Source of the DNA: Bolinopsis microptera
Lineage: Eukaryota; Ctenophora; Tentaculata; Lobata; Bolinopsidae
Assembly: GCF_026151205.1 (NCBI RefSeq)
Contig: NC_087077.1
Coordinates: 10,221,983-10,285,982, forward strand
DNA: 64,000 nt
Direction: 5' to 3'
This document shows, piece after piece, positions 1-64,000 of this stretch; position 1 is the first letter of the stretch, and each line of letters opens with the position of its first letter. The translations under genes and the position numbers were made by a program. The notes under the pieces were generated by a model. The model saw only the letters and a program-made list of their open reading frames with translations. It made no database searches and was not told the DNA's origin.

Positions 1-2865
1 TTTCAGTAATTTTGGGATGGGCGTGGCCCCTGGGAGTGGCCTGAGTGGGTTGGGAGGTCGAAACTCGGTTTTTCTGATGGTTTGGGACAAGTACTAACTA
101 TTTAACCACCAAAACATGTTCCACCTACCCCGGAACATAAATGCACTACGGGGGTAAAGATTTTCGGTCTTGATTTTACCTAATTTTCAGTAATTTTGGG
201 ATGGGCGTGGCCCCTGGGAGTGGCCTGAGTGGGTTGGGAGGTCGAAACTCGGTTTTTCTGATGGTTTGGGACAAGTACTAACTATTTAACCACCAAAACA
301 TGTTCCACCTACCCCGGAACATAAATGCACTACGGGGGTAAAGATTTTCGGTCTTGATTTTACCTAATTCAGTATTTCAGTGATTTCAGTAATTTTGGGA
401 TGGGCGTGGCCCCTGGGAGTGGCCTGAGTGGGTTGGGAGGTCGAAACTCGGTTTTTCTGATGGTTTGGGACAAGTACTAACTATTTAACCACCAAAACAT
501 GTTCCACCTACCCCGGAACATAAATGCACTACGGGGGTAAAGATTTTCGGTCTTGATTTTACCTAATTTTCAGTAATTTTGGGATGGGCGTGGCCCCTGG
601 GAGTGGCCTGAGTGGGTTGGGAGGTCGAAACTCGGTTTTTCTGATGGTTTGGGACAAGTACTAACTATTTAACCACCAAAACATGTTCCACCTACCCCGG
701 AACATAAATGCACTACGGGGGTAAAGATTTTCGGTCTTGATTTTACCTAATTTTCAGTAATTTTGGGATGGGCGTGGCCTGAGTGGGTTGGGAGGTCGAA
801 ACTCGGTTTTTCTGATGGTTTGGGACAAGTACTAACTATTTAACCACCAAAACATGTTCCACCTACCTCGGAACATAAATGCACTACGGGGGTAAAGATT
901 TTCGGTCTTGATTTTACCTAATTTTCAGTAATTTCAGTGATTTCAGTAATTATGGGATGGGCGTGGCCCCTGGAAGTGGCCTGAGTGGGTTGGGAGGTCG
1001 AAACTTGGTTTTTCTGATGGTTTGGGACAAGTACTAACTATTTAACCACCAAAACATGTTCCACCTACCCCGGAACATAAATGCACTACGGGGGTAAAGA
1101 TTTTCGGTCTTGATTTTACCTAATTTTCAGTAATTTCAGTGATTTCAGTAATTATGGGATGGGCGTGGCCCCTGGGAGTGGCCTGAGTGGGTTGGGAGGT
1201 CGAAACTCGGTTTTTCTGATGGTTTGGGACAAGTACTAACTATTTAACCACCAAAACATGTTCCACCTACCCCGGAACATAAATGCACTACGGGGGTAAA
1301 GATTTTCGGTCTTGATTTTACCTAATTTTCAGTAATTTTGGGATGGGCGTGGCCCCTGGGAGTGGCCTGAGTGGGTTGGGAGGTCGAAACTCGGTTTTTC
1401 TGATGGTTTGGGACAAGTACTAACTATTTAACCACCAAAACATGTTCCACCTACCCCGGAACATAAATGCACTACGGGGGTAAAGATTTTCGGTCTTGAT
1501 TTTACCTAATTTTCAGTAATTTTGGGATGGGCGTGGCCCCTGGGAGTGGCCTGAGTGGGTTGGGAGGTCGAAACTCGGTTTTTCTGATGGTTTGGGACAA
1601 GTACTAACTATTTAACCACCAAAACATGTTCCACCTACCCCGGAACATAAATGCACTACGGGGGTAAAGATTTTCGGTCTTGATTTTACCTAATTTTCAG
1701 TAATTTCAGTGATTTCAGTAATTATTGGATGGGCGTGGCCCCTGGGAGTGGCCTGAGTGGGTTGGGAGGTCGAAACTCGGTTTTTCTGATGGTTTGGGAC
1801 AAGTACTAACTATTTAACCACCAAAACATGTTCCACCTACCCCGGAACATAAATGCACTACGGGGGTAAAGATTTTCGGTCTTGATTTTACCTGGATTTC
1901 AGTAATTTTGGGATGGGCGTGGCCCCTGGGAGTGGCCTGAGTGGGTTGGGAGGTCGAAACTCGGTTTTTCTGATGGTTTGGGACAAGTACTAACTATTTA
2001 ACCACCAAAACATGTTCCACCTACCCCGGAACATAAATGCACTACGGGGGTAAAGATTTTCGGTCTTGATTTTACCTAATTTTCAGTAATTTTGGGATGG
2101 GCGTGGCCCCTGGGAGTGGCCTGAGTGGGTTGGGAGGTCGAAACTCGGTTTTTCTGATGGTTTGGGACAAGTACTAACTATTTAACCACCAAAACATGTT
2201 CCACCTACCCCGGAACATAAATGCACTACGGGGGTAAAGATTTTCGGTCTTGATTTTACCTAATTTTCAGTAATTTTGGGATGGGCGTGGCCCCTGGGAG
2301 TGGCCTGAGTGGGTTGGGAGGTCGAAACTCGGTTTTTCTGATGGTTTGGGACAAGTACTAACTATTTAACCACCAAAACATGTTCCACCTACCCCGGAAC
2401 ATAAATGCACTACGGGGGTAAAGATTTTCGGTCTTGATTTTACCTAATTTTCAGTAATTTTGGGATGGGCGTGGCCCCTGGGAGTGGCCTGAGTGGGTTG
2501 GGAGGTCGAAACTCGGTTTTTCTGATGGTTTGGGACAAGTACTAACTATTTAACCACCAAAACATGTTCCACCTACCCCGGAACATAAATGCACTACGGG
2601 GGTAAAGATTTTCGGTCTTGATTTTACCTAATTTTCAGTAATTTTGGGATGGGCGTGGCCCCTGGGAGTGGCCTGAGTGGGTTGGGAGGTCGAAACTCGG
2701 TTTTTCTGATGGTTTGGGTCAAGTACTAACTATTTAACCACCAAAACATGTTCCACCTACCCCGGAACATAAATGCACTACGGGGGTAAAGATTTTCGGT
2801 CTTGATTTTACCTGGATTTCAGTAATTTTGGGATGGGCGTGGCCCCTGGGAGTGGCCTGAGTGGG
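1..2865. repeat. 184-bp tandem satellite array
   Basis: Head-to-tail copies of a unit that repeats every 184 bp. The GATGGGCG core recurs at 16, 200, 399, 583, 767, 956, 1158, 1342, 1526, 1728, 1912, 2096, 2280, 2464, 2648 and 2832. Most spacings are exactly 184; some are 199 or 202 because of a 15-18 bp insert rich in TTTCAGTGA, and the 767 copy has lost 13 bp. Copies are nearly identical by eye, which suggests recent homogenisation. The array starts before the window. No reading frame is conserved. Confidence 0.97.
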
Positions 2866-3026
2866 TCAAGAGGACGAAAATTGGTTTTTCTAATGACTTG
2901 GGACAGGTACTTCCTATTTAACCACCGAAAATGTTCCATAAACCCAGAAACACAAATCCCCTACAGGAGTAAAGATTCTCAGTTTGTATTTTAGGGGACT
3001 TCAGCTATTTTGGGATGGACGGCCTG
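2866..3026. repeat. decayed edge copies of the satellite
   Basis: The last satellite unit diverges abruptly after about 2865. It can still be aligned (GGTTTTTCTAATGACTTGGG, ATTTAACCACCGAAAATGTT), and a partial further copy starts near 3003 (TTTTGGGATGGACGGCCTGA). Mutated terminal copies next to unique sequence are typical of an array edge that homogenisation no longer reaches. Confidence 0.85.
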
Positions 3027-3590
3027 ATCCATTCAGCTGAATGGGGTTGGATGTGTTATTACGTTATTCATATCTTATTGTCTAAAAATACGAGCAGTTT
3101 ATTGAGAACTCTGACGGCTACCGTCGTAGATTCTACAATAATAAATATTGTCACGTACGTGCGGCGCGCAAAATCCACTACAAAATCCACTACACATTTC
3201 AGGGAAACGTCTTCTGAACAGAAGAACTCGATGCGCGCCGGAACTTCTCTTTTGAACGTAAGGCGCGGCAAATTTTAGTGTGATGAAATTTCGATTTTTC
3301 TGCAGTCGCACGTACACCCTTGCTGTAATTAGTGTTGATTTAAGGAAAATGACTGATGTTGTTTATTTGGACTCCACCCACATATTTGCTAACGTGGCAT
3401 GCAGTAAATGAAGCGCTTGAAAACCATGGATCGGTCGAAACCTCTTTTTGTACGTCGAAATTAAGTATTTCAAAAGTCGAAGTTGTGTGTTATGAGTAAG
3501 CTTCAAAATACAGTGTACACACAACCCACAAGGATCTACGTATGTGACTTCCAATACATAAACTTTTATATCTTCTTTATAGGATTAAAT
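3027..3590 (+). promoter_or_regulatory. presumed promoter and 5' UTR of the Rpn5 gene
   Basis: There is no supportable gene here. The stretch lies between the satellite edge and the Rpn5 start codon and must hold its promoter. A splice acceptor (TTCTTTATAG) at 3571-3582, eight bases before the ATG, suggests a 5' UTR intron, so the transcription start lies further upstream. Two GC-rich patches near 3160 and 3235 share GCGCGC-type sequence, but no TATA box or known operator could be assigned. Confidence 0.4.
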
Positions 3591-6500
3591 ATGGGTGACG
3601 AAGACAGAATGGTGAAGATGGAGGTGGACTACAGTGATACTGTGGATAAAGTCATACCGGAGTGCGAGACATTGGCGGCGGATAAGAAACTCAATGAAGC
3701 TATTGACAAGCTTCTTGTAGTAGAAAAACAAACTCGTGGGGTAATTTACTGATAACTTTGATGGTAGCTTCCATTTTATCTAAATGAATACTTGTCTATT
3801 TATTTCTCGATGAATATCTTATTTAAGTACTGTATTTTCAGGCAGGAGACGCAATATCAAGTAGCAAAGTGTTGGTTTGCATCGTAGCGCTGTGTTACAA
3901 AGTACAGGACTGGACACTGCTCAAAGAACATATAACATCTCTGTGCAAGAAACGAGGGCATTTCAAGCTGGCTGTCACGAAGATGGTCCAGAGATGCTGC
4001 GAGATGGTACCTGAAATTGAGGTACTGGAATGAGACATTATGACTATATTTGGTAGTACACGTGGAAATCTCAAAGCAGATGCAGCAAAAGCTGCTTTTA
4101 ACCATTGAATATCAGTGTTACTAGTACATGTTCATACTAACGTGTGCCCACTCACCATTTTGGGAGTTTTTCTCCCGACGAGTTAGCTTAGGCCATCAGC
4201 TTTTCCTGTGAAAACATCAGACGGCTTTAAATAAAGATATCGTGTTTTTATTTTTACCCAAGTGATCTTAGATCTTCGGGTTTTCAGGATAAAGAAAGAA
4301 AGATGGACCTAATAGAAGTGCTGAGGACAGTGACAGAAGGAAAGATATACGTTGAGAACGAGAGAGCACGTGTAACTCGTACTCTTGCTGCCATCTACGA
4401 GAAGGACGACGAGCCGGAAAAAGCTGCCAAAGTCTTACAGGAATTGCAGGTTGGAATCAAATTTCTTTCATTGATTTGGTTGATTTTTACGACTGCTCAT
4501 GATGTATTGTTTGTATTCGATATATTTCTCGATGCATTTGACATCACATCAACAGTCTACACGTATTTAGACTTCACTACAGCTACAGGTAGGGAGGTGA
4601 TGTTAATTCCTTGAAAAAATCAAGTCTGGAAGGACTTATAGATGGATAAAGTATAAACAGGAGTTGTGAAATATGTTCGTAATCATTTTCCTGCTACTCA
4701 TGAACAATCATTTGCTATTTTGAGAGTAATTTTGGGTTTTCTTGCATAAATGCACCCCCACTAGATAGTAGATACGTTTGTTATATTTCGTAATCTAGTG
4801 GAATAATTTTTGTTAAGTTATTTTTCCTAAACCTAGCGTCCCAGGTCGAAACATTCGGAACAATGGAGAAGAAAGAAAAGGTAGAGTTCATTCTCGAGCA
4901 AATGAGACTTTGTTTCGAGACCAAGGACTACATCAGGACCCAGATAATCAGCAAGAAGATCAGCATAAAGTATTTTGAGGGAGCTGACACGGAGGAGCTA
5001 AAGTTGCGGTACTATCGTCAGATGATCGACCTAAACCTCCATCACAAGGAGTATCTGGCAGTCAGCAAGAACTACCACGAGATCTACAACACCACCTCTG
5101 TTAAGGAAGAGGAGCAGAAATGGAAACAGGTTAGTTTTCATTCCTATCTCTTAACTGTGCCATTTTTCATAAATGATCGGGTTGTGTGACTCGATCACAT
5201 TATGTTTACGTCACGACACAGTTGTATAAATAATTAGATATGTGGCCAGATTAATAATGATGTATCCCTCCCGATAAATTTTCAAAAATAATGAAAAATA
5301 CATTAGAGATCAGAAAACTAAAAACAAAATTGCAAATAATACTTCACAAATAGATACAACTAATTCAGAATATTTACACAATGTGAATCTCAGTTAAAAC
5401 TTCAAGACTAAAGCTTAAGAATGTTCATTTGGTCATTGTTTCCTAAGATCAAGTCACTATAATAGGCCATTTATGAGTCCAAGCTCGCATCACATAATCT
5501 TCGAATGTCCTCTTCAGCTGCGCTAACATTCGCCGACCCTATTTGAAGTGCCACATAAACATAGCGTTGCAAATTTCGCAATCAAATTCAGGAATTTCTA
5601 GATCGCTGTGGCCAATTCGATATTTAAGTCCATCGATTTTGAATCGTCTGCTGAAATCGGGAGGTTCAATATACTATCTGATTTGTACCCATAATTTCTT
5701 TACCCTTCAAAATTAGGAAAATCTTCTCTTATCTTTACCCCAAAGCAATAAATAGCCTTGCAACAAGACTTATCCTTTTGTTCGCTACTACAACGCCTAC
5801 TCCAGGCCGCACAAGTACTACTTGCTATATTCATAACTCCATCCCTGCCGGCACATTCTTTCTTTTCCCATTCCTCAAGCAAGCATTTCCTACTCTTTTT
5901 CTTATAAGGTTCATCCGGGCATCGTTTCTTGTTCGGCTTTATCTCCTCTTCAGGTGCGATCACTACTTCAGGTGCAGTCTCTTCTTCAGGTGCGGTCTCT
6001 TCAGGTGCAGTCTCCTCTTCAGGTGCGATCTCCTCTTCAGGTGCGGTCTCTTCTTCAGGTGCGATCACTACGTCAGGTGCAGTCTCTTCTTCAGGTGCGA
6101 TCACTACGTCAGGTGCAGTCTCTTCTTCAGGTGCGGTCTCTTCTTCAGGTGTGATTACTACTTCGGGTGCAGTCTCTTCTTCAGGTGCGGTCTCTTCTTC
6201 AGTGGCGGACTCTTCTTCAGGTGCGGTCTCTTCTTCAGGTGCGATCACTACGTCGGGTGCAGTCTCTTCTTCAGGTGCGATCACTACGTCAGGTGCAGAC
6301 TCTTCTTCAGGTGCAGTCTCTTCTTCAGGTGCGATCACTACGTCAGGTGCAGTCTCTTCTTCAGGTACAGTCTCTTCTTCAGCTGCGGTCTCTTCTTCAG
6401 GTGCGGTCTCTTCTTCAGGTGCGATCACTACTTCAGGTGCGATCACTACGTCAGGCGCAGTCTCTCCTTCAGGTGCGGTCTCTTCTTCAGGTGCGGTCTC

Positions 6501-9500
6501 TTCTTCAGGTGCGATCACTACGTCAGGTACAGTCTCATCTTCAGGTGCGGTCTCTTCTTCAGTTGCGATCACTAATTCAGGTGCGGTCTCTTCTTCAGGT
6601 GCGGTCTCTTCTTCAGGTGCGATCACTACTTCAGGTGCGGTCTCTTCTTCAGGTGCGATCACTACGTCAGGTACAGTCTCTTCTTCAGGTGCGGTCTCAT
6701 CTTCAGTTGCGATCACTACTTCAGGTGCGGTCTCTTCTTCAGGTGCAGTCTCTTCTTCGGATGCGATCACTACTTCAGGTGCAGTCTCTTCTTCGGGTGC
6801 GGTCTCTTCTTCAGATGCGGTCTCTTCTTCAGGTGCGGTCTCTTTTTCAGGTGCGGTTTCTACTTCAGGTGTGGTCTCTTCTTCAGGTGTGGTCTCTTCT
6901 TCAGGTACGGTTTCTACTTCAGGTGCGGTCTCTTCTTCAGGTGCGGTCTCTTCTTCAGGTACGGTTTCTACTTCAGGTGCGGTCGCTACTTCAGGTGTGA
7001 TCTCTTCTTCAGGTACGATTTCTACTTCAGGTGCAGTCTCTTCTTCAGGCTCGGTCACTACTTCAGGTACGGTTTCTACTTCAGGGGTGGTCTCTTCTTC
7101 AGGTGCGATCACTACTTCAGGTGCGGTCTCTGGTAAAGGCTCTTCTTCAGCTGGTTTTTCTGTTGTTTCTTCAGGTTCCATGGCTTCTTCGTCTTCTGTG
7201 AGAACTGGTACAACTGTAGATGTCTCATTAGTTGGGAACGAAAAATCTTCTATAACTATATCTGTTACATCTTGGTCTGAGTCTTCAGTTGCAGTAGGAG
7301 CCTCATTAACAACTTTGGTTACTACTGGACCTGAAATGATTTCTTCTTCGGGCTCGGTCACTACTTCAGGTACGATTTCTACTTCAGGTGCAGTCTCTTC
7401 TTCAGGCTCGGTTACTACTTCAGGTGCGGTCTCTTCTTCAAGTGTGGTCTCTTCTTCAGGTGCGGTCTCTTCTTCAAGTGTGGTCTCTTCTTCAGGTGCG
7501 GTCTCTTCTTCAGTCGCGGTCTCTTCTTCAGGTGCGGTCTCTTTTTCAGGTGCGGTCTCTTTGTCTGGTAAAGGTTCTTTTGTTGTTTCTTCAGGTTCCA
7601 TGGCTTCTTCGTCTTCTGGGACTGATGCAACTTCTGTAGATATCTCATTAATTGGGAACACGTTCAGTTCGTCCAATCCTGATTCTTCAGTTGCAGTAGG
7701 AGCCTCATTAACCTCAGTAGGAGCCTCATTAACCTCAGTAGGAGCCTCAGGAGCCTCAGTAGGAGCCTCAGGAGCCTCGGTAGGAGCCTCAGGAGCCTCA
7801 GGAGCCTCGGTTACTACTGGACCTGTAGTGGTTTCTTTTTCGGGCACTTCTTTTGCATCGTCTTCACCGCCTCCCCCACCATCAGTCAGCTCTGTTTTCG
7901 GTTCTGCAGTTCCGTTCTCCACTGCAACACTATCCTTTGCTTTAGTGGTAGGTACCATTTCTACGTCAGATGTGGTATTTTCTTCAGGTGTGGTCTCTTC
8001 TTCAGTCTCTGTCACTACTGTGGTCGGTTGTGCACCTCCGTTCTCCGCTGCAACGCTATCCTCTGCTTTAGTGTGTGTCTTGGACAGGGACAGGGTCAGA
8101 ATAACGGCTATTGCTATGATTGTGATGAGAAGGAGTAGGGTCAGACCTATAACGATCTTGCTGCGACGGCTGTTCATCTCCGGCATCTAGAAACATTAAT
8201 AACATTAGAACAGTAATAAAACATAAGAACAATCAGAATATACGAACACGCGACCAAACCTTCTCCAAGCGATGAGAGGTTAGATGTGCATATTAGCACG
8301 CCCTAATTGGAAAATTGGGCGCCTCTACAAATAACCCGACTGCCATGCATGCAGCGGTACACTATGCCTGCGTTTTATGAGTGCCGATAATTTCAATAAA
8401 CGGAATCGGATACACATGGAAATTATTTGCATATTAAGAAGATATCTGATCAAACTCAATTGATTGTGACTCTCCTTGGTAAACATGGGTTGGAGCTCAA
8501 ATATAATTATTGAAATGCAAATTATTATGCGTAAGTTTATAGAGTTATTATCTGTCTAACACAGAAATAGAACAAACTAGCTGGAAACCAAGAAAGACTA
8601 ATTAAACCCTATAAATGTTACGTAATATTCTGACAAGCTTAAACTCGATAGTAAATAAACCCTCAAACACATAATGGCACCCGACCTACCAGACACAACA
8701 GTATAAAAGAAGAAAAGATAAACTAAGATCGGTCAAGTTGCCTCCCACACTCTAGGGAACCACGTGCCACCAAAATCGGCCGGGTCACGTGCACAGAAAA
8801 AGAAAGAGTACCTTTGTCCGGAGATAGAGCTAAAAACGCTCGTTGTTAATTGGGAGACAAAGACAGGCGAAGGGAGGTGCGTGTTCTGTTAAAGTGAGCG
8901 CTGTGATATACCACCCTCCTTAGTACAGCCTCCTTTCTCTGATTTATCATAATTATCCTATTTTAGCGAATACTTTAAATTTTTACCCGTCTCCATTCAG
9001 GTGTAATTACAGCCTGTCTTTTTCTTACAATGCCTTCATTAAACTTGGATTAGACTCATAATAGGGAGTTGGAAACAGTGTACATTTTCTCAAGCTAAAA
9101 TAAGTGATATTTTAACTGATAAAATAGGTGATATTTTAACTGATAAAATACGTGATATTTTAACTGATAAAATACGTGATATTTTAACTGATAAAATACG
9201 TGATATTTTAACTGATAAAATACGTGATATTTTAACTGATAAAATACGTGATATTTTAACTGATAAAATGCGTGATATTTTAACTGATAAAAAGGCAGAT
9301 TCGGTAATCTGTCGATGGTCAGTATTGGTCACCGCACACTTAACGCACACTTAAGACCATCGCCAGATTAACGAATTGCCAAACAGAATAGTGGTAGATG
9401 GGCACTGTCGGGATAGTTTACGAATATTCATTATAATTACATTATTATAATTACTCAAATTTGTGGGAAGCTGCCTGCAAATTAGTAAATGTCGTAAATT

Positions 9501-12500
9501 CATAATCGCTATAATTATGTTTACCTCCATTTTCACTCAACTTACGCACTTCCAGTTATTACTCGATTATGAGTTTAATTTGCAGGATTATTCTCCTAAG
9601 TGATCTCTAACATTGTCTCTAATTTCAACTTCTAATTTCAATCTTTATCTTATTCACTACAACCTCTAATTTCAATCTCTATCTCATTCGGTACAACTTC
9701 CAATTTCAATTCATCTATCTCATTCACTACGACCTCTAATTTCAATCTCTACCTCATTCGTTTCAACTTACAACCTCTAATTTTATAATCTAATTTAACT
9801 CTAAAACCTAAATCCGACCTCTATCTCAGGCATTGCAACGAGTTGTTCTGTATCTAATCCTGGCTGAGTACAACAACGAACAAAGCGACATGTTGGCAAG
9901 AATTAAAACTGACACCAACTTAGCCAAACTTCCTTACTATCAGTGAGTGTTTAACTTTAAATCTTTACAACAATTGTTTCAGAAAACAATCAAAAGAAGT
10001 CGCTTCTTAAATGCTCCAAGATCGAGTTGTTTGATAAACGGTGACTAATCTAAAAATCAAAACACCTGTAATACTGTAAATTAATTCACAGCATGACTAG
10101 AAAATGCACGTGGTTTACGCGGGTAGACTAAAATCACGGACAGGAATGCTTTTGATTTTATTGTTCGGAGGTCTGTGGTCGTCTCCTTCACACGCCTTTA
10201 GTCCTTATATTGTTGGCACATGATAATTCACCATTCACAAATAGTTGTGGATTATAGATGGTTTGTATTGTTCAGTCTCCAGAGAGTCACATACAACCAA
10301 GGTTATTGTCATGTGATAGGGTGATCTCATAGTCCATGGAGAACGATCGCATTTTAGAATCAAATCATAAAACAAAGTGAGCAAGCATGAAATAGAGTGG
10401 ACTACCATAGAAACCAGGAAAATGGTTATCCGGCATATATAACATAAAAAACATATTTAAACCTTTGCATTAGAATAGTTTACGATCCTAAAACTAAAAA
10501 CGGAGCTAACAACATTGGATACACTGGCTTTATGAGTCATGACACACACATGACAAGAGATTGCCCCATCTCACCGAGTTTATATTGCGGGATTAATGAT
10601 CACTTGATTTAATTTCCTCATAGTTTAAAAAGGTGAGTTAGAGAAAAATGCATATTATTTGATATATAGAAGACTAAATGAAAGGAATGACATTTCAATT
10701 TGAAATCATCAAAAAATATTCAAGAAGCAAATCAGAGAAATATGCCAAATGTTTATTGTAGATAATATGTATTGCTGAATACCATTAAGTAATTGGCAAA
10801 AGTTTACCGCTGCAACGGGGAAAAATTAGATGCACGATATCAAGCACCAACATCTATTGAAGACAGATTCGTTATTTTCGAAATTCCCTTGAACTAGTTT
10901 GAAAATATACAAATTTCGATTAATGGAATGAAGATGAACTGAAACCGAATATTAGTTATTCCTGATCTGTTAGTTTGTGAGTTAGTTAAACATTAGTACT
11001 CAACTAATTGAAATCCGTCTCAGACTAAAGCAAACTGTTTGGCCGTTTGCCCAATTTTTACAAGAGGTTTGATTGACCAGATCACACAGTCAGAGCACAG
11101 AGAAAAGCTTACTAGAATTTATTATGATCATGACATTTAGATGATCCCAGACCACACCTTAAACTATGAAGTCTACAATCAGCAAGACGAAAATGTAATT
11201 CAGACAATAACCACACAAAAATCACAATTAAATAAATTAACCACATTCCTCAAAATTTACCCCTTTTGTTTCCCTGAACCTGGGGTAAAATCTACTTTAC
11301 CTATAACCTCACTCTCCTTTACAGAAACGTGCTAATGTGCTTTGACACAGCCGAGTTGCTAAACTGGAGTATTCTGAAGAAGGTATACTCACAACACTTA
11401 AAATCAGAGACCGGTGAACCGGCCAGTCCACTGGACAAGGTGAGTCGTGGGTTTGCGGAGGGATTAGTTTGCTTGATTAGATTGTTTTAGTTTTAGATAA
11501 CCAAACTTATTAAATAATTACTTTGGTTATTCCTTACACTATTGTTGACGAAATAAAATCAGTTAGAGAAACATTGGAATGATGGTTGTACTTTACGTCA
11601 GTTATATTTTCACCTAACAAGTTAACTATCCTTGATTGTATGTATACATTCATTATGCTATTTATGTTATTTATTTTATTTATGCACGGATATTACACGA
11701 TCTTATTTCTGAAGTCCAAGTATAACAGCAGTAATTATCACCTTACTTTCACAAAAATACTGTATTGAGCAATGATAGAGACTAGAAACGAGGAATCTAG
11801 AAGGAGAACAATTGTGCAAGCAACTGACAAAAATTAAATCAAAACAGAAATAAATGAGTTTAAACGTTGGTACAAAAATAAAATTGGGCAAGACTGAAGA
11901 CAATATAATCAGATTAGCTTTAAGTTTAATACTTTAATAGAAAACAAACATTATCTTCTCTAACCACGAAATAAAAGCCTAGATTTAATTCTTGCGTATC
12001 GAATTCCAATGGCCTGATCATATCTACTTTTTCTGTGTATCGTGTAAGTGTGAATTCTAGCACAGTTAATCTGTCGTTACCCTGCTATGTATGTATTTTG
12101 AATGAGTATCAAATGAATTCGACGCAAACAATACAAAGTAAGATTTACAAGTACAAAAGAAGAATGTGGTTTGACAATTTAGGACATGATCTGTCAACTG
12201 AAGCGTGAAGACACTAACTAACTTATAACTGCGATGCTGGGAGGGTTAAATTTCCAACGAGATAAAAGATATGATTATGACATACAAAGATGAACAGGAG
12301 CTCTGATCTGTCTGTAGAAGATAAGAAATGAGATACAAGTATTTCAAGTATTTCATCAGCTTATCTAAAACCCGCCTCAAATTACCACTCTAAAAATGTT
12401 ATAGCATCACATTACCGTCTGTTTTACAGAAAATAGCAGCAGTGTATTTTAGTATTTCTCTGGTATGGCCCTACTGTCACTACGTATCCACACTTTGCAT

Positions 12501-15500
12501 GCCATATTGTTATAAAATACCGCAAATAGAGGGTGAGTAGATTAAAATACATAACGTACACAGTTACACTCACAAAAAGTATAAGTTCACTTTAACGAAC
12601 TCTAACTCCCACTATGGCGAAGAAATGGCGCGGCGGGATAGTAACCCCAACTGTACAGGACAACTGTAGACAACTATTTGGTGCAAATGTGAACCCAAGC
12701 AAGTGCTCCTTAATTAGTGACGAGTAACTTGTTGTTATGGTAACAACGAGTTCTTACTGCGCGCTTATTGCACAGCGAATCTGTTACCCAGTAACTATGA
12801 CAAAAGGGGGCTGCTGGAGCCCCTACAACACACTCGGTGGGGTTGTAAAGTGACAAGTCTGATAAAATGATAAGATAAGCTCTGTTTCTCTGTTATGCAT
12901 GGTGCATGCTGGAACAGTACATCTCTTTAACGTACATATGCTGGATGTATAATATAAAGACGTCCTATTTTAGCTATGTTTATCTTGAGAGGGAAGAAAA
13001 ATATATAGATTTGCTAAAGGAAAATAAAGAGTAAATAGAGAATAATTCTGTGCAGTTTCGGAACATAGCACCCAGACTGATTGATTGGACACTCGAAATA
13101 TTTAGAAAACTGACAGCTGGTACCAACTGTTGAAACAAGAAAACTATTCTTGACACAATCGTGGAATGTAGGACCTTTAGGTTAATTACAGTTACAGCAA
13201 CTACGGGAACGGTTTATCAGCAATCGACAGCCACGATCGACAGCCAAGATCATAAACCACAACATAGAATCAAAACAACATAGCATCAAAAAATCTTCCA
13301 AAATAACGATGACGCTCATTTTTGACACCGTCGTTCAGTTTACATACTATGTATCTTGTATAATGTTTTTATGATGAAAGCTCGGGTTCAGATATTCAAA
13401 AGTTATGTAAGCTTGGAATCCAATTAGCTGGCGTTGATGCGTGTAAAGTGTACTTTTGTAAGGGAGATTGCTGTCATGGTAACATACCTTTTTTGGTGAA
13501 GAATGTGTAGGATTATGGCCCTGCTTAATTTTGTCTATCGGAAGGAATGCTGCTAAGCAACTCGTCGCGGTCGTGTCTTAAATTGTTGGCTAATTCCTAT
13601 TGTCAAGATGCTGACCATTAATTAGAAGCTTTTATCAATTTTTGACGTAGATTCAACGTAACAGTTGCAGAGTGAAACAGTAAGCTTAGAAACAGCTAGC
13701 TAGACCTTTGCACAGTAGAACACTAGTCAACACTGTGTATCACGTATGTTGATTTACTGGTGTTAATGAGACATGTTCTGGAGCCATTGTTTTCTAAATT
13801 GATCTCAGAAATTGTTCAGTATTCCTGGTAAAACTATTGACGTCCAGTAATGAACTTTACAGCCGCACAAACACACTGGGAATTCAGTTCACAACATATT
13901 ACCAGATATCTGTATATTATATTAATATTATATAGTGGAAGCGGAAGGGTGTCGATAAATTAGCAATTTAGGGCAAATGCTGTTTTATAAATTGTACGTA
14001 GATATGGCCATTGCGAAAGTAGATTTACCGCATATAATACCCGGTCGTGGTCTATCGCGGCTACTTCCTTTCCCCCAAATTGCGCTGTTAATAGGAGTTT
14101 TCATGTAAATGGAAGCAATGGTTCACAAATCGGAATAGGGTAAAGATATGATATAGACTTCATGATCCGTCGAATTTATGAAACCGAAGTAAAATAAGGA
14201 AAAATTATATTTTATAATATAAGGTAATAAATTAGATTAATTTAAAATAATACTAGTAATATTTAGAGCAGGAAGGATAACTATAAAATATCTCAGGAAG
14301 AGAACTGGGACGTTCTACAAATGAGGGTAGTTGAACACAACATCAGAGTCCTGGCCAAGTACTACACTCGTATTTCCATGCAACACTTCGCTGACCTTCT
14401 CCACCTCGATTCTAAGGTAATTATATTTTCTCATGTGTTTGGGTTTTATCCCAGTTTTGAGTTTTCCCGCGACACAACTTACTCCATGTTATGTAGATCA
14501 CACGATTAGGGCGCTTGGGTTTTGCAACGTGATTGGTAGCAGGGTGGTATTGCAAGGGGCAGGCACTGTTCGTGGAAAACAGTAAAAATATGATTTTTAC
14601 GCTGGAAAATTAACACAGCGCTGAAAATACGTCCTGAAAACATATAAGAGTAGCGTTTAATGTGTTGGGGTGTGTTTTTCGATTAATACACTTTTAATTT
14701 TACACCTATTTTTATTTGATTTCAACTGTACTCGACACTATTAATTCACTAATAATAGTAGACGTCAGTATATTCAGTTTCATCAAGAAGAGATAAGAGA
14801 AATTTAGGGATCTGGAATCTGTACGAATTCACCAAACACTTTCATTCGAGGGGTTAAGATGAGGGGTTTAGAGGGGTTTAGAGGGGTTTAGATGATCACA
14901 GAAGTGGTCTAATATGTATAATACAGAATATGTCTGTAATAATATGCAGAAGTTACTGCTTCAAAAACTACTTTTTCGCTCACTCCCTTATAATAGCTAT
15001 AATCGAATATCATGGGTCTCCAATGACGGATCCTCTCACCATACACTTCACAACAAAACAGCAGAAAAATTGACAAAAGTACTGAACGAAACATTGTAAA
15101 AACTAGTATTAATATCCCTTTAAGTTGTCCTCTGCGATGAATTCGCAGAAACATAGCAATGAAATAAAATGCACATAAAAACAGGAGAGATGCTGTCATA
15201 TTCCGTGACCACAGGGGCTACTAATCAAAGCTGACAACACCATATCAGAACAATAAATCAGAGCTGAGTAACACCAAGTTACTCCGTTACACGAGTAATA
15301 TACGTTTCAGAAAAAAACTATTCGTAGTCAGAGTGGGAGTCTTGTAGCGTGGTGATAATAGAGCTCTGTCCGTTATTATCTCACCCGGCCACCACGCTAA
15401 ACTACCACCAGCTCCCACTTATAGATTTGCTAACTTGTAATTCTAGAGCCAGGTCGGGGGAGGGGAAGCCGTACTGAGTAGTGTATGAGAAAGTTTAGTT

Positions 15501-16729
15501 ACTTGTTGTCGTAGTTATCACATCTTTTATACTCCGCTCTGGATTTGAAAGCAGATAAGGGAGGGTCTTGTGACGCGGAACTGGATTTATTAGATTTACT
15601 GATAAGATCACTCTGAGATAATATTTCTTTAATTTCACGTCATCACACTCTAATTATGTGAATTATTTTAGTACAATTAACCAATTAGTAATGAATTACT
15701 TGATCCCAGGAGGCAGAGAAGAGACTGTGTGAACAAGTTGTGAAAGATACGGTCACTGCAAAGATAGACAGACTTGACGGTATGTAACGACGTCACTTGA
15801 CATTAAGTAAAAGTAAAAGTAAAGTTAGAAATATCTCGTGATAACCAGTACAAATGAAGCTCTAATTGGTTTTACAACTTAGCCATACGACTAAACGAAA
15901 TGGAGCCATTTTAGATGAAGATTTACCATTTGTAAAGGTATTGCAACGCAACTTTCAACTGCTACGTAAAGCAATGAGAAACACAATGGTGGCTAAAAGC
16001 CTGCGAAGTGTATTATCAATCGGGCACTTTGTCAATGTCCGGATAGAAAGCAACTACAGATACACAGTTAACATGATATGTACCTAGTTTGAAGTGGTGC
16101 TGATTGGAAACACTTGAGTCTACATGTTGTTCACACCAGTGCAGTGTCCAGATTGTATTTTTAAAAGCTAATTAGCTATGCTGGGTATGTGTGGATTGTG
16201 GAGTTACGATATTAATGCTTTTCAAACATAGTTACAACGAATTCTTCATGTAGTGCATCCTGGGTTTGGACAGGATATACCCGTTTAAAATATTCTTTTT
16301 TTAAATATGTTATTTTTAAATTCATGAAAACGCAATTATATCTTGAAAAAATGGAGAAAAGTATTCTTAACCGGTCTCCACCCAAAAACGCCGTTTTACG
16401 AACTCATAACTATAAACTATACAATTTCACCTAAATTGAGGATTTCAATTCGAATATAATTGCTTGCAAATAATAATGACATGTGATCACATAATTAGTT
16501 TTAATGACAATTAGTAACAATAATAATTAGTTTTAATCATACCCGTTTTATTATCTAAATTATATTAATTCTGACATATTCAGGTATCATCAGTTTCACT
16601 AAACAGAAGGATACTGAACAGATCCTGAACGCCTGGTCCGGTAACTTGAACTCTGTCATGGATTTGATCGGGAATGTGAACCATCTTATCACCAAGGAAC
16701 GCATGGTAAATCACTTTCAGTTTCTCTAA
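3591..16729 (+). CDS. PSMD12: 26S proteasome non-ATPase regulatory subunit 12 (Rpn5)
   Basis: Scaffold subunit of the 19S regulatory particle lid, acting in ubiquitin-dependent proteolysis in cytosol and nucleus. Nine coding exons join without phase conflict: 3591-3740, 3842-4021, 4288-4449, 4845-5129, 9830-9942, 11325-11439, 14297-14416, 15710-15779 and 16584-16729. They give about 446 residues; the human protein has 456. The start is the ATG just after a splice acceptor, and residues 7-13 (MVKMEVD) match the conserved N-terminus of the family. Other recognisable blocks are [16 protein letters not shown] (exon 3), [17 protein letters not shown] and [12 protein letters not shown] (exon 4), and [18 protein letters not shown] (exon 7), followed by the C-terminal PCI winged-helix region over exons 7-9. 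The stop is read through the final GTAAAT rather than spliced, giving a short tail like that of other Rpn5 proteins. Intron 4 (4.7 kb) hosts an opposite-strand gene. Identification is secure; the exact C-terminus is slightly less certain. Confidence 0.96.
5130..5699. other. start of Rpn5 intron 4 / 3' flank of the nested gene
   Basis: AT-rich sequence between the donor of Rpn5 exon 4 and the stop codon of the nested minus-strand gene. It presumably includes that gene's 3' UTR. I see no other feature. Confidence 0.5.
5700..8186 (-). CDS. acidic Pro/Glu/Thr-repeat type II membrane protein, nested in Rpn5 intron 4
   Basis: An uninterrupted 828-codon frame of unrecognised family. Residues 1-10 hold a short basic head (RRSK), followed by one strongly hydrophobic segment at about 11-34. 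This fits a signal-anchor with the bulk of the protein outside the cytosol. Residues of about 45-745 are low-complexity, with a hexapeptide of the type APEEET / APEVVI repeated dozens of times (18-bp DNA period), interrupted near 280-320 and by [11 protein letters not shown] units near 130-160. The last 80 or so residues are different: lysine-rich with eight cysteines (CPDE, KCLL, ECAG, TCAA, RCSS, SCC, YCFG), probably a small disulphide-bonded domain. The upstream bases read TTTCTAG directly before the ATG, so an upstream exon is possible; otherwise TAG is an in-frame stop that fixes this start. It could be a surface or extracellular-matrix stalk protein. Frame length, hydrophobic anchor and Cys-rich end argue for a real gene; its function is unknown. 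Confidence 0.75.
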   Translation of the reverse strand: MPEMNSRRSKIVIGLTLLLLITIIAIAVILTLSLSKTHTKAEDSVAAENGGAQPTTVVTETEEETTPEENTTSDVEMVPTTKAKDSVAVENGTAEPKTELTDGGGGGEDDAKEVPEKETTTGPVVTEAPEAPEAPTEAPEAPTEAPEAPTEVNEAPTEVNEAPTATEESGLDELNVFPINEISTEVASVPEDEEAMEPEETTKEPLPDKETAPEKETAPEEETATEEETAPEEETTLEEETAPEEETTLEEETAPEVVTEPEEETAPEVEIVPEVVTEPEEEIISGPVVTKVVNEAPTATEDSDQDVTDIVIEDFSFPTNETSTVVPVLTEDEEAMEPEETTEKPAEEEPLPETAPEVVIAPEEETTPEVETVPEVVTEPEEETAPEVEIVPEEEITPEVATAPEVETVPEEETAPEEETAPEVETVPEEETTPEEETTPEVETAPEKETAPEEETASEEETAPEEETAPEVVIASEEETAPEEETAPEVVIATEDETAPEEETVPDVVIAPEEETAPEVVIAPEEETAPEEETAPELVIATEEETAPEDETVPDVVIAPEEETAPEEETAPEGETAPDVVIAPEVVIAPEEETAPEEETAAEEETVPEEETAPDVVIAPEEETAPEEESAPDVVIAPEEETAPDVVIAPEEETAPEEESATEEETAPEEETAPEVVITPEEETAPEEETAPDVVIAPEEETAPDVVIAPEEETAPEEEIAPEEETAPEETAPEEETAPEVVIAPEEEIKPNKKRCPDEPYKKKSRKCLLEEWEKKECAGRDGVMNIASSTCAAWSRRCSSEQKDKSCCKAIYCFGVKIREDFPNFEG
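5940..7800 (-). repeat. 18-bp coding repeats of the nested acidic protein
   Basis: On the plus strand the unit reads roughly TCTTCTTCAGGTGCGGTC, with variants ending in GATCACTAC. The main block is 5940-7130, a second is 7340-7570, and a GGAGCCTCA-type block covers about 7690-7810. The period is a multiple of three and the minus frame stays open, so length changes would alter the stalk without frameshifts. Confidence 0.9.
8187..9100. other. upstream region of the nested gene within Rpn5 intron 4
   Basis: This should hold the promoter or a 5' exon of the minus-strand acidic protein gene. I see AT-rich sequence with no coding frame and no clear repeat. Two CACGTG E-box hexamers lie close together (about 8761 and 8787). 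That is only suggestive. Confidence 0.3.
9102..9292. repeat. 24-bp minisatellite
   Basis: About eight tandem copies of GTGATATTTTAACTGATAAA plus ATAC, nearly identical, in Rpn5 intron 4. The 24-bp period keeps a minus-strand frame open (8-residue repeat), but nothing else supports coding. Confidence 0.93.
9600..9790. repeat. degenerate pyrimidine-rich tandem repeat before an Rpn5 acceptor
   Basis: Imperfect units of about 55-60 bp containing CTCTAATTTCAATCTCTATC and TCATTC(A/G)CTACAACC, repeated about four times just upstream of exon 5 (9830). The units are CT-rich and may extend the polypyrimidine tract used by that acceptor. Confidence 0.7.
9943..11324. other. Rpn5 intron 5
   Basis: AT-rich intronic sequence of 1.4 kb. 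I see no gene, strong repeat or inverted repeat in it. Confidence 0.6.
11440..14296. other. Rpn5 intron 6
   Basis: A 2.9-kb AT-rich intron. Short open frames on both strands show no family resemblance. A locally GC-richer stretch near 12600-12850 contains TTATGGTAACAACGAG and similar short motifs but no recognisable feature. Confidence 0.55.
14417..15709. other. Rpn5 intron 7, with short repeats and a hairpin
   Basis: Contains three or four copies of GAGGGGTTTAGA at 14849-14892. At 15336-15417 there is an imperfect hairpin: GTGGGAG pairs with CTCCCAC, TAGCGTGGTG with CACCACGCTA, and GATAATA with TATTATC. No gene is visible. Confidence 0.5.
15336..15417. other. imperfect hairpin in Rpn5 intron 7
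   Basis: Nested complementary blocks: GTGGGAG/CTCCCAC outside, then TAGCGTGGTG/CACCACGCTA, then GATAATA/TATTATC, around a loop of about 10 bases. An intronic small RNA or a tiny inverted-repeat element could look like this. Only the pairing is visible. Confidence 0.45.
15780..16583. other. Rpn5 intron 8
   Basis: Intronic AT-rich DNA between exons 8 and 9. No repeat or gene can be supported. A short frame at 15866-16087 has no recognisable domain. Confidence 0.5.
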
Positions 16730-16820
16730 ATCACTTGCAGCTATATCTAAATCACTTTCGGTTTACTGTAAACCACTTTAGGTTTGTTTTTTTAAATCAC
16801 TATCGGTTTAAATTGAATAA
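16706..16820. repeat. degenerate AAATCACTTTCRGTTT repeats at the Rpn5 stop codon
   Basis: About five imperfect copies of AAATCACTTTCAGTTTCTCT-like sequence, 24-40 bp apart. They start at the last codons of Rpn5 and run into its 3' UTR. The C-terminal residues are therefore encoded by repeat sequence. Confidence 0.55.
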
Positions 16821-17143
16821 CTTTTGATTTCTTCTTATTATAATAGTGATTTAGTTAGTTTTGATTTTCGATTAATACAATTTTCTTTCCGTGTTTTTTT
16901 CATCGCCTAAAAGCAATTAAAATGAAATATGACGTAAAGCAGATTCGATATATTTATAGCATCTATTTCATAATTTTCAATTTAGATTTAAAGGTGTAAA
17001 TTGAAAAGAGTACTTTTCTATATTATGTCCATCCGACAAGGCGGCTTTATGTAAACATGTATACACCTGTTAGAGCAGCGTGTTGTACTTTGATAGAATA
17101 CCTGGCAGCCTAACTGAACGGGCAGCCTAGCTAGGCGGGTATA

Positions 17144-17464
17144 GGACACTAGGGCGAAGGACACAAGGGCGGTAGACACGAGGGCGGAGAACACGAGGGC
17201 GTAGGACACAAGAGCGTTACTTTCCCAAAAGGGTGGACACAAGGATGAATCATATGATTCACTTTAATATGGACGCGAGGGCGGAACCAATCACCGTCCT
17301 AAATAATGAACTATAATAATGAACTAACATCTTAACATCGCACAATTAATCCATGTTAAAGTGAGTCATTTGATTCGCCCTTATGTCCACCATTTTATGA
17401 AAGTATCGCCCTTGTGGCTTCCGCCCTCATGTTCTCCGCCCTCGTGTCCTTCGTTCTTGTGTCC
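17144..17464. mobile_element. foldback (long inverted-repeat) element with internal 17-bp repeats
   Basis: Arms 17144-17274 and 17350-17464 are inverted copies. For example ACTTTCCCAAAAGGGTGGAC faces the complement of GTCCACCATTTTATGAAAGT, and TGATTCACTTTAATATGGA faces TCCATGTTAAAGTGAGTCA. The outer part of each arm is built of GGACACRAGGGCGG units at about 17 bp. The spacer is 75 bp. No transposase and no clear target duplication were seen. It is probably a non-autonomous foldback or MITE. Confidence 0.75.
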
Positions 17465-17686
17465 GGTTCCCAGCTGAACATTAAGCAAAACTTGTAATTC
17501 AATAACATATCAAACAAAATGAAACACAATTTTCATAGCACTGATTTCTGATGATAAATCCTCATAACAAAGCCTGTCATATAATAAGACCGATGATCAT
17601 TAAAAGGTACTGAAAACTCCAAATCGAACCAAAATATCTCTTAAATTGAGACAATATATTCCAAATATGTGTCTGCAATGTATCCT

Positions 17687-18898
17687 CTAGAAGAGTGTCA
17701 TACCGCACTTGTCCCCGCTCCCTCCCACCAGGTCCAGCACCACACCACCCTGCCTCACAATCACTCTGTTCTGTACCCCCACTACTCTCATATCCACAAA
17801 CCTCCCATCTTCCTCCAGCACCTCCCCCAGCCCACAGCACTCGTTAACAACCAGTGCGTCACACTTGTTGTCACGTGCTGTTGTTACCATGGTGTCCAGT
17901 AGAACTCGTGGTAGCGAGGGTAGAGTTCTGTCCCAGGCTATGATGCTTAGCAGGGCTGTTGTTCTAACTTCAGCCGCAGTTCTGATAGCTAGAAAACGGA
18001 GAGACAGTACACCCACAACTTCTCTGTTAGCCTCAGTCCCAATGCCAGCGTGTTTCTTCTTGATTACGATAACTCTGGAGATGTCTCTATATTTTGGGTT
18101 TAAAAGGAGCTTAAAGTTTTTGAAAGACAGCTTTTTAGCGAACTTCCACTGACTCTGAAACTTGGTTATGAACTGGTGAACTATAACAGAATCGTCCCTG
18201 CTTGCTCTACTCACAATGAAGCTGTCAAAGGAATCCTCCAACGACGTGATGACGCTATCACACCTCACTGATGACGTCACAACCTCATTATCTACCTCAC
18301 TGAGCTGTCTTGGTATTTCCCCCCTTCTCGCACGTTTCTGTTGAGATGCGAGAGTCTTGGTAGTTTCCGTGGTGGTCTCTGAGATTGTAGTTTTTGTGCT
18401 GACATTAGAGAACATGCCAGCTGTTTTAGGAGCATCTCCAGCACCAATACTCAGCCTCACTGCGAATCTAGAAGTTGTTACAGTGGGAGTAAGTAAAGTG
18501 GATCCTACCGACCAACACATGACTGTAAGAGTAGGATGACTGGATATGAAATGAGTTGCGATAAGTCTGGCTAAACCCCGTCCTCTGTACCCGGGTAGAA
18601 CACAGAACTGTGTAAGGTAGAGAGTATCAGAGGTCACCTCGCAGAACCCTACACCTTGGAACGGCTCACACCCACACTTGCTGGTAACCGCACCTGTAGT
18701 TCCCGGGTTCTGGAATGTTCCCACCTTTACCAGAGGGCCACTTTGTCTGACTACCCCAGCTGTGGTCACCTCTAAACACCACTCTACCCACAGTATGAAC
18801 TGGAGTGGGGGCGGCTGTTCACTCTGGTAGTATACGTTATGTAGGAAGACAGCGATACAGTTTGCACATGTACACCTCTCCACCACGTACTGGTCCAT
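17687..18898 (-). CDS. GNAT-like N-acetyltransferase, single exon
   Basis: A 403-residue intronless frame from the ATG at 18898. Residues 93-115 match GNAT motif A: a hydrophobic strand with the usual bulge (FCVLPG), then YRGRGLA, which fits the acetyl-CoA pyrophosphate loop R-x-x-G-x-G/A, then helix RLIATHF. Upstream residues 20-90 could supply the N-terminal strands. A Ser/Thr/Lys-rich linker (about 150-205) is followed by about 200 residues with strand-helix character (VVGVLSLRFLAI; LLDTMVTTARDNKCDALVV) that might be a second, degenerate GNAT half. Family members transfer acetyl groups from acetyl-CoA to amines; the substrate cannot be told. The gene is convergent with Rpn5. The lack of introns beside intron-rich neighbours allows a retrocopy or lateral origin, though neither is shown. 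GNAT assignment rests mainly on motif A. Confidence 0.7.
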   Translation of the reverse strand: MDQYVVERCTCANCIAVFLHNVYYQSEQPPPLQFILWVEWCLEVTTAGVVRQSGPLVKVGTFQNPGTTGAVTSKCGCEPFQGVGFCEVTSDTLYLTQFCVLPGYRGRGLARLIATHFISSHPTLTVMCWSVGSTLLTPTVTTSRFAVRLSIGAGDAPKTAGMFSNVSTKTTISETTTETTKTLASQQKRARRGEIPRQLSEVDNEVVTSSVRCDSVITSLEDSFDSFIVSRASRDDSVIVHQFITKFQSQWKFAKKLSFKNFKLLLNPKYRDISRVIVIKKKHAGIGTEANREVVGVLSLRFLAIRTAAEVRTTALLSIIAWDRTLPSLPRVLLDTMVTTARDNKCDALVVNECCGLGEVLEEDGRFVDMRVVGVQNRVIVRQGGVVLDLVGGSGDKCGMTLF

Positions 18899-20220
18899 CT
18901 TGCTCTTTAGCGTGATTAACAGGGATTAACAGGGAACTTGGCACAAAATTGATAATATCAGTTTCAGTGCCAAATTAGAAATGAGACCCATTTGCCGGAT
19001 TCAGTGACCAATATGTCAGATTTTATAACCACCAAGTTGTTTCCTCTATTCGTATACAATTGTCGTGTAGGCCGAGGAGTTAGTAAGTGCTATCATCATT
19101 GCTTTCAAGTGAGACGTGGTGAGTTTAATTGTAGCATTATCCTCTACATTCTACAATAAAGTAGTCGTATCATTGTTCACTCAATACAATAGCCGCTATA
19201 ATTGATGAGCATAGACTTGCTGTTCGTGATATGGCCGCTTTGTACTTTGGTAGCGTGTCCCGCCATGAATTGTACAGGTAGTTCAAGTTAATGCAATATC
19301 TCTCACTAAGTGCTGGTATACCATGTTGCAGCATCAATTACCCATTATTACGCTGCAGCGATGCTTCACAATATGAAATGGCCTGGCCTGTCGCAGAATG
19401 ATTTATCGGAGCACTCGAACAATAGATAAAATTACAGGTACACCAAGTGAGCTAAAGACGATATCGCTGACAACTGAGACGGAGAAATGCTGGACATTTC
19501 AAATGAGATCCCCGGTTTCCTGATGCTACCAGAACTGAAGATTATATTTGCTTCCTAGTCTGCCTTCTTTAATAGCTATTAGTGATGGTGTTTAGAGCAG
19601 ATATAATGTGCGCACATTTTGTGCACGATTTAAAGGGATTTTCCGTTTTAAATTAACTATTTGTATTTGTATTATATGTACTTCATTTCCACAAAAGTGT
19701 GTTTGACTTTAATTTATCTTAATTGTGTAGCAAAGCTCGGTTGGGTGGGACCCTCTCTTCCCTACCTGCCCCTCTGATCTAGCGTTTTATCATTATGTGT
19801 GGCAAATCAATAGGCCCAACCAAAATAACCGTCTTTAAAGACCATGACGTCGAATTAAACCTTTGGGCAGACGGAACTAGATTGAAAACTGAAATTATAC
19901 TACATACTAGGAATAAGCAACCGGCGAGCGTACTGAATCACTCTTTTATAATAGTTCTAATAGTTCTACACCCGAACTTTGAAGGTTCCTGTCTGTTAAA
20001 ACCAACTTGGATCGATGTATTTTTACCGGTGATTCCGAATTACCCCGGGGGCATGGCATAAGATGGAGAATTACCCGAGGGATTTTTCCATTTATCATGA
20101 CGTCAAATTAAACCTTTGGGCAGACGGAACTAGATTGAAACTGAAATTGGTTCTTAACTCGTCAAGAAATGATTTTCATGCTATGTAATATAATAGGTCT
20201 TATTCGAAATCAGCGTAATT
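18899..20220. other. intergenic region upstream of the GNAT-like gene
   Basis: The GNAT promoter should lie at its start. A direct repeat of about 50 bp (TTAAACCTTTGGGCAGACGG) occurs at about 19853 and 20108. Short frames here have no supportable coding character. Confidence 0.45.
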
Positions 20221-20360
20221 AGATTTCGAACGTTCTGTGTACATGCTTGTACGTTGTATCACGTGGTGACCCCCACTGTCGCTTCACTATAGTGGAGTTT
20301 CGACGATACAGGGGGAGCCGCGCACTCGTGCGCGGCGGGTCATACAACGTATGACAACTT

Positions 20361-21090
20361 ATACGCTAACCCTTTAATCTGATCCCAACCCTATAACCCT
20401 AACCCAATCCTTAACAAAAGCATATGCTGAAACCCTAACCCTTAATTGACGATGTCAATTCATCTCAGCTCGGCGCGGCACAGTAGCGCATCTCGCCGAT
20501 CTAGAGAAAAGCCTCATTGAGTGCGCGGCGCGGCACAGTAACGCATCTGGCATCGCGCTACAACATACAACCCTAACCCTAACGAGAAATTAGACTAACT
20601 TCCTGATACCGTCATATCACGTGATCGAGGCAGTTTTTCGCCAATATCTCGTCAGAGGAGCATTTTAACTCTATGACATGGGGGTGATTTGGAATCAGCG
20701 TTCGAAAATACTGAATACATCGATTGACGCGGAATAAGCGTTCGACGCGCGCTGAGTTAGACTTTGCTCTAACCAGAGCCCTTTCGCTTGCCGCTCCTAC
20801 TAAATCGCTCGCCCAAATTTTAAGAAAATTCTTGTGAAAAGGCCCTTTGGGCATGAAAGTGGTCTAGATCGATGTATTTTTGGACGCTGATTCCAAATCA
20901 CCCCCCATGACGTAGGGTTAAAATGCTTCCCTGGAGAGTTATGGGCAAAAAACCGTTTTGGTCACGTGACAGGCTAGTAAAATACGAATTCGATTGTTTA
21001 AGGCCCGGGTTAGGGTTAGGGTTGTGGTAAGGGTTATGGTTAGCTTCGGGGTTATGGTTAGGGGTAGGGTTGGGATTAGGGTTTATGTAA
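20361..21090. repeat. foldback structure flanked by outward telomere-like repeats
   Basis: The left side carries CCCTAA-type tracts (20365-20443 and 20571-20583, e.g. CCCTAACCCTAACG). The right side carries TTAGGG-type tracts (21008-21084, e.g. GGGTTAGGGTTAGGG, partly degenerate). Inside are inverted arms at about 20620-20730 and 20865-20970 that share AGCATTTTAA, GGGTGATTTGGAATCAGCG and a CACGTGA end. Both telomere-like blocks point outward, as at the two ends of a linear chromosome. A related right arm recurs at 52480-52650. Confidence 0.7.
20450..20560. repeat. GC-rich dispersed repeat, copy also at 51180-51300
   Basis: TTAATTGACGATGTCAATTC, CAGCTCGGCGCGGCACAGTA and GTGCGCGGCGCGGCACAGTA occur here and, almost unchanged, at 51180-51300. 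A related copy lies at 21270-21390. This is a dispersed family of unknown class. Confidence 0.8.
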
Positions 21091-22243
21091 AACCGTTTTG
21101 TACGGCTGCAAAACCATAAAAACCAAAGTCACGTGAAATTTTTGGGCGAGCGAATTAGTAAAAGCCTTCGCTTGCAGTAGCGCGCGACCGCCGAAGTGAA
21201 ACAAGCGCGTCACGCAGTACGCGTAGACACATGGCTATGTGAAAGTTAGACTCGTCGACGGTCCTATATGGAATTGATTCACGATGTCAATCCTTCGCAT
21301 CTCGCCGATCTGCATACGATCTGTGGTTGCGAGAAGCATTATCGGATGCGCGCGCGCGACCCAGTAGTGCATCGCGCTACAACGCGCTACAACGCTTTTA
21401 GTTTTGTGTTTTGAGCATGCTGAGTTTTATTTTTTAAAATTTTGTTATAGAAAAGAGCAAGTTGAAGCATTTTGTACTAAAAACAAATTTAAACAAGGAT
21501 ATCGTTATTAATTCATTTACAATTAATTGATTGATAAACGTACTAAACAAGTAGCAATAGCATTAGCAATTAGCAATAATGTGTATAGTACATAATCGAT
21601 AATGTATAACATTAACACTATAACAGCTATATAATATAATAAATACCTAAATCATTGATATTGATAATAACATTATTACTGGGCCGTGCTCAGCCTGTCA
21701 TTCCACCAAATTTCTATTAATATTATGAACATGATAGCCTGAGGTCACCTCATATGTTGTATATATGTAAATATAATTGAAGGTTTATATTCATAATCAT
21801 AACTTACAAACCCGTGGGCTGGCAACGTCTCATTGCCAAATGCCGGGTCTAATACTTATAGTAATACCAAATACTTGAAACAAATTTCACGGGTATCATC
21901 CATTCATCCGTAAAATATCTAGCCATATTTAAATACATGTAATCAGTAATACATATTACATATTCGTATCAATAGTCAAAGATTGAGTTATGCACTTATA
22001 GCCTATCAATCAAACAATTTTTTCCGGAAAATGATTCCAAACCAGGAATCGCAAAATGAAGATGGTCACTGAACAATTTCTGTATGAAGTCATTTGAGCT
22101 GGCAATTTTGGTAAATGGGCCCTTAGTTTTCCAGCACTTTGATATTTTGGCAATGAATTGTTTATTAGAGACTGTCCTGTTGAAATAACTGAGTTATCAT
22201 GGTACAGCAACATTTAGAAATTGGATTGTTTCAACAAGAAGCA
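21091..22243. other. intergenic repeats and 3' flank of the receptor gene
   Basis: Contains GC-rich repeat pieces (21170-21400) shared with 49740-51900, then AT-rich unique sequence. An inverted copy of the GACAGGCTGAGC repeat found at 50400-51900 lies at about 21680-21710. The last few hundred bases should be the 3' UTR of the minus-strand receptor gene. Confidence 0.45.
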
Positions 22244-25200
22244 TTATACTGATGAGTCCTCGTGAGAATGGAATTCAATAGTTACGACTTGATCAGTTTT
22301 TGGTGCTGCTTTTTCATCCAGGGCAATGTCTGACGCTCTACCAGAAGGTCCTTCTGAAGGTACGTCTCTATATTCATTTTTAGATGTTTTCACAGATTCA
22401 GCTGATTTTTCATCACATTCTGCTGACCTGAGAGTATGATCTACATCAGCTTCAACCCTGAGAGTATGATCTACATCAGGTACAACACTGAGAGTAAGAT
22501 CTACATCAGGTACAACACTGAGAGTATGATCTACATCAGGTTCAACCCTGAGAGTATGATCTACATCAGGTACAACACTGAGAGTATGATCTACATCAGA
22601 TCCAACACTGAGAGTATGATCTAGATCAGGTACAACACTGAGAGTATGATCTACATCAGGTTCAACACTGAGAGTATGATCTAGATCAGGTACAACACTG
22701 AGAGTAAGATCTACATCAGGTACAACCTTGAGAGTATGATCTACATCAGGTTCAACCCTGAGAGTATGATCTACATCAGGTTCAACACTGAGAGTAAGAT
22801 CTACATCAGGTACAACACTGAGAGTATGATCTACATCAGGTACAACACTGAGAGTATGATCTACATCAGGTTCACCACTGAGAGTAAGATCTACTTCAGG
22901 TTCAACACTGAGAGTATGATCTACATCAGGTTCAACACTGAGAGTAAGATATACTTCAGGTACAACCTTGAGAGTATGATCTACATCAGGTTCAACACTG
23001 AGAGTATGATCTACATCAGGTTCAACCCTGAGAGTATGATCTACATCAGGTTCAACCCTGAGAGTATGATCTACTTCAGGTACAACACTGAGAATATGAT
23101 CTACATCAGGTACAACACTGAGAGTATGATCTACATCAGGTTCAACCCTGAGAGTATGATCTACATCAGGTTCAACACTGAGAGTATGATCTACATCAGA
23201 TTCACCACTGAGAGTAAGATCTACTTCAGGTTCAACCTTGAGAGTATGATCTACATCAGGTACAACACTGAGAATATGATCTAGATCAGGTACAACACTG
23301 AGAGTATGATCTAGATCAGGTTCAACCCTGAGAGTATGATCTACATCAGGTCCTGTGCCACTTCCTTGAGCTGCCATTTCGATTACTTCTATTTCTGGTC
23401 GTGTAGGACGTCTAATATTTGCTGTTATTTCTTCAATCGATGTACGAATGCGTTCTCTTGCATTTTGATAAAAGGTTGAGTTGGTGATTCTAGTAGAAAT
23501 GAAATGAAACGGTGTTCTTAGTATGCTTGTCACGATATCGTCATAAAGCAGAGGGTTTATGACAGAATTAATTGGAAGAATTAGCATCGAAAATAGACTG
23601 TACCAGGGAGTGGCGTCGAATAGTTCCAAGAAGTGCAGTGCGCATGTAACTATGAAGGGCACCCAGCAGAAAAAGTCAGTGGTTATTATTATGGTAATCC
23701 TCCTGTTCATTTTTCTGTTTCGTTGAGCAATTCGGTTATCACCTTGTGGATTAGCCACACTATTTGCAGAATTTCTGGAGACCACGGCTATTAAAATGTA
23801 TGATACGGTTATGAAGATGAAGCAGATGAAGTTTAACATGAGTATACTCCAAACAAACAGTTTTTGCGGATCGTCTTTAGTTACGAAGTACTTGAAGAGG
23901 CATACTCCGTCATTTCCGTAGAAATCACGCTTATTGACGGTCTTACTGTGATCTTCATATTCAAAATCATGGGAGTACATGTTTCTGACCATTTCAAGAA
24001 TCTTTTCCCAGCTTAAGTTTGTTGCTTTCATTCGTCCGTAATAAGCCTCAAGGACTGGGATGATTTTTTGTTTGTCTGCAGTTCCGATGAAAAATCGCAG
24101 TTCGTCAGCAAAATTAACTCCATTTACAAAGAAGTCCTCAAAGACACTAATTATGGGTGTTACAGCTACAGCAATAGACACAATAACAATGAAGGACATT
24201 CCGATCATTACTTTTAGATACTTCGCAAGGTTGATTTCTCCTGGGACTCTCAAAGGGCCTCTTATCCCATTCAACCTCACCATGCTCAAACCAGCCATAG
24301 CGAACAAGGATACCTGTGAACCTATAGTGCTAAGAACACCTAACATAGAACATTCAAAGCTTGTTAACCATTTGATTTGCTCACGGCAATAGTCCTTTTT
24401 GAATATTACCATGTCGTATATAATTATAATCAGTAAGTAGCATCCTACCAAGAAGTCTCCAAATGATATAAGAATGATGAATGACTTGTTCACCAACGCA
24501 ACTGAGGTAGAACATCGCTTCAATGTCCCAATGTTCTTTGCCATGATGATAAGGTTTGCTAGTACTGCTAGACCTCCTATAACTAACGTAACCCCTTTGA
24601 TGAACGATGTTTCCAGAATACTTCTTGAACATTGCTCATTGCATTCATCGCTGAGATCCAAACAATCAAATTGTTGGTCACATTTCTTAGTTATAGGGAT
24701 GAGATTGCCAGAGGCATTGCACTGAAAATGATTGGTACATCCTGCCTCATCTGAACCATCCTCACAATTTTTGACTAAATCACACACTTGTGAGTAGTCC
24801 AAGCATGTGATTTTGTCGTCACACACGAAGTAACTATTACTATAAATATTTCCGTGAGACTTGGTTAAGAACACGAGATATTTATTGTTGGCAATAGTTC
24901 CTATCCTTTTGGGAAATTGATCTGGACACACTTCATACCTTGGTAGGTTCCTTAGTGGGCAAGTAGAGTTTTCACATCGATTTGTGCAACTGGTATAGAT
25001 ATAATGTTCTCCGAATAGATAATCACAATCTTTTGTGCCGTTCGGGAGTTGCAATTCTGTTTTTGTTTCAACTCCAAACATATCATGATCGGGAAAAATG
25101 AAATCTTCCACTGTGCAGTTTTCGTTTCTAAGGTTTCTTATGCTTTCGACTCCTTTGACGCAGAATGATAACTGCTTGACAAGGCCATTTTTCGTGCCTA

Positions 25201-26523
25201 ATGAAGAGGTTGAAATTGTCTGAGAACGTCGGGAAAGTGAACAGATCCTGTTCTCATTTCCACACGTCTCTAGTCCGTCACAAAGATTTTCATATTCCAC
25301 ATAACCTGGATCTCCCCAAGGGCAAACAAAAACATTGCTACAGGTTTCGTTACTTGTCACAAACCGCAGCGTTTTTTCCTTCCCGCACGTGGGCCAGATC
25401 AAGTGATTTTCATCACCCCCATCTTTACAGTCCTTTATACCGTCACCTAGCCAGGTTAAAGGTATTGTTATATTACCTGCATTTCCATAACGTCTCTCAC
25501 AGGTCGCTTTTGTTTGATTGCGACAAATTCGATGCAATTCGTCAACTCCGCTAGCACAATCCGAGAAGTTGCTGCACAAAAGATGCTTATGAACAGTGCA
25601 ATTTTTGGATATCGCTTGGCATTGATTTTCTATACTGTCATCGCAAATCGCGATCTTTTTATCTGAGCAGATCATGAATTTAGAGATTGTGGATTTATAT
25701 CCATTTACATCGCAAGTTAGTCCCACTCTTGATGGATCGCTACAATTTACTTGAGACTCCTTGGTATCAATACAATAGTCATTCGAAAAATGTGAATCCT
25801 CAGTCTCACTGTCGGACGTAAAGTATGGGAATGCTGAACATCTGGTGAAGTTATGGATGGCCAAAAAATACAGGTCACGATTGAACAGACTCCTCGTCAG
25901 ACATGTGTGCTTTGTTGTCTCCGTAACTCCACAACTGGTCGTGTCTTCACGATCTTCACATTGTGATCGATGCATACCAAAAGAATCAGATACACATATC
26001 AAACTAGGAGGTACATATATAATCTTACCGGCCTCTCTAGATGATTTACAATATATACCGTAAGTAAATCCGTTGCAGACTGCCTCGTCCTCACAGTTGA
26101 GACTGTCACATTTATCATTACAGATTTTGGTAGAGTCAACTTGGGCTCCACTTCGCATTGTTGTTATATCAACAAACCTATTACATGCAGTTTTATCAAG
26201 GTCTTCATTCGAGCAATCTGAATTACCATTGCATAGATCCATGGATAATAGAATACGATTATTACTTTGATTCAGGCACAAGTAATTCTCACACAATATT
26301 TCATTGTTTGTTATTCTAAATCCGGGTAACCTTACATCACACGCTTGATAATAGTGGGGATCGTCGGAGCAGACTTGTCCCTTAATATTGAACTGATACT
26401 GGTAGGATGTGCTGTAATAATGGTAATAAATCTCTTCAGAATTGTGGCAGAGATACATGTCAAACATGCATTTGTACTTTAGGAACCCTCCACGTTCTTC
26501 AATATTTCTATCATGACAGTAAT
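22244..26523 (-). CDS. terminal exon: Cys-rich ectodomain, 7TM domain and repeat tail
   Basis: Single exon of the receptor above, listed separately because it is nearly self-contained. Cys-rich modules cover roughly 26,500-24,640, with Asp/Glu-Ser-Asp-Glu calcium-type clusters best preserved in the last two. TM1 starts near 24,610 (ETSFIKGVTLVIGGL). TM7 ends near 23,545 and is followed by a basic segment. The stop is at 22244-22246. Confidence 0.88.
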
Positions 26524-29500
26524 CTGAAATTAAAAGTATTGAAAATAGAAGAAAATAGTACAAAGCTTATAAGAAATTTGGAGGCATGAATTATAAAGCT
26601 AAACCGAATTATCGATAGTGAAGCGGTAAATTTTGTGAAAAGTCAGGTTAATATATCCCGAGAACGGAAACTAAGCCCACAACCTCTTGATATTCTCTAG
26701 TTAACTATTATCCTATTACTTATTACCGCTTAGCTATCTCAGTCCACTCCATCCCGACAATTATTTAAAGATTTTTACTACAGATACCATGCCGTTAGTG
26801 ACCCTGGTCATTAGGAAAGTTCGCATGAGATGGACCACGTTTTTTCCAATTTAACTTTAGATTCTAAAGTTTAGAAGATTGTCACAGGAAAAACTTTTAA
26901 GATAGGCATATGATATTTCACATGTATAGTTCAACTTATTATTACCATATTATTGAGTTTCGATTAATAAAATTTTTGAAAGCTAACGAGTCATTTTACA
27001 TTTTGTTTTCTAATGACAGCTTCCAAGCATGCAATAAAAGTTTAAACGTGTTTAAATTTAATCGATTCATCAAATCTCACTTTTTCAGAATCCGAAGAGA
27101 AGAGGGACATTTTTCGCTAATTGAGTTCAAAATGAGGCTAACTTGCTGACATTCTATGAAACATGCTTTTTAGATTGGTATCTGGTCAACCATATTTTAA
27201 CACTACATTTACTCGATGGTTTGATCTGTTAGCCCCAATTTCGCCTCCCGTAGAAAGGGTAGCCTCGATCAAACCACACATAAATTATGATAAATTCTCA
27301 ATAACCTTCGGGCTGCAATAACAAGTTTTTTAGTGGGTTTATAAACTGTTTCCGTACATTAAAGTTATGACAATGCAGTCGAATTCTTTATTAGCCTCAT
27401 TTTGGCCTCCTATAACAAGTACTAGTAGTCTCGGCGATTTCTGAAATGTTGAGCTTGAAGAGGATGAATCAATCTTTATTGTTGACACATTACCTATATA
27501 CCTTATCGGACCTCATTTGGACGGACATTAAATGAACGGACATTATTATGAACGGACATTAATATGAACGTTAGAAGGCATTCAAAACCATCAAAAATCC
27601 GAATTTTTAAAGTTTTTTTAACGTTGTTTTATTTCAGCAAATGATTTTTTAATCCATTTTTTATACAATAAGTAAGAAAATTAGTCGTTTAGCAGTAAAA
27701 ATGTTAAAATTTGTGTACATGATCAGTGTCTAATATCGCATCTCATCTTCATGATCATCAAATGTGTTTTCATGCATGAAATAGTGTATGCTTAAAGTTA
27801 AAGCATCAGTGATTTCTAGCTTTATGGAAACCTTTTTTTATCAAACTACCCCGGTCCTGCATTTCAGTTTTAACTTTTACAAGCCATTCATTTTACCCTC
27901 TCAAAAGGTGGCTACCCTCTTTTTCACCTCGAATATTTGAAGCTTAGATATCGTTTAAGTATAATCCAAAGGAATTTCATGTGCAACATGGATATCAAGT
28001 AACTTGTGAGTTGTTGACCTATTTTCGTACATTAAAGTTAAAATGTGGTCGAATTCTTTATTAGCCTTATTTTGGCCTTCTTCAATATAGACTCGACGAT
28101 TTCTGAAATAATGAGCTTGAAGAGGATGAATCAATCTTCATTGTTGATACATTCGATAGTCACAATACCGAACCTGCTCGAAAATATACCTTAGGGGACC
28201 TTATTTGGACGGACATTACTTGAACGCTGGAGGCCCTAGCGTTCACGTTAATGTCCGTTCAAATAAAGTCCGTTCAATTAATGTCCGTCCAAGTTAAAGT
28301 CCGTTGAATTTTGTTTCAAAAATTTTTCCATTTCGAACTTTTTGTCCAGAATATGACAACTTTTTAATTTTAGTCAATTTCAATTGCTATCATTAGACTA
28401 AACTAAATTAGGTAGAATGTAGGAGTGACGAACCACATACAGCTATGGCTGGAGAGTCTACGCCCAAAATCAAGATGGGATCAACACTGTGTGCTGTGCT
28501 ATTTGTTTTCGCTGTTTGTTCTTGGAATGTTAGGGGCTTGGGTAGTCCAGACACTGCAGTTAATGATAAAATTCAGTCTGGACGACTTTTGAAGAGGGAG
28601 TGACTGGGTAATGACTGCAAAAGGTACGGTATGGACATTGTGGGACTACAAGAAACTAAGTGCACTAATCAGGTGGATAACATACTTCACAACAACTACA
28701 GACTGTTAATTTTTGATCAGAAAGAACAATGTCATGGGGGTATTGGATTTGTTATTAGCCCTAAACTGCAACCTTTCATCACAACTTTCAAACAGATCTC
28801 TGATAGAGTTGGGTATATTTATTTTTGTTTTCCTCTCAAGTGTGGTAGCAATAAGAATTTCAGAATCATCAACAGTTATGGTCTCACATCTCTTCGTGCT
28901 CAACAACACCCTGACAAACTGTCTCAGTTTTATAGAGAGTTACACAATGTATCCTCTACTCCATCAAAATGGAAAATGTTCCACTGCGGCGATTTCAACT
29001 CAAAGCTGGGTAAACGAACTAGGGTTGATGAACAATTAGGTCTGGAAGGTTTGATAGGTAGACATGGTATTGGGACTAGAAATGAAAATGGGGGGCATTT
29101 GCTTGAATTCATGGTTAAAGAAGACCTAACAGCATGCAATGCTTTGTTTGATCATCCAAGTAGGCACAAACTAACTTGGACTGGTGAACACAGGACTAAG
29201 AGAAATACTCCTATATACGCTCAACTTGACTATGTGCTTTGTAGGAGGAGGTCTACGGTTTTAATAAAGGACAGCAGATCATACGGAGGCGCTGAGTTAC
29301 GATCTGATCACAAACCTGTTGTAACTCGATTAACGCTGAAAAATCATGTTCTCATTCACAAAACCAAAAAATCAGATAGCACTCAGTTTGACTGTTCAAC
29401 TCTCTACAGGAATAAAGAACTCAGAGGGAAATATCAAAGTGTGATTGCTGAAAGGTTATCGGGTAAAACTTATCCAGATGACCCAAATGAGAAAATGAAT

Positions 29501-32500
29501 GAACTTTTTAGTGACATACGTGCGTGTGCTGAAGAAACTATACCACTGAAAGGAAAATCCTCAAAAAAAATTTTTTCAGTGATCTAACAGTAGCCTCATT
29601 AGTTGCTAAAAAGCGTGATCGGACTCTGAATATAAAATCAGCCCCAAGTGGTAGTGATGTTAGTGGAGATAGGAGAGAAGTTAGAAAGATTCAGAATAGC
29701 ATTTCTAAGAGACTTGTGCAAATAAATAACATGAAGGCTGACGGTCTAGCAGAAGAAATAAATAACACTGAAGATGCTAGAAAGATGTTTGAAGCTTCAA
29801 GATCTTTAGCTGGAATGAAAAATTCGGGTAACATAGTGGTCAATGATATCAACAACAACCCTATTGGTACTGATTTAGGGAAAGCAAACACAGCGAAATC
29901 TTTCTTTGAAAAGCAACTAACAGAAGGAGTTGAAGCTGGCCTGCAACCTTTTACCTGCGATCCAAAACCACTTGATAACCCCATTACACCAGTTGAAGTT
30001 AAACTTGCTGCAAGTAAACTCAAATCAAACCGTGCCAGTGGTCCCGATAATCTCCAGAATGAGTTGATAAAGTACGCCCATCCAATCACTTTTGAGAAGT
30101 ATGCTGAGGCAATTAACGATTCATTTAGTGAGAACAAATACATAAGTTCGATAGGACAAGGTATTGTGACTCCTCTACAGAAGCCCGGTAAACCTGAAGG
30201 TCCCCTCACAAGCCTTAGACCACTTACATTGTTAAACGGATCGAGGAAGATGCTCACTCAAATTGCCTTAAAACGGGTTGAGAGTAGAATTGACAACTAC
30301 ACCATGCCATGGCAGAGTGCTTCCTACCTCTTAAGAGAGGTAGGAGCTGCTCTGACATTGTGTGGGCTCAGAGAATGCTCATATCTGTTGTGATGAGGAA
30401 GAAATGGACATTTAGCAAAATGGGTATTGATATGAGAAGAGCTTTTGATACCGTGAAACGGGACACTATTATCAATGTTTTGAAAGATGCTGGTTGTTCG
30501 GAGGACGACATTCGCTTAGTTCAATACCTTCTATCGAATACTCTCCTTAGTTCGTGTTAACTCCTCACTGTCGGAAGAGTTTGAAAGTTTACTCGGAGCA
30601 TTTCAAGGTGACAGTTTATCTGGAAAGCTATTCACACCTATTCTTGCAGCAGCCTTACACCACCTCAGAGCTGTATCTGGGAGACCAAACCCACCAGTAT
30701 CAGAACTAGGTTTTCCAACTGAGTGGGAATATTCAGACGATTGTGACTTTGCTGACGAGGACATCAAGAAACTGAGAATTTTCCTTCCTGCAGTGAAGGA
30801 GATTCTCAAAGACTGGAACCTCCAAGTAAATGAAAGTAAAACTGAATTCAGTACCTTCTACCTGGCGAAAAATCAGATAAAGACACAAACGGTCAGCCAT
30901 TAGCTAATAACGAACCATGGCGAAGTAACAAGTCACTAGGTTCCTTACTGTGTACTGAGAAGGACATTCAAAGAAGGAGAATCCTAGCTGAGATTGCTTT
31001 TAAGAACTTTGAAAAAGTATGGTTGTCCGGTAAGAAAATCTCCCTTGAAAGAAAGCTGAGGTTATATGATGCTCAAGTTGTATCTGTATTGATTTACAAC
31101 TCAAATAGTTGGAGTCCTAAGAAAGCAACCATGGAGAAAATGGACACACTCAATCGTAGACACCTCAGGTCCATTTTAAACATCAAATGGCCTAAAGGTA
31201 TGATAAGCAACAAAGCATTGTATGAAAGGTGCAAAGTTGAAAAGTTATCCAAGCGTATCGAACACCAGCGGTGGAAGATGTTTGGACACATTCTCAGGAG
31301 TATGGAGAACACCCCAGCCCAAACGGCTCTCTCTTTTGCTATTGAATCAGATAATTTATTCATTGGAAGATTGGGGAGACCTAGAATGAACTTGTTATCC
31401 GGTTTAAGAAGTGATTTAAGTTGTAGAAATTTGCAAATGGACAACTTGCATGAATTGAACGAAATTAGAGATATAGCTGCATGCAACAGATGTTGGGAAA
31501 ATCTTTTTCAAGGGTACAGTTTACCGCATTAAGGTATTTTGAAGAATAATTTTTGTCGGTAAGATCCTGTTTTATAATAATAATAATAAGGCCCCCGCTC
31601 AGAACACCAGAGCTAGTGAGTAGTGGGTCCGAGGCTGATACTCGTGGTCAGCACCCCCGGGGTCGGTAACGGCAGCAGTCCATTGGATGGCTGCCGGCTA
31701 GAGCTACTCACTCCCTGGCATTGCCAGATGTCTTCTTCCTGAGGTTCAGTTATAGCACAAAGTTTAAACTATTAACACTGTTAGTTCCCCCGTTACTAGT
31801 CCAAGTAACGGGCTAGAACTTGACCAAACAGCTGGTGAAACACCTGTAGACCACCAGAACCTCAGGCTCTATTGTCCTTCTCAACATCATTTAATGTTAT
31901 CGTGAGATTTTGTAATTGCTTAAAATTCATGTTTAGGAAGGAACAAAAAAAAAGAAAGAAAATTACAAAAAAAAGTTAAAAACAAAAAAGACAAAAAAAA
32001 GACAAAAAAAAGCACAAAATGGAAAAACCAAGAAAAGTATCTGTGACTGAAACAGCAGTATTTTAAAATTTATCCCCTTATTATATATTTATTCGTTATC
32101 ATAGCAGCATAGACTGTCAGTACTGAAAGATTCTCCATCCTTAGTAAATAATTACTATTTATAGTGTTACCATTTACCATACCCATTGTAATACTGATAT
32201 CTGGATATTATCCGGTTGGAAGAGACAAGGACAAGTGAAACAAGGAAGTTAGGAGTAAGGGCAAATTTTCGGCGTCAACGCCATCTTCAGGCTAAAATTG
32301 TTATAAATGTTAGTATATAATAAATGCTTCTATACTAGTTAAAATGCTAAATTAAAATTACACACACTGAATACAGGTTACATCAAATGGTATTGTACAT
32401 TACATTGAAAATAGTGATGTACACACGTTTTACACTCTGTCCAAGTACATAATATCTACTGAACAGCAGGGTCGTGTGCTATTTGTTTAAATTTGTCTTT

Positions 32501-35500
32501 GAATATGTTGTAAAAGAAATCCCTTAAGCTTCTCGCACTCTTCTTTGTTATTGATACTAGGTTTAAATAAATTAATGTAGTAAGCTTCTGTCACTTTACG
32601 TTTAATGGTGCTATATAAGTTAATTTCTAAAATATCGAAGGAAATATCTGGTTCTATGTTATCGTGAAACTCTGAATAATGAGCAGCCAACGCATTATCA
32701 GGATAGGTTAAAGGCCTGTTGACTGCTCTTCGATGCTCTGAAAATCTATCGTGTGCTGTTCTACTCGTTTCCCCGGCCCTATATATAGCTCTTGACATAA
32801 TTTACACGTAACTTTGTATATGACACATTTTGGTTTGCAGTCGTGATTTGTTGTGATGAGTGGACATATGATACAGTTTGGTATGGTGCAGTGTGGTTTG
32901 TCGTGTGGTCGTGATGAACATAAGATCTCTGAGAGTTTCTTACCTGGTGTGAATATGAATTTGACCGGTAAGTTGTGTGAGAGGGCAAATTGAGTGACTT
33001 CTTTGGAAAATGGCTCGTTGATGAATGGTAGAGTGCATGTTACGTGGTCGGTATCTTGTATGTTTGATGATGAAGGGTTATGACGTGCTGTAGGTGAGAG
33101 AGGGTGAAGTCGTCCTGTTTTGTTTATACGTCGTGGGTCTTGGTAACCGTTGTTGACCAACAAGTTGTCTACTATCTTCATGGACTCTTCTTTATACTCT
33201 GGTGTTGATGAGCAAAAAGCAGCCGTTTTGTAGAAGTTCTTGATGGTTGCTACTTTAGTTCCCTCATTGTGGTGGCTGTTGGCGTGCAGTGTGATATTCT
33301 TTTTCTGCTTCTTTCTGTAGAATTTGTGGTGTAGTGTTCCCTGTTCGTCGATCTTTATCTGGGTGTCGAGGAATGGGGTGAAATCCTGACGGCTTTCCGG
33401 ATATATGTCCACTCATCACAACAAATCACGACTGCAAACCAAAATGTGTCATATACAAAGTTACGTGTAAATTATGTCAAGAGCTATATATAGGGGAAAC
33501 GAGTAGAACAGCACACGATAGATTTTCAGAGCATCGAAGAGCAGTCAACAGGCCTTTAACCTATCCTGATAATGCGTTGGCTGCTCATTATTCAGAGTTT
33601 CACGATAACATAGAACCAGATATTTCCTTCGATATTTTAGAAATTAACTTATATAGCACCATTAAACGTAAAGTGACAGAAGCTTACTACATTAATTTAT
33701 TTAAACCTAGTATCAATAACAAAGAAGAGTGCGAGAAGCTTAAGGGATTTCTTTTACAACATATTCAAAGACAAATTTAAACAAATAGCACACGACCCTG
33801 CTGTTCAGTAGATATTATGTACTTGGACAGAGTGTAAAACGTGTGTACATCACTATTTTCAATGTAATGTACAATACCATTTGATGTAACCTGTATTCAG
33901 TGTGTGTAATTTTAATTTAGCATTTTAACTAGTATAGAAGCATTTATTATATACTAACATTTATAACAATTTTAGCCTGAAGATGGCGTTGACGCCGAAA
34001 ATTTGCCCTTACTCCTAACTTCCTTGTTTCACTTGTCCTTGTCTCTTCCAACCGGATAATATCCAGATATCAGTATTTCAATCATGAGACTAATAAACAG
34101 CGAACTACTCCGTTATTTGATATTACATACCCATTGTATTAGTAATTACATTGTAATTGAAATTATGTTATATATAATATATATCCTTGTATTTGCTGTT
34201 ACTTGTCCCCCGGTTAATTCCCTTTCTTGCCTCTCGTTGGTGAAAATCTTTTATCCTTCTGCTCTAGCTCTTGGTTTCTTGACTAGGTGCAACTGACACC
34301 TAGTGGTTTTCTTTCCGGGCATGGACTGACCCGCAGATGTCCCCCAATCTTAAGTTGTGGACTCGTGACAAAAGGATGTGTGGCCATGGGTTAAATGGTT
34401 ACTAACGGGTCTACTACCCAGGAGGTAGCTACCTGGGGAGCTGGGCGACGCGGGGCAACGCTCAGTGCTCTGTTTTCCCTGCCAACTCTCTAGGGGGTAT
34501 ATCAAGTCCCCCAGTTATGATATGAATTCTCTCTCAAATTTTTCAAACTCTCCTACTCTCCCTACTAATGGGTCAGAGCAGGATCAACAACCTAACATCG
34601 CCCCTCCAGCACGCCGTGAGAGGAAGGCTCGCACTGAGACTTCCACTCGTCACACGTGGAGCAAGGAGGACAACATACAGCTCATGACGCTGTATTACCA
34701 GAGCCAACCATCCCGCTCTGGTTATAGAAGGAGACTCCGGTCACTGTGGGATGATGCCGGACTCTTCACTTGTACAGAACAAAGATTGGCAGACCAAGCA
34801 AGGTCAATCAGAAATAATAATCTCCTCTCAGACATAGAACTATTGGAGATTCGAGGTACTCTTCCACCTAGCGTAGTGGAAGAGGCTCCAACAACGACAA
34901 CTCAAGCTCTACCCACAGTCTCCCAAGCAATCAGGACGTTGAGGGATGCAACTATCCCAACTGTTGCCGCCGAAGAACTCACCCCCACCGCAACGGTACC
35001 TGATTTTGACAAGGAGGCAATCATTGAGCGGCTAAAAACCCTCTTAGAAGACCCTTCAGTGATAGAAACCAAGCCCCTGAGACATGTGAACAGAAAGAAG
35101 CTTATGGAGGAAACATCTCTCATTAACTCATGTATAGCAGAGATCCCTACTTCTTCAATCACTGAAACCAACACTCTATTGCTTGCAGGAGCACATTTAG
35201 TCAGCGAAAGACTTGGTGAAAAACCTGCAAATAAGAATGCAGAGAAGCGGAAAACTCCGCTATGGAAAAGAAGAATCGAAGATAAGATTACCCAGGTGAG
35301 GAAAGACATCTCTTATCTTGAGGAGAAGAAGAAAGGTATTACCCTTAAACAAAAAATACTAGAAGGGCTCAACAGACGTCACCCCCTGTTGAAGAAAAAG
35401 GGTATATCATGCATCATTGAGGAGCTCAAGCAACGTCTACGTGCAAAAGCAGCTAAGATAAAGAGATTTAATAAAAGATGCGAACGATACCACCAGAACA

Positions 35501-38500
35501 AGTTGTTTGGAAACAACCAGAGGCAGTTCTACAGAAACCTTCAAACAAACCCTGAAGAACAGGATATCTCCCACCCTGAGGCTGACAAGGATTCTTGTTT
35601 GAAGTTCTGGAAGAACATATGGGAGCAGCCGGTTGAACATAACAGTGATGCTGAATGGTTACCGGATGTCAGAACAGCACTAGCCTCAGCAGATGAACAG
35701 CGACAGTTTGTTATAACTAACACCCTGGTTGCAGATAGAGTGAAGAAAATGACCAATTGGTCCTCTCCTGGTACAGACGGACTGCATGCTTATTGGATAA
35801 AGCACTTTAAAGAACTCCACAATAGGATTGCAGATCAACTTATGAATTGCCTAACCAACGCTGATATCCCTGACTGGATGACATTGGGACGCACGTACCT
35901 GCTCATAAAGGACCACTCCAAAGGACCCATCCCAGGCAATTTCAGACCTATTACATGCTTATCAGCTATGTGGAAACTGTTCACTGGTCTAATCTCAGAT
36001 TCCATATACAACCATTTAGACCAGCAAAAACTCCTCCCCCCTGAGCAGAAAGGGTGCAAGAAGAAGAGCAGAGGATGTAAAGAACAGTTAATGATAGACA
36101 AACTCATTCTGAAGAACTGTAAACGAAGGAAGCGGAACCTGAACATGACGTTTATAGACTACAAGAAGGCGTATGATAGCGTCCCACACTCTTGGATTCT
36201 GTCTTGTTTGACCATGTGTGGTATCTCTTCATCCATCATAGATCTGTTTGAAGCCTCCTTCAAGCAATCGTATGTTAACCTGATGCTTGGTAAAGTTTCC
36301 CTTGGGAGAATTAAAATTAATAGAGGTCTATTCCAAGGAGACTCAGTATCACCTATTCACTTTATCATGAGTCTTATACCCCTGTCCATTCTTTTGAATA
36401 AGCATGACATAGGATACTCTCTGGAGAAGGGAGGTCGACCGAAAGTGTCACATAGGCTATACATGGACGACCTCAAGTTGTATGCCGAGAGTGAAGACGA
36501 AATGCAAACACTGGTTAATACCACAGCAGAGTTCAGCAGTGACATAAAAATGGAATTCGGGCTAGAGAAATGTGCCGTGGTGAAGGTGAAGAAGGGAGCA
36601 AGAGCCGTTTTCGAAGGCATCTCCCTACCCACAGGTGAACATATCCATGAGTTGGAGGACGAGGGCTATAAGTATCTGGGAATACTAGAAGCCAATGATA
36701 TACTGCACAAAGATATGAAAGCACTGGTTACAAAAGAGTATATCAGAAGAGTTAAAAAGGTTTTAAAATCCCAGCTTCATGGCAGGAATAGTATACAAGC
36801 AATTAACACCTGGGCTGTACCTGTGATAAGATATGGAGCTGGAATTCTCTCATGGAATGCTGGAGAGACCAAAGCCTTAGATGTCAAGACCCGGAAACTG
36901 ATGAGGATAAATGGAGCTCACCACCCCCAAGGAGATGTTGATCGGTTATACGTAAGCCGTCAACTGGGTGGCCGTGGGCTACATAGTATAGAGGAAGTCG
37001 TAAAGAGAGAGGAGAATGCACTCACCACTTATGTGGTGAGAAGTAGAGGCCCAGAACTGATTGCTCTGAAGGACTACTTTGTCAAAGACAAGATACTCTT
37101 GGGTGAAGAGATAGAGAAAGATATCGACCGAACACAACGCGAGGAAATCCGCAAGGAGAAGTGGACTGCTAAAGTGATGCACGGACAGTTCCCAAGGCAG
37201 ATGATGGGTATAGCGGACCCGTTAACCTCTTGGAACTGGCTCACTCAACAAGACTTGAAGAAGGAGACAGAAGGATTGTTGATAGCAGCCCAAGATCAAG
37301 CACTTAGGACGAATTATGTGAAGCACAGGATTGACAAAACACCTGGCTCTTCTCCCCTCTGCAGACTCTGCAGAAATCATTACGAGACAATAGACCACAT
37401 ACTGAATGGGTGCCCAAAACTTTCACAGACAGAATATAAGTGTCGGCATGACAAAGTAGCTGCCGCATTGCACTGGAGTCTGTGCAAGGAATACGGCTTC
37501 CCACGCAGTAAAAGGTGGTACGAACACCGGGCAGAGAAGGTGCTGGAGAACGAAAAAGTCAAGATATTGTGGGACTTCCATGTCCAGTCGGACCACGTTA
37601 TCGAACACTGCAGACCGGATCTCCTCCTGGTAGACAAGGTAACCAACGCAGCAACTATCATTGACGTTGCAGTCCCAGGAGATACCCGGATCCTGGATAG
37701 AGAACAAGAAAAGATACTGAAATATCAAGACCTAAAAAGAGAAATTAAGAAGAACTGGAATTTACGAAAGGTCACAATCGTCCCTGTGGTGATAGGCGCA
37801 TTAGGAACTATCACCATTAACTTTCGTAAACACCTCGACGCAGTCCACTGCAATCTGAGCATCTCTAATCTCCAGAAGACAGCTCTGCTTGGATCAGCCA
37901 GAATTCTCAGGATGGTCTTAAACATATGATATTATTGAGAGTATAATACACTGTAGATATTCTATATTTAGTTTATTCTTCACTGGATACTGTAATAAAC
38001 ACTTTTTACCTGGTCCTCTTATATCTCTTCCCTTGCTATGCAAGCCCTGTCTCTTGTTTATACAATTTTTAACCCGTATATTGGGTAGACTGTGTATTTG
38101 TTATGTATTTTATATTAAATACAGTTTTGTGTACAAGTAATTATTGTTATTTACTGGACTAAGGGGTATACATGTGTTGGAGTTTTTCTCTTATTCTTCT
38201 TCTCTTGCTCTGCATGCCCTGATTCTTGTATAAACATGATGTTTGTTTAAATATTGTATATTCTTGTATTGATTGTGGTATTTTGTGGGTCAGATTCAGC
38301 AATACCCAATGGGTACTTGCTGAATCACTGTTTTATACACTCTGTAGCCAGTCCCTGTGTTCCGTCCCTTGCCCTGCAAGCCCTGTTTCTTGATAATACA
38401 GCATTTATTTATCGTGTATTACATTGTAGTATGTAATAAACATTTGTAGTAGCGTAGGATTGTTTTAATTTCTTTTTGCTAGGTTTTAGAATATTTATTT

Positions 38501-41500
38501 GTATAATTTGTGATTGTTTCTCCCGGTTTTCTTCCCTTGCGTAGCAAGCCCTGTCTCTTGTAAAAACAACCTCGAAAGATTTGTAGATACACATAGTCTC
38601 TACACCTTTACCCTCTGGTCCCTAGGGTCAGCTGATCCCGGGCCAGAGGAAAACTACCGACTGCCAAGGTTTGACGCCTAGGCAGTCGAGACCTCTTATT
38701 GAGACCCTTTATAATAATAATAATGATAGGCGCATTAGGAATTATCACCATTAACTTTCGTAAACACCTCGACGCAGTCCACTGCAATCTGAGCATCTCT
38801 AATTTCCAGAAGACAGCTCTGCTTGGATCAGCCAGAATTCTCAGGATGGTCTTAGACATATAATATAATTGAGAGTATAATACACTGTAGATACTCTATA
38901 TTTAGTTTATTCTTCACTGGATACTGTATTAAACACTTTTTACCTGGTCCTCTTATATCTCTTCCCTTGCTATGCAAGCTCTGTCTCTTGTTTATACAAT
39001 TTTTAACTCGTTTATTGGGTAGACTGTGTATTTGTTATGTATTTTATATTATACAATTTTGTGTACAAGTAATTATTGTTATTTGCTGGACTAAGGGGTA
39101 TACATGTGCTGGAGTTTTTCTCTTATTTTTCTTCTCTTGCTCTGCATGCCCTGATTCTTGTATAAACATGATGTTTTTCTTATATTGTATATTCTTGTAT
39201 TGATTGTGGTATTTTGTGGGTCAGATTCAGCAAAACCCAATGGGTACTTGCTGAATCACTGTTTTATACACTCTGTAGCCAGTTCCTGTGTTCCGTCCAT
39301 TGCCCTGCAAGCCCTGTTTCTTGATTATACAGCATTTATTTATCGTGTATTACATTGTAGTATGTAATAAACATTTGTAGTAGTGTAGGATTGTATGAAT
39401 TTCTTTTTGCTAGGTTTTATAATATTTAATTGTATAATTTGTGATTGTTTCTTCCGGTTTTCTTCCCTTGCGTAGCAAGCCCTGTCTCTTGTAAAAACAA
39501 CCTCGAAAGATTTGTAGATACACATAGTCTCTACACCTTTACCCTCTGGTCCCTAGGGTCAGCTGATCCCGGGCCAGAGGAAAACCACCGACTGCCAAGG
39601 TTTGACGCCTAGGCAGTCGAGACCTCTTATTGAGACCCTTTATAATAACTAGCAGGAAACCGTCTTACCCTAAAGTGGTGTCAAGACTCAAGAGACTAAA
39701 ATAATTATTACCTATTTAATTCGCGTTTTTGACACCACTTGGGGGTCCAAATTTTGGGCTCTAAAACTCCTATTTCTTGGCGAATTTTTTATTTTTTCAT
39801 GCTGATTTGAAGGCCATTAAAGCATTTGACCCAGTCAAAAAAGTTTCAGTTGTATATCTTTTACGGTTTTTGCGGAAAGTCGTGTTAAAGTTGATGCCGT
39901 GGTGTCAGTAAAATGGCACGGATAAATAAATATATATATATCGTCTCGCTTTATATATAGTAAGATAATAAGACTAAACTATATCGTTGAATCAATAAAA
40001 ACAAGGTATCATAAAATTTTAACAATCTGAATTGTAAATATCACATTATTGCATGATCACTATCTTGAAGTTGATCTTCGGCTTCTTCTACCTCATTTTG
40101 TCTTACAAGTTACAACTGGTTGTCTGTCCAACTCGTAGTCGTACCGGGCAATGAACGATCCCAACTGCTCTACTAGAGAGATACTTGAATGCCTAAAGTA
40201 CAGATTAAGCTTTATCTCTAGCTCCCCACTTGGTATAGGCGACCTTCGGTGGCTTATGTCAGCTACGATACCTTCTACTATACCACCCATCTCGATAAAG
40301 TAGAAGACAAACCGGGATATCTCCCTGCACGAAAACCCATTTGATGAAGATGATATGTGATATTAGATAATGATCATGTACACATATTTTAACATTTTTA
40401 CTTATTATAGACTGCTTTTCTTGCTTAGTGTATGAAAAATGGATTTAAAAATCATTTGCTAAAATTAAAAAAACGTAAATAAAAAGTTGAAAAAAATTCG
40501 GATTTTTTATTGCCTTCTAGCGTTCATATTAATGTCCGTTCATAATTATGTCCGTTCAAGTAATGTCCGTCCAAATAAGGTCCGATAAGGTATACAAAAG
40601 TATACTTGTTAGCCTCATTTCACCCTCTCAAAAGGTAGTTAGCCTCATTTTCACCTCGAATATTTAAAGCTTAGATCTCGATGATAGATATTTAAAGCTT
40701 AGATCAAATTTATAGAGCTAATAAAAGGGCTCGAAGCATGAATAATGTTTCAAAACCCATTATGTGTGTTTTTTATGGCTTCACGGAAAATAAAATCGTA
40801 ACGATTATTCTTATTAATTTCAGCAATTCAAGCAAATCTGAAGACGTACCTTTACTGTCACAGATGGTTGTATTCTTGTCTGAACTATCTCTACAGTAGG
40901 CATGGTAGGCACATAATTTATTCCTGCCGATACATTGTAGACCGGTCGGACATTTTACTCTGTCTTCTCTACAGGTGTAATCTGTTTGGGCAATAGTTAC
41001 CTGAATAGTGTATAGTGGTACTAATTTAACACTACAAAGGAATAATTGTTCGTGTATCGGCGCTTTATTTGTTAACAGCTGATACTGTTAATAGCAACTG
41101 CCAAACCTTTACAGAAAGCTCCGTTCTCATCTGAACCATCTGAACAGTCTTCTTCACCGTTACACATGTTATACTCGTCGATACATTGTAGACCGCCCGG
41201 ACATTTTACTGTTCCTACTACACAGGTGTAATCTGTTTGGGTAATAGTTATCTGTGTTAAAGTGATACTAATTTAACACTATGAAGGAATTTGTTCGTGT
41301 ATTGGCGCTTTATTTGTTAACAGCTGATACTGTTATTTAATAGCAACTGACAAACCTTTACAGAAAGCTGCGTTCTCATCTGAACCATCTGAACAGTCTT
41401 TTTTACCGTCACACATGTTATACTCGTCGATACATTTTAGACCGCCCGGACATTTTACTTTTCCTCCTCCACATGTGTAATCTGTTTGGGTAATAGTTAT

Positions 41501-44500
41501 CTGTAAAGTGTATAGTGGTACTAATTTAACACTATGAAGGAATTTGTTCGTGTATTGGCGCTTAAATTGTTAACAGCTGATACTGTTATTTAATAGCAAC
41601 TGAAAAACCTTTACAGAAAGCTCCGTTCTCATCTGAACCATCTGAACAGTCTTCTTCACCGTCACACATGTAACTCTCCCAGATACATTGTAGACCAGTC
41701 GGACATTTTTCTTTTCTTCCTCCACAGGTGTAATCTGTTTGGGTAATAGTTATCTGTATAGTGATACTAATTTAACACTATGAAGGAATTTGTTCGTGTA
41801 TTGGCGCTTAAATTGTTAACAGCTGATACTGTTATTTAATAGCAACTGCCAAACCTTTACAGAAAGCTCCGTTCTCATCTGAACCATCTGAACAGTCTTT
41901 TCTACCGTCACATATGTTATACTCCCGGATACATTGCAGACCGGTCGGACATTTTACTCTTCCTACTACACAGGTGTAATCTGTTTGGGTAATAGTTATC
42001 TGTATAGTGGTACTAATTTAATGTTCCGAAAGAATTTGTTCGTGTATTGGCGCTTAAATTGTTAGCAGCTGATACTGTTAATAGCAACTGCCAAACCTTT
42101 ACAGAAAGCTCCGTTCTCATCTGAACCATCTGAACAGTCTTCTTCACCGTCACACATGTTATACTCCAAGATACATTGTAGACCGCCCGTACATTTTACT
42201 CTTCCTCCTCCACAGGTGTAATCTGTTTGGGCAATAGTTACCTGAATAGTGTATAGTGGTACTAATTTAACACTACAAAGGAATAATTGTTCGTGTATCG
42301 GCGCTTTATTTGTTAACAGCTGATACTGTTAATAGCAACTGCCAAACCTTTACAGAAAGCTCCGTTCTCATCTGAACCATCTGAACAGTCTTTTATACCG
42401 TCACACATGTTATACTCGTCGATACATTGTAGACCGCCCGGACATTTTACTGTTCCTCCTACACAGGTGTAATCTGTTTGGGTAATAGTTATCTGTATAA
42501 TAGTTATCTATATACTTATATAGTGGTACTAATTTAACACTATGAAGGAATTTTTTCGTGTATTGGTGCTTAAATTGTTAACAGCTGATACTGTTATTTA
42601 ATAGCAACTGCCAAACCTTTACAGAAAGCTCCGTTCTCATCTGAACCATCTGAACAGTGGTTTCTACCGTCACACATGTAATACTCGCCGATACATTGTA
42701 GACCGGTCGGACATTTTACTTTAACTCCTCTACAGGTGTAATCTGTTTGGGTAATAGTTATCTGTATAGTGGTACTAATTTAACACTATGAAGGAATTTG
42801 TTCGTGTATTGGTGCTTAAATTGTTAGCAGCTGATACTGTTATTTAATAGCAACTGACACACCTTTACAGAAAGCTCCGTTCTCCTCTGAACCATCTGAA
42901 CAGTCTTCTTCACCGTCACACATGTAACTCTCCCAGATACATTGTAGACCAGTCGGACATTTTACTTGTCCTCTTCTACAGGTGTAATCTGTTTGGGTAA
43001 TAGTTGTCTGTATAGTGGTACTAATTTAACACTATGAAGAAAGTTGTTCGTGTATTGGCGCAGCTAATACTGTTAATAACAACTGACAAACCTTTACAGA
43101 AAGCTCTGTTCTCATCTGAACCATCTGAACATTCTTCGTCACCGTCACACATGTTAAACTCGCTGATACATTGTAGACCGCCCGGACATTTCAGTCTTTC
43201 TTCTCCACAGGTGTAATCTGTTTGGGTAATAATTATCTGTATAGTGTATAGTGGAAATAATTTAATACTATGAAGAAAGTTGTTCGTGTAATGGGGCTTA
43301 AATTGTTAACAGCTGATACTGTTATTTAATAACAACTGACAAACCTTTACAGAAAGCTCTGTTCTCATCTGAACCATCTGAACATTCTTCGTCACCGTCA
43401 CACATGTTAAACTCGCTGATACATTGTAGACCGCCCGGACATTTCAGTCTTTCTTCTCCACAGGTGTAATCTGTTTGGGTAATACTTATCTGAATAGTGT
43501 ATAGTAGTACTAATTTGATACTATGAAGAAAGTTGTTCGTGTAATGGGGCTTAAATTGTTAACAGCTGATACTGTCAATAACAACTGATAAAGTTAAACC
43601 TTTACAGAAAGCTCTGTTCTCATCCGAACCATCTGAACAGTGGTTTGTACCGTCACACATGTAATGCTGATCGCTGATACATTGTAATCCACCCGGACAT
43701 TTTGCTTTTCCTCTCATACAGGTGTAGTCTGTTTGGGTTATAGTTATCTGTTTACCCCCAGTTCCATAGCCGGATATTATGCCAAATTATTAGACGGAGG
43801 TCCATTTCCCGTAGATCATCTCCGGAGATGATTATCCGGCTCCGTCTACTGTATTAGACGGAGATGAAGCTCTCCGGGAATTTCTCGGAGATTAATTCCC
43901 GGAGACCAACGCGCGCGGGCGAATTAGCTGTCTTTCCGAAAAGGTATAACAAATTTGGTACTGTGAAATTCTCACAGTCTCTAGAAATCAATGGTACAAA
44001 AAATTTTAAACTCCGAGCAAGTTTATTTTTATCGTGCACCCACTAGTAGATGGTCTCCGGATAAGGTTATGGAACTGCAAACCGGAGAAATATCCGGAGA
44101 AAAATCAGGAGACGATCTCCGTCTAATAATTTGGCATAATATCCGGCTATTGAACTGGGGGGTTATAGTTATCTATATACTTATTACTTATATAGTGCAG
44201 TGGTACTAATTTAACACTATGACCATGAAGGAATTTGTTCGTGTATTGGTGCTTAAATTGTTAACAGCTGATACTGTTAATAGCAACTGACAAACCTTTA
44301 CAGAAAGCTCCGTTCTCATCTGAACCATCTGAACAGTCTCCGTCACCGTTACACATAAAATCCTCCCAGATACATTGTAGACCAGTCGGACATTTTACTT
44401 GTCCTCTTCTACAGGTGTAATCTGTTTGGGTAATAGTTATCTGTATAGTGGTACTAATTTAACATTACGAAGGAATTTGTTCGTGTATTGGTGCTTAAAT

Positions 44501-47210
44501 TGTTAACAGCTGATACTGTTAATAGCAACTGACAAACCTTTACAGAAAGCTCCGTTCTCATCTGAACCATCTGAACAGTCTCCGTCACCGTTACACATAA
44601 AATCCTCCCAGATACATTGTAGACCAGTCGGACATTTTACTTGTCCTCTTCTACAGGTGTAATCTGTTTGGGTAATAGTTATCTGTATAGTGGTACTAAT
44701 TTAACATTACGAAGGAATTTGTTCGTGTATTGGTGCTTAAATTGTTAACAGCTGATGCTGTTACCTTATCAGACTTTATTTGTACGGACATTAATCGGAC
44801 GCTGAATGTCCTAGTGTTTATTTTAATGTCCTTCTAAAATTTTGTCCGTTCACGCGATGTCCGGTCAAATAATTTCCGATAAGGTAACAACAATTAACAA
44901 ATGACAAACCTTTACAGAAAGTTCTGTTCTCATCTGAACCATCTGAACAGTCGTTTCTACCGTCACATATTGAATTATGTTGCTCATCGATACATTGTAG
45001 ACCGCCCGGACATTTTACTCTTCCTGCTCTACAGCCGTAGTCTGTTTGGGTAATAGTTATCTGTTTATAGTTATCTATATACTTATATAGTGGTACTAAT
45101 TTAACACTATGACCATGAAGGAATTTGTTCGTGTATTGGTGCTTAAATTGTTAACAGCTGATACTGTTATTTAACAGCAACTGACAAACCTTTACAGAAA
45201 GCTATGTTCTCATCTGAACCATCTGAACATGAGTCTTCTTCACCGTTACACAAGTTATACCCGTCGATACATTGTAGACCGGTCGGACATTTTACTCTTC
45301 CTCCTCCACAGGTATAATCTGTTTAGGTAATAGTTATCTGTATAATGGTACTAATTTAACACCCATGCTGTTAAATTCGCCAAATTTTTGTCAAAAAGTA
45401 CGGCGCGTATTTAGAGTTTTCAAAAAGTACACGAATAATTCGCCAATTTACAACGTACATTTTTAATTTTTAGGGCTGTTAAATTCGCCAAAAAATGCGC
45501 GAAAAATTCGATAAAAATGCGGCTGTGGGAATAGAACGTGCAGCATTCTTGAGTCTATAATCTAGTTGGATATGTGAATTGTGACGTGTTACTTCAAACA
45601 TGCAGATCTCAAACTTACAAATCTCGGCAAGTAGACTAGACTGTGGAGGAAATTAAGTGATTTCAAGTTTATCGAGAAAAGCTAGTTTACTCCATAACGT
45701 CTTCGGTATATGAGCTAAATTAAACCCCTTAGCGATCTTGGTCAGTACCTACGCTAGTGATCACTAACCAGTAACCACGCACGTGTTGCGGGAAGCACAT
45801 GTTTTGGCAACATTGCACCATACAAAGCCAACTATCATGAACATATTGATGCGGACACGTGATTTCCTCTTCTCGTATTTTTTATATTTTTTTAAATGCG
45901 GCAATTTTCAGAGAAAAATTCGTATGCGAATTAAATTCGAATAATACGTTTAGTGCGAATTTAACAGCATTGTTTAACACTATGACCATGAAAGAATTTG
46001 TTCGTGTATTGGTGCTTAAATTGTTAACAGCTGATACTGTTACTTAATAGCAACTGACAAACCTTTACAGAAAGCTCCGTTCTCATCTGAACCATCTGAA
46101 CAGTCTTTTCTACCGTCACACATGTAATACTCGCTGATACATTGTGGACCACCCAGACATTTTACTGTTCCTCTCATACATGTGTAATCTGTTTGGGTAA
46201 TAGTTATCTGTATAGTGGTACTAATTTAACACTATGAAGGAATTTTTTCGTGTATTGGTGCTTAAATTGTTCACAGCTGATGCTGTTACCTTATCAGACT
46301 TTCTGACTTTATCTGAACGGACATTAATCGGACGCTGAATGTCCAAGCGTTCAATTCCACTTTAATGTCCGTCTAAAATTATGTCCGTTCACGCGATGTC
46401 CGGTCAAATAATTTCCGATAAGGTAACAACAATTATTATTAACAACTGACAAACCTTTACAGAAAGCTCCGTTCTCATCTGAACCATCTGAACAGTCTTT
46501 TATACCGTCACACATGTTAAGGTAATACTCGCTGATACATTGTAGACCACCCGGACATTTTACTCTTCCTACTACACAGGTGTAATCTGATTGGGTAATA
46601 GTTATCTGTATAGTGGTACTAATTTAACACTATGAAGAAATTTGTTCGTGTATTGGTGCTTCAATTATTAACAGCTGATGCTGTTACCTTATCAGACTTT
46701 ATTTGAACGGACATTGATCGGACGCTGAATGTTTTAGCGTTCATTTTAATGTCCGTCTAAAATTATGTCCGTTCACGCAATGTCCGGTCAAATAATTTCC
46801 GATAAGGTACCAACAATTAACAAATGACAAACCTTTACAGAAAGCTCCGTTCTCATCTGAACCATCTGAACAGTCGTTTCTACCGTCACACATGTTAAGG
46901 TAATACTCGCTGATACATTGTAGACCACCCGGACATTTTACGACTCCTACTACACAGGTGTAATCTGTTTGGGTAATAGTTATCTGTATAGTGGTACTAA
47001 TTTAACACTACGAAGGAATTTGTTCGTGTATTGGTGCTTAAATTGTTAACAGCTGATACTGTTATTTAATAGCAACTGCCAAACCTTTACAGAAAGCTCC
47101 GTTCTCATCTGAACCATCTGAACAGTCTTCGTCACCATCACACATGTAACTCTCCCGGATACATTGTAGACTGCCCGGACATTTCACTTTTCCTCTTCTA
47201 CAGGTGTGAT
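22244..47210 (-). CDS. giant LDLa-repeat G protein-coupled receptor (5' end outside or not found)
   Basis: Twenty LDL-receptor class A exons (40850-47210) are followed by one 4280-bp terminal exon (22244-26523). All junctions are phase 1 (exon ends ...TGTAAAG, next starts ATTACACC, making Asp-Tyr), so the frame runs unbroken for about 2276 codons. The terminal exon starts at the acceptor TTTTAATTTCAG before ATTACTG, in the same phase as the LDLa exons. In-frame sequence upstream has no ATG, which argues against a separate start. It encodes about 640 residues of Cys-rich ectodomain with degenerate LDLa modules (e.g. CDLVKNCEDGSDEAGC), then seven hydrophobic helices from about 24,600 to 23,540. 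The transmembrane part looks like a rhodopsin-family LGR/GRL101-type receptor: GDFLVGCYLLI in TM2, SMVR in place of DRY, DFFCWVPF in TM6 and PINSVINPLLY in TM7. A large insert lies between TM4 and TM5. The 430-residue tail holds about 30 decapeptide repeats and ends in SSV, a possible class I PDZ ligand. No leucine-rich repeats were seen. Probably a plasma-membrane receptor; ligand unknown. No signal-peptide exon was found. Confidence 0.85.
22432..23352 (-). repeat. 30-bp coding repeats, about 30 copies, receptor cytoplasmic tail
   Basis: The plus-strand unit is GATCTACATCAGGTACAACA plus CTGAGAGTAT, exactly 30 bp. On the minus strand it encodes decapeptides of the type VEPDVDHTLS. Variation is confined mostly to V/E before P, S/R/K after L, and H/L before T. 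There are no frame-breaking changes in about 30 copies, so the frame has been kept open. Confidence 0.95.
26524..27489. other. receptor intron next to the terminal exon
   Basis: AT-rich intron DNA. A block at about 27320-27500 recurs in direct orientation at about 28010-28215 (shared CGATTTCTGAAAT and GAGCTTGAAGAGGATGAATC). A short inverted pair, TGGTTTGATC/GATCAAACCA, brackets 27217-27283. No gene. Confidence 0.5.
28186..28315. mobile_element. fragment of the GTCCGTTCA repeat family
   Basis: ACCTTATTTGGACGGACATT, a CTAGCGTTCA core, then three further GTCCGT(T/C)CAA motifs. It is related to the MITEs at 44763, 46288 and 46686 but lacks a clean right terminus. Confidence 0.6.
28445..31530 (+). 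pseudogene. degenerate APE-type non-LTR retrotransposon (LINE)
   Basis: The reading frame starts at ATG 28445 and is broken by a TGA at 28601 and at least four frameshifts (near 29570 in an A-run, near 30335, near 30550 and near 30890). The endonuclease/exonuclease/phosphatase domain comes first: SWNVRGLG at about 28520, GLQETK at about 28640, GDFNSKLG at about 28990 and SDHKPV at about 29300. The reverse transcriptase follows: LRPLTLLN at about 30215, DMRRAFDTV at about 30430, FQGDSLSGKLF at about 30600, and YSDD in place of the usual YADD at about 30730. A C-terminal LINE tail (RRHLRSIL) ends at 31530. The element lies antisense to the receptor intron. It is dead as it stands, and I do not assign a clade. 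Confidence 0.88.
31531..32189. other. LINE 3' tail, structured GC-rich segment and A-rich tract
   Basis: A (TAA)n run at about 31574-31590 looks like the LINE tail. A GC-rich stretch with short complementary segments follows (31591-31870), possibly the end of another retroelement. Next is an A-rich tract with AAAAAAAGAC units (31938-32030). No coding frame is visible. Confidence 0.5.
32487..33412 (-). pseudogene. RT C-terminus plus frameshifted GIY-YIG (left arm and centre)
   Basis: A truncated Penelope-like polyprotein. The RT end and linker (33412 down to about 32790) are in one frame. After the YIG motif, five extra bases shift the frame, and the rest of the endonuclease continues in another frame to 32487. 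Confidence 0.82.
33410..33780 (+). pseudogene. GIY-YIG endonuclease fragment (right arm)
   Basis: Open frame from the inversion junction: Cys-rich linker (CKPKCVIYKVTCKLCQ), the YIG motif, the catalytic-type Arg/His region and a conserved C-terminal helix ending HIQRQI. Without the RT it cannot drive transposition. It is a remnant in an intact frame. Confidence 0.82.
34250..34521 (+). promoter_or_regulatory. 5' UTR of the RLE-type LINE
   Basis: GC-richer sequence immediately upstream of the LINE ORF with paired segments (e.g. CCCAGGAGGTAGCTACCTGG). Probably the element's 5' UTR with internal promoter function. This is inferred from position; the precise 5' end was not found. Confidence 0.4.
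34522..37929 (+). CDS. intact RLE-type non-LTR retrotransposon protein (R2/NeSL-like)
   Basis: A single open frame of 1135 residues from ATG 34522; the frame extends 19 codons further upstream without an ATG. Residues of about 45-95 form a Myb-like DNA-binding region (HTWSKEDN ... LRSLWDDAG). A basic coiled segment follows (about 240-330). The reverse transcriptase runs about 400-680, with SPGTDGLHAYWIK, NFRPITCLS, the palm aspartate in FIDYKKAYDSVPHSW, FQGDSVSP and the catalytic YMDD at 647-650. A CCHC knuckle (CRLC-x8-H-x4-C) starts at 947. A restriction-like endonuclease motif follows: RPD at 1031-1033 and IID at 1046-1048. Members of this group encode one protein that binds, nicks and reverse-transcribes its target. 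All motifs are present and there is no break, so the copy may be young or active. It lies antisense within the receptor's large intron. Confidence 0.92.
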   Translation: MNSLSNFSNSPTLPTNGSEQDQQPNIAPPARRERKARTETSTRHTWSKEDNIQLMTLYYQSQPSRSGYRRRLRSLWDDAGLFTCTEQRLADQARSIRNNNLLSDIELLEIRGTLPPSVVEEAPTTTTQALPTVSQAIRTLRDATIPTVAAEELTPTATVPDFDKEAIIERLKTLLEDPSVIETKPLRHVNRKKLMEETSLINSCIAEIPTSSITETNTLLLAGAHLVSERLGEKPANKNAEKRKTPLWKRRIEDKITQVRKDISYLEEKKKGITLKQKILEGLNRRHPLLKKKGISCIIEELKQRLRAKAAKIKRFNKRCERYHQNKLFGNNQRQFYRNLQTNPEEQDISHPEADKDSCLKFWKNIWEQPVEHNSDAEWLPDVRTALASADEQRQFVITNTLVADRVKKMTNWSSPGTDGLHAYWIKHFKELHNRIADQLMNCLTNADIPDWMTLGRTYLLIKDHSKGPIPGNFRPITCLSAMWKLFTGLISDSIYNHLDQQKLLPPEQKGCKKKSRGCKEQLMIDKLILKNCKRRKRNLNMTFIDYKKAYDSVPHSWILSCLTMCGISSSIIDLFEASFKQSYVNLMLGKVSLGRIKINRGLFQGDSVSPIHFIMSLIPLSILLNKHDIGYSLEKGGRPKVSHRLYMDDLKLYAESEDEMQTLVNTTAEFSSDIKMEFGLEKCAVVKVKKGARAVFEGISLPTGEHIHELEDEGYKYLGILEANDILHKDMKALVTKEYIRRVKKVLKSQLHGRNSIQAINTWAVPVIRYGAGILSWNAGETKALDVKTRKLMRINGAHHPQGDVDRLYVSRQLGGRGLHSIEEVVKREENALTTYVVRSRGPELIALKDYFVKDKILLGEEIEKDIDRTQREEIRKEKWTAKVMHGQFPRQMMGIADPLTSWNWLTQQDLKKETEGLLIAAQDQALRTNYVKHRIDKTPGSSPLCRLCRNHYETIDHILNGCPKLSQTEYKCRHDKVAAALHWSLCKEYGFPRSKRWYEHRAEKVLENEKVKILWDFHVQSDHVIEHCRPDLLLVDKVTNAATIIDVAVPGDTRILDREQEKILKYQDLKREIKKNWNLRKVTIVPVVIGALGTITINFRKHLDAVHCNLSISNLQKTALLGSARILRMVLNI
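37930..38724 (+). other. 3' UTR of the RLE-type LINE with four repeated stem-loop units
   Basis: Contains four units of about 168 bp, each beginning with a CCCTTGC..TGCAAGCCCTG-type motif (about 38029, 38201, 38365 and 38533); TTGC/GCAA can form a small hairpin. The end has two stronger stems: CTCTGGTCC.../GGCCAGAG and CGACTGCC/GGCAGTCG (38630-38690). It finishes in TATAATAATAATAAT. Confidence 0.8.
38725..39648 (+). pseudogene. 5'-truncated tandem copy of the RLE-type LINE
   Basis: Starts at GATAGGCGCATTAGG, equivalent to position 37791 of the full copy. It retains the last 45 or so codons, slightly diverged, and the complete 3' UTR with the same four motifs. It follows directly on the (TAA)n tail of the first copy. 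This is either a second 5'-truncated insertion into the tail or a tandem duplication. Confidence 0.92.
39649..40324. other. intron segment with a GGTGTCAA inverted pair
   Basis: AAGTGGTGTCAAGACT at 39682 and TTGACACCACTTGGG at 39731 form a hairpin, and GTGGTGTCA recurs near 39900. A 65-codon minus-strand frame at 40093-40290 has no recognised relatives. Nothing else can be supported. Confidence 0.45.
43755..44162. mobile_element. MITE with long TIRs and TTA target duplication (PIF/Harbinger-like)
   Basis: 408 bp inside an LDLa intron. The left end, CCCCCAGTTCCATAGCCGGA, continuing to TTATTAGACGGAG, is the complement of the right end, CTCCGTCTAATAATTTGG to TTGAACTGGGGGG. The TIRs are about 45 bp. 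TTA flanks both sides (43752-43754 and 44163-44165), matching the 3-bp TWA duplication of PIF/Harbinger elements. It is internally rich in CTCCGGAGA palindromes. No transposase. Confidence 0.85.
44763..44885. mobile_element. 123-bp MITE (ACCTTATCGGA ends)
   Basis: Begins ACCTTATCAGACTTTATTTG, ends TTTCCGATAAGGT, with GTCCGTTCA and CGGACATTAAT motifs inside. Lies in the LDLa intron upstream of the 44910 exon in genomic order. Sister copies sit at the same intron position at 46288 and 46686. Confidence 0.82.
45363..45972. mobile_element. hAT-like MITE with 8-bp target duplication
   Basis: 610 bp flanked by TTTAACAC on both sides (45355-45362 and 45973-45980). The termini are CCATGCTGTTAAATTCGC and the complement of GCGAATTTAACAGCATTG. 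An 8-bp duplication with short TIRs is typical of hAT elements. It interrupts an LDLa intron. No transposase frame. Confidence 0.85.
46288..46424. mobile_element. 137-bp MITE (ACCTTATCGGA ends)
   Basis: Same family, orientation and intron position as the 44763 element, with a small internal insertion (GACTTTCTGACTTTATCTGA). Confidence 0.82.
46686..46808. mobile_element. 123-bp MITE (ACCTTATCGGA ends)
   Basis: Third copy at the equivalent intron position. It differs from the 44763 copy at a few bases by eye. Confidence 0.82.
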
Positions 47211-49730
47211 CTGTTAAGAATAGTTATCAATGACAATATATAAAAATAAGCTTTATTACAATTCGTAAGCCGCGAATGAATGGGAAAAGCGAGCGACCGA
47301 TTTCATTCTCGGTATCAATTTGCATTTGCGGACGGTTCCTCAAATTAATATCATTTCCTTTTGTTTGGAAAAGAGAGACACTGGCAGCGGTTCACTCTAC
47401 CGATGATTATGGGTTTTGGTCAAATATCATCTCTTTTTGATTATAATGTCAGGATAATTTACACTAGGGGGTGCACGATAAAAATAAACTTGCTCGGATT
47501 TTTAAAATTTTTGTACCATTGTTTTCTAGAGACTGTGAGAATTTTCACAATACCAAATTTGTCATACCTTTTTGGAAAGATCAGTGAGTTTTGCCTAGGT
47601 GCCATATTTGATGATGCGCGGCTTTTGGAGCAAAAGTAGCTGTAAAAGTCGCGTAATTTGACCAAATTTGACCAAATTCGTTGATTTTTGTCGTATTATT
47701 TGGATATATCTTCAGTTCCTTGAATGGGATCATTCTAAAAATTGGCGACGACCTTCCAATAAGGCGTTTACAACTGTCCGAAAAATTTGGTGGATATCGG
47801 AGTTGATTTAGTGATCAAAATGGGGCAAAATACGCTGCTTTTAGCTGTAACATAATGTTTGATGGTTGGATATGCTTTAAATTTTTCGGACACTTTTCTT
47901 GTAAGTCTATGAGTAAGCTTACCAATTTTTGTTGCAATCAGAGGTCGGGAAGTATACTGAATATCTATTTGTTTGAAGAAAATTGTGCTGGCCGAAATTA
48001 GCGCTAAAAAACCATCCTACAGTCGGCACGCGCGGCTCACTGTCGATGGCGCACTACCTATTTACACAGTCGAAACTTTATTAATAAGGAGGTTATTTCA
48101 AAGATTTCGAAATTTTACCTTTGAAAACATTTCCTTGTGTTTAGGTAGGTATATCTGTCGATAACAGACTCGATACGGCACTTTTTACTCATTCAAGTTG
48201 GCATTTAATTCATATTGAAATAAATTTTCGTGCACATACAGAATGAATGGTTGATAATTTAATATATATGTAGACCAAGCTCTGTGCACGGGATGCTTCC
48301 TGGAAGAATCCAGTTCTTTTAGCGGGGCACCCTACCTAAAGCCAAATTGAGATATAATAATCATATTCCTAGAGAAATAATCAGAAATCGAATACCAATC
48401 AAATAATATGATATATATGAGTAGTAACCATATTTACTATGCAAAATGCCCCAACCACATAGTGTAAATTTATATAGAATTCAAATTCCATATCATCATT
48501 AAACCTCAATACCTAGTCAATATAATAGCCCAAGCAAAATTAAATAACTTCTTATATACCTTACTGTCATACTACAAATTAATTAAACATTTGAAATCTG
48601 TTGACCAGAGAATAAATTTCTAAGCCTAATGCAAGTGAAATATATATAATGCCATTTAAATATTGTGGGAAAGCAGAATATATTCGAAATCACGAATGAG
48701 CAAAATTCTCACCTTTCGCACGTGCAAACTTTGAGCGGACGTTGCGTGCGCATACAATATTGAATCACACTAAATTTGTGCATAGTGGTATTTAATATAT
48801 AGTTTAATAAGCAAGCAAAGTTTCAGAAGATTTCAAAAAGAACTTGAATCACAACGGGACTCCAAAGTTGATAAAAATCGTGAAAATAACAATTTTCAGT
48901 GATATAAGCTATTTTAAATCAATTTGGGCGTGTCCCACGTGTGCAACTTTTCGATTTTAAACTTAAAAACCAGCCTATAACACAATTTAGACCTTTAAGA
49001 AGCAAAATTGAGCTCCACAACCCAAGAGATGGTCCAACACCAGAGAATACTAATTCACAACTTTTGTGTTTTTATAAAATTATTCTTCAAAAAAGCACTA
49101 ACTTCAATAGCGAATATCTTTATGAAGGAGTAAGGTAGGAAACTTTTCCGGTAGATTTTCAGAATGCTTGAACAATTATCTAAGGTCAAAATCTCCTCGG
49201 ATTTTGAATAAAATTACTTTTTAATGGTGGAAAAATCGATTTGAAAAGTTGTTATTTTGTCAAAAATCAAGTTTTAAAAACACTTAAATTGATGACGTCA
49301 TCAAGGGATGATGATGACGTTAAATTATTTTTCGATATAATTTAAACTAAAGTATAAACAATTATCTTTAAAACCTGTGGTTCGAAATGACTATATCTTT
49401 CATACTTTTGAATCTACGGACACTTAAATGTAGGCTACAGTTGACTGCCAAAAGCGTCTATACATATTATTATTATACTTCACGACAATCTGTTGTAAAA
49501 CAGGGGTTCCAGAAAACCCATTTCCCGATATAATACTCCTGAAACTTGAAAATTTTTTTACAGTCGATTTGGACAAGTACATGCCTAGGTGATCTCCCGG
49601 GCGCTCTTTTAGAACAGGCTGCCCCCTGTCTTTTCTAGTGAGCAGACAGGAACCTACCGGGCAAACCTGAGCATCTAGTATCTCTTGCCCAAATCTATGA
49701 TTTCTTTATTTTCGCGCGTCTTTGCGTCTT
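47211..49730. other. sequence 5' of the LDLa array, with a MITE fragment
   Basis: A signal-peptide exon for the receptor would be expected on the minus strand here or further right, but I could not identify one. At 47460-47600 there is an inverted, diverged copy of the interior of the 43755-44162 MITE (GTGCACGATAAAAATAAACT; CAAATTTGTCATACCTTTTT). The rest is AT-rich, with TGATGACGTCATCA near 49290. No gene can be supported. Confidence 0.45.
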
Positions 49731-51900
49731 TGGGGTTTTTTGTACGGCTGCAAAACAATAAAAACAAAAGTCATGTGTTGTAGCGCGCCGCGCATCAAAT
49801 AATTCTTCTCGCAACCACGAGATCTTTGGTAGATGAGTATCAGCGAAATGCATCACTGGGCCTCACTGAGCTGCGAAGGATTGACATGATCGTGAATCAA
49901 AGTCACGTGAAATTTTTGGGCGAGCGAATTATAGTAAAAGCCCAAAGTGTGTGCGGGTGGTGTTCGCATACAATTACAATAGCTCGGCTCAGTAACCAGT
50001 AACGCATCTGGCATCGCGCTACAAAAGTGAAAGCGAAAGCGAAAGTTCTTAAAATGAAAGTTTTTTAAATGCACCTAGGTTATACTTATACCCAGCTAGG
50101 AACGGGTGATACTCGTAAAATATCTGTTCCATATATTGGACCGTCGACGAGTCCAACTCGGCGCGCGTCCTGGTCAGTGGTCACTGGTAGGTTGTAAACC
50201 TACAACTAGGACATAAGAAATCTTTACCTGGGGACCGTACCTCAGGTTGACGGATGTTACTCGTCTAAATTTCTTCGAAGTAGCGCGCGCCGCTTTCTTC
50301 TCGAAATGGCAAGTGCTACGAAGTAGCGCGCGCCGGGCCAGATCATTAACAATGGTCAATACCTCAGGCTATTATATTTATGTTAAATATTTATAATCAT
50401 AGAAAAGAGATTAGGCGGAATAACTTATGACATGCTGAGCACCACCGCGCCCCGTTTTCAAAAAGCAGGTATTACTGATATGATGCTTTAATGTTTAAGC
50501 ATGGAATATTTAATGCACGATAACCCATTTGAGGAAGATGACCTGTGCACAATATGATCATCAAATCTGTTACCTGGGGACCTCAGCACTCAGGCTATCA
50601 TGTTCATAAACAATAGAAATTAGGCGGAATGACAGGCTGAGCGCGGCCCAGTAACAAATCTGCAGTCATATTTCGTATTTGTTGTTTTTACACAACTTTC
50701 ATAATCATTGACACTTAATGCTTAATACTGATTTACAAATATTTACAAATTTTTTACTGCTTAACGACTGTTGTTTTTGCTCATTGTATAAAACTTAATT
50801 TACAAATTATCTGTTAAAATTTTAAAAACGTCAAAGTTTTTTAATGAAACAATTTGGATTGTTGATAGTTTTGAATGCCTTCGAGCCTTTATTTTAAAGT
50901 CCGTTCATAATTATGTCCGTTCATTTATTGATTGACAATGTCAAATGTCAACCCACCGAGATTGTTGCTCTGCGAAGCAAGAATGCTAGTTTGTGCGGCG
51001 CGTCGAAGCGGCGAAGTCCTCCACTTCATTTAATGTCCGGTCAAATATGGTTCGATAAAGTACAACTCCCGTTGTTCAAGCTCCGGTGTTTGAGGACGTG
51101 GTTAACGGTTAAAAAAATACCTGGGGCATGGGGACGCTCAGGCTATTATATTTATGTTCATATGTCATAATCATAAAGCTTAATTGACGATGTCAATTCA
51201 TCTCAGCTCGGCGCGGCACAGTAGCGCATTTCGCCGATCTAGAGATCGTCGCTGTGAGAAGCCTCATTGAGTGCGCGGCGCGGCACAGTAACGCATCGCG
51301 CTACAATCATAAAGCCGAATAGAGATTCGGCGTTGTAGGTTTACAACCTACCAGGACTTACTGGGCGGCGCTCAGCCTGTCATTCCGCCGAATCTTTATT
51401 GTTTAATGTTTATAAACATAATAGCCTGGGGTCCCCAGGTAAACCAGGACGCGCGCCGAGTTGGAACAAATATTTTACGAGTATCACCCGTAAAATTCGG
51501 CGGAATGACAGGCTAGCTGAGCGCGGCCCAGTTAAGTAAGGTTAACGGGTGATACTCGTAAAATATTTGTCCAACTCGTCGCGCGTCCTGGTACTGGTAA
51601 GTTATAAACAGCTACAAGGACGTGGTGTCAAAACCGCAGGCTATGATCTTGTCTGCATTTGCAACCCTTCAGCTGTCGAGGTAATCCTGGCAAAAACCTT
51701 TTAAAAATCCTTCTATGTTAAAATTACTTTGTTGTTTGTAAATTGTAAATGAAATTACTTCACCTAACCATGTGCTTTCTTACCTGGGGACCCCAGGCTA
51801 TTATGTATTATGTTTATAAACATAATAAAGATTCGGCGGAATGACAGCAGACAGGCTGAGCGCCGCCCAGTAATTAGTGCTTTCGCGCTACTGCAAGCGC
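49731..51900. repeat. mosaic of dispersed GC-rich repeats in both orientations
   Basis: Pieces such as GGCGGAATGACAGGCTGAGC, CTCGGCGCGGCACAGTA, TGTACGGCTGCAAAAC, AAATTTTTGGGCGAGCGAAT and palindromic GTAGGTTTACAACCTAC recur here. Some also occur at 20220-21700. The GACAGGCTGAGC unit appears at about 50430 and 50635, inverted at about 51375, then again near 51495 and 51845. The 50500-50930 part also contains an end of the GTCCGTTCA family. These are probably nested non-autonomous elements; no transposase is visible. Confidence 0.7.
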
Positions 51901-52631
51901 AAGGGCTCTGGTACGTTAGACTTAAAGTTAAATGAAATTACCTGAAGCTGAAGTTGCGTCCGTAAATAAGGCTATTGGTTCAATCGATGTAATGGCCGAG
52001 AAAAGTAGCGATATCAAAATTATGATTTCACTCGGCAATGGCATAACGTAATCGAAGAATTTGTAATCGAAATGAAACCGCTGTAGAAACACAGTAGCGT
52101 TGGCCCTCTAAAAAGTGAGAATGTGCCTAAAACGGTTTATACTTGTGTGTTGTGGTTGTATTGTTTTAATCCCAAAGCTTGTGGAGTGGAGACCGAATGA
52201 CTTGCCGAAGTTGCTGCCTCAAAGAGAAGCAGCTTTCTGCTCATGTTTAAACATGTATATTTAATCGATTATATTGTTTCCAGGGGCCTCAGATCGTTAA
52301 TATTCCGGGCTGCTTGGGGCCAGTTATACTGCATTATTTACACGACCTATCTAAATTAGCATGCGAATATGGTATGATTGGAGAGTCAGAGTCAAAAGAC
52401 AGTTGATTTTGGCGATGTGCACTTCTTGAAATTGGGGGTCGGTTACACTTACATTTTATGAAGACATGATAATGAAGGTTACTTTATACTCGATGTATTT
52501 TGAATACTGATTCCGATACCCGATGACGTAAGTGGTAAGGTAAACTAAACATGCTTCCCTGAATTCGATTGTTAAGGCATAACTATAACTATAAGGGTTG
52601 GGGTAGTTTCCAGGTTATGGTATTGGTAATA

Positions 52632-53445
52632 GCAGGGGTGTAGGAAGCGGGGGGGGGGGGGGGGGGGGGGGGGCATCGCCCCCCCATGAAATCTGGGCAA
52701 GGGGCCAAAAAGGGCCAACTTTTTAATTTAGGTTTCTAAAAAAATTTTTCCCGAACAATTTTGTAAGTCAAAAATTTCTAAGTCAAAATTTTTCAAAGTT
52801 ATTCTGGAAATTACTTTTGTTCATGTTTCATGCTACCCTGATCATTCTGAGCCGAAAATATTTTTTTCGGTTTTCGAAGTTCGATATAAGATTTTGGACT
52901 CGAGGGTTCCCCTTTGTGATGCGATCTCGGAAGGCAGGCCTCCCCTTCGCAATATGAGCTCGGAAGCGGGAGCTCTGCTTTCAGAGGTACGTATCGAGAA
53001 TGACTCGGACCGAAAATTTTCTAAGTCAAAATTTTTCTGGAAACTACTTTTGTTCATGTTTCATGCTACCCTGATCATTATGAGCCAAAAATATTTTTTT
53101 CGGTTTTCGAATTTCGATATACGATTTTGGACTCGAGGGTTCCCCTTGTAATGCGATCTCGGAAGGCAGGCCTCACCTTCGCAGTATGACTATGAGCTCG
53201 GAAGCGGGAACTCTGCTTTCAGAGGCCAGGTACGTATCGAGAATGACTCGGACCGAAAATTTGTTAAGTCAAAATTGTTCAAAGTTTTTCCGGAAACTAC
53301 TTTTGTTCATGTTTCATGATCCGACCTTACCCTCGAAATTCAGGCTTTGGCGCGAAGCGCCAAAAAATTTAGGCTGTGGCGCGAAGCGCCAAAAAAAATT
53401 AGAATTTGGCCCCCCATGAAGAAAATCATTCCTACACCCTGGGTA
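52632..53445. mobile_element. non-autonomous element with poly-G end and internal 240-bp repeats
   Basis: The left end is CAGGGGTGTAGGAAGC followed by a run of 25 G (52649-52673). The right end is CCCCCCATGAAGAAAATCAT then TCCTACACCCTGGGT. The termini GGGGTGTAGGA/TCCTACACCC are inverted. Inside, a unit of about 240 bp (TTTTGTTCATGTTTCATGCT ... TCGAGAATGACTCGGACCGA) starts near 52782, 53022 and 53262; the third is truncated. Confidence 0.7.
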
Positions 53446-53815
53446 ATAGGGTTAATAATCAAGGTTTTTGTAAAATAGTTTTTTCGACTGCAAAACATAA
53501 AAACCTAAGTCATGTTTAGCGAGCAAAAATATTAGAGCCTACAAGTACTCTGACTGCAGTAGAGAGTCAGAGTACTAAAAAGGGTAGAGTAGGCAGACAC
53601 CAGTCGAACCCCCCATGAAGAAAATCATTCCTACACCCCTGGGTAATTGGGTTAATAATCAAGGTTTTTGTAAAATAGTTTTTTCGACTGCAGAACATAA
53701 AAACCTAAGTCATGTTTAGCGAGCAAAAATATTAGAGCCTACAAGTACAAGTACTCTGACTGCAGTAGAGAGTCAGAGTACTAAAAAGGGTAGAGTAGGC
53801 AGACACCAGTCGAAC
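53411..53815. repeat. direct duplication of about 202 bp
   Basis: 53411-53610 and 53611-53815 are near-identical, sharing CCCCCCATGAAGAAAATCAT, ATCAAGGTTTTTGTAAAATA, AGTACTCTGACTGCAGTAGA and GGGTAGAGTAGGCAGACACC. The second copy has GTACAAGTACAAGT expanded. The duplication includes the MITE end and the start of the LINE fragment that follows. Confidence 0.88.
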
Positions 53816-53935
53816 TTGCTTAGGACTATTAAATTTGATTTAGGTAGTAGGAACATTCCATTTGTAAATACAGACGATTTGTACAATTTAAGACTTTTAG
53901 CCTCTGATAGAGCGGGATGGAAGAAGTTGTTATAG
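53780..53935 (+). pseudogene. C-terminal fragment of a LINE reverse transcriptase
   Basis: The frame reads GRVGRHQSNLLRTIKFDL, then LRLLASDRAGWKKLL and a stop at 53933-53935. This matches the usual end of LINE ORF2 proteins (GRxGRP...DL...LAxDRxxWR). A short AT-rich 3' UTR with AATAAAG follows to about 54020. The rest of the element is absent. Confidence 0.65.
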
Positions 53936-55632
53936 TTTGTGTATCAGTATTTCTTTTTTTCTGGCTACTTATCAGATCTTTAAGATGTTCATTTATGTTC
54001 TATTTTTGATTTGAATAAAGTTATATAATAAACAAGTACATGCTTCATGTGATCGATTTAGATTCAAATCATAACGCTGGCTGCTTATTCTAACATGTCT
54101 GTTTACGGGTTGCATATACAACTTACAAATCGTACTATTATATAATTCCATATTACTTTCCCCAAACAATTCTCGAGAAAAGTAAAACACTTCTTCAAAA
54201 CTGGGTATGTTAAATCAGATTTAAATCACACAATAACAAAGCAATTTAATCAACTTAGAGAAAATCAATTCAGTCATATTTAAAGGTTAAAGATGATTAA
54301 TGGCATAACCAAAGTCGAACCTGCAGCACAGTCAAAGACGGTCGATTCCGATCGCACATTGGCAAAAAAGGTCATATTATAAACCCATCCAAAATTAAGT
54401 GGTTCGTAGGACCTCAACATGTCTCCAGATTGTATTTTAATAGGCAATTCCGAAATAACACTATGTATAGAACAAGACTGGTTCACAATACTTCGGAATC
54501 AGCTTTTGACAAAAAAAATCATGCTAGCCAGAATTTCACGGTATGAAATCATTGTCCTACAACAGGGTCTGCCAGGTGAAATTGTTTTTAGTGTTCATAG
54601 GGATCTTTAGATAATATTATTTAAATTCAAAAATTATGGAAAATCGTTATACCAGTAACCCGTCAAGACTAAAAACGTTGATCTTTAAACTTTTACAGAT
54701 AAAAGAAGTAGACAATGATTATGAAGGTGAAGTTCTAAAAATTGAAATTGCGGCATTTAAAAATCAGTGGTCAGGAACTTAAAATATAAAATTCTATAAA
54801 ACAGGGTGGACACATCAAGCGAACAAGTTTACAAAAATAAATCCGGCTAGTAACTTTCATCTACCTTGTAACCGTGGTCATCTTACATATAAATTCGCGC
54901 GCCACCACTTAATTAGTGGCCAGCGAATTCTTTGAATATTGGTAATAGATTCGTAGTATTTGAAAGCATTTTTCATGTAGCTTAATGTGATCGCAGGTTT
55001 AAAATCGTGGTTGCAACTTCACAAGCAAACCCAGAACAATATCAACTGCATATAAAATGCATTCAGATTCTACCCGATCACATATTGTCAACATTTCAAG
55101 AATTCGCGCAACACTAATGAAGTTGTGGCGCACAAATTTCGATGAGAAATTCCACGGTAACTTCTCAGTTCTCTGGTATGGGCAGGGAGCAAACTGTCAA
55201 GATGTAATCTTCAAGAAAATCAACCCACAAATCTTACATAACATCGCTTATAAAAACGCCAGTAGCCACGATAATATGTCTCTGTGGGCTGTAACTCAAG
55301 TTAACACTTTGAATTTAAACTAGTTTGCTTTTAAATATAACCCTGCTCCATAACAAACACTACCGTAGTGCGGTAGTGGGATCAATCAACAAAATAAATA
55401 GCAGATCTACAACTAAACTTAACATTTTGAACGCTCATCACAGATAACAAATCACAAAATTCATGTAGAAAATAACAACCATAATCTGAACGTGCTGTTA
55501 CACACGCTACACTCTACATATATAACACAGGATTCCTCCTGCCGGTATTATTCAAATCCACACTAAGAACTTCTAATTAGTGTACTTATTAGAGTCCTAA
55601 TTAGCGTATAATTTAACTCTAATTGCGGCTAA
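53936..55632. other. intergenic region 3' of the PI3K regulatory gene
   Basis: AT-rich, with no repeat larger than a few tens of bases. An 88-codon plus frame (55057-55323) and others have no recognised domain. The 3' UTR of the minus-strand PI3K gene should occupy its right end. Confidence 0.5.
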
Positions 55633-58600
55633 TTATCTGTAGTTGTTGAACCTGGGATCGAAGGCCGGGTAGAGCAGCTGAGTGTCAAGTTGACGATTGT
55701 GTTCCCTCAGAGACCTGGTTCGGTAGTGTTCCACCAACTGGAATATAATTCATATTAATTAGTACAATTAACAATTAATATAATTAATATAAAATTTTAT
55801 ATGATGTGGTAAATAACTACTACAATGATAAATTGATAATATCATTTTAAGTACATAATTATTTAAAACCTTTTATAAAATGTTATAATCATTGTTGTGT
55901 TTCTTGCGGAGCAGAATAATTTGAATTTTCAGACTGCTCATTAAAAATTGCAATTCAGGGACAGAATGTGGCTAACAAATTCTTACTCCACTACCTACTG
56001 ACTTGGTTAATACCTGGGTGATCGTGGAGAAAGTAGTTGGAGAGACCAAACCATATTTACTATGTTCGTGTAATATCGATACTTTCTTTATTTCGTCTTG
56101 AACGCTGAAATCAGAGATTATTTTAGTTTTGTTACACTAGTTCAGATCTTTTAAAGATTTTGTTTTTGGGAGCATTTACCTCTTGAGAAAAGAAGAGGAA
56201 GAAAAAGAAGAAGAAGAAGAAGAAGAAGAAGAAGAAGAAGAAGAAGAAGAAGAAAAAGAAGAAAAAGAAGAAGAAGAAGAAGAAGTCAACTCACACAATA
56301 TCCAGAGTAAACTGGCCGGGTTTATGAATAGAGGGTCGGATGAGGAATGTGCCATCGGGTTTATTGAGCAGGATTTGTCGGTATTGTTCTCTTGACAGAC
56401 CCTGCTTCAGGTATGTCTCCATCTGGAACTCCTGGTCTGACATCCTGGAAATGGTATTGTAAATTTATTTTGTATGTTTGATTACAAAGTCGACTATGCA
56501 TGATTACAATGATATCGATGATTGATTATAAAGCCGCCCATGAACATGAACTTAACAATAACAGCGCCATCAAAAAATATTAGCTGAAGTGAAACAGCTA
56601 CACTCGATGTCTAAAAGGAAACACTATTATCATCAGACATATATTGGAAATAATAAGCATGGCAATACACGTTAGTTGCACTTGTCAATGGTTCTGTTGA
56701 GAAATGGATGAGAAAGATATGTATAACTATCTCGACGTATTTTTTGTGTTCTAAAATTCTTACATTCTAAGTTTTCGCGGCACTGAAGCGCAATCAAATT
56801 TAAATAGGGCTATAAAGGCTAAGTTACAATATCTGATGACTGTAAACCCAGCACTTCGCAGTTCGCTGTGAACCTGCTGTAAACCAGAAAGAGATCATGC
56901 CCCCACAGCACAGGGTAGAACTACCCACTACCCACTACCCAGCACCATTCACAATATGAAAACTCAGAGATCACGTGACCTTGATAAACCAACCACGTCC
57001 TACTATATACTACGTCCTACTATATACTACGTCCTACTATATACTACGTCCTACTATATACTACGTCCTACTATATACTACGTCCTACTATATACTACGT
57101 CCTACTATATACTACGTCCGACTATATACTACGTCCTACTATATACTACGTCCTACTATATACTACGTCCTACTATATACCACGTCCTACTATATACTAC
57201 GTCCTACTATATACTACGTCCTACTATATACTACGTCCTACTATATACTACGTCCTACTATATATACTACGTCCTACTATATACTACGTCCTACTATATA
57301 CTACTATATACTACTTGGACCGTCACGGGACATTACAGTGATATAACCTGGGATATACCACTCCACGTGTAGGTAAAACAACCGGCACAGAAGAAAGAAA
57401 CTCAGTATTATGGTCTGGTAGAGCACCACGCCCACAAATAGCGACCAAGTACATAATCAATAATGCGACACAGTAATATCCAGAACAAAGCCGAGCTCAC
57501 AAAGGCAAACCAGGCTAGACAATGGTAGTTACATTTCCAGGATTATTCAGCCAAACTGCAGTCACACAGATTGATTTAGATTTCAACGTGTAACGCGTAG
57601 GCAAGGAATGTTAGGAAAATTCCCGAAAAAGGGGTAAATAATTACATAGGGGTGTACTGTACTGTACAACTTCTTATTTAAGGAGCTTAATCGGGACTAA
57701 TAAAATTGGCCTGATGGTTTTAACCGCTGGTAAAATCATCATTTAATTCATTGATACCTTCATGTCTTTACTCTTAATTTGGATGTGGAATAGTAAAATC
57801 GGTGGCACAGTAAGGAATCAAGTTTCACTCGGAAGTCAGAAGATTCAGTAACAGGAATTTAAGAAACGTCCTATTCTGTAGGTTGTAATTTGAGTGTTCA
57901 GTTGCGTTGTTGTAATAGTCCCAGTAACTACATATTGCAACAAAATATGCCCACTGCACCTGGTAGAATCTGAATATGTAAATATCTCTTGCTAGATACA
58001 CTGATAGAGCAGGGTTATTAGAGCAGGGTTATTAGAACACCAGCAGAGTATGGCTAGTTGCTCAGCCTCATAATCACATAATGGGAGGCTAGAAGGGGGG
58101 CACTTCCACCTGGGCCTGGTAGAATCTGAATATGTAAATATCTCTTGCTAGATACACTGATAGAGCAGGGTTATTAGAACACCAGCAGAGTATGGCTAGT
58201 TGCTCAGCCTCATAATGGGAGGCTAGAAGGGGGGCACTTTATCCTTTCTGACCGATCTTGGGGTAGCAGTTTAAAAAAAAGGGAGTGACAGTTTAGTGAT
58301 GCTGTTATAGAGGACTTGGTATTGGCAAAAAAAATAATCTCATGACCCAGTGGACAAAACGTAAAATAGAAAAAGAAGTGAAATGAATGTAGACTGGGGA
58401 GGACTAATTGTTTGTAAGAATTTATTTTTAAAACAAAGACTGTTAAACATCATTGAACTGTCCAGGTATTTACAGGCTAAGCTAAGTTGTAGAGTGTAAT
58501 TTTATTGACCGTGTCAAGTAAACTGAAGAATAATATACGCTTCTTAAACTAGTCGTTTCAACTTTTAACTGGTATCCTACACAGTTTGTATAATGTACAA

Positions 58601-61600
58601 GAATACTATTGACGATTTCTACAATTATACACCGTGACCGGAGGACAACTCTTTCGACAAAGCAGGGAAAATGGACGCTGACCCTCCTTAATTATCTAAT
58701 TTAATAATCAATCAATCAATGAATTAATTAATTAATTAATTAATTAATTAATTAATTAGTATAATATAGAGCTCTTACACCGGGGGAGGCGGCGGCTGCA
58801 GGTTCTGTGGCTCCTCGTACCCAGGGTAGTTGTCCACATCAGCATAATCCTTCTTGTCCAAGTAGGACGCTCTCATTGCGTCCGGATCTATATTCCTGAT
58901 TCGTAGCTGTCTGGTGTAGGGGATATGTCTGGTTTTTCATTAAAGTCATGGTTTTAAAATTAAACAGAAATCATTTCACGAAATCATTTTCGACTGTTCA
59001 CTATTCGAGTATATTGACCATGATAATCACCAAGAAAATTTACCTGTCCAACTCATGTAATTTTCTAGAGTTTTCTTTTATTTCCAATTTTATAGCTTTT
59101 AATGCGTTATCAATTTTTCGCAAGCAACTCTGAGTCTGAAAATATCAAAAGATTAACATGATGAACTATGCAGTAACTAATCAAGATCGTATTAGATAAA
59201 AGAATATCTCAATGATTAACAATAAAGTAATGAATAAATGCATAAATGAATAAGAAACGAACGAATAAAGATGGAAATATAACTTCAAAAGATATGATCT
59301 GATTTACCAGAGTACCGGTATCTAAAAAATATCTGTTTTCAATACCAACAAACCGCACTTACCATACTGTGCTTTAACTCTAAATCACAACTTACCATAC
59401 TGTGCTTTAACTCTAAATCACACTTACCATACTGTGCTTTAACTCTAAATCGTCGAGCACACGCTCTTCTGTCCTCCGTTGACTTTTTAACGCATTTGAT
59501 TGTTCGTTCATAAGAGTCAATGCACTTTGCGACCTGGAATTTAGGCATTACCTTACTTTTCAAGCATTTAGATAGATATAAATTTATAAAATCTAAATCA
59601 AACTAAGTTGTCCAAAAGACAAATATCATAGTAAATCTTGCGGACTTTGACCAATATTGACGGTTTACTCACGACATCTTGTATCGTTCCTCGAAAAGCA
59701 CGGATTGAGCTGACAACCAGTTGATAATATCTTGCTGGGCGGTTTGTATTCTGTTTATTGTCTCGATCTTTTCTACATATTCCTGCTTCTTATTTGCCTG
59801 CCCCTGCAAAAAGATTGGTGTGACATACCTGGCTCTTATTAAGTAAGATCACCAGCCAAGCACCAGCCACACATATTACCGAATACTCAAGATGCCAGGG
59901 GAGGTTCCAAAATATTTTAAAAAATCGATGTTCAAACGCTTCAACTCGTAACAGAGCAAAACCCCCGAATTTCTCATCGTTGAGAAAACTTGAAAATCTT
60001 ACCTCGAAATTTTTGGTGAGCTCCTCAAGCATGTCGCTTATGGTGTTGTACTGATTCTCTAGATCCCCTGCTTCATCACGACCTCGAGCCTGCAAAGGAG
60101 AAAAAATATTTGTTTATTGTAGTGAGAGTTATCAAAATTTACTTTCATCAAAAAATACCTTTATATTCCGTTAATAATTTTCTTTGAAATTATTTTAGCA
60201 AGCCTGTTATTTATGGGTAACCTAGTTTGTAGTCGCTAAAGACAATAAGTGTATCTGTGGTGTTACCTACTGTCATATTGATAAGAGTGTGCTCTGCATG
60301 GTGCACGTGTGCTCTTGGCACACTTGTAAAACAACTACGTTCAATTTTGGTTTATCGATAAACGTCAACTTAATGCACAATCAAGCAAGCTGAAGAACTA
60401 TTTCATACGTATCAAATTGGATGTGCTTTCTCTGGAGATAATATAGTGCGTGCTTAAGGGGGCCGGGGGGGGTCTTCATCAAAATTCTCTCGAAATTGAC
60501 TTTGTAGTTGTTTCTGATGGAGGGGAGTGATATCTATCAGCTGTTTTTGGTCCCATGGAAAAATATTTTTCCTAACCGAAAATATTGCCGGTCAAAGGTC
60601 AGCGCTTATGTGTAATTGTATTGCGTGAGCGATTTTCAATCGCGCGCCCTGAAAATCGAGTCTAAAAATCTATCTCCTCCTACATTTTTTGAGCAATCAC
60701 CCTGAAACTTTCAGGATATGTTCTAAGGACCATTTAGAAGAGATTGTCGGGCCAGAATTTTGAGATAGGCCTTAGAAAATTTTTTATTCGATTTTGAAAA
60801 TCTTGGACCTGAAAAAATCGTCAAAATACGAGGTCCAAGATTTTCAAAATCGAATAAAAAATTTTCTAAGGCCTATCTCAAAATTCTGGCCCGACAATCT
60901 CTTCTAAATGGTCCTTAGAACATATCCTGAAAGTTTCAGGGTGATTGCTCAAAAAATGTAGGAGAAGATAGATTTTTAGACTCGATTTTCAGGGCGCGCG
61001 ATTGAAAATCGCTCGCGCAATACAATTACACATAAGCGCTGACCTTTGACCGGCAATATTTTCGGTTAGGAAAAATATTTTTCCATGGGACCAAAAACAG
61101 CTGATAGATATCACTCCCCTCCATCAGAAACAACTACAAAGTCAATTTCGAGAGAATTTTGATGAAGACCCCCCCCGGCCCCCTTAACTGTAACTATGAA
61201 GCATATAACGACAATATTGGTGTACAAACCTTATCATTGAGGTTGTAAAAAGAGAAGCTACAGGACGGAGCCTCATCCAGGACAAAGGAAAATGTAACCA
61301 TTTAAGCGACACACGATTGACTACAGACTCGTTAACAAACAAAAAACAGGTAATCTTAGACAGATTTTAAATTATGCCGACAAATACAGATTATACGATT
61401 TCAGTTCTACAGTTGTCTGAAGATGCTATTTTGAGTAGCAACCAAATCACATGTTCCTCCCCAATGTAGGATACAGATCTGTGGCTAATATCATGCTGCT
61501 CAAAGGACTGTTTCAGGTTTTGTTTCTGTTAATTATAGTGACGTGGACATGAGCCACATAATTTATCCTCGTGATCTGGATATAATTTAACAGTCGCGTT

Positions 61601-63662
61601 AAATATTCCAGATCATAGTGCGATAATATTTTTTAGACATATGTGATGATGACATGATAGTCCAGTCATTTATGGACATTTTTGGTTTGGTACCTGCAAA
61701 TTTCTTGATACTCACGAAACTTTGCCTCCCAAAAGGTATGAATGAACGATTTCCGAGGGAAGACATTTTTTACCGTGGGGAAACCCCAGGAGGGCCACGC
61801 CCATATTGGCCCAATGATGCAACTGACCGTTTGCTCCTGATGGTCGTAGAGACTTCAAAATTGGCTTAAACGAAGCCAAGTTGTCGAGGGAAAAACCGGA
61901 GAAAATTCGCACAAAATATATCAAAATTGGTTAAATTAGTCATTTTTGCCTCCCTTTATATGTTGATAACTCGAAAAATAAGCATTTTAAGGTACCTAAT
62001 GTTTCATAAGTTGTATATAAACATGGCCATTCTGCGCTGTTTGCACTAGTTTTAAAATCTCTAGGACCTTCATAGCCCAATTTACCAGATACTCATATTT
62101 TTCCATAATTTCTGGAACCGAAAATCAGTTTTCGGCAATAATTGAAAAAGTTAGCACTTAAAGGCATATTTGACTTCGTAAGTCAAAAATAAATGTGCCA
62201 ATTGCGGTTCTTTTGCATTGCATCCGAAGACCTCCTTACAGGAATAAATAAGTAAATACGGCATATCTCATGTTTTAAGTCTGCCACCGTAGAACCTAAT
62301 AGATTCAGACTGGCGAACAATTGTTGTGGAATAAAAAAAGGCCCAATATCGCCGTATCGGTTATGGCTGGGTGGCTCAGTTGTTAAATCTTCCTGCTTGT
62401 TAATCGCGAGGTACCAGGTTCGATTCCCAGCTGAGCTACCAGGCACCAGCCATGTGGTGAGCGCCAAGTGGCGTTATGATCTAGATACACACTTTTTAGA
62501 ACAACAGGCAACGTTAGGCCACTGTGAGCGCCCCTACCTAAAATTTATGCCCTACTCAGGAAAAGAAAGTATGGTACACACTGCCTTAACCGTCACTGGC
62601 CTAATGTATAATTGAATCCTTCGGCTTCCTGTGATTGGCCGGTTAAACTTCTGTAACAATGTGGTTGTTGAAATTTCCGAAGTAAAATAAGTGTTAGATA
62701 AAATAAAACTGACAGACAGAAGGACATGTGGTCTTACCAGTGGTCGTGGTAGAGGCTGCGTTAAACAAATGTCAAGACCACTGTTGTAATGGCTAAGTGA
62801 GCTAGATTTGAAGTGCTGGATCAGCAGGGTGACCGAACTGTACTCTAAGGGGTGACTGAAACCATACTTTCCATCGTGGTGTAAAACTCTTATCAGTTTG
62901 TTGACACCGGCTTTCCTGAAAAGGTGAGGATTAAGGTTTTTGTTTAACATTCTAGGAGGTTCAAGGAAATTCTGGGAAATTCTACCAATTCCTATATCAG
63001 TATAAAAGGAACACAATGTTAGACCGTGTCTATAATTGCCATCAATGGATGAACACAAACTCCCTGTAAACTTTAAATTACAGTATTAGACAAGGAATGT
63101 TTGGTCGAGGGTTCCTGTGTTATGCAGAGCTTTGCACGCATGCGCGCGCTGCAATCGTGTAATCTACACAATGGATGTGAGGTAACTTACGTGCGCTAAT
63201 TTCTTTTTTGGATAGAACAAACACTCCTAAACTAGCAATAGCAAATTATTATTCGTCCGGTTCAGCCTGCTCGTGGGTGGTCAGAAGATTTTACAGTTTT
63301 TAAACCCGGATACATTATATTGTGCTTGAAGCTTCCCACAAGGAATTTTTAAACAGAAAGACATTGTTATATGGCGCTGGCTGATGAGGCACGTCACTTA
63401 ACAAAATTTAAAGTGTGATGCAACCCTGCCACTTAAATTCATACTAACTTTTAATCATACGAAGAATAGAAATCTAACAACTCATGGTATGATTCAAGAA
63501 AGGAAACATAGGAATTCAGACAACAACAAAAAAACAATTAGTAAAATGGTAGCATTGATAAGTTACCTTAAAGTGAGCGTATAGTGTCCTTTAGCGTTCA
63601 TGGCATCTCTTACTAAAAACGTACCGTCTTCCTTATCTCTCATGGTTTCATTTACTTCCTCT
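55633..63662 (-). CDS. PIK3R1: class IA PI3-kinase regulatory subunit (p85/p55-like), 3' part
   Basis: Adaptor that binds phosphotyrosine and holds and inhibits the p110 catalytic subunit at the membrane. Exons in coding order: 63662-63567, 62915-62738, 60089-60003, 59803-59673, 59533-59428, 59135-59044, 58928-58779, 56444-56295, 56104-56014 and 55737-55633. All phases agree, giving about 395 residues. Exons 1-2 make the nSH2 domain ([20 protein letters not shown], then [17 protein letters not shown]). The next five encode the inter-SH2 coiled coil that binds p110. The last three make the cSH2 (DGTFLIRPS, then [14 protein letters not shown]) and end RFNNYR-stop. Both SH2 domains keep the phosphotyrosine-binding arginine in FLx[15 protein letters not shown] segment and a proline run lie between coil and cSH2. 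SH3/BH exons, if present, lie beyond the window. It could equally be named PIK3R2 or PIK3R3; the family is certain, the paralogue is not. Confidence 0.93.
56191..56284. repeat. (GAA)n microsatellite
   Basis: About 30 GAA units with a few AAA interruptions, in the PI3K intron directly downstream (in transcription) of the 56444-56295 exon. Its edge is 11 bp from that exon's donor. On the transcribed strand it is a TTC tract. Confidence 0.95.
56998..57312. repeat. 17-bp minisatellite, about 18 copies
   Basis: Unit TACTATATACTACGTCC, with one CGACTATATAC and one ATACCACG variant and partial units at the right end. It lies in the 2.3-kb PI3K intron. A period of 17 opens long frames in several phases that mean nothing. 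Confidence 0.96.
57963..58241. repeat. direct duplication of about 125-155 bp
   Basis: Copies at 57963-58117 and 58118-58241 share GTAGAATCTGAATATGTAAA, TAGAGCAGGGTTATTAGA and GGCTAGAAGGGGGGCACTT. The first has an extra GAGCAGGGTTATTA unit and an extra ATCACATAAT. Confidence 0.9.
58705..58758. repeat. (ATTA)n / (AATC)n microsatellite
   Basis: AATCAATCAATCAATG followed by about nine ATTA units, just downstream of the donor of the 58928-58779 exon. Confidence 0.95.
59356..59459 (-). repeat. triplicated exon-end/splice-donor segment in the PI3K gene
   Basis: Three tandem copies of a 32-33 bp unit. On the minus strand it reads GATTTAGAGTTAAAGCACAG then TATGGTAAGTGT(G). Each copy carries an exon end and a consensus GTAAGT donor. 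The first gives the 59533-59428 exon; using the second or third donor would bring in an in-frame TAG. Confidence 0.88.
60454..61187. mobile_element. near-perfect palindromic element with TTAA ends
   Basis: Arms 60458-60810 and 60831-61183 (353 bp each) are inverted copies with only about two mismatches by eye, around a 20-bp loop. Both outer ends are TTAA (60454-60457 and 61184-61187), next to GGGGGCCGGGGGGGG and its complement. TTAA target duplication is the signature of piggyBac-type insertion, so this is probably a piggyBac-like foldback MITE. It lies in a PI3K intron, and transcription would yield a hairpin of about 350 bp. Confidence 0.87.
61188..62365. other. PI3K intron segment
   Basis: No supportable gene. 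The 61650-62200 stretch is GC-moderate and looks like repeat DNA (CCCCAGGAGGGCCACGCCCA), but I found no second copy in the window. Confidence 0.45.
62366..62560 (+). mobile_element. tRNA-derived SINE-like sequence
   Basis: A-box-like TGGCTCAGTTG at 62372-62382 and a consensus B box GGTTCGATTCC at 62417-62427, 45 bp apart as in tRNA genes. The anticodon region (CTTGTTAATC) does not form a proper five-pair stem, and the acceptor arms do not pair as a tRNA. A non-tRNA body follows (GTTAGGCCACTGTGAGCGCC). It fits a SINE head or a decayed tRNA better than a working tRNA. Confidence 0.55.
62916..63566. other. PI3K intron between the two nSH2 exons
   Basis: A 651-bp intron splitting the nSH2 domain after its FLVR strand region. 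I see no repeat or gene in it. Confidence 0.6.
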
Positions 63663-64000
63663 CTGAAATTATTTGAGTATAAATGCTAACAAAAAGCTAC
63701 ATATTTTGCGTAGAGAACAATACGTTTATACTTTAAAGGGTGCTTAAATGCTTATAAAGGTATAATGCTGAGCGTTCTTTTGATGTATGCCACTTGTTAA
63801 GGAAGTACACATAAGCAGAATATATTTATTATAGGTGAACGATCAATGATAATAAGATAACAGAGGTAAGTTTCGTTTTAAAGATTAAATGCTGCTTTAC
63901 ATAATAAACATATATTTGCCGCCAGTGCGATAAAACTATTGGTCCGGTGAAGAATATAAAAAGTGAAATGAGCGAGTGTTTTGTTATTTAGGGGATGTAA
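63663..64000. other. upstream PI3K intron, running off the window
   Basis: AT-rich sequence upstream of the first nSH2 exon seen. No further PI3K exon could be identified before the window ends. Confidence 0.5.

Follow-up and report, generated by a model that had tools for sequence, protein, structure and literature searches.

A minus-strand locus of the ctenophore Bolinopsis microptera probably encodes, as one gene, a cell-surface G-protein-coupled receptor (GPCR) whose array of 20 LDLa modules would serve to capture ligands, as a multivalent domain that evolves fast. The locus lies in a window of 64,000 nucleotides, by which we mean the whole stretch of DNA that was analysed (contig C6, 10221983-10285982; the assembly has 264.65 Mb in 232 contigs). 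A glutamate receptor locus of this genome (L019) matches ML032222a iGluR, ML numbers being Mnemiopsis gene names, at 203 bits over 122 residues, ahead of solved receptors at 112 bits (4zdm) and at 64 bits or below, in line with a ctenophore close to Mnemiopsis; for another such locus (L016) the 60 best matches named no ctenophore, and a COX1 search of the assembly found nothing. The product of the window locus is best read as an LDLa-GPCR that serves as a diversified recognition receptor, with no leucine-rich repeats detected. The surprising part of this LDLa-GPCR architecture is its diversifying and apparently exchanging cassettes. GPCR ectodomains are usually regarded as fixed; here the LDLa module looks portable and fast-evolving on a G-protein-coupled chassis.

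In the gene order that we propose, a signal-peptide exon and a phase-1 intron would be followed by 20 symmetric LDLa exons, a long last intron and a large exon. The features are listed below by their positions in the window; LDLa exons 1 to 19 rest on the module profile, splice sites and Pfam.

51942..52044, minus strand, candidate signal-peptide exon with phase-1 donor CAG|GTAATT, the sole candidate up to 9 kb upstream of the array
40733..47231, minus strand, block similar in DNA to the C8 and C10 arrays (DNA comparison, introns)
47085..47210, minus strand, LDLa exon 1
46833..46964, minus strand, LDLa exon 2
46455..46586, minus strand, LDLa exon 3
46063..46188, minus strand, LDLa exon 4
45190..45318, minus strand, LDLa exon 5
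44910..45041, minus strand, LDLa exon 6
44538..44663, minus strand, LDLa exon 7, protein sequence identical to exon 8
44296..44421, minus strand, LDLa exon 8
43600..43728, minus strand, LDLa exon 9
43345..43470, minus strand, LDLa exon 10, protein sequence identical to exon 11
43092..43217, minus strand, LDLa exon 11
42863..42988, minus strand, LDLa exon 12
42617..42742, minus strand, LDLa exon 13
42348..42473, minus strand, LDLa exon 14
42097..42222, minus strand, LDLa exon 15
41855..41980, minus strand, LDLa exon 16
41609..41734, minus strand, LDLa exon 17
41356..41481, minus strand, LDLa exon 18
41107..41232, minus strand, LDLa exon 19
40850..40981, minus strand, LDLa exon 20, membrane-proximal, calcium-site residues lost, donor AAG|GTACGT (profile, splice sites; Pfam score under the cut-off)
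26524..40849, minus strand, last intron, 14.3 kb, with retroelement-like frames on the opposite strand (splice sites, ORFs)
22244..26523, minus strand, large exon with Cys-rich ectodomain including LDLa, class A seven-helix (7TM) domain, repeat tail and stop (ORF, Pfam, motifs)
23537..24604, minus strand, seven-helix domain, limits approximate (Pfam, solved relatives, motifs)
22428..23351, minus strand, coding 30-base tandem repeat (10 residues, 30.8 copies) in the C-terminal tail (repeat count)

Anatomy of the array and the large exon

A module profile search of the window found the 20 LDLa modules between 47214 and 40848, all on the minus strand. Their exons measure 126, 129 or 132 bases, and each of the 20 is flanked by an acceptor ACAG|A (once TCAG|A) and a donor AAG|GT, which gives phase 1-1 throughout. 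All modules are open and together encode 850 residues. The Pfam cut-off for LDLa was passed by 19 of the 20, module 20 (profile match at 40985-40848) scoring 23.9 bits against 24.1. The profile, the splice sites and Pfam (19/20) thus agree with the original prediction of 20 tandem exons, each with one module in phase 1-1.

The large exon begins at 26523, directly after TTTTAATTTCAG, and encodes 1426 residues. Pfam detected 7tm_1 (49.3 bits, cut-off 30.5, E 5.9e-13) and LDLa (29.2 bits, E 1.1e-6) in it. Because about 640 Cys-rich residues, two LDLa stretches among them, come from this exon, the ectodomain is more than the array; the earlier description of it as a 20-module run stands for the modules and falls short for the large exon. 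No leucine-rich repeat (LRR) family was found at E 0.01 in the Pfam scan of the 1440-residue frame of the large exon, as had been predicted. Class A GPCRs carry CWxP in TM6, NPxxY in TM7 and E/DRY at the end of TM3. The first two motifs are present (FFCWVPF and INPLLYD), and the position of the third is altered to VRL (SMVRLNGIRG), with the arginine retained and its neighbours changed, so that E/DRY itself was not found. When the 7TM domain was matched to solved structures, the nearest relatives were FSHR, TSHR, LHCGR and RXFP1.

The two coding parts sum to the 2276 residues that had been predicted for an array splicing in frame into the seven-helix exon (850 + 1426), and the frame stayed open in silico. 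With the signal exon added, the in-silico product has 2310 residues and a single, terminal stop. As a control, the 7TM acceptor was moved by 1 or 2 bases, which produced 102 or 160 stops, respectively. Signal-peptide-like patterns occur twice on the two strands of the 64 kb window. One of them is 52044-51942, for which no homologue was recognised, and the gene probably starts at 52044, beyond the range 22244-47210. The other, at 35309, was rejected as signal exon since it sits antisense within a retroelement.

Linkage of the array to the seven-helix exon

Counts drawn from two module searches of the genome are to be read as at least, since 150 of 462 candidates were scored in one and 150 of 398 in the other. 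Among the matches listed, the eight closest arrays are that of the window and those of seven paralogue loci that were fetched (L001-L007). All eight, the window included, lie on the same strand as and upstream of a paralogous 7TM exon. The distance from array to 7TM exon is about 0.1 to 0.7 kb in the seven paralogues and 14.3 kb in the window. The chance that a random site has such a 7TM exon within 15 kb on the right side is about 0.013, even with all 462 candidates of the 7TM search (see below) counted. In addition, all seven paralogues have a signal-peptide exon with a phase-1 donor ahead of the array; they harbour 12, 2, 6, 4, 3, 10 and 3 modules (the last locus also has one broken module). 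The module-exon table of the paralogues omits the fourth module of L007, which is split. The phase of the paralogue exons and their length as a multiple of three were imposed by the exon search and are not evidence, unlike the splice sites of the window. The seven loci are also not independent, because they form two groups of close relatives in a tree of receptor ORFs.

The donor of the last module, AAG|GTACGT, is common to the window, the C8 locus (L001) and the C10 locus (L006). Reading through this donor, the frame runs for 25, 5 and 5 residues, respectively, before a stop, in DNA that is still similar. Since the donor is conserved and the read-through frame is not, the site is more likely a splice site than part of a terminal exon, and on these grounds we discarded the reading of the array as an independent gene ending after module 20.

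The next-best arrays, on C13, have best E-values of 5.1e-9 and 1.1e-10 with the two queries, close to the weakest of the eight, which makes the boundary of the module family a choice. None of the three that were fetched is followed by a 7TM-type frame within 6-8 kb after the array; an ORF with CDCWTPECG(Y/F)CSN comes next. LDLa arrays therefore occur in other genes too. These three more distant arrays are one of the observations that would suit two genes in the window, one for a secreted LDLa protein encoded by the array and one in which the 7TM exon has a first exon of its own within the 14.3 kb. The length of this interval, the retroelement-like frames in it and the signal-like pattern at 35309, though antisense of a retroelement, would suit it as well, as would paralogues that have a signal exon right before the large exon and no array (see below). 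Against two genes stand the tight linkage of array and 7TM exon in the seven paralogues, the conserved last donor with its unconserved read-through and the fit of frame and phase in the in-silico splice, and we regard this alternative as quite unlikely. The array and the 7TM exon very probably belong to one GPCR gene, judging from the position of the eight closest arrays, the open in-silico frame and the signal exons of the paralogues, and the original prediction is upheld on this point.

The receptor family and paralogues without an array

A search with a 116-residue 7TM query gave 462 candidate places. All 150 that were scored matched, the weakest at E 2.6e-30, so the family comprises at least 150 loci, broken copies and the window included. 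Eight other 7TM paralogues were taken from the best matches, and none of them has an array within about 6 kb upstream. The receptor type thus exists without an array. Two of the eight (L008 and L011) have a clear signal exon with a phase-1 donor just ahead of the large exon. As the signal exon adjoins the large exon in these array-less paralogues, the array appears to occupy the intron between signal peptide and receptor, whose phase fits 1-1 exons.

In a tree of 15 receptor ORFs, from which L007 was excluded for its broken frame, the window receptor clusters with six array-less receptors and not with those of C8 and C10; its branch is long, and this placement is to be read with caution. We also considered whether the array had been retained in all receptors since their origin. 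This was rejected, as none of the eight other paralogues has one within about 6 kb upstream and the array introns resemble each other far more closely than the receptors do.

Array DNA common to several loci

The module introns of the window were compared with those of the C8 and C10 loci. All 153 pairs with C8 match over their full length, with a median identity of 81.4%, and all 119 pairs with C10 match, with a median of 80.8%. Within the window array the median is 86.8%. The comparison covered introns of 60-400 bases, which kept 17 of 19 from the window, 9 of 11 from L001, 7 of 9 from L006 and none from L002. Beyond 47231-40733, the matches between the loci are short repeats and the 7TM exon, which is 65% identical. 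Between window and C8, 118 of 174 four-fold sites of the 7TM exons differ (0.68), which is near saturation; between C8 and L003 the count is 124 of 173 (0.72).

The introns are thus about 81% alike while the 7TM exons approach synonymous saturation, which suggests that cassettes were moved or converted between receptor genes. These sequence comparisons are most simply explained if array cassettes passed between receptor genes on different chromosomes, by copying or conversion, after the receptors had diverged. The introns of the second group of paralogues (L003, L004, L005 and L007) gave no match to the window introns, and this group counts as a separate cassette family.

Signal of diversifying selection on a few module positions

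Differences between the window modules are smallest at the third codon position (0.123, compared to 0.185 and 0.142 at the other positions), and over all codons pN is 0.138 and pS 0.114. The non-synonymous differences are concentrated in 12 variable columns, where pN is 0.419 compared to 0.031 elsewhere. Outside these columns pN is below pS (0.031 and 0.063), a sign of constraint, and the cysteines are fixed across the window modules. The 12 columns were chosen on the window itself, which makes site models and the other arrays the fairer tests. The selection sets of window, C8 and C10 exclude the last modules (W_20, L001_12 and L006_10, respectively); for pN and pS, W_20 alone was left out of the window set. 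Module 8 of L001 was dropped from the module alignment, its 5′ part being unrecovered.

Site models, which use no chosen columns, gave an M0 omega of 1.50 for the window and favoured M2a over M1a (2dlnL 40.67), with an omega2 of 5.1 on 27% of codons. None of 60 data sets simulated under M1a reached the window statistic, the largest value being 4.9; these simulations were made for the window set only. The other three sets favour M2a as well (2dlnL 9.8 in C8, 33.6 in C10 and 26.6 in the second array group), with an M0 omega below 1 (0.71, 0.96 and 0.80, respectively). The models ignore recombination between modules, which can inflate such site tests. Taken separately, all four sets have column 27 among their selected sites. 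Three of them (window, C10 and second group) share column 32, and the window and the second group also have columns 12, 45 and 57 in common.

As a further comparison, codon positions 1 and 2 were set against the introns. In the variable codons of the window they differ by 0.436, compared to 0.18-0.21 in introns. For the columns fixed on the window, the excess over introns was weak in C8 (P 0.10, 0.02) and C10 (P 0.25, 0.05), and no clear excess was seen in L003 (P 0.20, 0.36). Taken as a signal, these data indicate that a few module positions in the window array evolve under diversifying selection, with a weaker signal elsewhere.

Gene conversion or recombination among the modules could mimic selection, in which case the array might be a neutral copy-number repeat or a spacer. 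The strong likeness of the window introns (median 86.8%), the neglect of recombination by the site tests, the weak replication of the fixed columns in three other arrays and the M0 omega below 1 outside the window all lean this way. On the other hand, the variable codons of the window differ about twice as much as the flanking introns, the simulated null sets stay below the observed statistic and column 27 recurs in the four sets, so that we hold this account to be unlikely.

Slightly less likely than two genes, in our view, is an array without function, either a relic in decay or a recent insertion into an intron of an otherwise ordinary array-less receptor. This idea could draw on module 20, which is without calcium-site residues, on the clustering of the window receptor with array-less receptors, on the long intron with retroelements and on two related loci that look damaged (among the seven paralogues, the receptor of L006 has one TGA and the frame of L007 is in pieces). 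Opposed to a relic are the 20 open modules with intact splice sites, the constraint outside the variable columns and a selection pattern that is unlike neutral decay.

Putative calcium site and ligand face

The calcium pocket of LDLR repeat 5 consists of Asp196, Asp200, Asp206 and Glu207, according to excerpts from a paper on PCSK9 binding (PMC6399494). The module columns that we matched to this pocket by eye (41, 47, 54 and 55) are acidic in 15, 15, 18 and 19 of 19 window modules, and the calcium-ligand column 47 is among the selected sites in the second group. Going by LDLR-RAP structures, we take the variable columns 37 and 45 to be the tryptophan position and a ligand-contact position beside the calcium pocket. 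Variable positions would then presumably flank the site that grips basic ligand residues, as we assume from the LDL-receptor structure. We treat this mapping of variable columns to the ligand face, made by analogy, as a lead.

LDLa ligands typically present basic surfaces, as stated in the available passages on GRL101 receptors (PMC8286064), and the array is acidic (162 D+E compared to 89 K+R). Both points, together with the glycoprotein-hormone receptors and RXFP1 as nearest solved 7TM relatives, would also suit an ordinary peptide-hormone receptor like GRL101 or the relaxin receptors, whose array tunes the affinity for one conserved basic ligand. We find such a receptor possible and rather doubtful, given the very large family, the fast change at module positions, the lack of a detected LRR and the absence of the array from the eight array-less paralogues examined.

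Proposed function of the array

For the preferred reading, a diversified recognition receptor, we propose that the product stands at the cell surface with an N-terminal string of calcium-bound LDLa modules on a GPCR. Each module would keep its disulfide scaffold and most of its calcium site, while positions near the ligand site vary. The modules may bind ligand through calcium-dependent sites, so that the array would offer many weak, different sites per receptor, and the LGR-like 7TM domain would relay the signal from the array, presumably through G proteins. Symmetric exons would allow the array to grow or shrink by unequal exchange and to accept modules of paralogues with no break of the frame, and they may be spliced in variants.

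Fast change at few positions, combined with cassette exchange, points to recognition of variable or numerous targets, in what may be a chemosensory or an immune role. More tentatively, ctenophores may possess a variable-receptor system in which LDLa cassettes move between GPCR genes, diversify and are alternatively spliced, yielding varied ectodomains for immunity or for the recognition of prey or mates; we see this as possible and less likely than not. In such a system the cassettes would insert into the phase-1 intron that separates signal peptide from receptor, after which they would grow, shrink and diversify at codons for ligand contact. Module exchange and fast surface change suggest a way to make varied recognition receptors, here in an animal lineage near the base of the animal tree and in a family whose loci, counting broken copies, number at least 150.

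Comparison with known receptors

Tandem LDLa modules are likewise found in LDLR, VLDLR and LRP2, and one window module aligns to LRP2 and VLDLR repeats in the PDB. These proteins differ from the window receptor in having no 7TM domain. LDLR-family proteins also carry EGF and propeller parts, neither of which was found in the Pfam scans of the large exon and the array modules.

The GRL101 receptors (LGR type C2; Lymnaea GRL101, arthropod LGR5 and echinoderm and cnidarian members) likewise join a class A 7TM domain, which in the window looks LGR-like from its nearest solved relatives, to many LDLa modules in the ectodomain. In the passages available, Lymnaea GRL101 is given 12 LDLa modules and 6 LRRs (PMC8286064), compared to 20 array modules, further LDLa in the large exon and no detected LRR in the window. 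The predicted excess of modules over a known LDLa-bearing GPCR thus holds for Lymnaea GRL101. The same source notes that repeats of this kind usually occupy one exon each and are sometimes skipped. The window receptor further differs from GRL101 in its very large family, its diversifying modules and the array DNA common to several loci. Excerpts of other reports state that cnidarian LGRs may carry several LDLa modules (PMC4079206) and that a chemosensory role of starfish GRL101 is suggested from expression (PMC6267866). RXFP1 and RXFP2 (LGR type C1) likewise place LDLa N-terminal to a class A 7TM domain, and RXFP1 is among the solved relatives. Relaxin receptors are described, in the part of the source available, as having a single LDLa joined to a leucine-rich-repeat domain (PMC5468325), and neither of the two is a feature of the window receptor.

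A report on Mnemiopsis describes, in the passages seen, ctenophore GPCR clades with independent radiation, copy-number change and between-species selection (PMC13231562). This expansion resembles that of the present family; LDLa arrays and exon exchange are absent from those passages. Among the open-licence papers listed as matches, no title or beginning of an abstract describes ctenophore LDLa-array GPCRs or diversifying or shuffled LDLa exons.

The closest mechanism found, by analogy, is that of the brown-algal ROCO genes (LRR-ROC-COR). Alternative splicing of repeat exons is a feature reported for the algal genes, and in the window the exon phases would permit modules to be skipped; if transcripts agree, the window gene would be added to the small number of one-repeat-per-exon arrays that give rise to diverse receptors. 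The algal repeats are LRRs on GTPases, whereas those of the window are LDLa modules on an animal GPCR. In the available excerpts, the ROCO genes have one LRR per exon in one phase, with exon shuffling and alternative splicing, and diversifying selection at predicted ligand-face residues, and they are candidate recognition receptors (PMC11378527). The window array is likewise built of one repeat per exon in one phase (20/20), with selection at few repeat positions.

Repeats around the LDLa array

In the window, a dispersed short repeat was found close to the ends of the array; in L002, one of the paralogous array and 7TM loci elsewhere in the genome, it lies immediately ahead of module 1. This repeat might be a marker of, or an aid to, cassette movement, the proposed copying or conversion of LDLa array DNA between receptor genes, or else an ordinary repeat.

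Copies of the dispersed short repeat
Window 40514-40593
Window 28187-28303
Window 50853-50923
L002 2274-2489

The last intron of the receptor gene harbours two retrotransposon-like stretches, both antisense to the gene.

Window 28604-31532, plus strand, retrotransposon-like stretch
Window 34429-37929, plus strand, retrotransposon-like stretch

One of them contains an endonuclease/exonuclease-type domain together with additional fragmented frames, and the other an open frame of 1166 residues in which Pfam recognises reverse transcriptase (E 7.2e-27). In addition, two similar frames, inverted relative to each other, were observed at window 32708-33780, with TCKLCQELYIG on both strands; they may be the GIY-YIG part of a Penelope-like element.

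The cytoplasmic tail of the receptor is encoded by a 30-base minisatellite of 30.8 copies (window 22428-23351), unlike the tail of L002, which carries another short repeat, GEEPII.

Other LDLa arrays and neighbouring frames

On contig C13, the more distant LDLa exon arrays of L020, L021 and L022 are followed by an ORF with CDCWTPECG(Y/F)CSN; after its array, L021 additionally carries a long repeat of VDPEPVVP. These arrays are a separate LDLa-array gene type of their own. A further single-module array is apparently present in the same assembly at G000 C10:6204164-6207316, where 45-residue LDLa frames are spaced at ~0.6 kb.

Other frames in the window
5700-8186, minus strand, 828-residue frame with a hydrophobic N-terminal stretch and long Glu/Thr-rich repeats
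17687-18925, minus strand, frame of 412 residues whose matches to acetyltransferases (GNAT) are weak and below threshold
4231-5189, plus strand, open frames

A Pfam search at E 0.01 assigned the 828-residue frame to no family. The plus-strand open frames appear to resemble the proteasome subunit PSMD12/Rpn5.
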